A stretch of 52,214 nucleotides of DNA from Candidatus Avimonas faecium (lineage in GTDB: Bacteria > Bacillota > Clostridia > Oscillospirales > Acutalibacteraceae), in contig CAJFQI010000008.1 of assembly GCA_904419005.1 (NCBI GenBank), positions 1 through 52,214 of the forward strand, written 5' to 3'. The position numbers and the translations under genes were made by a program. Under the pieces are notes generated by a model, which saw only the letters and a program-made list of their open reading frames with translations, made no database searches and was not told the origin of the DNA. Position 1 is the first letter of the stretch; the number at the start of each line of letters is the position of its first letter. This document shows positions 1 through 52,214 of the stretch, piece after piece.

Positions 1-186
1 TTCTCCTTTTCTGTTGTCGTTGGTTTCACGCAGGCTTGGCAACAGCCGCCCTTTTCAAGTTAAGCATAAACGGGAAAGCCCGGCTTGTCAATGGCCGGAG
101 GGCCTCTTGGCGCATCGCGACGGTTTTGCGCCGGTTTGGCTTATTTTGCCCACCCTCGGCCGCCGCCCGCCCGTCTTTTCCCGCGG

Positions 187-286
187 TCAGGGGGAGTGCC
201 TGCGGGCGGGAGGCCGGGGGGAATCCCCTTGGTCAAAGCGCTTTTTCAGCTTTTCAAGGGCCTTTTTTTCAATGCGCGATACATAG
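187..286 (-). CDS. sigK: sigK 3' fragment (C-terminal end of sporulation sigma-K), separated from its 5' part
   Basis: On the minus strand this stretch reads YVSRIEKKALEKLKKR, then a short Gly/Pro/Arg-rich end, and stops with TGA at 187-189. Sigma-K proteins end region 4.2 with SRSYVSRIEKRAL, so this is the missing second half of the DNA-binding recognition helix. The 5' part of the gene is at 15471-16106. It stops matching sigma-K exactly at the 12-bp sequence shared by the two sites. Joined at that repeat the frame is kept (TAT GTA TCG CGC ATT GAA). The product is 240 residues, about the normal length of the family. The fragment has no start of its own and should only be translated after the intervening element is excised. 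This is read directly from the bases; the excision itself is inferred. Confidence 0.9.
275..286. repeat. Left attachment-site core of the sigK intervening element
   Basis: The 12-mer CGCGATACATAG is identical to 15472-15483. On the minus strand it reads CTATGTATCGCG and encodes YVSR of sigma-K. It marks the junction between the sigK 3' fragment and the element. Confidence 0.85.
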
Positions 287-354
287 CGGCGCGGCTAATG
301 CAAGCAGCGGGGCCGCGGGCGGCCGAGAGGGAGGGGCTGCCTGCCGGGCAGGCT

Positions 355-1932
355 TTATCCGGCGGGAGGATTTTCCGGCTCCCGAAAGCGGAAGGCGATG
401 AGGAGCTCCTTATCCTCGGTCAGCTCCACCCGTTCAATCAGGCGGACCAGCAGCTCCCGGCTGGTGAAGGCCCCGTCCGCGAAGCGGCGCGCCAGCGATT
501 CGGCCGCGTCCCGGCCGGAGGCGGGGGCCTCCTCCTGCGCCAGGGCTTGCTGCCGCTGCGCCAGGGCGGCCCGTTCCTCCCGGTACCGCTCATAGAGGCG
601 GCGGAAATCCTCCTCGTCCAGCAATCCGCTGAGGCGGTCGCCGTACAGCCTTTCCAAGCGGGCGTTCAGAAGCTCGAGCCGCTTTTGCAGTTCCTGCATC
701 TGGCCCTTGACGCTCTGCCCGCCGCCTGCCGCCTGCCGGAGGGCCTCCCGGGCGGCCGGCAGCAGCGTTTGGGGGAGCAGGTACTGCCCGCAGAGCCGCC
801 GCAGGGTGCCCGCCACCGCCTCCATCACGGCCGCTTCCTTGACGGAATGGCAGGTGCAGCCCCCAGCCTTGGTGAAGCGCTGGTAGGTGCGGCAGACAAA
901 ATACAGGACGTCCTCCCCCTTCGCGTTCTTGCGGTTGACGACCGCCAGCGGGCGGCCGCATTCGTGGCAGAAGATCAGCCCCTTGAGGGGGAAATCGTAG
1001 GTCCGGCTGCGGGTATGCCGGCGGCTTTCGAGCAGCCGCTGTACCTGGTCAAAGGCTTCCCGGCTGATCAGCGGCTCATGGGTGCCGGCCACCACCACCC
1101 AGTCCTCGGGGGCCAGGCGCCGGCATTTTTTGCTTTTGTAGCTGACCTTGCGGCTCCGTCCCTGCACCATATTGCCGGCATAGGTCTCGTTGCGCAGCAT
1201 GTCGGCGATGCGTTCGCCGCTCCACAGCGAGGCGCCGGGCCTGCCGGCGGGCAGACGGGCGTATACGGCCGGGGTGGGAACGCCCTCCCCGTTGAGCCGG
1301 GCGGCGATCTGTCGGCAGCTGATCCCCTCCTGCGCCATGGCGAAGATGCGCCGCACCGTGGGGGCGGCCCCCTCGTCGATCACGATCTTGTTTTTCTCGG
1401 CCGGGTGCATCTTGTAGCCGTAGACCGGCTTGCCGCCGATGAACAGCCCCTTGCGCTGCTTGTCGTGCTTGACGCTGGCGATTTTTTTGGAGATGTCCTT
1501 GGCGTACATGTCGTTCATGATCGCGCGGAAGGGGGTGATGTCGTTGGCGGAGGAATCCACGCCGGTGTCAATGCCGTCCAGCAGGGAGACATACCGCACC
1601 CGGTGCTCGGGAAAGTAGCGTTCCATATAATGGCCGGTCAGGATATAGTCCCTGCCCAGGCGGGACAGGTCCTTGGTGACGACCAGGTTGACCTTCCCGT
1701 CCTCAATGTCCCGCAGCATCCGCCGGAACGCGGGCCGGTCGAAGTTCGTCCCGCTCCAGCCGTCGTCAATATAGACGTCAAAGACCCGCAGTCCCTGCCG
1801 CCGGACGAAATCCTCCAGCAGGGATTTCTGGTTGGTGACGCTTTCGGACGGCCCCTCGCTCTCGTCCTCCTTGGACAGCCGGATGTATAAGCCGGCGCAG
1901 TAATTCCCAGGGCTGCGTATTTCTAAGGCCAT
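355..1932 (-). CDS. Large serine recombinase, likely SpoIVCA-like integrase/excisionase of the sigK element
   Basis: This is a 525-residue large serine recombinase that should cut and rejoin the 12-bp sites flanking the element. The resolvase domain comes first (about residues 12-165), with the catalytic serine in YIRLSKED near residue 19 and the signature DLSRLGRD near residue 88. The recombinase domain follows (about 175-290, including YGYKMHPAEKNK). Next are a zinc ribbon (CHECGRPL, then FVCRTYQ and a CTCH pair), a charged coiled-coil region and a DUF4368-like tail. AGGAGG lies 7 bases before the ATG. The gene reads toward the nearby left attachment site. A 37-residue gene lies 69 bp upstream and may share its transcript. 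The family call is firm. Its role on sigK rests on position and on the rebuilt gene. Confidence 0.93.
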   Translation of the reverse strand: MALEIRSPGNYCAGLYIRLSKEDESEGPSESVTNQKSLLEDFVRRQGLRVFDVYIDDGWSGTNFDRPAFRRMLRDIEDGKVNLVVTKDLSRLGRDYILTGHYMERYFPEHRVRYVSLLDGIDTGVDSSANDITPFRAIMNDMYAKDISKKIASVKHDKQRKGLFIGGKPVYGYKMHPAEKNKIVIDEGAAPTVRRIFAMAQEGISCRQIAARLNGEGVPTPAVYARLPAGRPGASLWSGERIADMLRNETYAGNMVQGRSRKVSYKSKKCRRLAPEDWVVVAGTHEPLISREAFDQVQRLLESRRHTRSRTYDFPLKGLIFCHECGRPLAVVNRKNAKGEDVLYFVCRTYQRFTKAGGCTCHSVKEAAVMEAVAGTLRRLCGQYLLPQTLLPAAREALRQAAGGGQSVKGQMQELQKRLELLNARLERLYGDRLSGLLDEEDFRRLYERYREERAALAQRQQALAQEEAPASGRDAAESLARRFADGAFTSRELLVRLIERVELTEDKELLIAFRFREPENPPAG

Positions 1933-2001
1933 ATTCCGCCTCCTATGCCGCGGGGCCCCGGCGCTTCCCCGCCGTGCGCGCCGCGCCGGCGGCGGGCGGG
2001 C

Positions 2002-2115
2002 TCAGCGGTCATGGCCCAGCTCCCGGCGGATAAACAGGGCGAAGGATTGCAAAAGGAGCGCTTCCGCCTCCTCCTGTCCGAAGCGGCAGCTCACCCGTAA
2101 TTGGCGTTTTCCCAT
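2002..2115 (-). CDS. 37-residue protein upstream of the recombinase; TnpW-like or directionality factor candidate
   Basis: A short reading frame starts MGKRQLRVSCRFGQEE and ends FIRRELGHDR. It has a strong ribosome site, AAAGGAG, 8 bases before the ATG, and it ends 69 bp before the recombinase start. The predicted shape is a beta strand followed by an amphipathic helix (EEAEALLLQSFALFIRREL). Small proteins of this general layout, annotated TnpW, accompany serine recombinases on clostridial transposons. Excision of known skin elements needs a small recombination directionality factor besides the recombinase. This is the only very small gene next to the recombinase, so it is a candidate for that role. 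No firm homology can be claimed from the sequence alone. Confidence 0.6.
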   Translation of the reverse strand: MGKRQLRVSCRFGQEEAEALLLQSFALFIRRELGHDR

Positions 2116-2144
2116 CGTTGCGTCTCCTTTCTGTGGAATGGTAA

Positions 2145-2173
2145 AGGATATGCGGGAAAACGCCGGATTTTGC
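2145..2173 (-). promoter_or_regulatory. Sigma-E-like promoter for the 37-residue gene and recombinase
   Basis: The minus strand shows GCAAAAT, 14 bases, then CATATCCT. This resembles the sigma-E (mother cell) pattern of an ATA-type -35 element and CATA...T at -10 with about 14-bp spacing. It ends about 15 bases before the ribosome site of the 37-residue gene. A dyad TTGCTT-N7-AAGCAA (2170-2188) overlaps the -35 part. Sigma-E control is known for spoIVCA of B. subtilis. The match is partial. Confidence 0.35.
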
Positions 2174-2187
2174 TTGTCCGCAAAGCA

Positions 2188-2216
2188 AGCGCCGCCCCGT
2201 CTCGCGGGGCGGCGCT
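2188..2216 (-). terminator. GC-rich hairpin after the BREX operon
   Basis: AGCGCCGCCCC pairs with GGGGCGGCGCT around a short loop (stem at least 11 bp). On the minus strand it is followed by TTGCTTTG, a weak T-rich tract. It lies between the cysteine desulfurase and the recombinase pair and may separate the two transcripts. Confidence 0.5.
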
Positions 2217-2395
2217 CCTTGGGCGGCTTTGGGGCTTCCGCCCCCGCCGGGAGGCAGGGGAGGGAAGCAAGGGCGAAAAGAGGGAGAAAGGCCCCGGCCT
2301 GCCGGATACGGTCGGGCAGGGGCCGAAGAGGGTAATCTGTCCTCCGGCCGCGCGGCTCCCCCGTTCTGCTCAGGGGGCGGCGCGGGCCAAGCTGC

Positions 2396-2423
2396 CACCA
2401 TCCGCCGGTGCCGGCGGATGGTG
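2396..2423. repeat. Perfect 13-bp inverted repeat abutting the cysteine desulfurase stop codon
   Basis: CACCATCCGCCGG and CCGGCGGATGGTG are separated by only TG. The dyad starts at the base next to the TAG stop of the cysteine desulfurase (2424-2426). No T-run follows on the minus strand, so it is not a textbook terminator. It may stabilise the 3' end of the BREX mRNA or bind a protein. Confidence 0.6.
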
Positions 2424-3572
2424 CTAATCCCCTCCGGGAGGCCGCCGGAGGGTGGAATAAAGCCGGCAGAGGGTATCGGCGGCGGTTTCCGCCTCTTGGA
2501 CCGTATTGTACCGGCCGAAGGACAGGCGGACCGTCCCTTCGGCCTGCCGCCGCGTCAGGCCGAGCGCCAGCAGCACGGACGACGGCGCTTGGCGGCCGGC
2601 CGCGCAGGCGGAGCCGGTGGAGACGCAGATCCCCTTGAGGTCGAGCAGGTGCATCAGCGCCTCCCCCGAAACGCCGGGGAAGGTCAGGCTTAACAGGCCA
2701 GGCAGCCGGTTGTCCGGGTCGCCGTTGACCCGCAGCCCGGGGATCTGCGCGCGCAGCCGCTCTATCGTGAGCCGCGCGAGGGCCTCAAGGCGGCGGATGG
2801 ATGCGGGCATCTCCGCCACGCTTTCCTTAAGCGCACAGCCCGCGGCGACGATGCCGGCGACGTTTTCCGTCCCCGCCCGCCGTCCCTGCTCCTGCCCGCC
2901 TCCCTCTGCAAGAGGGGGGAGCTCGGCGCCGGCACGCTGGTACAGGATCCCCGTGCCTTTGGGGCCGTTAAACTTATGGGCCGACGCGGTCAGGTAATCC
3001 ACCCCCAGGGCGCGCACGTCAACCGGGATATGGCCGACCGCCTGCACCGCGTCCGTATGGAGCAGCACGCCCCTCCCCCGCAGCCGCCGCGCGATTTCCG
3101 CCACCGGCTCGATAGTGCCCACCTCGTTGTTTGCCAGCATGACGGAGACCAGCTTGGTTTGCGGGCTCAGGGCGGCGGAAACGTCGTCGGGCGACACCCG
3201 CCCCAGTCTGTCCACCGGCAGGTAGGTGACGCGGACGCCGTCCTCCTCAAGCGCCCGGCAGGCTGCAAGGACGGCGGGGTGCTCAATGCAGGAGACGACC
3301 AGGTGTACCGGCTCCGCCGCAAAGCGCCGGCAGACGCCGCGGAGCACCCCGTTGTCCCCCTCGGTGCCGCCGGAGGTAAAGACGATTTCCCCCGGCTGCG
3401 CGCCGAGCGCCGCCGCGACCTGGGCGCGCGCCCCGTCCACCGCCCGCCGTGCGGCCGTCCCGAGCGAATGCAGGGAGGACGCGTTCCCATACTGCTCCCG
3501 CAGGAAGGGGAGCATCCGGGCGAGGGCGGCTTCGGAAAGGGGGGTGGTCGCCGCGTTGTCCAGATAGATCAT
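2424..3572 (-). CDS. Cysteine desulfurase (IscS/NifS/DndA-type), last gene of the BREX operon
   Basis: This 382-residue PLP enzyme takes sulfur from L-cysteine and passes it on as a persulfide. It begins MIYLDNAATTPLSE, the standard start of the family. It has the PLP lysine in SAHKFNGPKGTG and the catalytic cysteine in STGSACAAG near residue 325, without the long insertion of SufS types. AAGGGG precedes the ATG. It lies 15 bp after the zinc-ribbon gene, so it belongs to the BREX transcript. In Dnd and Ssp DNA phosphorothioation systems a cysteine desulfurase (DndA or SspA) feeds the PAPS-reductase-like partner (DndC or SspD). Here the matching partner is BrxP, three genes beyond the zinc-ribbon gene. 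A housekeeping Fe-S or tRNA thiolation role cannot be excluded, but the location argues for a dedicated sulfur donor. Confidence 0.9.
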   Translation of the reverse strand: MIYLDNAATTPLSEAALARMLPFLREQYGNASSLHSLGTAARRAVDGARAQVAAALGAQPGEIVFTSGGTEGDNGVLRGVCRRFAAEPVHLVVSCIEHPAVLAACRALEEDGVRVTYLPVDRLGRVSPDDVSAALSPQTKLVSVMLANNEVGTIEPVAEIARRLRGRGVLLHTDAVQAVGHIPVDVRALGVDYLTASAHKFNGPKGTGILYQRAGAELPPLAEGGGQEQGRRAGTENVAGIVAAGCALKESVAEMPASIRRLEALARLTIERLRAQIPGLRVNGDPDNRLPGLLSLTFPGVSGEALMHLLDLKGICVSTGSACAAGRQAPSSVLLALGLTRRQAEGTVRLSFGRYNTVQEAETAADTLCRLYSTLRRPPGGD

Positions 3573-3587
3573 GGGCCGCCCCTTCCC

Positions 3588-3791
3588 CTAGCCGAACAGG
3601 GGGCAGCCCTGGCGCTTGAATTCCCGGGCCTTCTCCTTGAGCACTTCCGGCTCGGTTTCCAGATAGCCGGCCAGGCACGCCAGGCAGAAAAACCGTTTGG
3701 CGTCCGGGTCCAGCAGCTTTTTATTCAGGCCGATCTCGTTCTTGCTCAGCCCCCGCCGGCCGCAGAGCCGGCAGATCCTTGCTCCGTTCAT
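3588..3791 (-). CDS. Small zinc-ribbon protein of the BREX operon
   Basis: This 67-residue protein has two Cys pairs, CRLCGRRG near the N-terminus and FFCLACLAGYL in the middle, spaced as in a treble-clef or zinc-ribbon fold. A Lys/Glu-rich helix follows (VLKEKAREFKRQG). The ATG overlaps the brxL stop by 4 bases (3788-3791), so translation is probably coupled. The cysteine desulfurase starts 15 bp downstream. I do not recognise a named family. From its place between BrxL and the desulfurase it could be an adaptor or DNA-binding accessory. A cysteine-based sulfur relay is a more speculative option. Confidence 0.75.
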   Translation of the reverse strand: MNGARICRLCGRRGLSKNEIGLNKKLLDPDAKRFFCLACLAGYLETEPEVLKEKAREFKRQGCPLFG

Positions 3792-5290
3792 GAAATCCCC
3801 CTCAGGCGGTAGGTCGCGATGTCCCGGCCGCCGAACTCGGCCGGGTCAATGATCCTCAGCTGCTTGCGGATAATCCCCCGCATCGTCCTTGCGGGGCGGA
3901 GGCAGTATTGGTTGAACTCCTGCCGGAACCGGGGGCCGCCGCAGGCGTCCGCCCCGGTGATATGGGGGAAAAACAGCTTGAGGTAGGCGGTGCAGAGCCG
4001 CAGGACCGCGTCGGTGTCCCGTTTGTCGGCATCCTCGGGATACTGCACCAGCTCCTCAACCACCGCGCGGTAGCGCAGCGTTTCGGACGGGGAACGCAGC
4101 AGGTGCATGATCTCGGTGAAATACTCGGTGTTCAGCGCCCAGGTGTTCAGCTTGGTCATCTTTTCGGTCAGCCGGGGGATCTTGCTGCCCTGGATAAACC
4201 CGTGGAACCGGTCGAGCAGGGCGGATTCATGAAAGGCGGGGGGAAGGGTGCGGAACATATCCGTGCCGATGTCCATATCCCTACGGTCAATGTTGCCCAG
4301 CAGGATGATCCCCGCATCCCCCTTGACGGTAGCCGGGCCGAAATGGATGACGCCGCCCTCCATATACTGCTTGAACGCGTCCTGCATCTCAAGGCGCTGG
4401 CTGCCGAAATCCACCGACTGGATTTCGTCCATCGCGATGAAGTCCTTGACCTCAATCAGCCCCGCCTGCCCCTTGGCCTTGTTGTAAAACAGGGTGGCGC
4501 GGGTGATGCCGCTGCCGCCCACAATCCATCCGTATTTGCACACCTTGCCGAAAACGTAGGATTTGCCCGTCCCCTTGGGCGCCAGCTCCACCAGGTTCAG
4601 CCGCGGCTCCACAAAGGGGAGCAGCCGGGTCAGCATGGTGTGCTTGGCCTCCCAGGCCTCGTAGGGGCCGGCGTCGCCGTCCGCGCCGTCGTACCCGTCC
4701 GGGTTGTAATCAATCGCGCCCAGCAGGATATCGATCCATTCCTCGGTGGTGAAATGCGCCCGCGCCTGCCGGAACAGGTCCAGGTCGACCCGGTAGGGGC
4801 AAAAGCTCTGGTAATCCAGCAGGGTGAATCTCCCGTTCCTTTTGCCGTCGGACGGGGGCATATAGCCCAGCCGCATCAGCCCCCAGCTTCCGGAGGCGCC
4901 GAGCAGCTCGTGCTTTACCCGGTCCCACACATAGTCCTCAATGATGGTCCGGCCGTGGGTAAAGCCGAGGTCCGCCAGCTCAAAGGTGTAGTAATTCGCC
5001 TTGGAGTTGAACTGGACCGAGATGTTCGCCAGGAATTTGCGCGTCTGGCCGCAGGTGCGCGCCTCGTCCTCCAGCTGCTGCCGTTCCTCCCGGCGGGGGA
5101 TGACGGCGGCGACGTAGTCGCTCAGCTGGGCGGGGTCGGCGATCCGGCCGTCCGGCCCGGCCTTGCGCCGGACGATCCAGTCGCGCAGGAACGCCGGGAT
5201 GGCGGCGGAACGGAAATTTGCCATCACGGCGGAATCCTTGTATACGGTGGTGGCGGGGAAAAACTCCCGCAGCTTTTCGGTATTGTACAT
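3788..5290 (-). CDS. brxL: BrxL-like AAA+ ATPase of the BREX system, short form without Lon protease domain
   Basis: This 500-residue protein matches the AAA+ part of BrxL, the BREX protein related to Lon. It has Walker A APKGTGKS at residues 237-244, Walker B DFIAMDE at 283-289 and sensor-like ILLGNID. The region before the ATPase domain is conserved with BrxL (FELADLGFTHGRTIIEDYVWD). Full BrxL proteins are close to 680 residues and carry a C-terminal Lon-like protease fold. This one ends soon after the ATPase domain with a helical tail. A family of shorter BrxL-like proteins of about 450-500 residues exists, so this need not be a truncation. It lies 12 bp after pglZ. The likely role is DNA-dependent ATP use in phage exclusion. 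Family assignment is firm; its biochemical role in type 4 BREX is not established here. Confidence 0.88.
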   Translation of the reverse strand: MYNTEKLREFFPATTVYKDSAVMANFRSAAIPAFLRDWIVRRKAGPDGRIADPAQLSDYVAAVIPRREERQQLEDEARTCGQTRKFLANISVQFNSKANYYTFELADLGFTHGRTIIEDYVWDRVKHELLGASGSWGLMRLGYMPPSDGKRNGRFTLLDYQSFCPYRVDLDLFRQARAHFTTEEWIDILLGAIDYNPDGYDGADGDAGPYEAWEAKHTMLTRLLPFVEPRLNLVELAPKGTGKSYVFGKVCKYGWIVGGSGITRATLFYNKAKGQAGLIEVKDFIAMDEIQSVDFGSQRLEMQDAFKQYMEGGVIHFGPATVKGDAGIILLGNIDRRDMDIGTDMFRTLPPAFHESALLDRFHGFIQGSKIPRLTEKMTKLNTWALNTEYFTEIMHLLRSPSETLRYRAVVEELVQYPEDADKRDTDAVLRLCTAYLKLFFPHITGADACGGPRFRQEFNQYCLRPARTMRGIIRKQLRIIDPAEFGGRDIATYRLRGIS

Positions 5291-5302
5291 CTCCGCTCCC
5301 CT

Positions 5303-7414
5303 TTATATGTCGCTGTCCATGACGTCAATCATCTGTTCCCGCCGGGGTTCGGCCGCCCGGCCCGCCGGCGCCTTGGAATCCGCCGCGCGCAGGACGACGA
5401 CGGGCACAAGCAGCTCCTCCAGCGTAGCCCCGCCGTGCATCTCGTTCTTTTTGCCGCCGGGATATCTCAGGCGGTGGTAGCCGCGCACGGCCCAAAATTC
5501 TCCTTTGATTGTGCTTGCCATCTTCTCGGGCACCGCCTGGTGTGGGTCGGCCACAGCGTAGCGCCAGTCCACAGCCTTCCCGCACGCGGGAAGGGTTTCG
5601 CACAGGCCGTTTTGGTAGGCGAGCACCGCCAGCCTGGAGGAGCCGTGGTCCGCCGTTACGGCTACGCGCCGGTACCGCTGGAGGCCCTGCAGGACCGCCG
5701 GCAGGATCCGTTCGGGAAAAGCATCAAGGCAGGCGGCGAAATCCTCGGCAAAATCGGTCCGCTCATACCGCTGCGCGCCGTCGTGCGCCACGTTGTCCAC
5801 CACCATCACCTTGGGAAGGAATCCCCCGGTATGCCAATAATCCGGGGGATTGCTGCTCGACTCGGTCGGAAGCGACACATAGCCGAGCGCCGTGTATTCG
5901 GCTGTCAGGCCCGCCTGGCCCGCCAGCCCGAGCAGGAGGGGCAGGTATTCCACCCCCAGCCCGTCCACGACCAGCAGCCCCGTCTGCGCGTCGTCGAACG
6001 GCCTCAGGAGCAGCTCCTGAGGCGATGTGCGGGGCGGTACGCCGTCTTTGGGGCTGTATGCGTAAGCCAGGTCCGCAAATTCCCGGGTGATCCGGTTCTG
6101 GGCTTTCAGCCGCCGGTATGCGCGGAAATAGCGGGTGTATTCGCCGTCGCCCAGGGAATCGGCGGGGGATAGGTATTCCGCGATCAGGGGGAAGGCCTCT
6201 GCGATATGCGCCGGCACGCCGGCCGTTAGGTCGGCGGCGGGCAGGCGGCGGAGGATTTCCGCGTGTTCCAGCGGGGTGCCGGCGTTCATCCAGGGCAGGA
6301 AGTCGGCGTCCGCCAGCCCCCGTTCCCGCCCTTGGCTAAGGAAATAGGCGATCAGCGGCCGGACGGCGGAGGACATGGCGGAGACGGCGTCCCGGCGTTC
6401 GCGGAGGTAGGAACCGGCGCCGGCAGATCCGACCGCGTCCAGCGCGGCGTCTGCGATATACTGACGCAGGAAATTGTCCGGGCCGGTGTCCGGCCGGCGG
6501 AGCACGGCCGACAGGTAGGAGCTGCGGGGGAGCCGGCGGCGCAGCATCCAGGCAAACGCCTGCCACTGGGCCGGGTCGGCCGCCCGCCCCAGCCGAGCCG
6601 GCGCGTCCTTGAGCGGGTCCGTGCCCTCAAAGCCGAACGCTTGGGCCACCGCCGCCAAGGCGGGGAGGGCGTACTCCTGCGTTTTGTCCAGGATATATTG
6701 CAGCGCGGCTTCGGACAGGCCCGCGTCGTCCACCCCGTACTGGGCCCGCATCAAGCTGCGCAGGTCGGCCAGCTGCCGCACCGCGTCGTTCAGCCCCGCC
6801 AGCGGCGCCCGGTAGTCTTGCAGCAGGACGGTTTTCCCCTCGGTATGGGGCTGCAGGTCGGACAGCACCCGCAGCAGGCCGGTAAAGCCGGCCAAGCCGT
6901 CCCGGCACCAGGCCGCGGGCAGGAGGGTGACCGGCGGGATCGCCCAGGCCTCGCAGTCCCCGTCAAAGAGCAGCAGCTTCCGGGCGCCGGCGTATTTCGG
7001 GTTTTTGAGCAGCCCGGCCGTCATCTCCTCCTGCCAGGAGGAGGAAAGCAGGATGCAGAAATCGCCGCCGCTTTGGTCCAGAAGCCGGGAGAGCTCCCGC
7101 GCCGCCTGCCGGACGCCCTGGGCATTCCATAGGGAGAGATAGGCGTCCAGCCCGCGGACCAAGGCCTTGCGGCCCGCCTGCTCGATTTTTTCCCGCAGGC
7201 GTCCGAAAAGCTCGGCAGGCACCGGCAGCCGGCATTCCCGGCCGCCCAGCAGCTCCTCTACGCAGTCGGCCACCGACACGGCCGCACAGCATGGCTCGTG
7301 CAGGGAGAGGATCTGGGTCCCGACGGCGGGGTTTGGGTAGAACAGGAGCCGTCCGGCCCTTGCGGAGCAGAAGCCGGCGTATTCATTGAGCGTTGTCTTC
7401 TTCATGGTGGTCAT
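5303..7414 (-). CDS. pglZ: PglZ, alkaline-phosphatase-fold protein of type 4 BREX
   Basis: This 703-residue protein has the PglZ domain in its last third. The metal-binding aspartate is in LLVVDGLGVEYLP (near residue 484), followed by YVSLPTESSSNPPDYW and the second metal motif VTADHGSSR (near 589). PglZ is present in every BREX type and belongs to the alkaline phosphatase superfamily. The N-terminal two thirds are mostly helical and not recognised. The chosen ATG (7414, MTTMKKTTLNEYAG) has GGGAG 7 bases upstream and lies 32 bases inside the end of brxC, suggesting coupling. An ATG at 7405 has no ribosome site. Next to brxC and brxL without a PglX methylase gene, this is the type 4 form. Confidence 0.92.
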   Translation of the reverse strand: MTTMKKTTLNEYAGFCSARAGRLLFYPNPAVGTQILSLHEPCCAAVSVADCVEELLGGRECRLPVPAELFGRLREKIEQAGRKALVRGLDAYLSLWNAQGVRQAARELSRLLDQSGGDFCILLSSSWQEEMTAGLLKNPKYAGARKLLLFDGDCEAWAIPPVTLLPAAWCRDGLAGFTGLLRVLSDLQPHTEGKTVLLQDYRAPLAGLNDAVRQLADLRSLMRAQYGVDDAGLSEAALQYILDKTQEYALPALAAVAQAFGFEGTDPLKDAPARLGRAADPAQWQAFAWMLRRRLPRSSYLSAVLRRPDTGPDNFLRQYIADAALDAVGSAGAGSYLRERRDAVSAMSSAVRPLIAYFLSQGRERGLADADFLPWMNAGTPLEHAEILRRLPAADLTAGVPAHIAEAFPLIAEYLSPADSLGDGEYTRYFRAYRRLKAQNRITREFADLAYAYSPKDGVPPRTSPQELLLRPFDDAQTGLLVVDGLGVEYLPLLLGLAGQAGLTAEYTALGYVSLPTESSSNPPDYWHTGGFLPKVMVVDNVAHDGAQRYERTDFAEDFAACLDAFPERILPAVLQGLQRYRRVAVTADHGSSRLAVLAYQNGLCETLPACGKAVDWRYAVADPHQAVPEKMASTIKGEFWAVRGYHRLRYPGGKKNEMHGGATLEELLVPVVVLRAADSKAPAGRAAEPRREQMIDVMDSDI

Positions 7415-10400
7415 AAATACTCTCCCAAAAGGCCAGCCCGATGTCGGGGTTTTCCGCCGCAAAACGGAGGAGTGACCGCTTCAGCCGGTCGCTGGGCGTG
7501 TTTTTCAGCTCGCTGACAATCCGGGGGGCGATAGCCGCCTGGTACTGCCCCTCAATATACGGCGTGATGTCGGCGTCAAGGGGCCAGCGGTTCGGGCAGC
7601 CGCCGTATTCCCGGTTCATATATTCCAGCAGGGAGGCCAGGCCGATATCAAAACGCCGGTACCGGCGGGGGACCACCCGCTGCAAAAACGCCTGCTGGCA
7701 GCGGGGGATCGCGCGGGCCTCCTGCCCGGACAGCCGGGAGAGGGTGTCCTCCAGCTTTTCGGAGGCGTAGGCCCGCGGGCTTTGAAGGACCCGCAGGATC
7801 TCCTGGGCGTCCTCCGGCCGCTCAAACAGCGTCCAGGCGGGCAGATGGCTGCCTGCAGACCAGTCGTCGGGCGAAGCGCTGCCGGAAAAGGCCTTCCACT
7901 CCTCGGAAAGCCGGCCGATCGCCTCAGTTTTCAGGCATTCGTCAATACGCCGCTGGAAGTCGGAGAAAAAGGCCGGCTCCCGATCGAAAAAGCCGCTGTC
8001 GGCTTGGTAGTACAGCTCCCTCAGGCGGTCGTCCGGGAGAGCCTGGCTTTTGGCCAGCCGCTCCCGGATAATGGCCAGCTGGGCGCCGGCGTCCGCCGAA
8101 AAGAAGACCTCCTTGATCCGCTCCGGGCTGCGGGACAGCGCCGCGCTGACCTGCGGGGCGATCCCGGCCTCCGCCGGCTCGCCGACCGTCCGCAGGAACT
8201 CCGCAAGCTCCGGATAGCAGAGAAGCAGCGTTTCCCTCGGCAGCCGGTTTTTCTCCGCTGCGGCCTGGTACAGGTGGGCCAGGGCGTCCGGGTACGGGAG
8301 GAAGCCTTCAATGTGGGCCAGCTTCTGCACCTGCGCGATGACCTCGTATTCAGCGGCAACCTCGGCGGCGGCGCTGTGGATATCGGTCTTTTTCCATAGC
8401 CACCCAGCCGCCTCGCTTGCCTTGGCCAAGATGCTGCCGCAGTATTCCCCCGCGCGGTCGCCTACGCGCTGCGCCAGCCGGCCCAGGGCGGGCTCCTCCC
8501 GGTCGATGTACTGCCGGAAGGCCGACTGGAAGGCGCCCGCCTGGACGTAAGGGGAAAGCCGGTCTGCCATCGCCGGCTCCTGCAAAAGCATCCGGCCGAT
8601 TTCCCGGGCGCAGTTCGTCCGTCCCGCTACGTCGCTTTTGGAGCTGATCAGGAACGCATGGCAGAGCAGGTCGACGAGCCGGCCGATCGGCTCCCCGTCC
8701 GGCTCCGCCTGCAGGGCGTCGTATTCGGGAAGCACCCAAAGCGGCACGCGGCAGGAGACCGTTTCAATCCGCTGGGCCACCTTGTTCAGCGCGTCTTCAA
8801 CCGTGCCGTTCGGATCTCCCCGGAGCCCAAAAATCCGGGGAACCAGCGTGACAAACCGGCGTTCCTCCGGCGAAATTTCGCAGATCCGCTGCTCGTTTTT
8901 GAGCTGGCAGCTTCCGTCGTCCTTCACGGCGTCGCTGATGATAGATGCCAGCGAGTCGGTATCAAGCGGCCAGGTGCCCTGGCCGTTGGTCCGCTGGTAC
9001 CCCTGCGACAGCAGGAAGCGCAGCGCAAAGCCGAGCGCGAAGGCCGTCAGCGCGTAGGGCAGCATCCCGTAGGGAGGCCGCTTGAGCGCCCGGTACTCCC
9101 GGCACAGGGAAAACGGCCGCTGCGCCTGGAGGGCGCTGGCGACGCGTTCCTGCAAAAACGCGCGCAGCTGGGCCAGCGGATGCTCCGGATGGCCGTCAAA
9201 CCAGGCGCCGTCCGCGGCAACGCCCTGCTTGCGCAGAAAGGCGACCAGCTGTGCGCCGCTGCCCTTAGTGACCGTTTCAAACAGGAGCCCCGCCTTGGCC
9301 CACGGGACGAAGCCGGAGGTCTGGGTGGCGATGACAAGGTCGGCGGTACCCAGCTGTTCCAGGCACAGCGGCAGGCTCCGGCTCACATAGTTGGACAGGT
9401 AGGCGTCAAAGTTATCCCAGCTTAAGGAGGTGCGGGTACAGGCCTCTTTGCCGTTGGCGCAGAACGCCAGCAGGGAGGCTTGCTTAGACTGGATCCGGCC
9501 GATCCAGGACTGGACCATTTTTTCCAGCGTATGGTCGTACTGGTTTTTGGCCAGGTCGTCGTTGGCCAGCATCCGCTGGGCGTAGGCATGCACATAGTCC
9601 TTCCACGCATTGGCGTTTTCCGAGCAGAAGGTGATATCCGGAAAGCTGACGCAGATCAGGCGGTGGTCGTAGTAATGCTTCAGGAAATTCTGAATTCTCT
9701 CCGGGATGGCCAGCTGTTCCTCCCGGTTTTTGGCCGGCACAAAGCAGACCAGCACCTTGCCGTCCTCCTGCGAGAAGCGGCGGCGTTCGGCGGCGGACAG
9801 CAGGCCGGCCTTCAAATGGGCCACGTCCGCGGCGAGGGCGGCATAGCGCAGGGCGGGGCCGGGAAGGCTTTTCTTCAGCTTCTCAAGCAGCTTTTCGGAA
9901 AGCAGCTCGTGAAACTGGTTTTCATATTCCGCTACCCGCTTTTCCAGCTCGGCGCCGCCGACGGCAGAACGGAACAGCTCAATATTTTCCCCGATGAGGG
10001 AGAAGCACTGCCGGTCGGCGAGACTGTGGACGATGCCGCGCACCCCCACGATGGCGCCGTCTCCCTTGAACGCCAGCTCGACGTTCGCTATGGTGGGCCG
10101 CAGCAGCTCGTGCCCTTCCGGGTACAGCCGGTCCAGCAGGCAGAAGAGCAGGACGACCTTCAGCACGCGGATTTCCTCGTCGTCCTCGTCCCGGTTGGGG
10201 AATTCCCGCCTCCGGATCCGCTGGAAGGCGGCCCGGATCTCCTTGACCTCGGCTTTTGTCCCCTGCTTCTCCTGCTCAAGGAAATAGCTCCAAAGGTAAT
10301 CCGCGGTCAGGAATTGCTTGCCGGGGACATCAGGGCCCCCTTCCCGCAGGAATTTTTGAAAGGTTTTTTCGTTGGCGCCCCCCTTCAGGTATTCAAACAG

Positions 10401-11573
10401 GCTGCGCTGGTCCGATCCGACGGAGGTGCAGAGGTATTTGAGCAGGAAGGCGGCCATCGGATGGAGGGGCAGGATCGCCTGCAGAGATTCCCGGCTGACC
10501 TCGTCGCCCCGGAGATGGATTCCTGCAAAATCGCTGACAGCGCTCCAGAGCTGGGCCTTTTCCGCCCGCCATTCCTTTTCAAGCGCCTGGTTTACATGGA
10601 TGGCGTTTCCCACCAGGCGGAAGGCGGTGTCGTCCGGCATCTGCAGGTCCTGGAAATCGAAACGCTCGTTGGATTTTAAGGGGTTGGCCGATCCCTCCGC
10701 CCAGTAGGCGTCAATACTCATATGGGTGACGGGGACGAAGTAAAACAGCCCCAGCTCGGAATACTCCGCCACCTGCTCAAAGGTTTTCAGCTCCGCCTTG
10801 TTGGCGTCAATGAAGCTGGAAAATTCGTCAAAGACATAGACGATTTTTTCAAGCCCGTTCTCCGCCGCCGCCTGCTGCATCCAGCTTTTGAGGTTGACCG
10901 CGGATACCTCCAGGTAGATCGAACGGGCGTACAGCACCTGCTGTATGTCTGCCAGCAGCCCTTCGGGGATATCTCTCTGCGTCAGCGCCGCTTCCAGCTG
11001 CTCCATGGTGGCGATGCCCGGATGCAGCGCCGGGAGGCGGCTTTGGATTTCGTCCCGCGTTTTGAAGAAGTTGTCCCCTTCCTCCCGGATGCGCTCAAGC
11101 ATTGTGCTCAGCTGCGTGCGGGGCGGGACCTTTTTCCCGGCGTCCTGCAAGGCGTCGACGATGCGGCGTTCCAGGCGCACCAGGAATTCCTTGTGCGGGT
11201 CAAGGCCGTCGGCGTTGTAGTCGTAGACGAACAGGACGCCCCTTTGGCGCAGCGCGAGAATGGTGTCCAGCAGCTCAGGCGGGAGGACTTTGCGGTGCTT
11301 GGAAAACCAGGACCGCACCCGGTCTTCCGTATCAAGAAACAGCATCCGGATGGTCAGTACGGCAAAGCTTTTGCCGGTGCCGTAGTTGCCCATGGTCCAT
11401 ACCGAGCGCTGGGCGTGGCAGAGGGCGTTTAAAAAGGCGCGCAGGAGCTCGACAAACTTAGGGTGGGGGAGGAAGGACATCCAGGCATCCGGGTTCTTCT
11501 CAAGCACCTCGCGCGTCATGGTGGGCGAATAATCCTCGGGGATCGACAGGTAATCAGCGTAGCGTCGGCTCAT
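7383..11573 (-). CDS. brxC: BrxC/PglY-type large ATPase of type 4 BREX
   Basis: This is a 1396-residue P-loop ATPase. Walker A is MGNYGTGKSF (residues 61-70) and Walker B is IVYVFDE (about 244-250). Size, early Walker A and order match BrxC/PglY, the largest BREX protein and a core member of all types. The rest is long, helical and without other clear motifs. The start at 11573 was chosen because ATG follows AGGAGAG and overlaps the brxP stop by 4 bases (ATGA at 11570-11573). The open frame extends 44 codons upstream, but those lie inside brxP. BrxC is thought to use ATP to assemble or move the BREX complex on DNA. The exact action is unknown. Confidence 0.92.
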   Translation of the reverse strand: MSRRYADYLSIPEDYSPTMTREVLEKNPDAWMSFLPHPKFVELLRAFLNALCHAQRSVWTMGNYGTGKSFAVLTIRMLFLDTEDRVRSWFSKHRKVLPPELLDTILALRQRGVLFVYDYNADGLDPHKEFLVRLERRIVDALQDAGKKVPPRTQLSTMLERIREEGDNFFKTRDEIQSRLPALHPGIATMEQLEAALTQRDIPEGLLADIQQVLYARSIYLEVSAVNLKSWMQQAAAENGLEKIVYVFDEFSSFIDANKAELKTFEQVAEYSELGLFYFVPVTHMSIDAYWAEGSANPLKSNERFDFQDLQMPDDTAFRLVGNAIHVNQALEKEWRAEKAQLWSAVSDFAGIHLRGDEVSRESLQAILPLHPMAAFLLKYLCTSVGSDQRSLFEYLKGGANEKTFQKFLREGGPDVPGKQFLTADYLWSYFLEQEKQGTKAEVKEIRAAFQRIRRREFPNRDEDDEEIRVLKVVLLFCLLDRLYPEGHELLRPTIANVELAFKGDGAIVGVRGIVHSLADRQCFSLIGENIELFRSAVGGAELEKRVAEYENQFHELLSEKLLEKLKKSLPGPALRYAALAADVAHLKAGLLSAAERRRFSQEDGKVLVCFVPAKNREEQLAIPERIQNFLKHYYDHRLICVSFPDITFCSENANAWKDYVHAYAQRMLANDDLAKNQYDHTLEKMVQSWIGRIQSKQASLLAFCANGKEACTRTSLSWDNFDAYLSNYVSRSLPLCLEQLGTADLVIATQTSGFVPWAKAGLLFETVTKGSGAQLVAFLRKQGVAADGAWFDGHPEHPLAQLRAFLQERVASALQAQRPFSLCREYRALKRPPYGMLPYALTAFALGFALRFLLSQGYQRTNGQGTWPLDTDSLASIISDAVKDDGSCQLKNEQRICEISPEERRFVTLVPRIFGLRGDPNGTVEDALNKVAQRIETVSCRVPLWVLPEYDALQAEPDGEPIGRLVDLLCHAFLISSKSDVAGRTNCAREIGRMLLQEPAMADRLSPYVQAGAFQSAFRQYIDREEPALGRLAQRVGDRAGEYCGSILAKASEAAGWLWKKTDIHSAAAEVAAEYEVIAQVQKLAHIEGFLPYPDALAHLYQAAAEKNRLPRETLLLCYPELAEFLRTVGEPAEAGIAPQVSAALSRSPERIKEVFFSADAGAQLAIIRERLAKSQALPDDRLRELYYQADSGFFDREPAFFSDFQRRIDECLKTEAIGRLSEEWKAFSGSASPDDWSAGSHLPAWTLFERPEDAQEILRVLQSPRAYASEKLEDTLSRLSGQEARAIPRCQQAFLQRVVPRRYRRFDIGLASLLEYMNREYGGCPNRWPLDADITPYIEGQYQAAIAPRIVSELKNTPSDRLKRSLLRFAAENPDIGLAFWESIYDHHEEDNAQ

Positions 11574-13861
11574 AGCGTCTCTCCTAACATCAATGCGGCG
11601 ATATCGTCCAGCGTATGCTTGTCCGGGAAAACAGCCACCTCGTCCAGGCCGGCGGCAAAGGTGCATAGGAGGTAGCCGGGATACCGGGATTCCAGCCCCC
11701 GGCACTGCTGCTTAAAGGTTTCCGGCTCTATGCCGAAGGCCACAAGGGGGGACAGGAACGCGGAGGAAAAATCCGCCGTCATCAGCTCTCGCACCGTGAA
11801 GGCGCGCCGGTCCGCCTTGCCGGCAATGAGGTACAGCCCGTACAGGACCGCCAGCGGGGCAGCCTCCTTGCTCCGTCGCTCAATCCAAAGGAGCTTTTTG
11901 CCCTGCATGCCGTAGGCGATCACTCCTCTTTCCCCTCCGAGCGGGGATTTGGTGATCGTATCCTTGAGAGAGGCGATGCCGCAGTCGACCGCCGTGGGCT
12001 TGAGGTCAGGGAAGCTTTGGCTGAACAGGTCGGGAAGCGCCGCGGCGCTGTACGGCGTGCCGCAGGCCGTGGCGGTGACCAGCCAGCGCACCACCGGCGC
12101 GTTATTGGCCAGCGCCATCCAGATGCAGTCCCACCCGATCGGCGCATCGCAGCCAAAGGCGTCAAATACATTCAGCAGCGCCGTTGGGCGTTTGTCCGCG
12201 TCAATCAGCATGGCCTGCGGGAACCAGGCAGCGGCCGAGGGGACCATTTTGATGCCCAAGGGGTGTTCGTCCGTCCAGGGGAAGAAACCGGCCCGCATCT
12301 TGACCAGCTTTTCGACAAAGACCTCGCGCAGGCCGAAGTTAAAGTAACAGTTGATCCCATTGAGAAGCTTCTGTGGATTTTCGGTCTCTCGCATCGATTT
12401 GAACCTCCAGCAGCCGTAGTCGACGGCATGGCATTTCAGGCATCCGGTGCATTGGGCCCCGTTAATCCGGATCCCCGGCCCGGTGCGGCGGATGGCGCCG
12501 GAGGGGCATTCCGCCTCGCAGCTGTAGCAGCCCACGCAGGCCAGCGATTTTTTCAGCACCGTCCGGATGCGGGGGGCCATCGCCGCCTTTTCCGGCAGGG
12601 ACCGGAAGCGGAACGTCACGGTATTGCCGTCGGCAAAAAAGTAGTCCGCCTTTTTCAGGGTCTTGACCCATTCGTGGAACCGCGTCTCCCGCAGGCCCGC
12701 CGCCCTCCAGGTCGCGTTCAGCCCGTTGTGCTCCTCAACGGGGCTGGTAATGCTGTCCCTCAGCGTCATCCCGCTGCTGCGGGCCTGCCAGTTGGCGTTG
12801 CCCAGGAAGGCGCCGCGTTCCTTTTCCGAGCGGAAAACCTTGCGGCTGGTCTGTAGGATAACGTCCCTGTACGGCCGCACAAGCCCGGGGTAAATATGGT
12901 CGACATACCACTGGTATTTGTCCGAGGATTCCGGGCACATGACGCAGCCGACCCGGCTCAGCCCGAAGAGGTAGGCGCGGTTAACCGGCAGGCGGTTGGC
13001 GAAAATGTAAAGCCAGATCTCGTGCGCGCCCCATTCAAGCAGCGGCATCTGGTTGATCTGCGACGCGTTTTTTACTCCGAAGCTGCTGTCCCGGTAGGCC
13101 GAGCGGGCGTAGCCTTCCTCGCTGCGCACCCCGACGAAGCCCATGGCCAGGATAGCGGCCTTTTTCTGCCTTTTTTTCAGTAGGACGATGGCCGGCGCGC
13201 TTTTATACACCGAGCAGCACCAGCGGATCGCCCGCGACGGGGGGCCGAAAACCCGCCAGTTTTCCAGCGCGGGGGTGCCGGCGGACGCGGTGAGGAACTC
13301 CCGGTCCGGGTACCGCTGCGGGATCTCCCGCCATAGGGCGACGGTGTCCGGCAGCTCCATATCGGTGTCGCTGAATACCACTGGCACGCTGCGGGGAAGG
13401 ACACGGTGGCAGAGGTCCAGCAGCACGGCGGAATCCTTGCCTCCGGAGAATGCAATATAAGCGGTGTCGCACCGGGCGATATCCTGATCGTACAGCTCCT
13501 TGATCCGGCGCTTGGTATCCGCGACAAGCAGGCTCATGACCGCGGCGTTTTTCCTCACCATCCCCGCAACGTCGACTGGCTGGAGGGGGAGGACGCCTTC
13601 AAAAAAGAACTCGGGGGACAGCTGTTGGCCGTATTTCGTGCCCTTGAGCTGCGCGACCTTTACCCCCTGGTAGAAATACTGGCTTTTCAGCGCCCACAGG
13701 AGGGGGCGCGTCTCCTCTTTATCGTAGGAAAACCGGGCGTCAAAGCCGATGAGGGTGAGCTCGGGCGCGAACACGGGACGTATCTCGTTGGCGACGAATT
13801 TGCTGGCCTGCGTGGTCAGCCGGTAGCCGCGCGTCTCCGGGTCCCACTGATAATCGTACAT
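11570..13861 (-). CDS. brxP: BrxP: PAPS-reductase-family PP-loop protein with ferredoxin domain
   Basis: This 763-residue protein defines type 4 BREX, where it stands in place of the PglX methylase. The PP-loop is SGGKDS (residues 139-144). A CC pair (215-216) and GCVMCP (305-310) resemble the four-cysteine cluster of DndC/SspD-type PAPS-reductase-like proteins. A ferredoxin-like module follows, with CVGCYSCEAECP (442-453) and CTGCLKC (471-477), enough for one or two 4Fe-4S clusters. The last 270 residues are a separate domain, perhaps DUF4007-like. Relatives adenylate a substrate and insert or reduce sulfur, so DNA phosphorothioation is a reasonable guess. The cysteine desulfurase in the same operon supports this. 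It starts 3 bp after the HARE-HTH gene and overlaps brxC by 4 bases. Family firm, chemistry inferred. Confidence 0.92.
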   Translation of the reverse strand: MYDYQWDPETRGYRLTTQASKFVANEIRPVFAPELTLIGFDARFSYDKEETRPLLWALKSQYFYQGVKVAQLKGTKYGQQLSPEFFFEGVLPLQPVDVAGMVRKNAAVMSLLVADTKRRIKELYDQDIARCDTAYIAFSGGKDSAVLLDLCHRVLPRSVPVVFSDTDMELPDTVALWREIPQRYPDREFLTASAGTPALENWRVFGPPSRAIRWCCSVYKSAPAIVLLKKRQKKAAILAMGFVGVRSEEGYARSAYRDSSFGVKNASQINQMPLLEWGAHEIWLYIFANRLPVNRAYLFGLSRVGCVMCPESSDKYQWYVDHIYPGLVRPYRDVILQTSRKVFRSEKERGAFLGNANWQARSSGMTLRDSITSPVEEHNGLNATWRAAGLRETRFHEWVKTLKKADYFFADGNTVTFRFRSLPEKAAMAPRIRTVLKKSLACVGCYSCEAECPSGAIRRTGPGIRINGAQCTGCLKCHAVDYGCWRFKSMRETENPQKLLNGINCYFNFGLREVFVEKLVKMRAGFFPWTDEHPLGIKMVPSAAAWFPQAMLIDADKRPTALLNVFDAFGCDAPIGWDCIWMALANNAPVVRWLVTATACGTPYSAAALPDLFSQSFPDLKPTAVDCGIASLKDTITKSPLGGERGVIAYGMQGKKLLWIERRSKEAAPLAVLYGLYLIAGKADRRAFTVRELMTADFSSAFLSPLVAFGIEPETFKQQCRGLESRYPGYLLCTFAAGLDEVAVFPDKHTLDDIAALMLGETL

Positions 13862-13864
13862 GCT

Positions 13865-15016
13865 TCAGTCCTGTTCTTCGCCGAATATCCCGGCTTTCCA
13901 CGCCCGCTTGGGCTCGCCTGGATAATGGCGTTCCACCAGCCGGCGGAAATTCTTCTTTGAGGACAGGCCGCACTCGCTGCGCAGGTTGACGCCCAGGCGC
14001 AGGCTCAGGGCGGTGTGCAGGTTGTCCTCGGACACCGGCAGGCCGAGTGCTTCCAAGGCTTGGACCGCAGCGAAAACGTGCTCGTCAAAATCCGCAGGGA
14101 GCCCCAGGGCGTCCTCGCTCTGGAAGAAAACGACGCCATCGCTTTCTGAGCAGAGAATTCCCGGCAGGTAGGTCCGTACAAGCGCCTTCAGCAGCGGCGC
14201 GTTGATCAAAGGCAGGCGCCGGAGCAGCGCCGCCTGGGTCGGCATGCCGGAGGATTCCGCTATTGCGTCCCGCAGCGCTCCGCCTGCGAAGGCGGACAGC
14301 ACCGGGGCGAGAGGGGTCTCCTTCCGGAGCATCAGACGGTACTGGTACAAAAAGGTCACGGCGCGCAGATCCGCCGTCTCCTCCCCCTGCTCCAGCAGAC
14401 AGGCCAGGAATGTTTCCCGGCCGCCGGGGCCCAGGTCCACGTCCTCCAGCTCCGGGGCGGCAAAGGCAAGCAGGGCGTCCGCCTGGAAAAAGCCGTATTC
14501 CCGGATCCAGCGGGCGGCCGTTTCCCGCAGGCGCGCCTGATTTTCCGGCTTTGCCAGCCGGTCGGGCAGCAGCCAGACGCCGTCGGCCCGGGGGATCATC
14601 CGCCGCCTGAGCGCCTCCTGCAGCGCGCCGTCCACCGTGACCCCTGTCTTGGAGGAAAGCAGCCTCAGCGCGGTGGAGGAAAAATAGAAGCCGTTTGGGT
14701 AATCGGCGCGGATCCGGTTAAGAAGCTGGTCCAGCAGAGGCTCTTCCTTATCCCGGACGGACTCCGGAAGGTTGAGGCGATAGCGCTTGGCCCACGACCT
14801 CTTCCCCGGCTCCTGCTCGTCCTCCAGGCACACGGCGGCAGGCCGGTCTCCCTGGGAATGGAGGGAGCGCGTCAACGTGATATAGACGGTGTGCCGCGGG
14901 TCCTTTGCGTGGAACCGGCACAGCCCCTTTTCGGCAATGCGCTCGTAGATTTCCTTAACCGTCATGCCGTGCTTTTCCGCAGAGAGCACGGCGACGATCG
15001 CCTCTTTTATATTCAC
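13865..15016 (-). CDS. HARE-HTH domain protein, first gene of the BREX operon
   Basis: This protein is about 383 residues. The N-terminal 65 residues (NIKEAIVAVLSAEKHGMTVKEI.., then KDPRHTVYITLTRSL) form a HARE-HTH winged helix. That fold is shared by bacterial restriction endonucleases, the RNA polymerase delta subunit and eukaryotic ASXL, and is proposed to link to DNA modification state. The remaining 300 residues are helical and unrecognised, with no nuclease motif I can identify. The GTG at 15016 is chosen because the domain starts there and AAAGG lies upstream. The frame stays open to a GTG at 15100, without a good ribosome site. brxP begins 3 bp after its stop. It could be a sensor or specificity subunit telling modified from unmodified DNA, or the operon regulator. 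Confidence 0.8.
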   Translation of the reverse strand: MNIKEAIVAVLSAEKHGMTVKEIYERIAEKGLCRFHAKDPRHTVYITLTRSLHSQGDRPAAVCLEDEQEPGKRSWAKRYRLNLPESVRDKEEPLLDQLLNRIRADYPNGFYFSSTALRLLSSKTGVTVDGALQEALRRRMIPRADGVWLLPDRLAKPENQARLRETAARWIREYGFFQADALLAFAAPELEDVDLGPGGRETFLACLLEQGEETADLRAVTFLYQYRLMLRKETPLAPVLSAFAGGALRDAIAESSGMPTQAALLRRLPLINAPLLKALVRTYLPGILCSESDGVVFFQSEDALGLPADFDEHVFAAVQALEALGLPVSEDNLHTALSLRLGVNLRSECGLSSKKNFRRLVERHYPGEPKRAWKAGIFGEEQD

Positions 15017-15130
15017 GGGTTCTCGCCGCCTTTCCAAAGTAAAGGATCGGTGGGAAGCGGGGCTGTGCGGCCAGAGGCCGATTTTGTGAAAAATAAACAC
15101 GAAAATGGGCTTTTCTCTTTAGATTTGGCA

Positions 15131-15159
15131 ATTATACCACGAAAATTGTCGAAAGGCAA
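15131..15159 (-). promoter_or_regulatory. Sigma-A promoter of the BREX operon
   Basis: The minus strand shows TTGCCT, 17 bases, TATAAT. It lies about 115 bp before the GTG of the HARE-HTH gene and is the only strong promoter seen upstream of the BREX genes. It implies vegetative expression independent of sigK. Confidence 0.8.
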
Positions 15160-16106
15160 TCTTTTCCTCTGCCTTCCGGCTCTCCCTCTGCGGCTGATCC
15201 TGCGGCGGGGCGGCGGAAGGCGGGGATTTCGGCTCGCAAGGAAGCCAGACGCGCTGGGCTTCCCATTTGGCCCGCCGGCCTGTCCGGCCCTGCCATCCTC
15301 AAGCGCGGGCAGGGGAGGCGGCAGGCTTGTCCGCCGGCCGCTTTTCCTTTGCCCGGCGGCAGGTGGGAGGATAGGGCATCCAGCGGCGGACGGGTTCGCG
15401 GACGGCGGGGCGGCTTGTTCGGTGCGGCGGCCCGCTCCGGCCTGGAGGGCCGCCGCTTACGGTAAGCGCGCCGCGATACATAGGAGCGGGAGATGTTCAG
15501 CCTGGCGGCGACCTCCCGCTGGGTGAGAGGGTCGCCCGTCAGCCCGTACCGCAGCTCGACGATTTCCCGTTCCCGGTCGTCGAGGATTTCCCGGATGTAG
15601 CGGTACAGCTTTTCGGCGTTGATCTTCCGGTCAATGTCTTCCACAATGGTGTCGTCCTGTGCGATTACGTCGCTGAGGGTGAGGGGATGCCCGTCCTTAT
15701 CGGTGTCGATCGGTTCGGAAAAGGAAACATCCTGTGCCGTTTTCTTCCCCGCCCGGAAGTGCATCAGGATCTCGTTTTCAATGCAGCGGGAGGCGTAGGT
15801 CGCCAGGCGGGTGCCCTTGGTGTAGTCAAAGGTATTGACCGCCTTGATCAGCCCGATGGTGCCGATTGAGATCAGGTCGTCCTGATCCCGGACCGAGCTG
15901 TAATACTTTTTGATGATGTGGGCGACCAGCCGCAGGTTATGCTCAATCAGATGGTTGCGGGCGTCCAGATCGCCGTGCTGCCGGTAGGCCTCCAGGCAGC
16001 GGCGTTCCTCCGCGGCGGGGAGGGGGCGGGGGAAGGAGCCGGAATTGACCACATGAAGCGCCATATAAAAGATATGGGAAAGGGAATTGAGCAGTTCAAG
16101 CAGCAT
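15132..16106 (-). CDS. sigK: sigK 5' part: pro-sigma-K interrupted at region 4.2, reading into the element
   Basis: Residues 1-212 are a full match in layout to mother-cell sigma-K. A hydrophobic pro-sequence (LLELLNSLSHIFYMALHV) comes before SGSFPRPL. Region 2 follows (NLRLVAHIIKKY, DLISIGTIGLIKAV, TYASRCIENEILMH), then region 4 (DDREREIVELRYGL, TQREVAARLNISRSYVSR). After the last R (15471-15473) similarity ends. The frame runs 112 more codons of Pro/Arg-rich sequence to 15132, which is element DNA. The missing end is at 187-286. The ATG at 16106 follows GGAGGT at 8-base spacing. Unlike C. difficile sigma-K, this one keeps a pro-sequence, so processing by a SpoIVFB-like protease is expected as well as excision. 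The unexcised product should be inactive because the DNA recognition helix is cut. Confidence 0.93.
   Translation of the reverse strand: MLLELLNSLSHIFYMALHVVNSGSFPRPLPAAEERRCLEAYRQHGDLDARNHLIEHNLRLVAHIIKKYYSSVRDQDDLISIGTIGLIKAVNTFDYTKGTRLATYASRCIENEILMHFRAGKKTAQDVSFSEPIDTDKDGHPLTLSDVIAQDDTIVEDIDRKINAEKLYRYIREILDDREREIVELRYGLTGDPLTQREVAARLNISRSYVSRRAYRKRRPSRPERAAAPNKPPRRPRTRPPLDALSSHLPPGKGKAAGGQACRLPCPRLRMAGPDRPAGQMGSPARLASLRAEIPAFRRPAAGSAAEGEPEGRGKDCLSTIFVV
15454..15468. repeat. Dyad beside the right attachment site
   Basis: CGCTTAC-G-GTAAGCG is a perfect 7-bp inverted repeat 3 bp inside the element from the 12-bp core. It may be a recombinase arm site. Confidence 0.45.
15472..15483. repeat. 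Right attachment-site core of the sigK intervening element
   Basis: This is the second copy of CGCGATACATAG, identical to 275-286 and in the same orientation. It falls at the codons for YVSR, where the sigK 5' part stops matching the family. Confidence 0.85.
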
Positions 16107-16146
16107 GGGACGTACCTCCAATTCTTCATTCCGTGGTTCCATTCCC

Positions 16147-16181
16147 ATCCTATGCAAAACGGCGCTTCCGCGTGCCTGTCC
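16147..16181 (-). promoter_or_regulatory. Possible sigma-E/SpoIIID-controlled region of sigK
   Basis: On the minus strand CATAGGAT (16154-16147) resembles a sigma-E -10 element. GGACAGGC (16181-16174) just upstream resembles the SpoIIID box (GGACAAG core). In B. subtilis sigK is transcribed by sigma-E with SpoIIID. No good -35 is visible, so this is weak. Confidence 0.3.
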
Positions 16182-16245
16182 GGGGCAAAAGGCCCTGTTG
16201 GACGGCCTTTCAACGCTGGCCGAAGGCGGGCCGGCCCCGCCGCGT

Positions 16246-16680
16246 TTATTCCGGCATATCCATATCCAAGCCTATCCCGTCGTTGTCGATGTATTCCCCG
16301 GTGCGGAAGCGCATCCGCAGCCGCTCCCGCTCCACCTGCTCGTCGAGCGCTTCCTTAAAATCCTTGGAGTTGCGGATGTTGTGGATGCAGAGGTTGGGGT
16401 GGGTCTTGTCCGAGGATATCACCTGCACGCTGCCTAAGCCGAAGAGCTTCTGAAGCAGGTTGCGGCTTAAGGTGGTGTCCATCACCCGGTACAGCAGGAT
16501 GTCGTTGATCACAGTGGTAAAGAACCCGGTTTTCAGCTCCAGCTTTTTGGGGGAAAGGGTATAGGTGGTAAAGGTAAAGGGGAGCCCGAAAAAGAGGAGG
16601 CGCTTGCGCTCCGTCCATTCAAAATCCTCCTCCGGCTGCTCAATCTCGTCCGGAATGCCGTTGCGGTTCTGATCGTTCAT
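16246..16680 (-). CDS. Bacterial PH-domain (bPH2-type) protein
   Basis: This 144-residue soluble protein has a short acidic N-terminus (MNDQNRNGIPDEIEQPEED). One bacterial pleckstrin-homology-like domain follows (about residues 35-130: TYTLSPKKLELKTGFFTTVINDILLYRVMDTTLSR, described by its FFTT and LYRV cores). The IPLYRI-like segment DILLYRVMD is typical of the YdbS/YdbT-type bPH2 fold. There is no membrane segment, unlike many relatives. The ATG at 16680 has a strong ribosome site, AAAGGAGG. The frame is open 62 codons further up, but that stretch holds the promoter. It lies 139 bp before sigK on the same strand. Its function is unknown. Confidence 0.75.
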   Translation of the reverse strand: MNDQNRNGIPDEIEQPEEDFEWTERKRLLFFGLPFTFTTYTLSPKKLELKTGFFTTVINDILLYRVMDTTLSRNLLQKLFGLGSVQVISSDKTHPNLCIHNIRNSKDFKEALDEQVERERLRMRFRTGEYIDNDGIGLDMDMPE

Positions 16681-16732
16681 CAAAAAGCCTCCTTTTTGTA
16701 CGGCCGCCCGGCCGTCTGCCGTCTTTACGGGT

Positions 16733-16741
16733 ATTATACCA
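16733..16741 (-). promoter_or_regulatory. Extended -10 promoter of the PH-domain gene
   Basis: The minus strand has TGGTATAAT, a perfect extended -10 element, about 55 bp before the start codon. No convincing -35 was found. Confidence 0.55.
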
Positions 16742-16999
16742 GAAGGCGGGCCAAAACGCGACGGTTTTCGCACAGCTTGGCGGGAGATTTTTCTAACCGG
16801 TTTTTTACGGGAATTCGACATGGTTTTTACCCGGAGCGGGATATAATAAACCGGTTCGGCCCCCATTTGCCGGCGGGCGGCGGGAAGCCGGCGCCCGGAT
16901 CTTCAAGGATCAATAGGGGTAAATTGGTCATGGTTGTACAAAACGTCCAAACATTGCCAGGGACTGCTGGACAGGTTTTCAGAAAAAATACAAAAAGAC

Positions 17000-17028
17000 T
17001 TGCGTTTTCCCTTACTAATTGATAAAAT
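17000..17028 (+). promoter_or_regulatory. Sigma-A promoter of the glycogen operon
   Basis: TTGCGT, 17 bases, TAAAAT, 128 bp before the glgB start. The surrounding 100 bp are AT-rich compared with the rest of the window. Divergent to the PH-domain promoter. Confidence 0.7.
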
Positions 17029-17155
17029 AAAGGAAGAATTCTCCATCGCCCAAATCGCCGGGCGCCGTCCGCTTCCCGCGGGGCTCCGCCCGGCCCGCTT
17101 CCCTTGGGAGGACGCGGGATTTTCCAGCGTGGGCTGCGGAAAGGAAGGGGTACGG

Positions 17156-19162
17156 ATGAAAGACCATGTATCACCGGAATGGGAGCAGGCCGCCCGCCTG
17201 TTCCATCAGGGGACGGATACAAACGCCTACGAATGGCTGGGCTGCCATTACCTGGGAGGGGACACCTATGTGTTCCGTACCTGGGCGCCCGGCGCCGAGA
17301 GCGTCTGCCTGGCCGGCGATTTCAACGGCTGGGACGCCGCGGCCGCGCCGATGCAGCGGGTGACGCAGGCAGGCGTATGGGAGTGCACGGTTTCAGGGCT
17401 TCAGGAATACGACAACTACAAATACTGTATTACTGGGCAGGACGGAGAAATGCGGATGAAATCCGACCCCTACGGCTTTCACTTTGAAACCCGCCCGGCC
17501 AATTCCTCCCGCGTCTACCGGCTGGACGGCTACGAATGGGGGGACGCCGACTGGTTCCGGCGCAAGGCGGAGAATACGATCTATGACTGCCCGGTCAATA
17601 TTTACGAGCTGCACCTCGGCTCCTGGCGTCGGTACCCGGACGGCAACGTGTTTTCCTACGGCAAGCTGGCGGACGAGCTGATCCCCTATGTGCAGGAGAT
17701 GGGCTATACCCACATTGAGCTGCTGCCGGTCATGGAATACCCCTACGATGGTTCATGGGGCTACCAGGTGACGGGGTATTACGCCCCCACCTCCCGCTAT
17801 GGCGCGCCCAAGGACTTCATGGCGTTTGTGGACCGCTTCCACCAGGCGGGGATCGGCGTCATTGTGGACTGGGTGCCCGCCCATTTCCCGAAGGACGCCT
17901 GCGGGCTGTACCGGTACGACGGGTCGGCGTGCTACGAGTATGCCGACCCGCGCAAGGGGGAGCATTACGAGTGGGGGACCTGCGTGTTTGACTACGCCCG
18001 CCCCGAGGTGCGCAGCTTCCTGGTCAGCAACGCGCTGTTCTGGCTGGAAAAATACCACGTCGACGGCCTGCGGGTGGACGCGGTGGCGTCAATGCTGTAC
18101 CTGGATTACAACCGCCGGGACGGGGAGTGGGTCCCGAACCAATACGGGGGCAAGGAGAACCTTGAGGCTGTGGACTTCCTCCGGAAGCTCAACGAGGCGG
18201 TGTTTGCCGCCCACCCCAAGGCGATGATGATCGCGGAGGAATCCACCTCCTGGCCGCTGGTGTCCCGGCCGACCAGCATGGGCGGCCTCGGCTTTAACTA
18301 CAAGTGGAACATGGGCTGGATGAACGATATGCTCCGGTACATGTCCCTGGACCCGCTGGCCCGCAAATACAACCACGACAGCCTGACCTTCTCCTTCTTT
18401 TACGCCTTTTCGGAGAATTTCGTGCTCCCCGTCTCCCACGACGAGGTGGTGCACGGCAAGGGCTCGCTCATCGGCAAGATGCCCGGCAGCTACGAGGAGA
18501 AGTTTGCCAGCGTGCGCGCCTTTTTGGGGTATATGATGGCTCATCCCGGCAAAAAGCTGCTGTTCATGGGCTGCGAATTCGGGCAGTTTAAGGAATGGGA
18601 TTTTGAGAGCGGGCTGGATTGGCTCCTGCTTGATTATGAGAGCCACCGGATGCTCCGGCATTTCACCAAGTCCCTCAACCACTTTTACCTTGAGAGCCCC
18701 GCGCTCTGGGAGAACGACTTTTCCTGGGAGGGCTTCTCCTGGATCGCCCACGACGACTATACCCAGAGCGTGATCTGCTTCCGCCGGATTGACCACCGGG
18801 GGGGCGAGCTGATTGTCGTATGCAATTTTACCCCGGTAAAGCGGGAAAACTACCGGATCGGCGTGCCGGTGCACGGCACCTATACCGAGGTGTTCAACAC
18901 CGACGCGGCGGAGTTCGGGGGCGGCGGCGCGCTCAACGGCACCGTTGACAGCGAGCGCAAGGAGATGCACGGCTTTGACCAGTCCCTCTCGCTGACCCTG
19001 CCGCCCCTGTCGGTGCTGTACCTCAAGCTGAAAAAGGCCAAGCCGTCCCGCCGTTCCATCACCTCCCAGGCCGGCCGCAAAGCCGCGGGCAGCTCGGGCA
19101 AGGCCGGCAAAAAGGCGCCGGCGAAAAAAACGGGGACGAAAAAGGCCGGGAAGGCGGAATAA
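17156..19162 (+). CDS. glgB: 1,4-alpha-glucan branching enzyme GlgB
   Basis: This 668-residue GH13 enzyme makes alpha-1,6 branches in glycogen. The N-terminal CBM48 part includes [22 protein letters not shown]. The catalytic barrel has [11 protein letters not shown], nucleophile motif [12 protein letters not shown], acid/base motif IAEESTSW and [12 protein letters not shown]. After the normal C-terminal beta domain (LSVLYLKLK) an extra tail of about 45 residues is rich in Lys, Ala and Ser ([20 protein letters not shown]), like a histone tail. The start at 17156 follows AAGGGG. The open frame upstream to 16934 covers the promoter and is not coding. It is the first gene of glgBCDA. Confidence 0.95.
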
Positions 19163-19309
19163 CCGCCCGGCAGGCCGCATAGGCTGGGAATGGGGACGGC
19201 CTGTCCCTCTTTCCCGCCGGGAAGGGCCTCTCGCCCCATGGACCGGGCAGAGCAAAACCGGCGCGCCGAAAAGCGCCGCCGGGCAGTGATATACAAGGAG
19301 GAATCCAAG

Positions 19310-20524
19310 ATGTTTCGCAAACAGGAATGTGTGGCCATGCTGCTGGCCGGCGGGCAGGGAAGCCGGCTGTATGCGCTTACCCGCAACCTGGCCAAGCCGG
19401 CCGTCCCGTACGGCGGCAAATACCGGATCATTGACTTCCCGCTGTCCAACTGCGTCAACTCCGGCATTGAGACGGTGGGGGTGCTAACCCAGTACCAGCC
19501 GCTGGTGCTTAACGACTACATAGGCTCCGGCCAGCCCTGGGACCTTGACCGGATGAACGCGGGCGTCCATGTGCTTCCGCCCTACCAGGGCAAGAAGGGG
19601 GCGGACTGGTACAAGGGGACGGCCAACGCGATTTACCAGAATATGGCATTTATTGAACGGTACAGCCCCGAATACGTCCTGGTCCTCTCCGGCGATCATA
19701 TTTACAAGATGGATTATTCCAAGATGATTGAGGCGCATAAAAAGAACAACGCCGACTGCACCATCGCCGTCATTGAGGTGGAGATGTCCGAGGCCAGCCG
19801 CTTCGGCATCCTGAACACCAACCCGGACGGCTCGATCTACGAATTTGAAGAGAAGCCCGCCCATCCCAAGAGCAACCTGGCCTCTATGGGCATCTATGTC
19901 TTTACCTGGGACAAGCTCCGCCGGTACCTGACCGAGGACGAGAACGACCCGACCTCTTCCAACGATTTCGGAAAGAACGTCATTCCGGCCATGCTGAAGG
20001 CCGGGGAGAGGATGTATGTATACCGTTTCTCCGGCTACTGGAAGGATGTCGGGACCATCGATTCCCTGTGGGAGGCGAATATGGACCTGCTCAACCCCAA
20101 GGTGCCGCTGGACCTGTCGGTGCCGGACTGGAAGATTTACTCCCGCAACCCCGGCCTGCCGCCCCATTATGTGGGGGAGGGCGCCGTGGTGCAGAACAGC
20201 ATGATCTCCGAGGGCAGCAACATCTACGGCACGGTCGATTTCTCGGTCCTGTTTTCCGGCGTCACGGTGGAGGCTGGCGCCGAGGTGCGGGATTCGATCC
20301 TGATGCCGGGCGCCCGGGTGAAGGCCGGCGCCAAGGTGCAGTATGCGATCGTGGCGGAAAACGCCGTGATCGGCGAGGGGGCGTCGGTCGGCTCCCGCCC
20401 GGAGGAGACGGAGAAGATTGAGGACTGGGGGGTCGCGGTGGTGGCCTCCGGCGTGACGGTCGGGCGGGGCTGCGCCGTCCCGCCCAAGGGCATGGTGGAC
20501 AGCGATTTGGAGGACGTGCAGTAA
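19310..20524 (+). CDS. glgC: Glucose-1-phosphate adenylyltransferase GlgC
   Basis: This 404-residue enzyme makes ADP-glucose from glucose-1-phosphate and ATP, the committed step of glycogen synthesis. The nucleotidyltransferase signature [14 protein letters not shown] is at the N-terminus. Then come [19 protein letters not shown], the metal site [16 protein letters not shown] and the sugar site SGYWKDVGT. The C-terminal left-handed beta helix is visible in hexapeptide-like repeats ([22 protein letters not shown]). AGGAGG lies 8 bases before the ATG. It lies 147 bp after glgB and 100 bp before glgD. Confidence 0.95.
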
Positions 20525-20624
20525 GGCCGCCGGCCGGAAAACGATTCTCGGGAACGCCTTCCCGGCGCCGCGCCTACAGGGCGGCCCTCCGGGGCGGGTT
20601 TTCCCAGAAAGGAAGGAATACAGG

Positions 20625-21737
20625 ATGCGCAATAACAATGTCATCGGGATCTTGTTCCCCAATATGCACGACGAGGCGCTGCCCGCCCTGACCGGTGTGC
20701 GCCCCTTCGGCTCGATCCCCTTCGGAGGCCGGTACCGCCTGATCGACTTTGCCCTGTCCAACCTGGTCAACGCGGGCATCGCCAAGGTGGGGATCGTCAC
20801 CAAGGACAATTACCAGTCGCTGATGGACCACATCGGCTCGGGCAAGGCGTGGGACCTTTCCCGCAAAAACGAGGGGCTCTATTTCCTCCCGCCGGTCGCC
20901 GTCAGCGATGAGCTGTACGCCGGGCGGATCGCTACCCTGAGGGGGATCCGTCCCTTCTTCCGCAATTCAAAGGAGGAGTATGTGATCCTCTCGGACTGCC
21001 ATGTGGTCGGCAACATCGATTATGACGCGATGCTTGACGCCCATCTGGAATCCGGTGCGGACATCACGGTCGCCTGCAAGCACGGCGATATTCCCCAGCT
21101 CAACGACAACCTCCTGCTGTGGATGGGGGAGGACGGCCGGGTCAACGACATCATGCTGGGCAACTGCATGGCGGAGGAATGCGATTACGGGCTGGGGCTG
21201 TACATCCTGCGCAAGGACCTGCTCACCCGCCTGCTTGACGCCGCGGCCAGCCGGAACCAGATGAATTTTGAGCGGGATATCCTCCTGCGCCATATGGACG
21301 ACCTGAAAATCTGCGGGTACCGCGTGCCGGAATATACGGCGGTGATCTCGTCGCCCCAGAGCTATTTCCGCGCGAACATGGAGCTGCTCAACCCCGCGGT
21401 GAGGGAGGCCTTGTTCCAGCCGCTGCGCCCGATCTATACCAAGGTGCGGGACGCCGCGCCGGCCAAGTACGGGCTGTATGCGTCGGTGTCCAATTCCCTG
21501 GTGGCCGACGGCTGCTTCATAGAGGGCGAGGTCCGCAATTCAATCCTGTTCCGCGACGTGCGGATCGCGCGGGACACCCACATTGAGAACAGCATCGTAA
21601 TGCAGGGGGCGATCATCTGCGAAAAGACCTCCTTAAACTGCGCGGTGCTTGATAAGGACGTGGTCATCAAGGCCAGCCGGAACCTGAGCGGGGCGGAGGA
21701 CTACCCCCTCTTCATTGACAAGGGCACCGTCGTCTGA
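20625..21737 (+). CDS. glgD: GlgD, regulatory/partner subunit of glucose-1-phosphate adenylyltransferase
   Basis: This 370-residue GlgC paralogue is typical of Firmicutes. It keeps the fold (FGGRYRLIDFALSNLVNAGI, ILSDCHVVGNIDY, C-terminal hexapeptide repeats IEGEVRNSILFRDVRI). It lacks the GGQGSRL nucleotide loop, having ILFPNMHDEALPALT instead, so it is not expected to be catalytic alone. In B. subtilis GlgC and GlgD form a more active hetero-complex. AGGAAGG precedes the ATG. It lies between glgC and glgA, 34 bp before glgA. Confidence 0.94.
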   Translation: MRNNNVIGILFPNMHDEALPALTGVRPFGSIPFGGRYRLIDFALSNLVNAGIAKVGIVTKDNYQSLMDHIGSGKAWDLSRKNEGLYFLPPVAVSDELYAGRIATLRGIRPFFRNSKEEYVILSDCHVVGNIDYDAMLDAHLESGADITVACKHGDIPQLNDNLLLWMGEDGRVNDIMLGNCMAEECDYGLGLYILRKDLLTRLLDAAASRNQMNFERDILLRHMDDLKICGYRVPEYTAVISSPQSYFRANMELLNPAVREALFQPLRPIYTKVRDAAPAKYGLYASVSNSLVADGCFIEGEVRNSILFRDVRIARDTHIENSIVMQGAIICEKTSLNCAVLDKDVVIKASRNLSGAEDYPLFIDKGTVV

Positions 21738-21771
21738 CGCCGTACCCGCCGAGAAAGGAGCGAATCATCGT

Positions 21772-23196
21772 ATGAAGGTGTTGTTTGTTACCAGCGAGGC
21801 GGTCCCCTTTGCCGCTTCCGGCGGCCTGGCCGACGTATCCGGGGCGCTGCCCCACGCGCTGCGGGAGCGGCTGGTCGGCTGCCGGGTGGTGCTGCCGCTG
21901 TATGAGAGCGTGCCGCAGGAGCTCAGGGAGAACATGACGTTCCTGACCAGCCTGTCGGTGCCGGTCGCCTGGCGGCGGCAGTACTGCGGCGTGTTTGAGG
22001 CGCGGTACAACGGGGTGATTTACTACCTGCTGGACAACCAGTATTATTTCAAGCGTCCCGGCCTGTACGGGCATTACGACGACGCCGAGCGGTTCGCCTT
22101 CCTGTCCCGCGCGGCGCTGGAGATGCTCAGCTGCATTGATTTTAAGCCGGATATCCTCCACGCTAACGATTGGCAGTGCGCGCTGGTGCCGGTGTATTAC
22201 TCCCTGTTTTATGCGCAGCGGGAGGGGTATGAAAATATCAAGACCGTGTTCACCATCCACAACATCCAGTACCAGGGCAAATACGGCATGGAAATCCTGG
22301 AGGATGTGTTCGGCATCCCGCAGGACGCCCGCTCGCTGGTCGAGCAGGACGGCTGCGTCAACCTGATGAAGGGCGCGATTGAAACCGCCCACAAGGTCAC
22401 GACCGTCAGCCCGACCTATGCCAAGGAGATCCTTGACCCCTGGTATTCCCACGGCCTGGACAGCATCCTGCGGGCCCGGGAATGGAAGCTGACCGGGATT
22501 TTGAACGGGATTGACACCGTCAGCTACGACCCGGCCACCGACCCCGACATCTACGCCCACTATTCGGCGGATGACCCGGCCGGCAAGGCGGAAAACAAGC
22601 GCGCCCTGCAGGAGCGGCTGAGCCTCCCGCTCCGCGCCGACGTGCCGATGATTGCGATGGTCACCCGGCTGGTCTCCCACAAGGGGCTGGACCTGGTCAA
22701 ATATGTGCTGGGCGAGCTGCTGCAGGAGGACGTGCAGTTTGTGCTGCTCGGCTCCGGCGACTGGGTGTACGAAAACTTCTTCCGGGAGATGCAGGACCGC
22801 TTCCCGGACAAGATGCGGTACTGCTACGGCTTTGTGCCTGAACTGGCCCGCAAAATCTACGCGGCGGGGGACATCTTCCTCATGCCATCCAAGAGCGAGC
22901 CGTGCGGCCTTTCCCAGATGGTGGCCTGCCGGTACGGCACCGTCCCCGTGGTGCGGGAGACCGGCGGCCTCAAGGACAGCATCACCGACTGCGGCGACGG
23001 GCAGGGGCTGGGCTTTACCTTTAAAACCTACAACGCCAACGATATGCTCTACGCCCTGCACCGCTCCCTGGGAGCCTATGCCAATAAGCACGACTGGCCC
23101 GTCCTGGTTGACCGCGCCATGCGGGCCGACTTCAGCTGGGGACGCTCGGCCAACGAGTATATCCGCCTCTACCGTTCGCTGGTTAAGGAGGGGTAA
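21772..23196 (+). CDS. glgA: Glycogen synthase GlgA
   Basis: This 474-residue GT5 glycosyltransferase extends alpha-1,4-glucan from ADP-glucose. The N-terminus MKVLFVTSEAVPFAASGGLADV is the ADP-glucose-binding start of the family (core SEAVPF and SGGLADV). Most members have a lysine two residues before the GG (KTGGL or KSGGL). Here it is alanine, which is unusual. HANDWQ, TIHNIQYQG, the linker VTRLVSHKGLDL and the C-terminal PSKSEPCGLSQM motif are intact. The start at 21772 has AAAGGAG upstream. It is the last gene of the operon, followed by a strong terminator at 23252. Confidence 0.95.
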   Translation: MKVLFVTSEAVPFAASGGLADVSGALPHALRERLVGCRVVLPLYESVPQELRENMTFLTSLSVPVAWRRQYCGVFEARYNGVIYYLLDNQYYFKRPGLYGHYDDAERFAFLSRAALEMLSCIDFKPDILHANDWQCALVPVYYSLFYAQREGYENIKTVFTIHNIQYQGKYGMEILEDVFGIPQDARSLVEQDGCVNLMKGAIETAHKVTTVSPTYAKEILDPWYSHGLDSILRAREWKLTGILNGIDTVSYDPATDPDIYAHYSADDPAGKAENKRALQERLSLPLRADVPMIAMVTRLVSHKGLDLVKYVLGELLQEDVQFVLLGSGDWVYENFFREMQDRFPDKMRYCYGFVPELARKIYAAGDIFLMPSKSEPCGLSQMVACRYGTVPVVRETGGLKDSITDCGDGQGLGFTFKTYNANDMLYALHRSLGAYANKHDWPVLVDRAMRADFSWGRSANEYIRLYRSLVKEG

Positions 23197-23251
23197 CGCG
23201 GCCTCCCGAGGGGCCGGTCGCAGCGATCGCCGGGATGGTCCGGAAAATTTT

Positions 23252-23294
23252 AAGGGGGCTGCTGCAAAACGAAGCCTTTTGCAGCAGCCCCCTT
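23252..23294. terminator. Bidirectional terminator after glgA
   Basis: A perfect 18-bp stem (AAGGGGGCTGCTGCAAAA and its complement) with a 7-base loop. It serves glgA and the convergent membrane-protein gene. Confidence 0.9.
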
Positions 23295-23379
23295 TGGCTT
23301 TGGAAAAGGGACAAAAACCGGGCGGCATGGGCGTGAGCGGCGCCGCCCGCTTCTCCGGAGGGCGCTTCCCCGCCGCGGT

Positions 23380-23874
23380 TCAGGGGGCCGGGCTGGAAAA
23401 TACGGTGCGCAGGAGGGATTCCAGGACAACGCAGCCTGAGAGAAAAGGGATAAAGAAGAGCAGGGCGCTAAAAATATCAAAGAGGATGCCCGGGACAGAC
23501 GGACGCTTTCTCCGCAGCCAGGCATAGAGGGCCAGGAGCAGGACAAACCCCAGGAGGCTCAGCATACCGACGAGCATATAGCCCGGATAGGTTCGGGGAT
23601 GCTGCGCTGTGACGCCCCATCCCAGGATAATATATGCGCCCAAGGCGCTGTAAGCCCCCGATGCGCCCAGGGCAGACAGCCCCATCGCTGCGCCGGTGGT
23701 TTTCACCGAGCAGCCGGCTGCGACGGCTTTGTAAAGGAGCAGGGCCAGGAGGCTCCCCGCCAGGAGGGCCGCGCCGAAAAGGGCGAGGAAGCCGAAGATC
23801 CCATGTCGGTCGGAAAAGAGGGAACCGGCCGCGTCCCACCCGGCTTTTGCCTGCGCGCCGCCCGGCAGGCCCAT
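23380..23874 (-). CDS. Unknown integral membrane protein (start uncertain)
   Basis: The frame encodes a strongly hydrophobic protein with four clear membrane segments. These are around GIFGFLALFGAALLAGSL, MGLSALGASGAYSALGAY, MLVGMLSLLGFVLLLALY and ILFDIFSALLFFIPFLSG. Short basic loops (WLRRKRPS) suit a cytoplasmic turn. No family is recognised. The first ATG is at 23874 without a ribosome site. The same frame carries another hydrophobic stretch upstream (LGIGLLTPYFLQ) and is open to a TTG at 24033, overlapping the nagA promoter. The true start may be upstream or the gene may have lost it. It converges on glgA and shares its terminator. The even hydrophobic pattern makes coding likely, but this is the least certain protein call in this part. 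Confidence 0.5.
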   Translation of the reverse strand: MGLPGGAQAKAGWDAAGSLFSDRHGIFGFLALFGAALLAGSLLALLLYKAVAAGCSVKTTGAAMGLSALGASGAYSALGAYIILGWGVTAQHPRTYPGYMLVGMLSLLGFVLLLALYAWLRRKRPSVPGILFDIFSALLFFIPFLSGCVVLESLLRTVFSSPAP

Positions 23875-23989
23875 CGCCGAATGCTGGAGGAAATAGGGCG
23901 TAAGCAGCCCGATCCCCAGGCGGAGGCGCCCGGCCGCTTTGGGGCGGCGCTCGGCGGCGGAAAAGGCACGGCGTCCGGCCGTTTTCCTC

Positions 23990-24018
23990 TTTTCATCCGG
24001 GCAGGGGGAGGGTATAAT
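23990..24018 (+). promoter_or_regulatory. Promoter of nagA
   Basis: TTTTCA, 17 bases, TATAAT, 90 bp before the nagA start. The -10 is perfect and the -35 weak. Confidence 0.6.
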
Positions 24019-24107
24019 GAAGATATAACCCAAGCGGCCGCAAAAAAAGAAATGCGGCGCCGCCCGAAGCCCAGGGCTGCCTGTAAATTTGTAGGAGGGA
24101 AAGCCAT

Positions 24108-25259
24108 ATGAGCGGTATGGTCCTGAAAAACGCCACCGTATACAATGAAGAGTTTATGCCGGTACGCGCGGATGTGGAAACCGAGGGGGAATGGATCGCC
24201 TCGGTCGGCAGCGCCGGCGGGCAGGGGGAGGAAATTGACCTGACCGGCTGCACCGTGATCCCCGGTCTGATTGATATCCATATCCACGGCTGCGCGGGGT
24301 TTGACACGGGCGACGCGACGCCCGAAGCGCTAAAGGCTATGTCGGACCGCCTGGTGCGCTGGGGCGTCACCTCCTTCTGCCCCACTTCAATGACCCTGCC
24401 GTTTGAAGAGCTGGAGCGGATTTTCGCCAACGTCGCCTCCTCTATGCAGGCGGTGGACGGCGCGTATATCCAGGGGATCAATATGGAAGGGCCGTATATC
24501 GCCGCCTCCAAAAAGGGGGCGCAGAACGCCGCTTATGTCCGCAGCCCCGACAAGGAGGAGTTCCGCCGCCTGTACGACGGCTGCGGCGGGCTGATCCGCC
24601 TGGTCGATATCGCGCCCGAATGCCCCGGCGCAGGGGAGTTCATCCGGGAGGTGCAGCCCTACTGCCCGGTGTCGATCGCCCACACGGCGGCCGGCTACGA
24701 GGAGGCGGTCCGGGCCATGGAGGATGGCTGCCGCCATGTGACCCATCTGTACAACGCGATGAGCGGGCTGACCCACCGGGCGCCCGGCGTGGTCGGCGCG
24801 GTGTTTGACCGGGCGCGGGGCTGCGGGCTGCGCGCGGAGCTGATCTGCGACGGGTTCCACATCCATCCCGCCGCGCTGCGCATCGCGTTCCGCCTGCTTG
24901 GCGAGGACGGCTCCGTCATCGTCAGCGATGCGATGCGGGCCGCCGGGCATACCGACGGGGAGTACGACCTCGGCGGGCAGGCCGTCACCGTCCGGGACGG
25001 CAAGGCCCTCCTGGCCGACGGGACGATTGCCGCCTCCACCACTAACCTCTATGAGGAGTTCAAGAACGTCATCCGTTTCGGCGTCCCGATGAAGCAAGCG
25101 GTGAAGTCCGCTACCATCAACCCCGCCCGCGCCATCCGGGCGGACGACGTGACCGGCTCGATCCAGCCGGGTAAGCGGGCCGACCTGCTGGCGCTTGACG
25201 AGGAGCTGAACATCAAACTGGTGGTGGTCAAGGGGGAGATCAAGGTCGACAACCGGTGA
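24108..25259 (+). CDS. nagA: N-acetylglucosamine-6-phosphate deacetylase NagA
   Basis: This 383-residue amidohydrolase removes acetate from GlcNAc-6-phosphate, giving glucosamine-6-phosphate for cell wall or glycolysis. The metal-binding HxH is in IDIHIHGCAGFD (about residues 58-60). It also has the glutamate in INMEGPYI, HTAAGY, HLYNAM, DGFHIHP and the catalytic aspartate in VSDAM. The length is normal. TAGGAGGG lies 7 bases before the ATG. No nagB or transporter is nearby, so it is probably a single-gene unit. Confidence 0.95.
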   Translation: MSGMVLKNATVYNEEFMPVRADVETEGEWIASVGSAGGQGEEIDLTGCTVIPGLIDIHIHGCAGFDTGDATPEALKAMSDRLVRWGVTSFCPTSMTLPFEELERIFANVASSMQAVDGAYIQGINMEGPYIAASKKGAQNAAYVRSPDKEEFRRLYDGCGGLIRLVDIAPECPGAGEFIREVQPYCPVSIAHTAAGYEEAVRAMEDGCRHVTHLYNAMSGLTHRAPGVVGAVFDRARGCGLRAELICDGFHIHPAALRIAFRLLGEDGSVIVSDAMRAAGHTDGEYDLGGQAVTVRDGKALLADGTIAASTTNLYEEFKNVIRFGVPMKQAVKSATINPARAIRADDVTGSIQPGKRADLLALDEELNIKLVVVKGEIKVDNR

Positions 25260-25549
25260 TGTCCCGGGCGGGCAGCCGCCGGGGTCATGCCGGCGTTCGG
25301 CGCGGGGAGCCCATCCCCAGTCCGCGTCTGGGAAAGGGCTTTTTGTGGGGAAGCGGCTCCCTGAGAGCTGTTCCCGCTTAGGCTTATAAGGGGCAGCGCC
25401 GGCCGGAGAGGCAAAAAGGGCGGCGGCCGGTTCCAGGCCGTGATTTCTTCGGTATGCCGCAGGCGTCCGCCGTGCGGCAGGGAGACGCCCGCTTCCCCTT
25501 GTGCAGCGGGAACACGCCGGCGGCGAGGAGGCTTTGGCGGCCGGCTGAT
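25260..25549. other. Non-coding spacer after nagA
   Basis: No gene with a ribosome site was found here. The stretch is GC-rich with several short imperfect hairpins, including CCCAG-N7-CTGGG near 25316-25332. It is most likely the untranslated 3' region of nagA. Confidence 0.4.
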
Positions 25550-25574
25550 GGCCCGGTCGCTCCGGGCCCTTTTT
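25550..25574 (+). terminator. Rho-independent terminator downstream of nagA
   Basis: GGCCCGG-TCGCT-CCGGGCC followed by CTTTTTAG. Confidence 0.7.
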
Positions 25575-25628
25575 AGCGTACAACACAAAAAAATCGTGTC
25601 TGTTCGGGGTTGGAATTGGCGGTTTCCC

Positions 25629-25657
25629 TTGACTTGTTGCCTCCCGCGCGGTATGAT
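25629..25657 (+). promoter_or_regulatory. Sigma-A promoter of the small acidic membrane protein gene
   Basis: TTGACT, 17 bases, TATGAT, followed 30 bases later by the ribosome site TAGGAGG. Confidence 0.8.
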
Positions 25658-25699
25658 AAAGACAAATCTGGACACAATACCGATTGTAGGAGGTCATAG

Positions 25700-25966
25700 A
25701 TGATGAAGGAAAAAAGCTCCAAACTGGCGTTTATCGTGACATTGGCGGCGGTTGTCGCCGCGCTGACGACGGTGGCGGTCCTTTTTGCACGGATGCTTAT
25801 GAAGAAAAAGGCGCTGTGCGCGTATAACGACACCATCGACTACGATTTCGACGATTTTGATGACGGCGAGGACGACGAATGCGGCTGCTGCGCCTCCGAG
25901 GCGGAGAAGCCGGTCCAGATCCCGCTGGCGAAGCCCGAGGACGAGGAAGCGCAGAAGGAGGACTGA
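25700..25966 (+). CDS. Small single-pass membrane protein with acidic tail
   Basis: This 88-residue protein has one N-terminal membrane helix (LAFIVTLAAVVAALTTVAVLF) flanked by lysines (KEKSSK before, MLMKKK after). The N-terminus is therefore probably a signal anchor. The rest is very acidic (DYDFDDFDDGEDDE) with a CGCC cluster. A good promoter, a strong ribosome site (TAGGAGG) and a large terminator make it a true single-gene unit. Two start codons in tandem (25700 and 25703) are possible. The CGCC motif could bind metal. No function is known; proteins of this shape are common in clostridial genomes. Confidence 0.8.
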   Translation: MMKEKSSKLAFIVTLAAVVAALTTVAVLFARMLMKKKALCAYNDTIDYDFDDFDDGEDDECGCCASEAEKPVQIPLAKPEDEEAQKED

Positions 25967-26063
25967 GCCTTCCGCCCGGCCGGCAGGGCTTTCGGCCGGA
26001 TGCGCGAAGAAAGCCTAAAGGGAAAACAGGAAAACGGCCGGCGGCAAGCTGCCGGCTTCCGGG

Positions 26064-26108
26064 AAGCCTCCCGGGCAAACGACAGGCCGTTTGCCCGGGA
26101 GGCTTTTT
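26064..26108 (+). terminator. Strong terminator after the small membrane protein gene
   Basis: An 18-bp perfect stem (AAGCCTCCCGGGCAAACG and complement) with a 6-base loop, then TTT. Confidence 0.9.
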
Positions 26109-26269
26109 GCCTTCCCAAGCCCGGCACGGCGTCCCGCCGCTTTTTCCGCCTCCGGCTGCTGCGCCGGGCACGGGCAGCAGGATACGGCGGGAGGGAAAAA
26201 GGAGAACGGGTGCGAAGAGTTACAAAGGAAAAACAGGGCTTTCCTGCCGGATTTCAGCGCTTTGACGGG

Positions 26270-26298
26270 TTGAACCGCCGCCCGATTTTTGGTATACT
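26270..26298 (+). promoter_or_regulatory. Sigma-A promoter of the AGCS symporter gene
   Basis: TTGAAC, 17 bases, TATACT with a TGG extension. The leader is about 70 bases, too short for a glycine riboswitch. Confidence 0.8.
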
Positions 26299-26373
26299 GA
26301 TGGCTGATAAAAAAATAACAAGCGCGGTCCGGCGGTAGTCCGGCGCGCCGGGGTAGCTTGAGGAGGAGACCTT

Positions 26374-27834
26374 TTGGATTTTATTATGCGGGCGGTTGAA
26401 GCGGTCAACGGCTTTTTGTGGGATTTTGCGCTGCTGTTCCTGTTGTGCGGGACGGGGATCTATTTTACTATCCGGCTGCGGTTTGTCCAGGTGCGCAAAT
26501 TCATCGCCGGGATAAAGGCGGTGTTCGGCAACATCCGCCTGCGGGGGGAAAAGGCCAACAAGGACGGGATGAGCTCCTTCCAGTCCCTGACTACGGCGGT
26601 GGCCGCGCAGGTGGGGACGGGAAACATTGCCGGCGCCGCCACCGCGATTGCAGCGGGCGGCCCGGGCGCGATTTTCTGGATGTGGGTGTCCGCCTTTTTC
26701 GGGATGGCTACCATCTTCGCGGAGGCTACGTTGGCCCAGCAGTTCAAAACCCGAGTGGACGGGGAGGTTACCGGCGGCCCGGTGTATTATATCCGGGCGT
26801 TTTTCACCGGGAAATTCGGGAAATTCCTCGCGGGCTTTTTTTCGGTGGCGATTGTCCTGGCGCTGGGCTTTATGGGCAATATGGTGCAGTCGAATTCCAT
26901 CGGCGTGTCCTTTCAATCCGCCTTCGGCTTCCCCCCGCTCGCCGTGGGGGCGGTGGTAGCGCTGGTGGCCGCGTTTATCTTCCTGGGCGGGGCGCAGCGG
27001 ATCAGCTCGGTGACGGAAAAGCTGGTCCCCCTGATGGCGCTGCTGTATGTGGCGGGGTCGCTGGTGGTGCTGGCGGCCAATTTCCGGCATATTCCCGACG
27101 CCTTTGCACAGATTTTTGTGCTGGCCTTTTCTCCGCAGGCGATCGCGGGCGGCGTCGCCGGCGCGACGGTGCAGAAGGCGATCCGCTATGGGGTGGCCCG
27201 CGGCCTGTTTTCGAATGAGGCGGGGATGGGCTCCACCCCCCATGCCCACGCCCGCGCTAAGGTCAAGCACCCCTGCGAGCAGGGCGTCGTCGCCATGATC
27301 GGCGTGTTTATTGATACCTTTGTGGTGCTGACCCTGACGGCCCTGGTGATCCTGACGACCGGGGCGCTCAGCTCCGGCAAGGATGGGGCGGAGCTGGCCC
27401 AGCACGCGTTTAATTCGGTATTCGGCGCTTTCGGCAACGGCTTTATCGCTGTTTGTATGCTGTTTTTCGCCTTTTCCACCATCATCGGCTGGTACTTTTT
27501 CGGGGAGGTCAACGTCCGGCACCTGCTGGGGAAAAAGGCGGTCAAGCCTTATGCGGCGCTGGTGGTGCTGTTTATCCTCCTTGGCTCCGGCCTCAAGGTG
27601 GATTTGGTGTGGAGCCTTTCCGATATGTTCAACGGGCTGATGGTTATCCCCAACCTGATCGGCGTGCTGGCCCTCAGCGGGGTGGTCGTCCTCCTCTGCC
27701 GCCGGTATGAGGCGGGAAACCTCTCCCCGCTGCAGTGGCGCCGGCAGCCGCGCCGGCGGGATCGTGCCCCGGCCGCGGGAACGGCGGCTCCAGCGGAGGC
27801 GCAGGGCGGCGATGAGGAAGAGACCGGCGTATAA
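26374..27834 (+). CDS. Amino acid carrier, alanine/glycine:cation symporter (AGCS) family
   Basis: This 486-residue protein with about 11 membrane segments imports alanine or glycine with sodium (or protons). Family hallmarks are TAVAAQVGTGNIAGAATAI early on, GMATIFAEATLAQ, GGPVYYI and ARGLFSNEAGMGSTP in the middle, and FFAFSTIIGWYFFGE near the end. The chosen start is TTG at 26374 (LDFIMRAVE), because AGGAGG lies 7 bases before it. An ATG at 26386 is too far from that site. The C-terminal 35 residues are a polar, Arg- and Ala-rich tail. It has its own promoter and terminator, so it is a single-gene unit. Confidence 0.94.
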   Translation: MDFIMRAVEAVNGFLWDFALLFLLCGTGIYFTIRLRFVQVRKFIAGIKAVFGNIRLRGEKANKDGMSSFQSLTTAVAAQVGTGNIAGAATAIAAGGPGAIFWMWVSAFFGMATIFAEATLAQQFKTRVDGEVTGGPVYYIRAFFTGKFGKFLAGFFSVAIVLALGFMGNMVQSNSIGVSFQSAFGFPPLAVGAVVALVAAFIFLGGAQRISSVTEKLVPLMALLYVAGSLVVLAANFRHIPDAFAQIFVLAFSPQAIAGGVAGATVQKAIRYGVARGLFSNEAGMGSTPHAHARAKVKHPCEQGVVAMIGVFIDTFVVLTLTALVILTTGALSSGKDGAELAQHAFNSVFGAFGNGFIAVCMLFFAFSTIIGWYFFGEVNVRHLLGKKAVKPYAALVVLFILLGSGLKVDLVWSLSDMFNGLMVIPNLIGVLALSGVVVLLCRRYEAGNLSPLQWRRQPRRRDRAPAAGTAAPAEAQGGDEEETGV

Positions 27835-27877
27835 GGGCGCTGTGGGAAGGGGCGGACGGCCCGCTCCGATAAAAAGC

Positions 27878-27910
27878 AAAGGGGGGCATCGTGGGATGCC
27901 CCTTTTTTTG
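27878..27910 (+). terminator. Terminator of the AGCS symporter gene
   Basis: GGGGCATC-GTGG-GATGCCCC followed by seven T, with A/T pairs extending the stem. Confidence 0.9.
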
Positions 27911-28023
27911 CTGCCCGGCCTTTCCCAGAGCCCCGCCGACGCGGCTTCGGCGGCTTTGCACCTGCCGCGGCAGAGTGTGCGGGAAACGCCGGCCGGGGCG
28001 ATGCCTCTGCAAGGGCGGCTGCC

Positions 28024-28052
28024 TTGACATATGGGCATATGCACGATATAAT
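28024..28052 (+). promoter_or_regulatory. Perfect consensus promoter with embedded dyad (DUF134 operon)
   Basis: TTGACA, 17 bases, TATAAT, a full match to the sigma-A consensus. Across the end of the -35 and the spacer lies CATATG-GG-CATATG (28028-28041), an inverted repeat suited to a repressor. Such a strong promoter is normally controlled, and the first gene encodes a DNA-binding protein. Confidence 0.85.
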
Positions 28053-28104
28053 ATTGGCATTGCGGCTTGTATGTACGCGCCTGCCGCGGGAAGGGGGAAA
28101 CGGG

Positions 28105-28545
28105 ATGCCGCGAAAATCCAAATGCCGCCTAGTCTGCGGGGAACCGGCCTGCCGCCGTTTCCTTCCGCAGTCATCCTCGGAAGGGGTGAAAGCGGAGCCG
28201 GTGCGGCTGAGCGTAGAGGAACTGGAAAGCCTGCGTCTGTGCGACTACGAGGGACTGGAACAGGGGCAGGCCGCCGCCCGGATGGAGATTTCCCGCGGCA
28301 CCTTCCAGCGGATCCTTTACGCCGCCCGGCGCAAGGCCGCCCAGGCCCTGATTACCGGGGCGGAGCTGACTATCGGCGGCGGGCGCTATGCCGTGCGGGA
28401 GGGGTGCTGCCCCCATGCCGGCGGCTGCCGCCACCCGGGCGCGCGCTGTTGCCAGGGGATGCATCCCGGCGGGAAAGCGCCGCCGGAGCCTCGCTCCGAG
28501 ACGCGCGGTGAAACGCCGGGAAAGGGCGGGCCGCCGTCGGAATAG
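28105..28545 (+). CDS. DUF134 family DNA-binding regulator
   Basis: This 146-residue protein starts MPRKSKCRLVCGEPACRRF. The core is typical of DUF134: VRLSVEELESLRLCDYEGLEQ, then a sigma-70 region-4-like helix-turn-helix (QGQAAARMEISRGTFQRIL and ARRKAAQAL). The C-terminal part is Cys/His-rich (EGCCPHAGGCRHPGARCCQG) and may bind metal or an Fe-S cluster. DUF134 genes often sit next to NifX/NifB-type dinitrogenase-cofactor family genes, as here. The ATG at 28105 has AAGGGGG upstream. Likely autoregulation through the CATATG dyad is an inference. Confidence 0.88.
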   Translation: MPRKSKCRLVCGEPACRRFLPQSSSEGVKAEPVRLSVEELESLRLCDYEGLEQGQAAARMEISRGTFQRILYAARRKAAQALITGAELTIGGGRYAVREGCCPHAGGCRHPGARCCQGMHPGGKAPPEPRSETRGETPGKGGPPSE

Positions 28546-28683
28546 CCGGCCATGCACAAGGACGCTGCCGGAGGCGGCTTGCCTTGCGGTCGGCTTCTCG
28601 TCCCGCAGGGGCTGCCTCGGCCGGCGGGAAGGAATCTAGGACAGCGCGAGCTTGGCTCCGCGCAGAGAAAGGGAGTAAGGACA

Positions 28684-29097
28684 ATGAAAATCGCTGTCAC
28701 TTATGAAAACGGGCAGGTATTCCAGCACTTCGGGCATACGCAAACCTTCCTGATCGCCCAGACGCAGGGGGATTCCTATACGACCGCCCTACTGGATGCC
28801 CAGGGGAGCGGGCACGGCGCGCTGGCGTCGCTGCTCAAGCAGAACGGCGTGGACGTGCTGATCTGCGGCGGCATCGGCGGCGGGGCCAAGGCGGCGCTTG
28901 AGCAGGCGGGCATCGCGCTGGTCGCGGGTGCGGCCGGCAGTGCGGAGGAGCAGGTGCGCGCCTACCTGGCCGGCACCCTGCAGAACAACCCCGCCGTCAC
29001 CTGCACCCATCACAGCCATGAGGAAGGCCACGCCTGCGGGGATCACGGCTGCGGCGGCCATCACCACGGGGACGGCCGCGCCTGCGGGCGGCATTGA
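28684..29097 (+). CDS. NifX/NafY-like (dinitrogenase iron-molybdenum cofactor family) protein with metal-binding tail
   Basis: This 137-residue protein begins MKIAVTYENGQVFQHFGHTQTF, the beginning of the small Fe-Mo-co-binding family. ICGGIGGGAKAALEQAGI follows, also typical. The last 35 residues are packed with His and Cys (CTHHSHEEGHACGDHGCGGHHHGDGRACGRH, quoted here only to show the pattern of HH, CGDHGCGGHHH and CGRH). There are no nitrogenase genes in the window, so nitrogen fixation is not implied. A metal-cluster carrier or metal buffer is more likely. It lies 138 bp after the DUF134 gene and 12 bp before the alcohol dehydrogenase. Confidence 0.85.
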   Translation: MKIAVTYENGQVFQHFGHTQTFLIAQTQGDSYTTALLDAQGSGHGALASLLKQNGVDVLICGGIGGGAKAALEQAGIALVAGAAGSAEEQVRAYLAGTLQNNPAVTCTHHSHEEGHACGDHGCGGHHHGDGRACGRH

Positions 29098-29109
29098 CGG
29101 GGGTTCGCC

Positions 29110-30162
29110 GTGGACAAGACGATGATGGCGCTGGTGTACAAGGGGGCGGGCCGCGCCGTCCTTGAGGAGCGCCCCGTCCCCGTTCTGCAGGATGCGCGGG
29201 ACGCGGTGGTACGGGTGACCCTTTCGACCATCTGCACCAGCGACCTGCATATCCTGCGCGGCGCGGTGCCCCGGGCCAAGGCGGACACCGTGCTCGGCCA
29301 CGAATTTGTCGGGGAGGTGGTGCAGGCCGGCTCCGCCCTGACCGGGCTGCGGCCCGGCGACCGGGTGGCGGCCAACTGCATCACCTTCTGCGGGGACTGC
29401 TGGTTTTGCCGCCGGGGGTTTATCAACAACTGCGAGCGGGGCGGCTGGGAGCTTGGCTGCCGCATAGACGGCTGCCAGGCGGAATATGTCCGCGTCCCCT
29501 TCGCCGACCAGGGGCTGACCCGCATCCCGGACGGGGTGAGCGACGAGAACGCCCTCTTCCTGGGGGATATCCTGTCCAGCGGCTATTTCGGGGCGGAGCT
29601 GTGCGAAATCCGTCCCGGGGACACGGTGGCGGTGATCGGCGCCGGGCCGGTGGGGCTGTGCGCGATGGCGTGCGCCACCCTCTTTGGGGCGGGGCGGGTG
29701 GTCGCCCTCGATGTGGACGAGAGCCGGCTGGCCGCCGCCAAGGCCAGGGGGCTCTGCACCGATGCGGTCAACCCCGCGCGGGAGGACGCGGCCCGGAGGG
29801 TGCTGGAGCTGACCGGCCGGGGCGCGGACGGGGTGATTGAGGCCGCCGGCGGAGAGGACACCTTTGAAACGGCGTGGAGGATCGCCCGTCCCAACGCGGT
29901 GGTAGCCCTGGTCGCAATGTATGAGCGGGACCAGGCGTTCCCTCTGCCGCGGATGTACGGCAAGAACCTGGTTTTCAAGACCGGCGGGGTGGACGCCATC
30001 CACTGCGGCCGGCTGATGGAGCTGATCCGGGCGGGGAGGCTGAACACCGACTTCCTGATTACCCACCGGGGCCCCCTCAACCGTATCCTGGAGGGCTACC
30101 GCGTGTTTGAGGGGCGGCAGGACGGCTGCCTAAAGTGGGCGGTCACCCCCTATGAGCGGTAG
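29110..30162 (+). CDS. Zinc-dependent alcohol dehydrogenase (MDR family)
   Basis: This 350-residue medium-chain dehydrogenase has the catalytic zinc ligands in STICTSDLH and LGHEFVGEV. The structural zinc cysteines are in CGDCWFCRRGFINNC, and the Rossmann motif is VIGAGPVGLC. The nucleotide-binding fold has an acidic residue after the second strand (ALDVDES), favouring NAD(H). Closest in layout are secondary alcohol dehydrogenases and butanediol or threonine dehydrogenases; the substrate cannot be told. GTG at 29110 is used with GGGGG upstream; an ATG at 29122 is the alternative. It is last in the operon with the DUF134 and NifX-like genes, 12 bp after the latter, which suggests redox- or metal-linked control. 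Confidence 0.9.
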   Translation: MDKTMMALVYKGAGRAVLEERPVPVLQDARDAVVRVTLSTICTSDLHILRGAVPRAKADTVLGHEFVGEVVQAGSALTGLRPGDRVAANCITFCGDCWFCRRGFINNCERGGWELGCRIDGCQAEYVRVPFADQGLTRIPDGVSDENALFLGDILSSGYFGAELCEIRPGDTVAVIGAGPVGLCAMACATLFGAGRVVALDVDESRLAAAKARGLCTDAVNPAREDAARRVLELTGRGADGVIEAAGGEDTFETAWRIARPNAVVALVAMYERDQAFPLPRMYGKNLVFKTGGVDAIHCGRLMELIRAGRLNTDFLITHRGPLNRILEGYRVFEGRQDGCLKWAVTPYER

Positions 30163-30180
30163 ACCGACACAATCCGGCGG

Positions 30181-30225
30181 CAAGAAAAGAAGGGCCTGCT
30201 TGAAAGACAGGCCCTTCTTTTCTTG
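30181..30225. terminator. Bidirectional terminator between the alcohol dehydrogenase and prfC
   Basis: An 18-bp perfect stem (CAAGAAAAGAAGGGCCTG and complement), 9-base loop, T-rich on both strands. Confidence 0.92.
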
Positions 30226-30256
30226 TCGGAATGTCCCCGCCGAAGCACGCCGGCCC

Positions 30257-31861
30257 CTATTCGGCAATGCCGAATTCCGAGAGCTCCAGTTCCTTGTTGT
30301 GCTCCGTCGCCCAGGTGATGTTCCAGCTGTTGGTAAAGAGCAGCAGATACCGGTCGCGGAAGTCCTGCACCACCTTGGTGTCGGAGGTGAGGTCGAGGGT
30401 TTTGGGGTCGAGGTCCTCGTTCTGGATCCAGCGGATGTACTGGTAGGAAAGGGGCTCCCGCCGGATGTCGACCGAATATTCGTTTTTCAGCCGGTACTCG
30501 AGCACCTCAAATTGCAGCACGCCGACCACGCCGACAATGACCTCCTCCATGCCGGTGTGGGGCTCGTGGAAAATCTGGATGGCGCCCTCCTGCGCAATCT
30601 GGGTGACGCCCTTGACAAACTGCTTGCGCTTGAGGGTGTCCACCTGCCGCACCCGGGCGAAATGCTCCGGTGCGAAGGTGGGGATGCCCCGGAAGCGGAA
30701 TTTCACCGAAGGGTCGCACAGGGTATCCCCGATGGAAAAGATCCCGGGATCAAACACGCCGATGATGTCCCCGGCGTAGGCTTCGTCAATAATCTCCCGC
30801 TCCTGCGCCATGAGCTGCTGGGGCTGGGAGAGCTTGATCTTTTTGCCGCCCTGCACATGCAGAACCTCCATCCCCTTTTCAAACCGCCCGGAGCAGATCC
30901 GCATAAAGGCGATCCGGTCGCGGTGGGCCTTGTTCATGTTGGCCTGGATTTTGAACACAAAGGCCGAGAAGGGCTGCTCCACCGGGTCGATGACGCCGTC
31001 CTCGGCCTCCCGCGGAAGGGGGGAGGTGGTCATTTGCAGGAAGGATTTCAGAAAGGGCTCCACCCCGAAATTGGTCAGCGCGGAGCCGAAGAAGACCGGG
31101 GAGAGGGTCCCGGCCCGCACGGCGTCGAGATCGAATTCGTCCCCTGCGCCGCCCAGCAGCTCGATATCGTCCGCCAGCCGCCGGTGCTGGTCGGCTCCAA
31201 TCAGGCCGTCCAAGCCGGGGTCGCCCAGGGTGGCTTTGACCGTTTCCACCTCCCGCTGGCCGTTGTTGGCCACAAAGGAGAGGATCTCCTCCTGCTGCCG
31301 ATCGTAGACGCCCATGAACTCCTTGCCGGAGCCGATGGGCCAATTCATCGGGGTGGTGCGGATGCCGAGCTCCTTTTCAATTTCGTCGAGCAGGTCGAAG
31401 GGGTCCCGCGCCTCCCGGTCCATTTTATTGATAAAGGTAAAGATAGGGATATGCCGCATCACGCAGACCTTGAACAGCTTGCGGGTCTGGTTCTCCACGC
31501 CCTTGCCCGCGTCAATGACCATGACGGCGGAGTCCGCCGCCATCAGGGTGCGGTAGGTATCCTCCGAAAAATCCTGGTGGCCGGGGGTGTCTAGGATATT
31601 GATGCAGTACCCGCCGTAGTGGAACTGCATGACCGAGGAGGTGACCGAGATCCCGCGCTGTTTTTCGATTTCCATCCAATCCGAAACCGCGTGCCGGGCG
31701 GTCTTTTTGCCCTTGACCGAGCCGGCCAGGGCAATGGCCCCGCCGTAGAGCAGCAGCTTTTCGGTCAGGGTGGTTTTCCCGGCGTCCGGATGGGAGATGA
31801 TGGCAAAGGTGCGCCGCTTTTCGATTTCGGCGCGCAGGGCTTCCTGGCGTTGATCGGGCAA
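30257..31861 (-). CDS. prfC: Peptide chain release factor 3 (PrfC/RF3)
   Basis: This 534-residue translational GTPase recycles release factors RF1 and RF2 from the ribosome. G motifs are ISHPDAGKTTLTE, DTPGHQDFSEDTYR and FINKMDREARDP. The EF-G-like domain II (FVFKIQANMNKAHRDRIAFM) and the RF3-specific C-terminal domain follow. The length matches RF3 (about 530). No ATG is available near the conserved start. The TTG at 31861 has GGAGG at 7-base spacing, so I take it as the start (LPDQRQEALRAEIEKRR). It stands alone between its own promoter and the shared terminator. Confidence 0.96.
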   Translation of the reverse strand: MPDQRQEALRAEIEKRRTFAIISHPDAGKTTLTEKLLLYGGAIALAGSVKGKKTARHAVSDWMEIEKQRGISVTSSVMQFHYGGYCINILDTPGHQDFSEDTYRTLMAADSAVMVIDAGKGVENQTRKLFKVCVMRHIPIFTFINKMDREARDPFDLLDEIEKELGIRTTPMNWPIGSGKEFMGVYDRQQEEILSFVANNGQREVETVKATLGDPGLDGLIGADQHRRLADDIELLGGAGDEFDLDAVRAGTLSPVFFGSALTNFGVEPFLKSFLQMTTSPLPREAEDGVIDPVEQPFSAFVFKIQANMNKAHRDRIAFMRICSGRFEKGMEVLHVQGGKKIKLSQPQQLMAQEREIIDEAYAGDIIGVFDPGIFSIGDTLCDPSVKFRFRGIPTFAPEHFARVRQVDTLKRKQFVKGVTQIAQEGAIQIFHEPHTGMEEVIVGVVGVLQFEVLEYRLKNEYSVDIRREPLSYQYIRWIQNEDLDPKTLDLTSDTKVVQDFRDRYLLLFTNSWNITWATEHNKELELSEFGIAE

Positions 31862-31923
31862 GTCGATTCCTCCATGTCTGGCTGGATTGCGGGCGGCGGG
31901 AGAGCCTGGCCGCTCAACTATTA

Positions 31924-31952
31924 ACCATACCATTTTTCCCTACGCTGTGCAA
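31924..31952 (-). promoter_or_regulatory. Sigma-A promoter of prfC
   Basis: On the minus strand TTGCAC, 17 bases, TATGGT with a TGG extension, about 60 bp before the TTG start. Confidence 0.7.
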
Positions 31953-32054
31953 GCCCCATCCGCGCCGCGCGGGGATTTTCTTTCCCGGTCGGCTCCTGGC
32001 GGATGCCCCGGTGCCTCAAGACGGCATTCTGCCCGGCCGTTCCGCCGCCCGTCC

Positions 32055-32083
32055 GCATAATCGCCTTTGCCGCCGCATAGGTA
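32055..32083 (+). promoter_or_regulatory. Sigma-E-like promoter of spoIIID
   Basis: GCATAAT, 14 bases, CATAGGTA. This matches the sigma-E layout (ATA-type -35, CATA -10, about 14-bp gap). spoIIID is a known sigma-E gene in B. subtilis. Confidence 0.5.
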
Positions 32084-32195
32084 TAAAGCGTAAACCTTGA
32101 TGAGGCAGGCGGACGCGGGGGAGAGGCGGAGACAATGGAGGGCCGCCGGGCGCCCGCGGGGGATCCGGCCTTGTGGGAAAGGGAGAGTGGTCAGT

Positions 32196-32519
32196 GTGAA
32201 AGGGGCCGTAGAGGAACGGGCGATTGAGCTGGGCGAGTATATCATTGAAAATAACGCGACGGTCCGCGCCGCCGCCGGGAAGTTTCATATATCCAAATCC
32301 ACTGTACATAAGGACGTATCCGACCGCCTGCGGGAGGTCAATCCTCAGCTGTACGGGCGGGTCCGCCGGGTGCTGGAGCAGAACAAGGCGCAGCGGCATA
32401 TCCGGGGAGGGATCGCCACCCGGAACAAGTACCTGCACACCCCGCATCCGGAGGAGCGCGCGGCCGGGGCACAGAAGCCGGAGGAGGCGCTCGGAAAGCA
32501 GCGGGACAGCCAGACGTAA
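32196..32519 (+). CDS. spoIIID: Sporulation transcriptional regulator SpoIIID
   Basis: This 107-residue mother-cell regulator works with sigma-E and switches on sigK. It begins VKGAVEERAIELGEYIIENNA. The helix-turn-helix is ATVRAAAGKFHISKSTVHKDV, and a basic C-terminal helix with IRGGIATRNKYLH completes the family signature. It is slightly longer than B. subtilis SpoIIID (93 residues) owing to a polar tail. GTG at 32196 has GGGAGAG upstream; the open frame before it is not conserved. A single-gene unit with its own terminator. With sigK in the same window, both members of the mother-cell cascade are within 16 kb of each other. Confidence 0.95.
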   Translation: MKGAVEERAIELGEYIIENNATVRAAAGKFHISKSTVHKDVSDRLREVNPQLYGRVRRVLEQNKAQRHIRGGIATRNKYLHTPHPEERAAGAQKPEEALGKQRDSQT

Positions 32520-32538
32520 GGCGGGTACGCTGCGGAAA

Positions 32539-32585
32539 GGCGAAAATCACCGCATCCGCAATCAGGAGGCGGTGATTTTTTCGCC
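32539..32585 (+). terminator. Terminator of spoIIID
   Basis: GGCGAAAATCACCGC pairs with GCGGTGATTTTTTCGCC (two extra T), 15-base loop, T-run inside the 3' arm. Confidence 0.75.
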
Positions 32586-32994
32586 GGCCGAGGGGATAGG
32601 CCTGCTCTCTTTGGGGAGAAAGCAGAACGGACGCCCGGCAGATGAGGCGGGATGGGGAGGGGACCGGGCAGGCAATGCCCTCGCTTCCCAGGTCGGCCGC
32701 CTTGCCCGGATTCCCGCCTGCTCGGCCTGCAGACGGAGGGAGACGTTTTTCCCGCGCACAGGGGCGTTTCCGCCTATGCGGGCGGTCGCCCCCGGCAAAG
32801 CCTGGGGCTTGATGCCGGCCAGCTGCTCAAAAGGCATGGGAGAACCCGTCCTGGCGTCGCTTGTCATGCCCCCGTAAACGGGCGTGGCCCTTTTGGAAAC
32901 CACTTCCATCTTTTTGGCTGTCTGTATAGCCCCTCGCTTCGCCCGATGCGGGAAGCGCGTCAAAGCCAGGACGCTCCTTTCATGCATCCAAAAG
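32586..32994. other. Unassigned stretch between spoIIID and the UroD-like genes
   Basis: About 400 bp lie outside any supported gene. The minus strand is open (down to 32562; possible start MEVVSKRATPVYGG at 32909) but has no ribosome site and unusual composition. No tRNA, 6S, tmRNA or RNase P signature was recognised. It could be a repeat or a small RNA locus. Confidence 0.3.
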
Positions 32995-33031
32995 AAAGGC
33001 CCGGAAGGCTCTGAAGAGCTTCCGGGCCTTT
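32995..33031. terminator. Terminator of the UroD-like operon
   Basis: AAAGGCCCGGAAG and CTTCCGGGCCTTT with an inner GCTC/GAGC stem and TGAA loop. On the minus strand TTTCTTTT follows. Confidence 0.85.
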
Positions 33032-33049
33032 TTGCCGAGCGGTTTACGG

Positions 33050-34144
33050 TCAATAGACGCAGCGGGCTGCTTCTTCCGCAAAAGCGCGGATAAGCGCCGG
33101 GTCGGCGTCAAAAAAGTGGTCGGAGGGGCTGAGGATAAAGCCGCCGCCCCCGCCGGCCGCTTCAAAGCAGCGGCGCACCTCCCGGCGGGTGTCCTCTGGG
33201 GTGCAGCCCTGGAAGAAATGCTGCTGGTCCAGGCCGCCGATCATGCAGACCTTATCCCCAATGCGGCGCTTGGCCTCCGCCAGGTCGGTGTCGCCGCCCA
33301 TCCCGGGCGGGGTAAAGGTTTCCATCGCGTCGGTCCCCATCGCGGCGATGTCCTCAAGGATCGGCATCATGCCGCCGCAGGTGTGGTAAACGATCCGTTG
33401 GCTGGCTTCGTGGGCGGCGGCGATGATTTGGCTGTCATACGGCGCGACAAATTCGTTGAAGATTTTGGGGGAGATCACAGTGGTCGACGCGTCGCCGCCT
33501 CCCAGCTCGAAGAGGTCGAAGCGGGCGCCCTTGCTGGAGCGCATCTGGTCGATTTTCGGCTTTTGCACAATCGCCAGCAGCTCATGCACCCACTGCGGGT
33601 CGTCGTAGCATTCCATAATCATATTTTCCACGCCGTACAGGCAGCATGCCTGCTGCCAGCATCCAGGCTGCCCGAAGATATCGCCGCTGAACACCGCACC
33701 CCGGATCAGATATTCGGGGTATTCGTCTGCCGTCCGGTTGGCCTGCTCGACGTCGATATAGGGGGAGGGCATGTACTTGGCCAGCAGCTCAATGTCCTTT
33801 TTCTCCTTAATTAGATGCTCGGTCAGCCAGCAGGTGGTTTCGCTGTATTCCAGGGTAAGGCTCAGGCTGCCGCCCGGGGTATCAATGGTGTAATGGGTCG
33901 CCGGATACTGGCCGGAATGGTCGTCCACGGAGGTCACCCTCCAGTTCTCGAGATCCTCCGGCCGGTATTGGTCGGCGTTCAGCCAGACGATGGGGTTTAA
34001 GCCCATCTCCTGGAAAAAGGCCAGGTTGTCGATCCCGCCCATGTATTTGTTGAGGAAATAGGGCATCAGGTGATGGGTGGTGGCCGGCAGATGGTCGGCC
34101 TTTTGGCGTTTCAGCGCTGTTACCAGCCGCTCTTTCGGGGTCAT
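33050..34144 (-). CDS. Uroporphyrinogen decarboxylase/MtaA-family protein (likely corrinoid methyltransferase)
   Basis: This 364-residue TIM-barrel protein of the UroD superfamily begins MTPKERLVTALKRQKADHLPA. It has the zinc-ligand pattern of MtaA/MtbA-type methyltransferases: YHTCGGMMPIL with His and Cys, and a later Gly-rich segment AGGGGGFILSPSDHF. The arginine signature of true haem-pathway HemE is absent. Relatives move methyl groups between a corrinoid protein and a thiol such as coenzyme M or tetrahydrofolate. No corrinoid-protein gene is in the window. GGAGGTG lies 8 bases before the ATG. It follows a paralogue by 73 bp and shares its transcript. Substrate unknown. Confidence 0.85.
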   Translation of the reverse strand: MTPKERLVTALKRQKADHLPATTHHLMPYFLNKYMGGIDNLAFFQEMGLNPIVWLNADQYRPEDLENWRVTSVDDHSGQYPATHYTIDTPGGSLSLTLEYSETTCWLTEHLIKEKKDIELLAKYMPSPYIDVEQANRTADEYPEYLIRGAVFSGDIFGQPGCWQQACCLYGVENMIMECYDDPQWVHELLAIVQKPKIDQMRSSKGARFDLFELGGGDASTTVISPKIFNEFVAPYDSQIIAAAHEASQRIVYHTCGGMMPILEDIAAMGTDAMETFTPPGMGGDTDLAEAKRRIGDKVCMIGGLDQQHFFQGCTPEDTRREVRRCFEAAGGGGGFILSPSDHFFDADPALIRAFAEEAARCVY

Positions 34145-34217
34145 TGGTTACACCTCCGGAAAAATTCTATAGCCAGCGCGCCGGAGCTCTTGTGCGTCCC
34201 GGTACGCCAGCCGGGCC

Positions 34218-35288
34218 TCAATACGCGCCGTACTTCTTGACCGTGTCGATAATGGCCTGGTAGGTATCCAGGCTCACCGCGTTGGGGATTGAGTGGTCGG
34301 AGGAGAAGATATAGCCGCCGTTTTCCTTGACCACGGGCAGCAGCTGCTCCAGCAGGGGAAGCACCTCGTCCCGGCGGTCCATCCGGGAGGCATCCACGCC
34401 GCCGTGGAGGACCAGCCGGTCGCCGTATTCCTCCTTCAGCTTATAGATATCCATGCCGGCCTTGATCTCAATGGGGTTGAGCGCGTCCACCCCGGTTTCA
34501 AGGATTGCCGGGATCAGCGGCATGATATCCCCGCAGGAATGCAGGTGCGCCCGGATGCCGTGGGCGTGCGCCCAGTCCACCGCCCGCTTATGCACGGGCT
34601 GGAGCAGCTCGCGGTAGGTCGCCTCCGAGAAGAAGGGCGTCCCCTTATAGCCCATGTCGTCGTACCAGAAAATGCTGTCCACGGTATACCCGGCGTCCCA
34701 CAGCATATCAAAATGGGCGATTGAGCGGTCCAGGTAGGTGTTGAACATGTCCTTGACCCATTCCGGCTCCTCCATCAGCGCGATCAGCAGCGTCTCGGTG
34801 CCGCACATCCAGGAATGGGTGACGTCAAAGCCGAACCAGAAGCCGGCCTGGATCCAGCGCCCCTCCGCCTTCCAGCGGGGGTAATTCTCCTGAAGGTAGG
34901 CCCAGTCGATGCGGTCCTTGTCCACCGTCATGCGGGCTTTGGCCTCTTCCCACTTTTCCGGCGTGGTGATGGTGAAATCCAGGAACTCCGGCGTAGCGTC
35001 CTCCTCCTTGAGGTCCCTGGTGGTCACCCCCCAGGGCGAGGTCTGGATGACATAGCGGTCGGTTTCCTCTAGGATGCGGTGCTCGTACCGGGGGCTGATA
35101 TCAACGTTGATGCGCTCGCATTTGTCGATATCAAAATAGTCGCGCCAGTCTATGCCGGCCGGCATCCCCTCCCGGTGCCAGCGGTTGAGCGTCCCTTGCC
35201 AGGGCGTGTCAATCACCGGCACCCGGTCGGCCTCCCGGTGCTCAAACATGCGGGTTACCCGTTCCTTTGTCGTCATTGGACTCCTCAT
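34218..35288 (-). CDS. Uroporphyrinogen decarboxylase/MtaA-family protein, paralogue
   Basis: This 356-residue protein of the same superfamily has MTTKERVTRMFEHREADRVPV near the start, LHSCGDIMPLI (His and Cys zinc ligands) and a Gly/Ser-rich end (NGGYIFSSDHSIPNAVS). It is the first gene of the two-gene unit, with a sigma-A promoter at 35331-35359. ATG at 35288 has AAAGGGG 9 bases upstream. ATG at 35276 has GAGGAG at only 4 bases and is the alternative. It is more distant from haem-pathway HemE than from the methyltransferase group. The substrate (a methylated compound) cannot be inferred. Confidence 0.85.
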   Translation of the reverse strand: MRSPMTTKERVTRMFEHREADRVPVIDTPWQGTLNRWHREGMPAGIDWRDYFDIDKCERINVDISPRYEHRILEETDRYVIQTSPWGVTTRDLKEEDATPEFLDFTITTPEKWEEAKARMTVDKDRIDWAYLQENYPRWKAEGRWIQAGFWFGFDVTHSWMCGTETLLIALMEEPEWVKDMFNTYLDRSIAHFDMLWDAGYTVDSIFWYDDMGYKGTPFFSEATYRELLQPVHKRAVDWAHAHGIRAHLHSCGDIMPLIPAILETGVDALNPIEIKAGMDIYKLKEEYGDRLVLHGGVDASRMDRRDEVLPLLEQLLPVVKENGGYIFSSDHSIPNAVSLDTYQAIIDTVKKYGAY

Positions 35289-35330
35289 TGGCTGAAACCC
35301 CTTTCTGCAGCAGGCGGCGATTCTGCCCGT

Positions 35331-35359
35331 ATTGTACCAGAGAATGCAGGCGCGTACAA
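35331..35359 (-). promoter_or_regulatory. Sigma-A promoter of the UroD-like operon
   Basis: On the minus strand TTGTAC, 17 bases, TACAAT with a TGG extension. Confidence 0.75.
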
Positions 35360-35434
35360 GCCCTGCACCGGTTCGCTTGCAAAGCCGGCCGGTTAAGGCG
35401 GTGCTCAAGGAGGCCTGTAGGCTGGAAGGCGAGG

Positions 35435-35713
35435 GAAATCTCGCTAAAGGGAAACGCGGGTTCCGACTACGATACTGTCACCCTCTCCTTTGACTTTGAA
35501 TCGGTTGAGGACTGCAACGCCAAGATAGAGACGTTCTTCGGCGAGAATGGCCCGTTTGTTGGTGCGGTGCTGACGGTGGACGAGGACGAAGAGAAGGACG
35601 GGGGGTTCAACCCTGTGCCGGTGATCGCTGCGGCGGCGGTTGTCGTAGCCGCCGCGGTAATCGTCGCCGTGGCCCTCGTACTCAAGAAGCGCAAGGGGAA
35701 TCCCCAAAAGTAA
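35435..35713 (+). pseudogene. 5'-truncated remnant of a membrane-anchored surface protein
   Basis: The last 92 codons look coding: EISLKGNAGSDYDTV, FDFESVEDCNAKIETFFG, then a membrane helix (VIAAAAVVVAAAVIVAVALVL) and KKRKG. The pattern is the C-terminal end of an exported protein with an external beta domain and a stop-transfer anchor. The frame upstream runs back across the UroD promoter on the other strand without a start codon or signal peptide, so the 5' part has been lost. The 3' end is followed by a terminator. The ancestral family is uncertain. Confidence 0.55.
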
Positions 35714-35815
35714 GAGGGGCTGCCCGGCTGGCGCTCCCACGGATAAGGCAGACGCCGGCTCCCTTGCCCAGTGGGACGATGGCGCCGGGCCTCCGCAAAC
35801 AGAATCAACAAACAC

Positions 35816-35854
35816 AAAGGGATCGCTGCAAAGTCTTTTTGCAGCGATCCCTTT
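35816..35854. terminator. Bidirectional terminator
   Basis: A 17-bp stem (AAAGGGATCGCTGCAAA and complement) with a 5-base loop. It lies between the remnant gene and the ABC permease gene. Confidence 0.9.
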
Positions 35855-35914
35855 TCTGCGCGCGGATGCTCCGGGCCCGGCCCGTTCCGGAACGGGCCGG
35901 CCGGGGCTTGGGGA

Positions 35915-38113
35915 TTATGCCGCCGGGTCGGGGGCGGTTTCTGCGGCGGCAGGGGCGGCCTCGGGGGCGGTGGCGGAAACCGTGAGATCCTCGGCGGGGG
36001 CTTGCTCGTAGGCGCCGTCGGCGGTCGCGACGATTTCCATATTGTATTCGTAAAACTCCTCTGTAAGGAAATCGGGCACCATGTCCTTTTCAACATTGAC
36101 GTAGATCACCGGGAATTCCCAGGAGATGTCGAGGGCGTAGACCGGCTGGCTTAGGTCAACCGGCGTCCCCCGGTTCTCCTCATACCGGTCGAGTAGCTCG
36201 TTGATGAAGGCTTCCGCCCTCTTGTATCCCACCTCGGAGAAGGCCGAGGTGTCGAAGTTGACGATGGCGTCGTCCGACTCCCCGTCGGAGAGATGGAGCC
36301 CCGAAACCGAAACCGAGTACCAGCGGGAAGACACCTCTTTCCGCAGGGCCTGCACGTCGATGGTATCCTCGGCCCGGTATTTCAGGTACAGCTCGGTCGT
36401 CCGGGGCAGGAGGGTGGACAGGGGGAAGCTGTTGGAGTAGAACTCCGAGCCGACGTCCCCCGACAGATACACCCGGGTCGACAGGAAAACGTCGCCGTCG
36501 GCATTGCTCCAGATGGCGGCGTTGTCGTATTCGGTGACGCCGTTGACCAGGCTGTACCACGCGTCAAACCCCATCGCCGCGATGTCCTCTTTCAGGCGCT
36601 CATATAGGGCGGCGCACTGCGCGGCGCTGCAATCGGCCACGTTGAAGGAAAAGGAGTCGCTGATCGGGGGGAGGTCCATATACGCAGCCTGGTACTGCTC
36701 GCTTTCCTGCATCCTTTGGAGGATCTGCTGGCTCTCCCCATACTGGAAGGACAGGCGGCGGGTGATGGTGCCGGAATCGGTGCGGATGTCGACCACCATC
36801 CGCCGGGTGCCGTCCCCCCAATAGGTGGCTCCCTGGCCGGTGACTTGGATCCGGAGGCGGTCGGCCACCAGCCGTCGGACGGAGGCGTCCTCCAGCGCCA
36901 CATTGCCGGCGCGGGCGTCCAGATAGCTGTCGGTGTATTGATCCATGTGGAAGGTGACGCTGCGGATCTGGTCGGCCGTCGGAAGCTGGGCGTTGACGAC
37001 CGATCGGACGACAGAAAAGCTGCCGATAAAGGCGATGTTGAGCACCAGCAGGATGCCGAGCGCCGGCACCGCCTTCCAGAGGTTGCGCACCTTGCGGGTG
37101 GTCAGGAGCTCATACAGGAAGTAGACGGCCAGGGCGATCAGGTAATAGACCAGGCACTCAAAGCCGTCAATGCCGCCGCTTACGATGCCGGCGCAGGGGA
37201 TCAGGCAGATGAGCATGGCGATCGTCAGCCGGAAAACGGCCTGCAAAATCCGGTTGGGGGCGGCCTGCCCCGCGATCTCGCTGCGCCGGCGGCGGAAGAC
37301 CAGGCAGGCCAGCACCGCATAGACCGCGCCGACAACCAGGGAATACAGCGCGGCGGTTACGACGTCGGAGGTGTTCGCATTGTAGTGGGAGAAGAGGAAG
37401 AAAAACGGGTTGTAGTGCAGGTCAAACAGGGAGTTGTCGCCCATCGGCGGCAGGACGGGGACGAGGCTTCCCAGCAGCTCAAAGTACACCAGCGTCAGCA
37501 GGCGGGGCCCGGCGGCGAACATCGCCGTGACCAGGACGTTGGACAGCAGGGTGCCGGTAAAGGCCATCGCCAGGGCGGTGACGGCGGCGCTGAACAGCCC
37601 CGAGGCCATCGCGAAGAACAGGCAGGAGGCGACCTTTGCCGCCGAGGGGAAAACGACCAGCGCCGTGTGGCAGAACAGGTACAGCCCCACCACCGCGGTC
37701 ACGGCGGCCAGAATCACGCCGATCCACACCCAGGCCAGCACGGCGGCGAAAAAGCTGATAAACAGGCTCCCGCGGGTGTTGGGCAGCGCGTGGTAAAAGT
37801 CCGCGCTCTCCCGCCGGTTTTGGAAGCGGAAGAGGTACAAGGTCATCAGCAGGGCCGCCGCCATCCCCGCGAGGGGGATCAGCACCGTGAAGTCGGAAAA
37901 GGAGATGGTGACCGTCACGTTGGATTGGGCGTAAGAGTAGGAGTAGGGATAGGCGTACCGGCCGACTTCCTCGTAGCAGAGGAGAAGGACCGCCACCTCA
38001 AGCAGCACCAGGTACAGCACGCCGAGGACCCGCAGCTGCCGCATCCCCTCCCAAAACATCCGGGGATCCGCATAGGTTTTGGCCAAGGATTTCGTCTGGT
38101 TCTGCCCGCTCAT
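35915..38113 (-). CDS. ABC transporter permease of the YtrABC-like operon
   Basis: This 732-residue membrane protein has a short cytoplasmic N-terminus, then about 11 membrane segments. Examples are VLGVLYLVLLEVAVLLLC and VLAWVWIGVILAAVTAVVGL. From about residue 390 to 690 there is a large extracytoplasmic domain with many Asp and Tyr residues, and an acidic, Ala-rich tail. It overlaps the ATPase gene by 4 bases (ATGA at 38110-38113), so the two are coupled. Size and layout resemble ABC-2-type permeases found next to YtrA/YtrB regulators, which often respond to cell-envelope stress. The substrate is unknown. Confidence 0.82.
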   Translation of the reverse strand: MSGQNQTKSLAKTYADPRMFWEGMRQLRVLGVLYLVLLEVAVLLLCYEEVGRYAYPYSYSYAQSNVTVTISFSDFTVLIPLAGMAAALLMTLYLFRFQNRRESADFYHALPNTRGSLFISFFAAVLAWVWIGVILAAVTAVVGLYLFCHTALVVFPSAAKVASCLFFAMASGLFSAAVTALAMAFTGTLLSNVLVTAMFAAGPRLLTLVYFELLGSLVPVLPPMGDNSLFDLHYNPFFFLFSHYNANTSDVVTAALYSLVVGAVYAVLACLVFRRRRSEIAGQAAPNRILQAVFRLTIAMLICLIPCAGIVSGGIDGFECLVYYLIALAVYFLYELLTTRKVRNLWKAVPALGILLVLNIAFIGSFSVVRSVVNAQLPTADQIRSVTFHMDQYTDSYLDARAGNVALEDASVRRLVADRLRIQVTGQGATYWGDGTRRMVVDIRTDSGTITRRLSFQYGESQQILQRMQESEQYQAAYMDLPPISDSFSFNVADCSAAQCAALYERLKEDIAAMGFDAWYSLVNGVTEYDNAAIWSNADGDVFLSTRVYLSGDVGSEFYSNSFPLSTLLPRTTELYLKYRAEDTIDVQALRKEVSSRWYSVSVSGLHLSDGESDDAIVNFDTSAFSEVGYKRAEAFINELLDRYEENRGTPVDLSQPVYALDISWEFPVIYVNVEKDMVPDFLTEEFYEYNMEIVATADGAYEQAPAEDLTVSATAPEAAPAAAETAPDPAA

Positions 38114-39048
38114 TGACCCTGCCCCCCTTCCGCCGTATTCGCCGGGCCCCCCGGCGGTTCGCTGGAAAACGAATAGCCGAGCGCCTCCATCTCGTAGGTG
38201 AACACTTCCTCAAGCGTCAGCGGCAGCACGTCCAGGATTGCCGGCTGCTGGGCGCGCAGCCAGGCGACCGCCTGCTCCCGGTCCCCCCGCACGATGAGGT
38301 TGGAAACCGAGCCCCGCTTGGAAAAGTGCAGCACGTCAAAGCCGGTGAACAGGGAACGGTCGTATTCCCGCGTGAAGGCGACCTGGATCTTGAACAGCGA
38401 GGTCTTGAGGTTCTGCACGTCGCTTTCAAGCACGATCCCTCCCTGATGGAGCAGGGCGAGCTGGTCGCAGGTGTCCTCCAGCTCCCGCAGGGAGTGGGAG
38501 GCGATGATGGCGGTGGCCCCCCGCTCCAGCACGTCGCCGCAGATCAGGCTTTTGACCAGGTTGCGCATCACGGGGTCGAGCCCGTCAAAGGTTTCGTCAA
38601 AGAACAGGTATTCCGCCCGGCAGGACAGGGCCAGCAGGATGGCGGCCTGCCGCTTCATCCCCTTGGAGAAGCTGCCCAGGGGCTTGGCGGGGTTAAGGCG
38701 GAAGGTGCGCACCAGCGAACGGTAGCGCTCCCCGTCAAAGGCGGGATAGGCCGCCGCGTACAGCTTGGCCATCCGGTTTAGGCTGGCGCCGGGCAGAAAA
38801 TACAGGTCGTCCGGCACATAGGCGGCCCGCTGCTTGACCCGGGGGTTTTCGTAGGCCGGCTCCCCATCGATGAAGACGGCGCCCTGGTCCGCCCGGTAGA
38901 CGCCGTTGACCAGCCGGAGAAAGGTGGATTTCCCCGCGCCGTTGGAGCCGACCAGCCCGTATACGCAGCCGGCCGGGATGGTGCAGGTGATGCCGTTCAG
39001 GGCCGTGAAGTCCCCGAAGCGCTTGACCAGGTTTTCGGTTTGGATCAT
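38110..39048 (-). CDS. ABC transporter ATP-binding protein (YtrB-like)
   Basis: This 312-residue ATPase has Walker A VGSNGAGKSTFLR, signature GSFSKGMKRQ, Walker B YLFFDETFDGLDP and switch histidine IIASHSLRE. The C-terminal region shows the 90-residue accessory part of export-type ATPases. The signature SFSKG in place of LSGGQ is common in the YtrB/EcfA-like multidrug class. The start overlaps the GntR gene stop by 4 bases (39045-39048), and its own stop overlaps the permease start. It powers the permease encoded just downstream. Confidence 0.93.
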   Translation of the reverse strand: MIQTENLVKRFGDFTALNGITCTIPAGCVYGLVGSNGAGKSTFLRLVNGVYRADQGAVFIDGEPAYENPRVKQRAAYVPDDLYFLPGASLNRMAKLYAAAYPAFDGERYRSLVRTFRLNPAKPLGSFSKGMKRQAAILLALSCRAEYLFFDETFDGLDPVMRNLVKSLICGDVLERGATAIIASHSLRELEDTCDQLALLHQGGIVLESDVQNLKTSLFKIQVAFTREYDRSLFTGFDVLHFSKRGSVSNLIVRGDREQAVAWLRAQQPAILDVLPLTLEEVFTYEMEALGYSFSSEPPGGPANTAEGGQGQ

Positions 39049-39572
39049 CCCTTCTCCCGCCTTTCCAAAGGTTCTGTCCCCCGTTTGTTTTCCGGTTCCG
39101 GCTCATGGCCCGGGGCGGTTCCCCGTCCCGGCGGTTTCGGCGCGGCGCCCGGGGAAGCGGCGGCCGGCGCGCCCGCCCCGTCCTTAGCCGGGGCCCAGGC
39201 GGACGGAGGGGCCTGGTAGCCCCGCTCGACCGCGGCGATGGCCTCCCCCTTTTCAATGCCGGCAAGCGCCAGCCCGCGGGAGAGCTCCTCGATTTGGGCA
39301 AGGTCCCGGCGGCGGTACTCCGCCAGCAGGGCGCGGGCGTTTTCCGAGATATAGCAGCCCCGCCCGGGCACCGAACAGAGGATGCCCCGGCGGTCCAGCT
39401 CGGCATACGCCTTCTGGATAGTGTTGGGGTTGATCGAAAGCTGGACGGACAGGCTGCGGACCGAGGGGATCTGTTCCCCCGGCTTGATAACGCCGGCGAG
39501 CACCAGCCGTTCCAGCTGGTCGATAATCTGCTCGTAGACCGGCTGCCGTGAGAGGGCGTCAATACGGAACAC
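39045..39572 (-). CDS. GntR-family repressor of the YtrA type
   Basis: This 175-residue protein has the short YtrA form: a GntR winged helix (PVYEQIIDQLERLVLAGVIK, IPSVRSLSVQLSINPNTIQKAYAEL, then GRGCYI) and a short C-terminal dimer helix. It lacks the large ligand domain of other GntR groups. The end is an unusual Pro/Ala-rich tail. GTG at 39572 has AAAGGAGG at 7-base spacing. It heads the three-gene operon with ATPase and permease. A TGTA-N13-TACA palindrome in the leader fits autorepression. Confidence 0.92.
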   Translation of the reverse strand: MFRIDALSRQPVYEQIIDQLERLVLAGVIKPGEQIPSVRSLSVQLSINPNTIQKAYAELDRRGILCSVPGRGCYISENARALLAEYRRRDLAQIEELSRGLALAGIEKGEAIAAVERGYQAPPSAWAPAKDGAGAPAAASPGAAPKPPGRGTAPGHEPEPENKRGTEPLERREKG

Positions 39573-39611
39573 GGCGGGCCTCCTTTCCTTAGATCGCAGG
39601 AAACAGCAAAC

Positions 39612-39632
39612 TGTATTACTCAAAATAGTACA
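39612..39632. promoter_or_regulatory. Operator of the YtrA-like repressor
   Basis: TGTA-N13-TACA (TGTATTACTC..AGTACA), 5 bp downstream of the -10 element. It has the spacing known for YtrA-type operators (GTGTA-N13-TACAC). Confidence 0.65.
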
Positions 39633-39637
39633 CATAG

Positions 39638-39666
39638 ATCATAGCAAAAGAGCGCCCCGCTGTCAA
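39638..39666 (-). promoter_or_regulatory. Sigma-A promoter of the YtrABC-like operon
   Basis: On the minus strand TTGACA, 17 bases, TATGAT. The operator covers the transcription start region. Confidence 0.85.
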
Positions 39667-39810
39667 TATATTTTTGCGGGAGGCGGCGTAAACCTGCCCG
39701 GCGGATATTTTCCGGAGGCGGGGCCCGGCTGCTGTGCTGGCTGCCGAAACGGGCTGCCCACCCTGTCCAGGTCGGGGGGCGCATCCGAAAGCACGGGCCA
39801 AAATAGAAAA

Positions 39811-39833
39811 GGCCTCCCGGTTTCCGGGAGGCC
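39811..39833 (-). terminator. Terminator of asnB
   Basis: GGCCTCCCGG-AAA-CCGGGAGGCC followed on the minus strand by TTTTCTATTTT. It lies 177 bp beyond the asnB stop. The 140 bp between it and the YtrABC promoter hold nothing recognised. Confidence 0.75.
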
Positions 39834-40009
39834 GCAGGCTGTCCAAAACGCCGCTTGTCAAAGGATGCCGTCCGAAGCGTGCGCCCGCCTCTTTTCCAGA
39901 GGGTGGCGCGGATTTCCCGGCAAGGGCTTCCGGCGTATCCGGCGGGGGCGGCCGGGCGCCCTCGAATTGGGAAAGAGGGGGCCGGGCAAACGGGCAAAGC
40001 GCCCCCGCT

Positions 40010-41860
40010 TCAATCGGCGTCCCGGCCGAAATAGACGCCGTACCAGACCAGGAACATATAGATAGTCCAGATTTTACGGCTGTTGTCCTTCTTGCCGTGG
40101 TAGTGCTGGTCCAGGAACTTGACCAGCTCCTCCGTATGGAAGAAACGGTTGGCAGTCGGGGAGGTGAACGCCTGCTTGACGCGGCTGTAATACGTTTCCT
40201 GCCGCAGCCAGACCCGGATGGGCACCGGGAAGCCGAGCTTGGGCTTGCTGGCGGCGGAGGCGGGGATGTGCCGCATGGCGGCCTGCCGCATAGCGTACTT
40301 GGTGGTCCCGCCCGCGATCCGGTGCTTGACCGGGATGCGGGAGGCGACGGCGAACACCTCTTTATCTAGGAAGGGGACCCGCAGCTCAAGCGAATGGGCC
40401 ATGCTCATCCGGTCGGCCTTGAGCAGGATATCCCCCACCATCCAGCGGTGGATGTCGAGGTACTGCATCCGGGTTACATCGTCCTGCCCCTGGCAGCGGG
40501 CATAGAAATCCGCCGTCTTTTCCGCCGGGTCGGTCGCCGGGATGTTTTTGAGCAGGCGGGCCTTTTCCGCCTTGCCGAACATATAGGCGTTGCCGATGAA
40601 GCGCTCCTCAAGCGTCTTGCTGCCCCGGATCAGGAAGGATTTCCCCTTGAAATCGGGCAGGTGGGAGACGAACGCCGCCGCCCCCCTGCGCAGCCAGCGG
40701 GGGAGCTTCTGGTATTTGGCCAGGGAGTAGGGCTCGTGGTAGATCCGGTATCCGCCGAACAGCTCGTCCGCCCCCTCGCCCGAGAGCACCACCTTGACGT
40801 GCTCCGCCGCCAGCTTGGAAACAAAGTACAGCGCAATGCAGGAGGGGTCGGCCAGCGGCTGGTCAAGATGGTACTGCACCTTTTCCAGCGAGCCCCAGTA
40901 TTCCTCCTCGCCGATGATGTGGGTGTAGTGCTCAATGCCGACCTCCTTCGCGAGCTCGGCAGCGTAGGTGCTTTCGTTGTAATGCCCGCCGTTGTCAAAG
41001 CCTACGGTGAACGCCTTCTGCCCGCCGAAGTAGGAGGCGACGAAGCTGGAATCCACCCCGCTGGACAAAAAGCAGCCGACCTCAACATCGCTGATCCGGT
41101 GGGCCTCCACCGAGTCGGTAAAGGCGCGGTCGATCTCGTCGACCGCCTGCTCCAGCGTCATTTCCTCGTCGGGATGGAAGGCCGCCTCCCAGTACCGCTG
41201 CTCCTCCACCTTACCCTCCCGGTACCACAGGTAATGGGCGGGGCGCAGGCAGTAGACGTTTTTGAAAAAGGTCTCCCGCGGGACGGAATATTGGAAGGAA
41301 AGGTAGCCGTCGAGCGCCTGCTCGTTGAACTCCTTGACAAAGTCCGGGTGCTTGAACAGGCATTTGATCTCGCTGGCCCAGAGCAGCCGGCCGTCCGGCA
41401 GCAGGCAGTAGTGCATGGGCTTGATGCCGAAATAATCCCGCGCCAGGAAGAGGGAATGGTCCTGTGTGTTCCAGATGGCGAAGGCGAACATCCCCCGCAG
41501 CCGGGTCAGCAGCCCCTCGCCCCATTCCTCAAACCCGTGCACCAGCACCTCGCTGTCGGTCTGGGTGGCGAAGACATGCCCCTTTTCCAGCAGCTCTTCC
41601 CGCAGGGTGCGGTAATTGTAGATTTCGCCGTTGAACATCAGCACCAGGGTGCCGTCCTCGTTGTACAGCGGCTGGCTGCCGCCCTCCAGGTCGATGATGC
41701 TCAGCCGGCGGAACCCCATGGCGACGCTGTCGTCCGCCCCCTCGCCCGCGGTATAGTACCCCTCGGAGTCCGGGCCGCGGTGGGTGATCTGCGCGGCCAT
41801 CTCCCGCAGCACCTCTTCCCGGTTGACGACCTGCCCGGTAAACCCGCAAAATCCACACAT
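40010..41860 (-). CDS. asnB: Asparagine synthase, glutamine-hydrolysing (AsnB)
   Basis: This 616-residue enzyme makes asparagine from aspartate, glutamine and ATP. It begins MCGFCGFTG with the catalytic Cys2 of the glutaminase domain, and has LVLMFNGEIYNYR and AIWNTQ. The synthetase domain has the PP-loop FLSSGVDSSFVA and LSGEGADELFGGYR. The length is normal for bacterial AsnB. The open frame runs 291 codons further upstream, but Cys must follow the initiator Met, so the ATG at 41860 is the start. No T-box or other leader RNA fits in the 90-base leader. Divergent from phosphoglucomutase. An amino-acid or cell-envelope amidation role is possible. Confidence 0.95.
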   Translation of the reverse strand: MCGFCGFTGQVVNREEVLREMAAQITHRGPDSEGYYTAGEGADDSVAMGFRRLSIIDLEGGSQPLYNEDGTLVLMFNGEIYNYRTLREELLEKGHVFATQTDSEVLVHGFEEWGEGLLTRLRGMFAFAIWNTQDHSLFLARDYFGIKPMHYCLLPDGRLLWASEIKCLFKHPDFVKEFNEQALDGYLSFQYSVPRETFFKNVYCLRPAHYLWYREGKVEEQRYWEAAFHPDEEMTLEQAVDEIDRAFTDSVEAHRISDVEVGCFLSSGVDSSFVASYFGGQKAFTVGFDNGGHYNESTYAAELAKEVGIEHYTHIIGEEEYWGSLEKVQYHLDQPLADPSCIALYFVSKLAAEHVKVVLSGEGADELFGGYRIYHEPYSLAKYQKLPRWLRRGAAAFVSHLPDFKGKSFLIRGSKTLEERFIGNAYMFGKAEKARLLKNIPATDPAEKTADFYARCQGQDDVTRMQYLDIHRWMVGDILLKADRMSMAHSLELRVPFLDKEVFAVASRIPVKHRIAGGTTKYAMRQAAMRHIPASAASKPKLGFPVPIRVWLRQETYYSRVKQAFTSPTANRFFHTEELVKFLDQHYHGKKDNSRKIWTIYMFLVWYGVYFGRDAD

Positions 41861-41956
41861 AGTCCACGCCCAGCCTTTCTGGAGCCGGCAAGCCCGGCCT
41901 GTTTCTCGTTGTGATGCGCCCGCCCGGCGCTCCGGCCCGGCGGGCATGTCCTTTTT

Positions 41957-41985
41957 AGTATACCAGATTTCCCGCCGATTTCCAA
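41957..41985 (-). promoter_or_regulatory. Sigma-A promoter of asnB
   Basis: On the minus strand TTGGAA, 17 bases, TATACT with a TGG extension. Confidence 0.7.
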
Positions 41986-42065
41986 CGCCGGCGGAAAATT
42001 TCCGGGCCCGGGCCGGGGATAAGGGGTGTCCGGCGGAAAAAAGGGGCTTTCGACAGGTTCCTGCC

Positions 42066-42094
42066 TTGAATCCGCCGGGCAGGGATGCTATAAT
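42066..42094 (+). promoter_or_regulatory. Sigma-A promoter of the phosphoglucomutase gene
   Basis: TTGAAT, 17 bases, TATAAT with a TGC extension, about 130 bp before the start codon. Confidence 0.8.
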
Positions 42095-42229
42095 ACCCCC
42101 GTAAGGGAAATACCGGAAAAAGCCCCGCCGGCCTTTGGGCGCGGCGGAAGCCCGGGCGGCGCCGGCAGACGGCCTGCTGCTTCGGAAGATAAAGACGGTC
42201 CCTGCCCGGCAGGGGAAAGGATGGTTGCA

Positions 42230-43957
42230 ATGCTCGACAGCACGATTCAGGCAAAATACGAACGCTGGCTCCAATGCGCGGGGGAGGATCCCGACCTGCT
42301 TGCGGAGCTGCGCGGCGTAGAGGGCGACGAGGAACAGATCAGCGACCGCTTTTACCGGGAACTGGAATTCGGCACCGGCGGCCTGCGCGGCGTTATCGGC
42401 GCGGGGGACAACCGGATGAACATCTATACCGTGCGCAAGGCGACGCAGGGGCTGGCGGACTACCTGAACGCCCGGTACCCCTCCTCCGCCGTGGCGATCT
42501 CCTTCGACTCCCGGATCAAGTCCGACCTCTTCGCCCGGGAGGCAGCCCGCGTCCTTGCAGGCAACGGGATCCGCGTCCACCTCTTCCCGCAGCTGGAGCC
42601 CACGCCGGTGCTCTCCTTCGCGGTGCGGGAGCTGGAATGCCAGGCCGGTATCATGGTCACGGCCAGCCACAACCCCTCCAAATACAACGGCTACAAATGC
42701 TACGGGCCGGACGGCTGCCAGATGACCGACCACGACGCGGGCGAGGTGACCGCCTGCATCCGCAGGCTGGATATTTTTAACGACGTTAAAACCGCCTCCT
42801 ATGAGGAGGCCAAGGCGGACGGCCGGATCGCCGAAATCCCCGATTCCCTGGTTGAGGCGTTCCTAGACCGGGTGCAGGCGCAGCAGGTCAACCCCGGCTT
42901 GTGCCGGGAGGTGCCGCTCAACGTGGTATACACCCCCCTGAACGGCACCGGCAACAAGCCGGTGCGGGCGATCCTCGGCCGCATCGGCGTGGGCAAGGTC
43001 ACGGTGGTGCCGGAGCAGGAGCTGCCCGACGGCAATTTCCCCACCGCGCCCTACCCGAACCCGGAGATTCGCCAGGCGTTTGAGTGCGCCCTCAAGCTGG
43101 CGGAGACGGAAAAGCCCGACCTGCTCCTGGCCACCGACCCGGACTGCGACCGGGTGGGCATCGCCGTGCGGGATGGGAAGGGCGAGTATGTCCTGACCAC
43201 CGGCAACGAGGTGGGCTGCCTGCTGTTAAATTACATCCTCTCCTGCCGCGCGGAGCGGGGCGACCTGCCGCAGGATCCCGTCGTGGTCAAAACCATCGTG
43301 ACCTCCGACCTCGCGGCCCGCATCGCGGAAAAATACGGCTGCACCCTCGTTGAGGTGCTGACCGGCTTCAAGTATATCGGGGAGCAGATCGGCCTGCTTG
43401 AAAAGGCCGGGCATCCGGAGCGGTACATCTTCGGGTTTGAGGAGAGCTACGGCTACCTCTCCGGCACCTATGTCCGGGATAAGGACGCGGTGGTGGCGTC
43501 TATGCTCATCTGCGAGATGGCCGCCTATTACAAAAAGCAGGGCAAGACCCTGCTTGAGGTGCTGGATTCCCTGTACGCCGAGTTTGGGGTCTACCTCCAT
43601 GCCCAAGTCAACGCCGCGTTTGAGGGCGAGCAGGGGATGGAGACCATGCAGAAGCTGATGGAATCCCTGCGGGAAAACCGCCCGCAGGAAATCGCCGGGC
43701 TGCGGGTGACCGGCTTTGCCGACTACCTGCGCTCGGTGAAGGTGGACGTTGCAAGCGGCGCGAGCACCGAAATCCACCTGCCCAAGTCCAATGTCCTTTC
43801 CTTTGCCCTGGAGGGCGGGGCGGGCGTGGTGGTCCGCCCGTCGGGGACCGAGCCCAAGGTCAAGGCGTACATCACCGCGACCGGCCGCTCCCGGGAGGAG
43901 GCGGCCGCCCTGGCGGAACAGCTCACCCAGGCGGCAAAGGAGCTGCTGAAGGGATAG
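42230..43957 (+). CDS. Phospho-sugar mutase, alpha-phosphoglucomutase (PgcA type)
   Basis: This 575-residue enzyme interconverts glucose-1-phosphate and glucose-6-phosphate, supplying the glycogen genes and cell-envelope sugars. It has GTGGLRGVIGAGDNRMN, the phosphoserine loop TASHNPSKYNGYK, metal loop DPDCDRVG, sugar loop FGFEESYGYL and the phosphate-binding end VRPSGTEPKVK. Length and motifs are those of the PgcA/PGM2 group. ATG at 42230 is chosen (AAAGG 9 bases upstream); ATG at 42221 is in frame and closer to AGGGG. Single-gene unit, divergent from asnB. Confidence 0.94.
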   Translation: MLDSTIQAKYERWLQCAGEDPDLLAELRGVEGDEEQISDRFYRELEFGTGGLRGVIGAGDNRMNIYTVRKATQGLADYLNARYPSSAVAISFDSRIKSDLFAREAARVLAGNGIRVHLFPQLEPTPVLSFAVRELECQAGIMVTASHNPSKYNGYKCYGPDGCQMTDHDAGEVTACIRRLDIFNDVKTASYEEAKADGRIAEIPDSLVEAFLDRVQAQQVNPGLCREVPLNVVYTPLNGTGNKPVRAILGRIGVGKVTVVPEQELPDGNFPTAPYPNPEIRQAFECALKLAETEKPDLLLATDPDCDRVGIAVRDGKGEYVLTTGNEVGCLLLNYILSCRAERGDLPQDPVVVKTIVTSDLAARIAEKYGCTLVEVLTGFKYIGEQIGLLEKAGHPERYIFGFEESYGYLSGTYVRDKDAVVASMLICEMAAYYKKQGKTLLEVLDSLYAEFGVYLHAQVNAAFEGEQGMETMQKLMESLRENRPQEIAGLRVTGFADYLRSVKVDVASGASTEIHLPKSNVLSFALEGGAGVVVRPSGTEPKVKAYITATGRSREEAAALAEQLTQAAKELLKG

Positions 43958-44049
43958 GGCGGTTCCCTAGAAATTATACAAAGCGGCCGGCGGCGCTGCT
44001 TTGCGGGATTGGTTCCCGCGGGCGGCGGCGCCGGTGTTTCGTGAAAAAG

Positions 44050-44091
44050 CGAACCAGGCCGGCGAAGGATTCCGCCGGCCTGGTTCGTTTT
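44050..44091. terminator. Bidirectional terminator
   Basis: A 15-bp stem (CGAACCAGGCCGGCG and complement), 8-base loop, TTTT on the plus strand. It lies between phosphoglucomutase and the third UroD-like gene. Confidence 0.9.
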
Positions 44092-44110
44092 CTTATCAAG
44101 GGGAGTGCGT

Positions 44111-45121
44111 TTACGCGTTCTGATAGAATTCGTCCACCGCCGCAAAGAAGGCGTCGATGTTTTCCCAGCTGCTCGCCGGGGGGATATCGCACCCGGAGGA
44201 GATGACGAAATTGGGATGCCCGCAGCACTCGCCCATCACCCGCAGCGTTTCCTCGCGGATGGAGGCGGGCGTGCCGTTGCGGAACTGGCTGGCCGGGTCG
44301 ACATTGCCCATGGCGACGATGTTGTCGGGGATGTGGGAGAGCATCTCCTTCATTGAAATGGAGTTGCCGAAGTGGTACGCGGCGGCGCCGGTACGCAGGA
44401 TGGAATCGATCATCGCGATGGTGTTGTCCCCGCAGTTGTGATAGATCACCAGGAAATTGTCGTCCTGCACCGCGTCCACGATCTCCTTGACGTACGGTTC
44501 CGAAAATTCCTCCGCCAGGCTGGGGGAGAGCAGGCCGGTCAGCGGCTCGGCCATGACGACGCCGGCGGCGCCGGTATTCTCTTTATAGGCGCGGATGTAG
44601 CGGATCAGGAACTCGGTGGACTTTTTCAAGGTGATGTGGACCATGTCCGGCTCGTCGTAGCAGTTGGCCAGCGCATCCGACACCCCGATCAGCCGCCCGG
44701 CCAGGGAGAAGGGGCCGATCACGCCTGCGAACACGGGGCGGTCGGTGATGAGCTTGCAGGCCTTGCCGATGGCCTCAATATACCGGCCGGTGCGGCCCGC
44801 GCCGACGGCGGGAACCGCCAGGGCCTCGGCCTCCTCTTCGCTTTCAACGATGGCGCCGATGACGGTGGGCACCTCGTCGTCGGAAATCCGGATTTCCGAA
44901 CCGAAGGCCTCTGCTTCCACCGACAGGTCCATCATGCTGACCGACGCGGCGGACTTGGTCCGTTCGGCGATGAGCTTCATCCCCTCCGCCTGTTTGTCGC
45001 TGCTGCCAATCAGTTCCCGGACCGTGATCCCCATCAGGCTGGTGCTGGGGAATGAGAGGACCGGCATCGCCCGCTTTACGGGGGCGTGGAGCAGCTCGTT
45101 CAGCCATGCCCTGGTATTCAT
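44111..45121 (-). CDS. Uroporphyrinogen decarboxylase/MtaA-family protein, third copy
   Basis: This 336-residue UroD-superfamily barrel has an MtaA-like order: VLSFPSTSLMGITVRELI, GVIGPFSLAGRLIG, the zinc ligands in VIYHNCGDNTIAMID, and HPNFVISSGCDIPP at the end. The final Cys (GCDIPP) completes a His-Cys-Cys set as in MtaA/MtbA methyl-cobalamin:coenzyme M methyltransferases. It is closer to that group than the other two copies in the window. ATG at 45121 is preceded by AAGGA. A monocistronic unit as far as seen; no corrinoid protein is adjacent. Confidence 0.88.
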   Translation of the reverse strand: MNTRAWLNELLHAPVKRAMPVLSFPSTSLMGITVRELIGSSDKQAEGMKLIAERTKSAASVSMMDLSVEAEAFGSEIRISDDEVPTVIGAIVESEEEAEALAVPAVGAGRTGRYIEAIGKACKLITDRPVFAGVIGPFSLAGRLIGVSDALANCYDEPDMVHITLKKSTEFLIRYIRAYKENTGAAGVVMAEPLTGLLSPSLAEEFSEPYVKEIVDAVQDDNFLVIYHNCGDNTIAMIDSILRTGAAAYHFGNSISMKEMLSHIPDNIVAMGNVDPASQFRNGTPASIREETLRVMGECCGHPNFVISSGCDIPPASSWENIDAFFAAVDEFYQNA

Positions 45122-45142
45122 TGTTATCCGTCCTTCCGTCAA

Positions 45143-45446
45143 ATTATGGTATGGTAGGGCTCGCTTGGATTATCTCTATTGTAAGGAAAGGGGCGGGCCA
45201 TTTCTATGAGCTTTTCGTGGATTTTGGCAGTATTTCGTCCTCTTTGCCGGCTGCGGCGGCTGCCTGCCGCCTCCCGTGCCCTGCCTGCAAGCCGAAGCGG
45301 CCCGAAGACGGCGGCCGCAGCCTTTTTCAGCCGGGAAGCGGCGCATGGTACGCCGCTTCCCGGAAAACAGCGGGAACGGATTGGACTATCATCATAAAAT
45401 TAAAAATTATATAAGAAATTTCTTGTGAATTTCTCTTGAATATTGA
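45143..45446. other. AT-rich intergenic stretch with palindrome
   Basis: No gene was found. The last part, from about 45390, is very AT-rich for this genome and holds the perfect palindrome AAGAAATTTCTT at 45413-45424. The rest is ordinary GC-rich spacer. Confidence 0.4.
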
Positions 45447-45462
45447 CGGAAAACGGTATAAT
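45447..45462 (+). promoter_or_regulatory. Promoter before a long leader (membrane-protein gene at 45899)
   Basis: TATAAT at 45457-45462 is perfect. The -35 is unclear: TTGAAT at 15-bp spacing or TCTTGA at 17. Confidence 0.5.
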
Positions 45463-45898
45463 ATGGGAATATACGGATATCGAGGAACGATAAACGGTGA
45501 AACAGCCGTTTATCAAAACCGCCTGCGTCCCTCGCCGGCGTGGAGGCTTTCCTCCGGGGACAGGCTCCCGCGGGTTTCGGCGCGGGTTCGTCCGGCCAGG
45601 GCGTTCGCGCCCTCCCCAAAGCTGCGGAGGGACGGATCGGCGGGGCCGGCCGACGCAAACGGGGGATATACGCTGGGAAGCATGGGCAGAGCCGTGTTTC
45701 GCAGCAATCCGCAGGAATCGACGAATAAAAGGGAAGAGGCAAAACGGGGCGGGTACCCGGAAAAAGCGCAAAAGGCAAGGCAGGGTATACGCAGCGAATA
45801 GACAAGGCAGAAAGGAAGCAGGATTGGCGAAGCCGGGGAAAACGGTTTCCCTGAGGGCGCATCGGGCTAATGCGTGCAGACCGAGAGGAGGGCCGGCG
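45463..45898. other. Long leader or unannotated RNA region
   Basis: About 430 bases lie between the TATAAT at 45457 and the next start codon. The first part carries the hairpin GATAAACGG-N8-CCGTTTATC (45489-45514). The frame is open in places, but no start with a ribosome site was found. No known riboswitch was recognised. Confidence 0.35.
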
Positions 45899-46444
45899 AT
45901 GAAAGGACGACGGTGCGGGCTGGTTGGTTGTGTGTGCTATCTCTTGTTTTTGCTGGCAGGGGTCTATCTGGGGGCCGCGATTGCCATCCCCACCTTGGGG
46001 GGTACGCTGCACTTCGGCGGCGGGGAGAGCGCCTACCCCCGGGACGGCGCCTTCTGGCTGACGGCGGCGGTCGCCGCGGCCTCGCTGCTGTTTTTTGTGC
46101 CGGCGCTCGTCAGCGGGATGCGGATGCTGGGCCGTATCCGGCGGGAAGAGCCCTTTACCCGGCGGGAGCTTTGGGTAGGGGCTGTCGGGGTGTGCGGCTG
46201 CCTGCTGCCGGCCCTGATGCTTCCGGACGATACGCTGGAGCAGTACCCGATGATGCAGCCGAAATGGCCGCCGCTCCCTTCGGCTGTGGAGCGGTACCTC
46301 TGCTTGCAGGAAAGCGGCTGGTTCTCGCTGTTTTTCCTGCTGTCCCTGCTGTCCCTGGCCGCGCTGCTTGCTGCCTACCTGGGCTATGGCCGCCGGGCCG
46401 GGCGGACGCTTGTCCGGCCGGAAGCGGCGGGAGAGGGCCGGTAG
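45899..46444 (+). CDS. Unknown membrane protein, four helices
   Basis: This 181-residue protein has four membrane segments: LVGCVCYLLFLLAGVYLGAA, AFWLTAAVAAASLLFFVPAL, LWVGAVGVCGCLLPALML and FSLFFLLSLLSLAALLAAYL. An external loop after segment 1 contains GGTLHFGGGESAYP. A basic cytoplasmic loop RIRREEPFTRRE lies between segments 2 and 3. The ATG at 45899 has GGAGG at good spacing. No family is recognised. It is on the same strand as the two-component genes but 460 bp before them with a separate promoter in between. The function is unknown. Confidence 0.7.
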   Translation: MKGRRCGLVGCVCYLLFLLAGVYLGAAIAIPTLGGTLHFGGGESAYPRDGAFWLTAAVAAASLLFFVPALVSGMRMLGRIRREEPFTRRELWVGAVGVCGCLLPALMLPDDTLEQYPMMQPKWPPLPSAVERYLCLQESGWFSLFFLLSLLSLAALLAAYLGYGRRAGRTLVRPEAAGEGR

Positions 46445-46691
46445 GGGTGACGGCTTGGCCGCAGCCGCTCGGGGTGGGCGGAGGACGGGGCTTTTGACGT
46501 TTTGCATGGGAAATCGGGCGTAAAAAGGGCCGGAAGGCTGCTTCGCCCGTCTGCGTCTATCCCCCCTTGAGGCCGGCTGCGCCGCCTCCTTTCAAGGAAG
46601 AAGCTCCGGCGGCGGGCTTACATAAAGGCGGAGAAAAAGGGCCGGAGGAATCCGAGGGATGGAGGGGGATCAAGGGGATTGGACGGAAGGC
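46445..46691. other. Spacer before the two-component operon
   Basis: No gene or clear terminator was seen in these 250 bases. Confidence 0.35.
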
Positions 46692-46729
46692 GGCTTCTAC
46701 AGGCCGAAGATGGCTTCTACAGGCCGAAG
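46692..46729. repeat. Two tandem 18-bp repeats
   Basis: GGCTTCTACAGGCCGAAG occurs at 46692-46709 and 46712-46729, a 20-bp period. Each copy can form a small stem (GGCTTC/GAAGCC). Confidence 0.75.
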
Positions 46730-46814
46730 CCGGAAGGGACAGAAAAAGGTAAGAAAAAGTTCAGAGAATCTTTGGATTTTCCCATAAAATTCTCCACCGG
46801 AACCCCTGCCGCTC

Positions 46815-46823
46815 TGCTATAAT
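46815..46823 (+). promoter_or_regulatory. Extended -10 promoter of the two-component operon
   Basis: TGCTATAAT, perfect extended -10, 82 bp before the response regulator start. No good -35 is present, so an activator may be needed, for example the regulator itself. Confidence 0.6.
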
Positions 46824-46904
46824 GAAGATACGGCGCAGGCTTCTCCGGGGAAAAGGGCGCCCGCGCCGCACAAACATAAAGTAACGCAGGGCGGAGGTCC
46901 GAAA

Positions 46905-47594
46905 ATGAACGTGCTGGTTGTTGACGACGAAAAGGAAATTGCCGACCTGGTGGAGGTCTGCTTAAAAAACGAGGATATCACGGTATACAAGTGCTACACG
47001 GCGGAGGACGCCTTGGCCTGCATTGAGGCGACCCGCCTTGACCTGGCGATCCTTGACGTCATGCTGCCGGGGGTCAGCGGCTTTGACATCTGCCGCCGGA
47101 TCCGGGAAAAATACACCTTCCCGGTGATTATGCTGACCGCCAAGGGGGAGGAGATGGACAAGATCCTGGGCCTGACCCTGGGGGCGGACGATTACATCAC
47201 CAAGCCCTTCAGCCCGCTGGAGCTGGTCGCCCGGGTCAAGGCGCAGCTGCGCCGGTACACCCGGTACAACGACGGGACGCAGGCCGAGCAGGACGTGCTC
47301 GAATGCGCGGGCCTGGTCATGAACCGCGGCACCCACGAATGCACCCTCAACGAGAAGCCCCTCAGCCTGACCCCGATTGAGTTTTCGATCCTCTGGCTGC
47401 TGTGCGAGAACCGCGGCCAGGTTATCAGCGCGGAGCGGCTGTTCCAGGAGGTGTGGGGGGAGAAGTACTACGCCGGCTGCAACAACACCGTCATGGTCCA
47501 CATCCGCCACCTGCGGGAGAAGATGCAGGGCCCGGGCGGCGGCGCCAGCCTGATCAAAACCGTTTGGGGAGTGGGATATAAAGTTGAACAGTAG
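46905..47594 (+). CDS. OmpR-family response regulator, VanR-like
   Basis: This 229-residue two-domain regulator has a receiver domain with the acidic pair VDDE at the start, phospho-acceptor aspartate 51 in ILDVMLPG, MLTAKGE and YITKPF. A winged-helix output domain follows (SLTPIEFSILWLLCENRGQVISAE, then VMVHIRHLREKM and IKTVWGVGYK). The opening MNVLVVDDEKEIADLVEV is nearly that of VanR proteins. There are no vanH, vanA or vanX genes nearby, so vancomycin resistance is not implied. The kinase gene starts 11 bases before its stop, so the two are coupled. GGAGG lies upstream of the ATG. Confidence 0.94.
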   Translation: MNVLVVDDEKEIADLVEVCLKNEDITVYKCYTAEDALACIEATRLDLAILDVMLPGVSGFDICRRIREKYTFPVIMLTAKGEEMDKILGLTLGADDYITKPFSPLELVARVKAQLRRYTRYNDGTQAEQDVLECAGLVMNRGTHECTLNEKPLSLTPIEFSILWLLCENRGQVISAERLFQEVWGEKYYAGCNNTVMVHIRHLREKMQGPGGGASLIKTVWGVGYKVEQ

Positions 47595-48705
47595 CTTCCG
47601 CCGCCTGAAGCTGCGCATTGCCGTCCAGGTCCTGCTTATCGGGGCGGGGACGGCGCTGGTCGGCTATCTGATCGCGGCCTATATCATTGACGGGATCTTC
47701 CAGGCCCCGTTTGCCGACTCCTTTGTGGCCTTTTGCGAAAACATGCTCGACATGAGCAACGAGGAGGCCATCCACCTGTACCACCGGGTTTTCCGCACCA
47801 ACAAGGAGTTCTGGCTGCTCTTTGGCTTTACCCTGCTGCTGATGCTGGTGTTTTACATTGCCATGTCCCGCTTCACCCGCTATTTCCGCCTGATTATCGG
47901 CGGCGTCGAAAAGCTGACCGACGAGGACGAGGAGCCGATCCTCCTGCCGGGCGAGCTGGATTTTATGCAGAGCAAGCTCAATGCGGTCAAAAGCACCCTG
48001 AACCGCCGCAAACGGGAGCTTCAGGAGAGCGAGCAGCGCAAAAACGACCTGGTGGTCTATCTGGCGCACGACATCAAGACGCCGCTGACCTCGGTGGTGG
48101 GGTACCTCAACCTGCTCAACGACCAGCCGGATATGCCTGAGCCGTTAAGGGAAAAATATACCGCCATCACCCTGCAGAAGGCCTGCCGGCTGGAGCAGCT
48201 CATCAACGAATTTTTTGAAATCACCCGCTTTAATTTGCAGGAGATGGAGCTGAGGCTGGAGCCGTTCAACCTCTCGCTGCTTTTGCAGCAGATGACCGAC
48301 GAGTTTTACCCCATCCTCGCGGCCCGCGGGCAGCGCGCCGCCGTGACGGTCGGGGAGGACCTGGTGATCCGGGGGGACGCGGACAAGCTGGCGCGGGTGT
48401 TCAACAACATCCTGCGCAACGCCTCCTCCTACGGGGAGGAGGGGAGCGAGATCACCGTCTCCGCCGCGATTGAGGACGGCAAGGCCCGCATCGTGTTCCG
48501 CAACCGGGGGCAGGAGATCCCGCAGGACCGGCTGGACGCCGTATTTGAAAAATTTTACCGGCTTGATGCCGCCCGCTCCGGGAATACCGGGGGCGCGGGG
48601 CTGGGGCTGGCGATCGCCAAGCAGATCGTGCAGCAGCACGGCGGCACGATCACGGCGAAGAGCAATCCCGACTACACGGAATTTACGGTGGAGCTTCCTG
48701 TGTAA
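47584..48705 (+). CDS. Sensor histidine kinase, VanS-like
   Basis: This 373-residue membrane kinase has two membrane helices (VQVLLIGAGTALVGYLIAAYI and FWLLFGFTLLLMLVFYIAM) around a short external loop of about 40 residues. A HAMP-like linker leads to the H-box VVYLAHDIKTPLTSVVGYL with His 162. N-box (NNILRNASSY), F- and G-boxes (FEKFYRLD, GAGLGLAIAKQIV) follow. Start is TTG at 47584, overlapping the response regulator by 11 bases, with GGAGTGGG upstream. The short sensor loop is typical of VanS-type kinases that sense the cell envelope. Confidence 0.93.
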   Translation: MNSSFRRLKLRIAVQVLLIGAGTALVGYLIAAYIIDGIFQAPFADSFVAFCENMLDMSNEEAIHLYHRVFRTNKEFWLLFGFTLLLMLVFYIAMSRFTRYFRLIIGGVEKLTDEDEEPILLPGELDFMQSKLNAVKSTLNRRKRELQESEQRKNDLVVYLAHDIKTPLTSVVGYLNLLNDQPDMPEPLREKYTAITLQKACRLEQLINEFFEITRFNLQEMELRLEPFNLSLLLQQMTDEFYPILAARGQRAAVTVGEDLVIRGDADKLARVFNNILRNASSYGEEGSEITVSAAIEDGKARIVFRNRGQEIPQDRLDAVFEKFYRLDAARSGNTGGAGLGLAIAKQIVQQHGGTITAKSNPDYTEFTVELPV

Positions 48706-48722
48706 GGGGGCGCCGTTTGCGT

Positions 48723-48763
48723 GCCGTCCGGGCAGGGGAAGCCTCTGCCCGGACGGCCTTTTT
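48723..48763 (+). terminator. Terminator of the two-component operon
   Basis: GCCGTCCGGGCAG pairs with CTGCCCGGACGGC, 9-base loop, then CTTTTTC. The next 280 bases contain no gene. Confidence 0.9.
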
Positions 48764-49048
48764 CATGCTTTAGCCATAGACGGGGAGGATGAGACGGTAG
48801 GAAATATCGCGAGCAGAAAGAATCCGAAGGCGCCTTTTCAGGGAAACAGGCCGCTGCACCGCCATGGCTGAGACAAAGGGAAAGCCGGAGCCTCCTCGGT
48901 TTCCTTCCTGCCTCTTCCCGTCCCCTGTGCCCCCTGGCGGCTCCTTTTTCGCTTTCCCCGGCGGCGCTTCACGAGGCTCCCGCTGTGCGCATTTCCCGGC
49001 CGCGGTATCCCGGCGCGTGACAAATCTGTAAGGAAAGCTTCATCCCCG

Positions 49049-49064
49049 GTTAAGAAGTCGTTAA
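49049..49064 (+). promoter_or_regulatory. Direct repeats like an OmpR-type operator
   Basis: GTTAAGAAGTC followed by GTTAACGGCTC: GTTAA repeated 11 bp apart, one helical turn, about 92 bp before the carboxypeptidase-like gene. OmpR-family regulators bind such repeats, so the VanR-like protein is a candidate binder. Confidence 0.45.
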
Positions 49065-49155
49065 CGGCTCCTTTCGCGTTTCGTGGTTTACTAGGGATAG
49101 GCGCTGCCCGCCCGGCGGACGGCGTCCGCTGCGAAAACGAAAGGATGGACCCACG

Positions 49156-50298
49156 GTGACGAAATATCTGCGCAAGCCCTCCGCCTTCCGGAATCCCCCG
49201 GGACCCGGCGAATCCCGGAAGCCGCCGGCCGCCTTCCGGGACTCCGCTTCGGTCCGGCAGCCCTCCCCGCGCCCGGCGGGCCCGTCACGGGGCCGCCGCC
49301 TGGCGGCGCTGCTGCTCTGCCTGGCCCTGCTGGCCGTAGGGGCGGGGACGGCGCTGCTGCTTGGCGGCGTTTCCCGCGAGGACGCGGCGGGGGCTCCGGA
49401 AGCGGATGCAGCGGGCTCCGGCCTGACGGGTGCAAGCGGCGTCGGCGGCGGGGATGCCGGCGGGCGGGCAGCTCTGTCCGGTCTGACCGCCCAGAGCGCC
49501 CTGCTCCTTTCGCTGGACAGCGGCGGGGTGCTGGGGGAAAAGGCGGCTTCCGAGCCGATGGACCCCGCCGGCCTGACCACGGTGATGGCCGCCTGGACGG
49601 CGTTCGGCCTGCTGGACGGGGAAAACCCGCCAGCTCCGCTGCCCAAAAGCCTGTTTGAGCGGGTCCTGCTCCAGGGGGCGGCGACCGCCGGCTTCCTGCC
49701 GGGCGAGGAAGCGACGGCGTCCGACCTGCTGAGCGGCGCGCTCCTCCTCTCGGGCGCGGAGGCGGCCCTCGGCCTGGCGCAGGCAGCGTCCGGTTCGGAG
49801 GAGGGCTTGACGGCGGCGATGAATCAGGAGGCCGCGCGCCTGGGCATGGCCGGGACAAATTTTACCAATGTGACCGGGTGGGCCGACCCGGAGCAGACAA
49901 CCACGGCGGAGGACCTGGGCCGGTTCCTGTCTGCCGCCTGGTGCGAGGAGGGGTTCCGGCAGGCCTTTTGCGCGCGCAGCGTGCTGGCCGGGCCGACTAA
50001 CCGCCATCCGGCAGGGCTCCGGCTGGCCAACCCCGTGTACAGCCTGGCCGGGCAGGAGCCGGAGGGGGTGAGCCTCCTTGGCGCCAGGGCCGGGGCGGCC
50101 CCGGCGGACGGCGGTTCCAGCCTGGGCGCGGGGGAGGAGGGCTCCGGCGAGTGGCAGGGATACTTCCTCGGGGTCGCCGAAGCCGGCGGCCAGCGGCTGC
50201 TGCTGGTGCTCCTGGGCGTGCCGGGGGACAGCCGCAGCGGGGCGCTCGCCGTCCGGGAAGCGATGGAGGTCTACGCCGCCTGCGCCGGGGCGCTGTGA
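49156..50298 (+). CDS. Degenerate D-Ala-D-Ala carboxypeptidase (S11) homologue lacking active-site motifs
   Basis: This 380-residue exported protein has a Pro/Arg-rich cytoplasmic start, one signal anchor (LAALLLCLALLAVGAGTALLL) and an Ala/Gly-rich linker, then an S11 (PBP5-like) domain. The fold can be followed: ALLLSLDSGGVLGEKAA, LLSGAEAALGLAQAASGS, MNQEAARLGMAGTNFTNVTGW. The catalytic residues are gone. SLTK is GLTT, SGN is SGA and the KTG triad is RAG. It can hardly be an active enzyme and may be a sensor or scaffold for peptidoglycan. GTG at 49156 has AAAGGATGG upstream. It follows the VanRS-like genes and their possible operator. Confidence 0.8.
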   Translation: MTKYLRKPSAFRNPPGPGESRKPPAAFRDSASVRQPSPRPAGPSRGRRLAALLLCLALLAVGAGTALLLGGVSREDAAGAPEADAAGSGLTGASGVGGGDAGGRAALSGLTAQSALLLSLDSGGVLGEKAASEPMDPAGLTTVMAAWTAFGLLDGENPPAPLPKSLFERVLLQGAATAGFLPGEEATASDLLSGALLLSGAEAALGLAQAASGSEEGLTAAMNQEAARLGMAGTNFTNVTGWADPEQTTTAEDLGRFLSAAWCEEGFRQAFCARSVLAGPTNRHPAGLRLANPVYSLAGQEPEGVSLLGARAGAAPADGGSSLGAGEEGSGEWQGYFLGVAEAGGQRLLLVLLGVPGDSRSGALAVREAMEVYAACAGAL

Positions 50299-50403
50299 CG
50301 ATACACAGCGGCAGCTTTGGAATTGCACAGAAAATTTTTCATTTTTATTTTCCCGTGCAATTCACTGTGCGGTCACCGATAAGACAACGGCAGGGACAAG
50401 GAA

Positions 50404-50429
50404 AGCGGGCCCCGAAATCGGGGCCCGCT
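50404..50429. terminator. Hairpin between convergent genes
   Basis: AGCGGGCCCCGA-AA-TCGGGGCCCGCT. T-tracts on both sides are weak (ATTTTC on plus, TTTCCTTG on minus). Confidence 0.65.
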
Positions 50430-50502
50430 AACGATTTTCTCCTCCGCCGCATCGGGAAAACAAAAAGGGAGCGCGTTTCGACCTCCCATTGCTTAAGGTC
50501 CT

Positions 50503-51039
50503 TTACTGCGCGGTAAATTCTTTCCTCAAGATTTCCGACCCGTCCGCATTGCGGTAAAGGACGACAACGACCGGATCCTCAACATCTACCGCCAGCTTCA
50601 GCGCCGAAGCCGTAGACTCAAAAACACTCGCCTGCTGATCCAGGCCTGCTTCCAGCGACTCCGCCAGACCGTCGGTGGCAATCTGGGTCGTATAGGTGTA
50701 CTGGTAAATCATCTGGTTGTCCTGGCCGATCATTGCGACTTCCATCCCCAGGGAGTTGAACGTCTCATTCAAGGAGGCTACCTGCTCCTGGACCTGGTCG
50801 GACGACACATAGTCGGCAATTGACGCGTACTTTCCAGACGGGGCCACGGACCCCTCTTCCGGCTCTGTCGCCTCCGGTTCGGTTTCTTGGCCCTGGGTGA
50901 TGGACGTATCCGCCTGCGTCGTTGTGGCGGGCGTTGAACCGTCCGGCCGCCCGCCGGAGGTACACGCCGTCATCAGCAGCGCGCAGGCAGCGGCGATCAG
51001 ACTAAGCCAAGCGTTTTTACGATTTTTCTTCATTGTCAT
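50503..51039 (-). CDS. DUF4854 lipoprotein
   Basis: This 178-residue exported lipoprotein has the signal peptide KKNRKNAWLSLIAAACALLM ending in the lipobox MTAC. A Thr/Glu-rich linker follows, then the DUF4854 domain: YASIADYVSSDQVQEQVASLNE, QMIYQYTYTTQI, ESTASALKLAVDVEDP and VVVLYRNADGSEI. The family is widespread in Clostridia and of unknown function. ATG at 51039 has AAGGGG 8 bases upstream; ATG at 51033 is an alternative. Its own sigma-A promoter lies at 51115-51143. Divergent from the SufC-like gene. Confidence 0.9.
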   Translation of the reverse strand: MTMKKNRKNAWLSLIAAACALLMTACTSGGRPDGSTPATTTQADTSITQGQETEPEATEPEEGSVAPSGKYASIADYVSSDQVQEQVASLNETFNSLGMEVAMIGQDNQMIYQYTYTTQIATDGLAESLEAGLDQQASVFESTASALKLAVDVEDPVVVVLYRNADGSEILRKEFTAQ

Positions 51040-51114
51040 TGTGATACCCCTTCTTTTTACTCCCATTGGAATAATGAAAATATTGCCGCGAAAAGCTTAC
51101 TCTTTTCGGAAAAA

Positions 51115-51143
51115 AGTGTATATCCCTCGTCAAAAATTGTCAA
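51115..51143 (-). promoter_or_regulatory. Sigma-A promoter of the DUF4854 gene
   Basis: On the minus strand TTGACA, 17 bases, TACACT. Confidence 0.75.
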
Positions 51144-51303
51144 GAGCTTTTTCCGTCATGCTGAATGTAACAATGGTTTTCTGATTATTGCCTCTAAGCC
51201 CTGGCCACGGCCTGCACAAAGGCCGCTATACGAAAAAACGGAAAAAAGCAGGGATGCCGGTGCGGCTTTTTGGGATACTATCTACGAATCGTCGGCCCCT
51301 CTC

Positions 51304-51332
51304 TTGACATTTTTCGCAAACTGGATTATAAA
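51304..51332 (+). promoter_or_regulatory. Sigma-A promoter of the SufC-like gene
   Basis: TTGACA, 17 bases, TATAAA, 75 bp before the start codon. Confidence 0.8.
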
Positions 51333-51350
51333 GAAAACAGGGGAATAATT

Positions 51351-51367
51351 CCTATCTGTTTAATAGG
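51351..51367. promoter_or_regulatory. Dyad in the SufC-like leader
   Basis: CCTAT-N7-ATAGG lies about 12 bases after the expected transcription start. It may be an operator, for example for an Rrf2-type regulator such as those of suf genes, but no consensus match was made. Confidence 0.35.
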
Positions 51368-51406
51368 ATACTATATTACCGCAATTCACAGAAAAGAGGA
51401 AACGCC

Positions 51407-52144
51407 ATGCTGCAAATCCAAGGGCTCTCCTGGCATACGCCGGGCGGGGAGCCGATTCTTGACCACATTGACCTGACGGTTCCGGACGGCAAGCTGACCG
51501 TGATCACCGGCCCGAACGGGGGCGGGAAAACCACGCTGGCCAAGCTGATCGCCGGACTGGAGAAGCCGGACGCCGGGACGATCCTTCTGGACGGGGAGGA
51601 TATCACCGACCTGGACGTGACCGAGCGTGCCCGCCGCGGGATCGGCTACGCTTTCCAGCAGCCGGTACGGTTCAAAGGGCTGACGGTCCGCGACCTGGTT
51701 GAGCTGGCGGCCGGGGACGGCCTGAGCGAGCGGGACCTGTGCGACCTGCTGGGCAAGGTCGGCCTATGTGCGAGGGACTACATTGACCGGGAGGTGGACG
51801 GCAGCCTTTCGGGCGGGGAGATCAAGCGGATTGAAATCGCCACCGTGCTGGCGAGGCACACCCGCCTGTCCGTATTTGACGAGCCGGAGGCCGGCATTGA
51901 CCTATGGAGCTTTGCCGGGCTGATCGACACCTTCCGCGACCTGCGCGGCAAGCTCGACGGCGCGCTGCTGATCATCTCCCATCAGGAGCGGATCCTGTCG
52001 ATCGCGGACGAAATCGTCGTGGTTGCCGAGGGCAAGATCCAGCGCCAGGGCTCCCGGGAGCAGGTGCTGCCCTCCCTGATGGCGGGCGCCCCTGCCTGCG
52101 GCCGCTGCCCTAAAGAGTCCAATGGTATTAAGTCAAGTAGGTGA
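51407..52144 (+). CDS. SufC-like ATPase (ABC-type ATP-binding protein)
   Basis: This 245-residue ATPase has Walker A ITGPNGGGKTTLAK, signature SLSGGEIKRIEIA and Walker B LSVFDEPEAGIDLWSF. The last motif, with E-A-G-I-D-L, is typical of SufC, the ATPase of the Suf Fe-S cluster scaffold, rather than of membrane transporters. A SufB/SufD-like gene would be expected next but lies beyond the window or has been displaced. The end reads PACGRC and then about 10 atypical residues (KESNGIKSSR) coded by AT-rich DNA, so the natural 3' end may be replaced. GAGGAAA lies upstream of the ATG. SufC identity is likely but not proven without the partner. Confidence 0.8.
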   Translation: MLQIQGLSWHTPGGEPILDHIDLTVPDGKLTVITGPNGGGKTTLAKLIAGLEKPDAGTILLDGEDITDLDVTERARRGIGYAFQQPVRFKGLTVRDLVELAAGDGLSERDLCDLLGKVGLCARDYIDREVDGSLSGGEIKRIEIATVLARHTRLSVFDEPEAGIDLWSFAGLIDTFRDLRGKLDGALLIISHQERILSIADEIVVVAEGKIQRQGSREQVLPSLMAGAPACGRCPKESNGIKSSR

Positions 52145-52214
52145 TGCAAGAAAATATTAAGTAAAACAGGGTAAAACGCGTCATGTAGGTAGCAATAAGA
52201 CAACACTAACCCAA
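52115..52214. other. AT-rich segment at the right edge, possible mobile element boundary
   Basis: From about 52115 base composition drops from GC-rich to clearly AT-rich (for example AAGAAAATATTAAG), unlike the rest of the window. It begins within the last codons of the SufC-like gene. The window ends before anything can be identified. Confidence 0.4.

Follow-up and report, generated by a model that had tools for sequence, protein, structure and literature searches.

We found that an element carrying BREX type 4 genes and a recombinase splits the sporulation gene sigK of Candidatus Avimonas faecium at codon 210, and that its predicted excision in the mother cell would rebuild the gene; we consider this reading highly probable. 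The window, the whole stretch of DNA analysed, is 52,214 nucleotides long. Its sequence directly shows the split of sigK, the attachment sites and the cargo; the other steps of the mechanism are put forward conditionally. The element would be a developmentally excised skin-type defence island, with predicted excision, promoter identity and defence activity. The features are as follows.

187–282, minus strand: sigK 3′ part, running from the codon-210 GT through the stop, reading VSRIEKKALEKL...
275–286, plus strand: attachment-site core beside the sigK 3′ part (predicted crossover at GT on the minus strand, 281–282)
281–15479, no strand: sigK-intervening element, 15,197 bp GT to GT, from attachment-site comparison
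355–1932, minus strand: large serine recombinase, 525 aa, with Resolvase, Recombinase and zinc-ribbon domains
2002–2115, minus strand: 37-aa ORF preceding the recombinase gene, candidate recombination directionality factor
2149–2179, minus strand: promoter-like motif GGACAAGCAA-N17-CATA upstream of the 37-aa ORF, inferred sigma-E/SpoIIID type
2189–2215, minus strand: 11-bp perfect GC stem directly ahead of that motif, by eye resembling a terminator
2424–3572, minus strand: cysteine desulfurase, DndA/SspA-like, from profile matches
3588–3791, minus strand: 67-aa protein containing two CxxC motifs, possible small BREX-4 zinc-finger protein, without family match
3788–5290, minus strand: BrxL (profile 9.3e-178)
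5303–7462, minus strand: PglZ, BREX-4 type (profile 2e-77; frame as listed, start codon uncertain)
7383–11705, minus strand: BrxC/PglY (profile 2.3e-256; frame as listed)
11570–13861, minus strand: BrxP with PAPS reductase domain and ferredoxin-like cysteines (profile 3.9e-209)
13865–15100, minus strand: 411-aa protein with an N-terminal HARE-HTH domain (domain match), first cargo gene
15131–15159, minus strand: sigma-70-like promoter, TTGCCT-17-TATAAT, upstream of the cargo operon (weak match; 1 observed, 0.5 expected)
15472–15483, plus strand: attachment-site core beside the sigK 5′ part (predicted crossover at GT on the minus strand, 15478–15479)
15480–16106, minus strand: sigK 5′ part, codons 1–209, ending SRSY, from profile matches and frame reading
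16151–16181, minus strand: promoter-like motif GGACAGGCA...CATA upstream of sigK, equal in total length to the ORF motif

The 5′ part of sigK starts with an ATG at 16106 on the minus strand, and SRSYVSR is read up to 15471. The 3′ part is read on the same strand from 286 to the stop codon at 187–189. The window starts at a contig end, 186 bp past this stop. The interruption falls after codon 209, and joining the co-oriented halves at a short direct repeat restores one open frame of 240 residues with the C-terminal end SRSYVSRIEKKALEKLKKRFDQGDSPRPPARRHSP. The first-pass annotation had proposed a sigK gene split by a 15.2-kb skin-like block, a 12-mer in direct orientation at both ends and an unbroken 240-residue frame on joining at the repeat. 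Each of these was confirmed by the placement of the halves and of the repeat. The 12-mer CGCGATACATAG has only two copies in the window (275–286 and 15472–15483, same strand), and none of 100 shuffles contained two matches with one mismatch allowed. The 5′ part alone scored 274 bits against NCBIfam PRK05803 (SigK, cut-off 252) and 264 bits against the equivalog TIGR02846, below its cut-off of 298.65 for this truncated gene.

The congener G001 has an uninterrupted sigK, and its protein is 96% identical to the joined SigK over residues 1–240. Over 229 aligned codons (209 from the 5′ part and 20 from the 3′ part), the window and G001 differ by 80 synonymous and 4 non-synonymous changes. The last 11 codons are more divergent (4 synonymous and 6 non-synonymous). 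The first-pass annotation had also said that a second intact sigK in the genome would refute its reading; a search of this genome, which is 95% complete so that a copy may be missed, found none. The other strong sigK match (C35:28512) shows only 46% identity to SigK and adjoins another sigma-factor frame. The skin-type reading of that annotation is supported by the split gene, the in-frame join, the empty site in the congener, the recombinase and the relatives described below.

The crossover is inferred to lie at the dinucleotide GT within the codon of Val-210. The GT was chosen because the flanking bases differ between the two ends in relatives (for example L027), whereas GT is constant. With the crossover at GT, the element measures 15,197 bp, and the remainder of the 12-mer would be partly shared flank. 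Two of the crossover scans demanded Val at the junction; a looser scan did not, and the sigK fragments that it listed also had Val. The junction SRSY/VSR[I/L]EK was present in all 20 loci with both halves placed (the window and 19 others), which had been chosen partly by such motifs. The predicted attP, made by joining the element ends, showed dyad symmetry in 21 of 28 arm bases, and the range was 18–24 of 28 across the window and 13 relatives.

The recombinase gene adjoins the 3′ fragment of sigK. Its product is full-length, its Resolvase, Recombinase and zinc-ribbon domains all score above the curated cut-offs, and TnpX is the closest among solved structures to its N-terminal part. A small ORF precedes 85 of the 90 distinct recombinases of sigK type and none of 16 distant ones; each of the five sigK-type recombinases without it had just 1–104 bp of upstream sequence. 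Among 51 copies, the identity of the small ORF at codon positions 1/2/3 was 0.51/0.55/0.35, a pattern showing that it is conserved as a protein. Its position, conservation and size fit a candidate recombination directionality factor setting the direction of excision. AlphaFold predicted one helix with moderate confidence (pLDDT 77, pTM 0.39), a model that is silent on function. The small ORF and the recombinase look like one transcription unit. In B. subtilis, the gene of Skr (64 aa) is described as lying directly upstream of spoIVCA and as required for sigK reconstitution (PMC6957869).

The motif GGACANGCAA-N12-22-CATA occurred exactly in 26 of 79 distinct regions upstream of the small ORF, and with at most one mismatch in 35; the means of 30 shuffles were 0 and 0.13, respectively. 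It was absent at that tolerance from the other 44. A like motif (at most two mismatches) precedes sigK in all nine distinct same-genus upstream regions, the window included, and is absent at this threshold from 16 of 28 sigK upstream regions. At one mismatch, the sigK-type motif has two extra matches in the window (26880–26910 and 46385–46415). The promoter-like motif common to the small ORF and sigK may be mother-cell-specific. The suggested sigma factor and SpoIIID were assigned by resemblance, in the case of SpoIIID to the B. subtilis consensus. The terminator scan tool called no terminator at the GC stem (2189–2215).

The cargo contains brxP, brxC, pglZ and brxL together, which is the gene set that defines BREX type 4. 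The genes are almost full-length against their profiles, with PglZ lacking the first 53 profile positions and scoring 138.5 bits against NCBIfam BREX_PglZ_4, just below the cut-off of 140. The start of BrxC/PglY is likely near 11573, because homology begins at residue 49. BREX type 4 is often accompanied by a cysteine desulfurase and a small zinc-finger protein. The cysteine desulfurase is present; such an enzyme has been proposed as a sixth BREX-4 component (PMC12839542). The 67-aa protein has CxxC pairs and no family match. The closest BrxP among the matches listed in a search of 5.8 billion proteins had 60% identity. The predicted function of this cargo is phage defence. Searches of the cargo proteins against Pfam, PADLOC and NCBIfam matched no phage structural genes, and for this reason the element was not classed as a prophage-like skin. 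That class, of the B. subtilis and C. difficile type, was rejected with no phage-derived gene recognised in the element.

By sequence comparison, the element belongs to a widespread sigK-docking family. A sigK fragment adjoins the recombinase in 74 of the 80 recombinase relatives kept: 63 in forward and 10 in inverted orientation, all within 300 bp of the recombinase stop, and L035, where the sigK alignment ends 94 bp off. Three of the 80 loci (L033, L055 and L101) have no sigK fragment nearby. The recombinase was also seen on viral contigs (10 loci), with a sigK 3′ fragment in L163 and L164 and a mid-sigK fragment in L165. The family bears on whether the contig joins unrelated pieces, as could happen in a draft of 107 contigs with the window at a contig end. 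Both element ends carry the attachment arms of the family, and the sigK fragment lies beside the recombinase in relatives from other assemblies; we regard such an artefact as barely credible.

Other defence-type genes, such as SIR2-HerA, Pycsar, KwaB, Ppl and Fic, were found in at least 11 of 19 complete relatives; eight had no defence assignment among the matches listed. Some relatives carry non-defence cargo, including a chemotaxis receptor, TspO, S-layer and collagen-repeat proteins, a citrate transporter and tyrosine recombinases. The cargo scan covered 84 of 98 ORFs, with 14 left out by judgement (antisense, small-ORF overlap or near-duplicates), and the control scan covered 84 flanking ORFs drawn randomly from 166. 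The best control match among the families listed was 1.8e-18, against 4e-44 to 8e-234 for the named element families, in a comparison that takes ORFs from the same loci and ignores kinship. PtuA-like and ThsA-like element matches were weaker than this latter range. A tblastn search of the window's BREX proteins against L026–L135 found no BREX-4 in other sigK elements; beyond the window's own, the only matches were to the cysteine desulfurase (L035, L071, L097 and L105; 29–48%). Of 398 family genomes sampled, 8 had a BrxP relative (E up to 1e-60), among them the genome of the window. In the seven others, BrxP identity was 31–41%, and no sigK-type recombinase was found, with just a 38% one in G226.

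Among 12 genomes of the genus, sigK is split at the same site in G000, G002 and G011. It is unsplit there in G001, G008, G009 and G010, and also in G004 and G005, where the judgement covers the sequence outside a run of N. No sigK match reached the cut-off in G003, G006 and G007. Between G002 and G011, the sequenced element ends share 99.6% identity across 4,489 bp, and the adjoining sigK only 86% across 654 bp. Near-identical ends beside divergent sigK genes therefore indicate mobility of the element; no close recombinase was found in these two assemblies. This mobility, the patchy presence in the genus and the TnpX-like recombinase would also suit an ordinary integrative defence island that targets sigK, with excision unlinked to sporulation and sigK rebuilt by chance in a few cells. 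Against such an island stand the promoter-like motif that sigK shares with the small ORF–recombinase pair and a split sigK that retains its frame and protein sequence. These two features suggest that the host still needs a rebuilt sigK, and we hold the ordinary island to be unlikely.

Canonical spo0A was not found in the draft assembly (107 contigs, 95% complete), and a Spo0A-like paralogue on C18 has a frame change. Both would suit a permanently broken sigK in a non-sporulating host. The sequence downstream of a congener's spo0A, however, maps to contig C22, 320 bp short of its end. The missing gene points to an assembly gap because its neighbourhood falls at a contig end, which weakens an inference of sporulation loss. 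The SpoIIID gene is present (109.8 bits, slightly under the cut-off of 111.5), and two adjacent sigma-factor genes are likely sigE and sigG. The full-length recombinase and the excess of synonymous changes in sigK, which possibly predates the insertion, also speak against a dead end, and we judge it very unlikely.

In our preferred reading of a programmed excision, growing cells would express the cargo from a promoter of its own and would be shielded by phage defence linked to DNA phosphorothioation, and the interrupted sigK would carry no cost. During sporulation, sigma-E, with SpoIIID, would activate the sigK 5′ part and, through the corresponding promoter-like motif, the recombinase together with the 37-aa ORF. 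With the 37-aa protein as directionality factor, strand exchange by the recombinase at GT, within the Tyr-Val-Ser codons, would release the island as an attP-bearing circle. The whole sigK would then be transcribed. Excision during sporulation would be needed for sigma-K and is likely confined to the mother cell; the forespore would retain the island and transmit it.

We speculate, as a somewhat probable generalisation, that sigK serves a whole class of immune islands, erased during development, as their docking site. A single recombinase–microprotein module under a sigK-type mother-cell promoter would carry interchangeable systems (BREX-4, SIR2-HerA, Pycsar, Kiwa, Ppl and Fic), kept in the germline (forespore) and cut from the soma (mother cell). 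Some hosts would be doubly interrupted, making sigma-K from three gene pieces through two recombinases. The reason that spore-formers retain disposable DNA within sigK is an old question. Immune cargo in the same sigK socket suggests a further reason that can be tested: defence genes could land there without harm, and selection on sigK would protect the site. The module is compact, with a protein of 37–50 aa, one recombinase and a defined site. A difference in immunity between germline and soma could be tested in cultured bacteria with relatives of the element, such as Butyricicoccus pullicaecorum ET57 (L040) and Caproicibacter fermentans EA1 (L063).

The B. subtilis skin is a 48 kb, prophage-like element at another site of sigK, the IEN/EIL region. 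The element here differs in splitting the gene at codon 210, in having the recombinase beside the 3′ fragment, in carrying BREX-4 and in showing no recognised phage gene. Both split sigK, whose restoration by excision is described for B. subtilis, and both have a large serine recombinase with a small gene directly upstream. In B. subtilis this is the directionality factor gene skr (64 aa), beside spoIVCA and under sigma-E/SpoIIID control (PMC6957869, PMC517825); a like role and control are predicted for the 37-aa ORF here. The C. difficile skinCd (CD1231, CD1234) is likewise sigK-intervening, with a large serine recombinase and a small directionality factor, and sigma-E/SpoIIID is said to set its timing (PMC5025042). 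It is described as prophage-like, with a constitutive recombinase and only the directionality factor mother-cell-specific (PMC5025042), whereas the small ORF and recombinase here look like a single transcription unit. The described skins cited here are prophages or prophage-like, and excision in C. difficile is credited with the timing of sigma-K (PMC5025042). The gin element in gerE of B. cereus ATCC 10987 is gene-intervening, lacks phage genes and is excised during sporulation by a large serine recombinase and a helper protein; its target gene and recombinases are different, and no defence cargo is mentioned in the passages on it (PMC5595907). A literature search found no defence genes reported in skin or sigK elements by title or abstract start. 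The BREX-4 cargo, the sigK-docking family, the conserved small ORF, the motif common with sigK and the other defence genes in relatives are new here. The element shares BrxP, BrxC, PglZ, BrxL and the cysteine desulfurase with BREX type 4 (brxPCZL), whereas here the system lies inside a sporulation gene, in an element with predicted programmed excision.

The host draft genome is 2.57 Mb in 107 contigs and 95% complete, and the window begins contig C8. The first-pass annotation had described a skin-like element that splits sigK, with the gene rebuilt exactly by joining at a direct repeat. The direct repeat, the split gene and the joined open frame were all present in the window sequence, and an NCBIfam model search of the 5′ part bore out the identity of sigK. 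A second intact sigK, which would count against the claim, was not found in the 95%-complete host genome, and the congener G001 carries an uninterrupted sigK. We judged the likely meaning of the split, a skin-like sigK-intervening element, to be right. The sigK 5′ part showed no further break in the window itself. New beyond that annotation are the element's cargo and recombination module, the promoter-like motif common to sigK and the small ORF, and the element family. A spoIIID gene is located at 32205–32435, approximately 16 kb from sigK. Canonical spo0A is missing from the host assembly and probably lies past the end of contig C22; a Spo0A-like paralogue (G000:C18:30097-30806, L144) showed a frame change between the receiver and output domains. 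The main features of the element are:

275–286 and 15472–15483: 12-bp direct repeat at the sigK split (codon 210)
355–1932, minus strand: large serine recombinase
2002–2115, minus strand: small ORF upstream of the recombinase

The element is 15,197 bp from GT to GT. Its genes, in the sigK direction, encode a 411-aa HARE-HTH protein, BrxP, BrxC, PglZ, BrxL and a 67-aa CxxC protein, followed by a DndA/SspA-like cysteine desulfurase, the 37-aa ORF and the 525-aa recombinase. The BREX genes matched PADLOC profiles at nearly full length, with PglZ aligned from position 54 of 700. The window PglZ was 1.5 bits short of the cut-off of the NCBIfam BREX-4 PglZ model. By sequence, the cargo is a predicted BREX type 4 set that includes the proposed sixth component, the cysteine desulfurase; excerpts of PMC12839542 describe this set and component. 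The brxPCZL genes are one of three known phosphorothioate-making families (PMC11931770, in excerpt).

The crossover was placed at GT because in relatives GT is constant, whereas the bases around it vary from one element end to the other. The joined element ends of the window and 13 relatives form long dyads (18–24 of 28 bases). Long dyads are expected for the attP of a large serine integrase. In two congeners (G002 and G011), an element carrying other genes sits at the same sigK codon. Between these congeners the sequenced element ends share 99.6% identity over 4,489 bp, against 86% for the sigK sequence next to them, and this difference indicates recent transfer. No close recombinase was found in either assembly, so their elements are seen in part only. 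Y-family polymerase-like genes and, by eye, transposase-like genes were observed in this element (L020, L021).

The recombinase scan of named genome contigs gave at least 431 relatives, and the 80 best were retained. In 63 of these best 80, at most 300 bp separate the recombinase stop from the start of a sigK 3′ fragment. In 10/80 it is instead the end of the sigK 5′ part that falls within this distance, which places the recombinase at the opposite end of the element, and L035 is an 11th such locus by alignment. These loci are L028, L035, L064, L069, L072, L082, L085, L088, L089, L098 and L103; the GT core is unchanged in the four examined. In L053 and L090, a sigK 5′ part that stops at the site was located in another part of the locus, and the L037 sequence is cut 108 bp past the recombinase gene. 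Three of the best 80 of at least 431 relatives (L033, L055, L101) had no sigK fragment on the locus. In 398 sampled genomes of the host's family, 29 had a recombinase match (E up to 1e-90) and 14 of these exceeded 45% identity; both counts include the window's recombinase. Locus L109 of G222, from the same family, matches Caproicibacter fermentans EA1 (L063; Acutalibacteraceae by NCBI placement) across the compared 1.7-kb segment. L097, a family member whose record bears the name Blautia wexlerae MSK.20.46, extends the elements beyond Oscillospiraceae-like hosts. Tandem arrays of approximately 3–6 large serine recombinase genes or fragments were observed in viral-collection contigs (L161, L162, L163, L169) and in L044. 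The last recombinase is of the sigK type in L161–L163 and L044, and across 120 residues one L169 fragment shares 90% identity with the recombinase of the window.

Cargo was compared in 19 relatives whose locus holds both halves of sigK (3.8–10.2 kb; one end alignment-placed in six). Defence-type genes were assigned in 11 of the 19.

Defence-type assignments in the cargo of relatives (match values in brackets)
L048: SIR2-HerA (2e-135, 8e-234)
L026: two Pycsar cyclases (4e-95, 8e-40)
L078: KwaB (5e-78) and OLD/AriA-like ATPase
L070: Ppl (1e-119); candidate family PDC-S01
L097: PtuA-like ATPase (9e-28)
L031: ThsA-like SIR2 protein (9e-21); SoFic (1.5e-42)
L041: CARF6 (1e-117); candidate family PDC-S01
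L069: candidate family PDC-S01

L069 is counted through a candidate family only, because PDC-S01 is its sole assignment. A Fic cluster was found in six relatives (L026, L027, L031, L040, L048, L095), through which alone L027, L040 and L095 count as defence-bearing. Six scanned members match SoFic, L031 being the one checked by name. No defence assignment was obtained for 8/19 (L052, L084, L085, L086, L088, L102, L103, L104), with L086, L088 and L102 scanned in pooled lists only. In the flanking-ORF control the best defence match was 1.8e-18. BREX-4 was not seen in any other family member examined. Pfam matches in the pooled cargo included tyrosine recombinases (9/84 ORFs), a chemotaxis receptor, TspO, S-layer, citrate transporter and collagen-repeat/BclA-type proteins. 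One cargo ORF inside a sigK element had collagen repeats and BclA_C, a spore-surface protein type. Among the papers listed by searches outside the subscription and preprint literature, none was seen to describe defence cargo in sigK elements, which is not proof of absence.

A sigK apparently in three pieces was found in 6 of 10 genomes searched (G404–G409), a non-random set in which six were picked for a short-looking sigK alignment. In G404 (C19, L172), G405 (C11, L173 and L174) and G406 (C61, L175), a single contig holds the first two pieces, and the codon-210 split is at the end of the second piece. The additional split falls close to codon 67 in G405 and G406 and close to codon 111 in G404, between IEN and EIL, which we take to be the classical skin site. 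A different serine recombinase (22–23% identical) adjoins the middle piece in these three genomes. In G407–G409 the presumed first and second pieces are on separate contigs. The short third piece is present on the loci of G404, G405, G407 and G408 and was not seen on those of G406 and G409. By eye, the cargo of the extra codon-67 interruption in G406 (L175, 589–9069) looks non-defence, with genes resembling those for a sugar ABC transporter and a LacI-type regulator, and two resembling glycosidase/phosphorylase genes.

The motif GGACANGCAA followed by CATA was found upstream of the small ORF, exactly in 26/79 distinct regions and with at most one mismatch in 35/79, at a spacing of 16 or 17 bp in every case. 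Shuffles gave means of 0 (exact) and 0.13 (at most one mismatch), and the reverse strand gave 0 and 2. In the window, the motif occurs at equal total length upstream of sigK (16151–16181) and of the small ORF (2149–2179). With at most two mismatches, the sigK version was present in all nine distinct sigK upstream regions from the genus, counting that of the window, and in 12/28 upstream regions tested overall. The GGACA(A/G) of the motif resembles the SpoIIID site of B. subtilis. The C. difficile SpoIIID site is given as KRTAACARK in excerpts of PMC5025042, and CATA-type -10 boxes belong to mother-cell sigma factors of that species (PMC3789822, in excerpt). B. subtilis SpoIIID activates spoIVCA and spoIVCB alike (PMC517825, in excerpt). 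We infer that the promoter-like motif may reflect sigma-E/SpoIIID control. The relaxed pattern GGACA...CATA had two more window matches of the same total length (26880–26910 and 46385–46415).

A short ORF lies directly upstream of the recombinase in 90/95 loci (85/90 distinct loci), but the model was refined on the very loci counted as having it, so the meaningful contrast is its absence upstream of all 16 more distant serine recombinases checked (0/16). The five loci without it have only 1–104 bp of upstream sequence. Codon-position identities among 51 distinct copies were 0.51, 0.55 and 0.35, and this pattern shows protein-level constraint. In B. subtilis, the gene of the recombination directionality factor (RDF) Skr is immediately upstream of spoIVCA and overlaps it (PMC6957869, in excerpt). 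Because Skr is encoded at this position, the 37-aa protein is, by analogy, a candidate RDF of the window element. Both are small proteins encoded just upstream of a serine recombinase; Skr has 64 aa and the protein here 37 aa.
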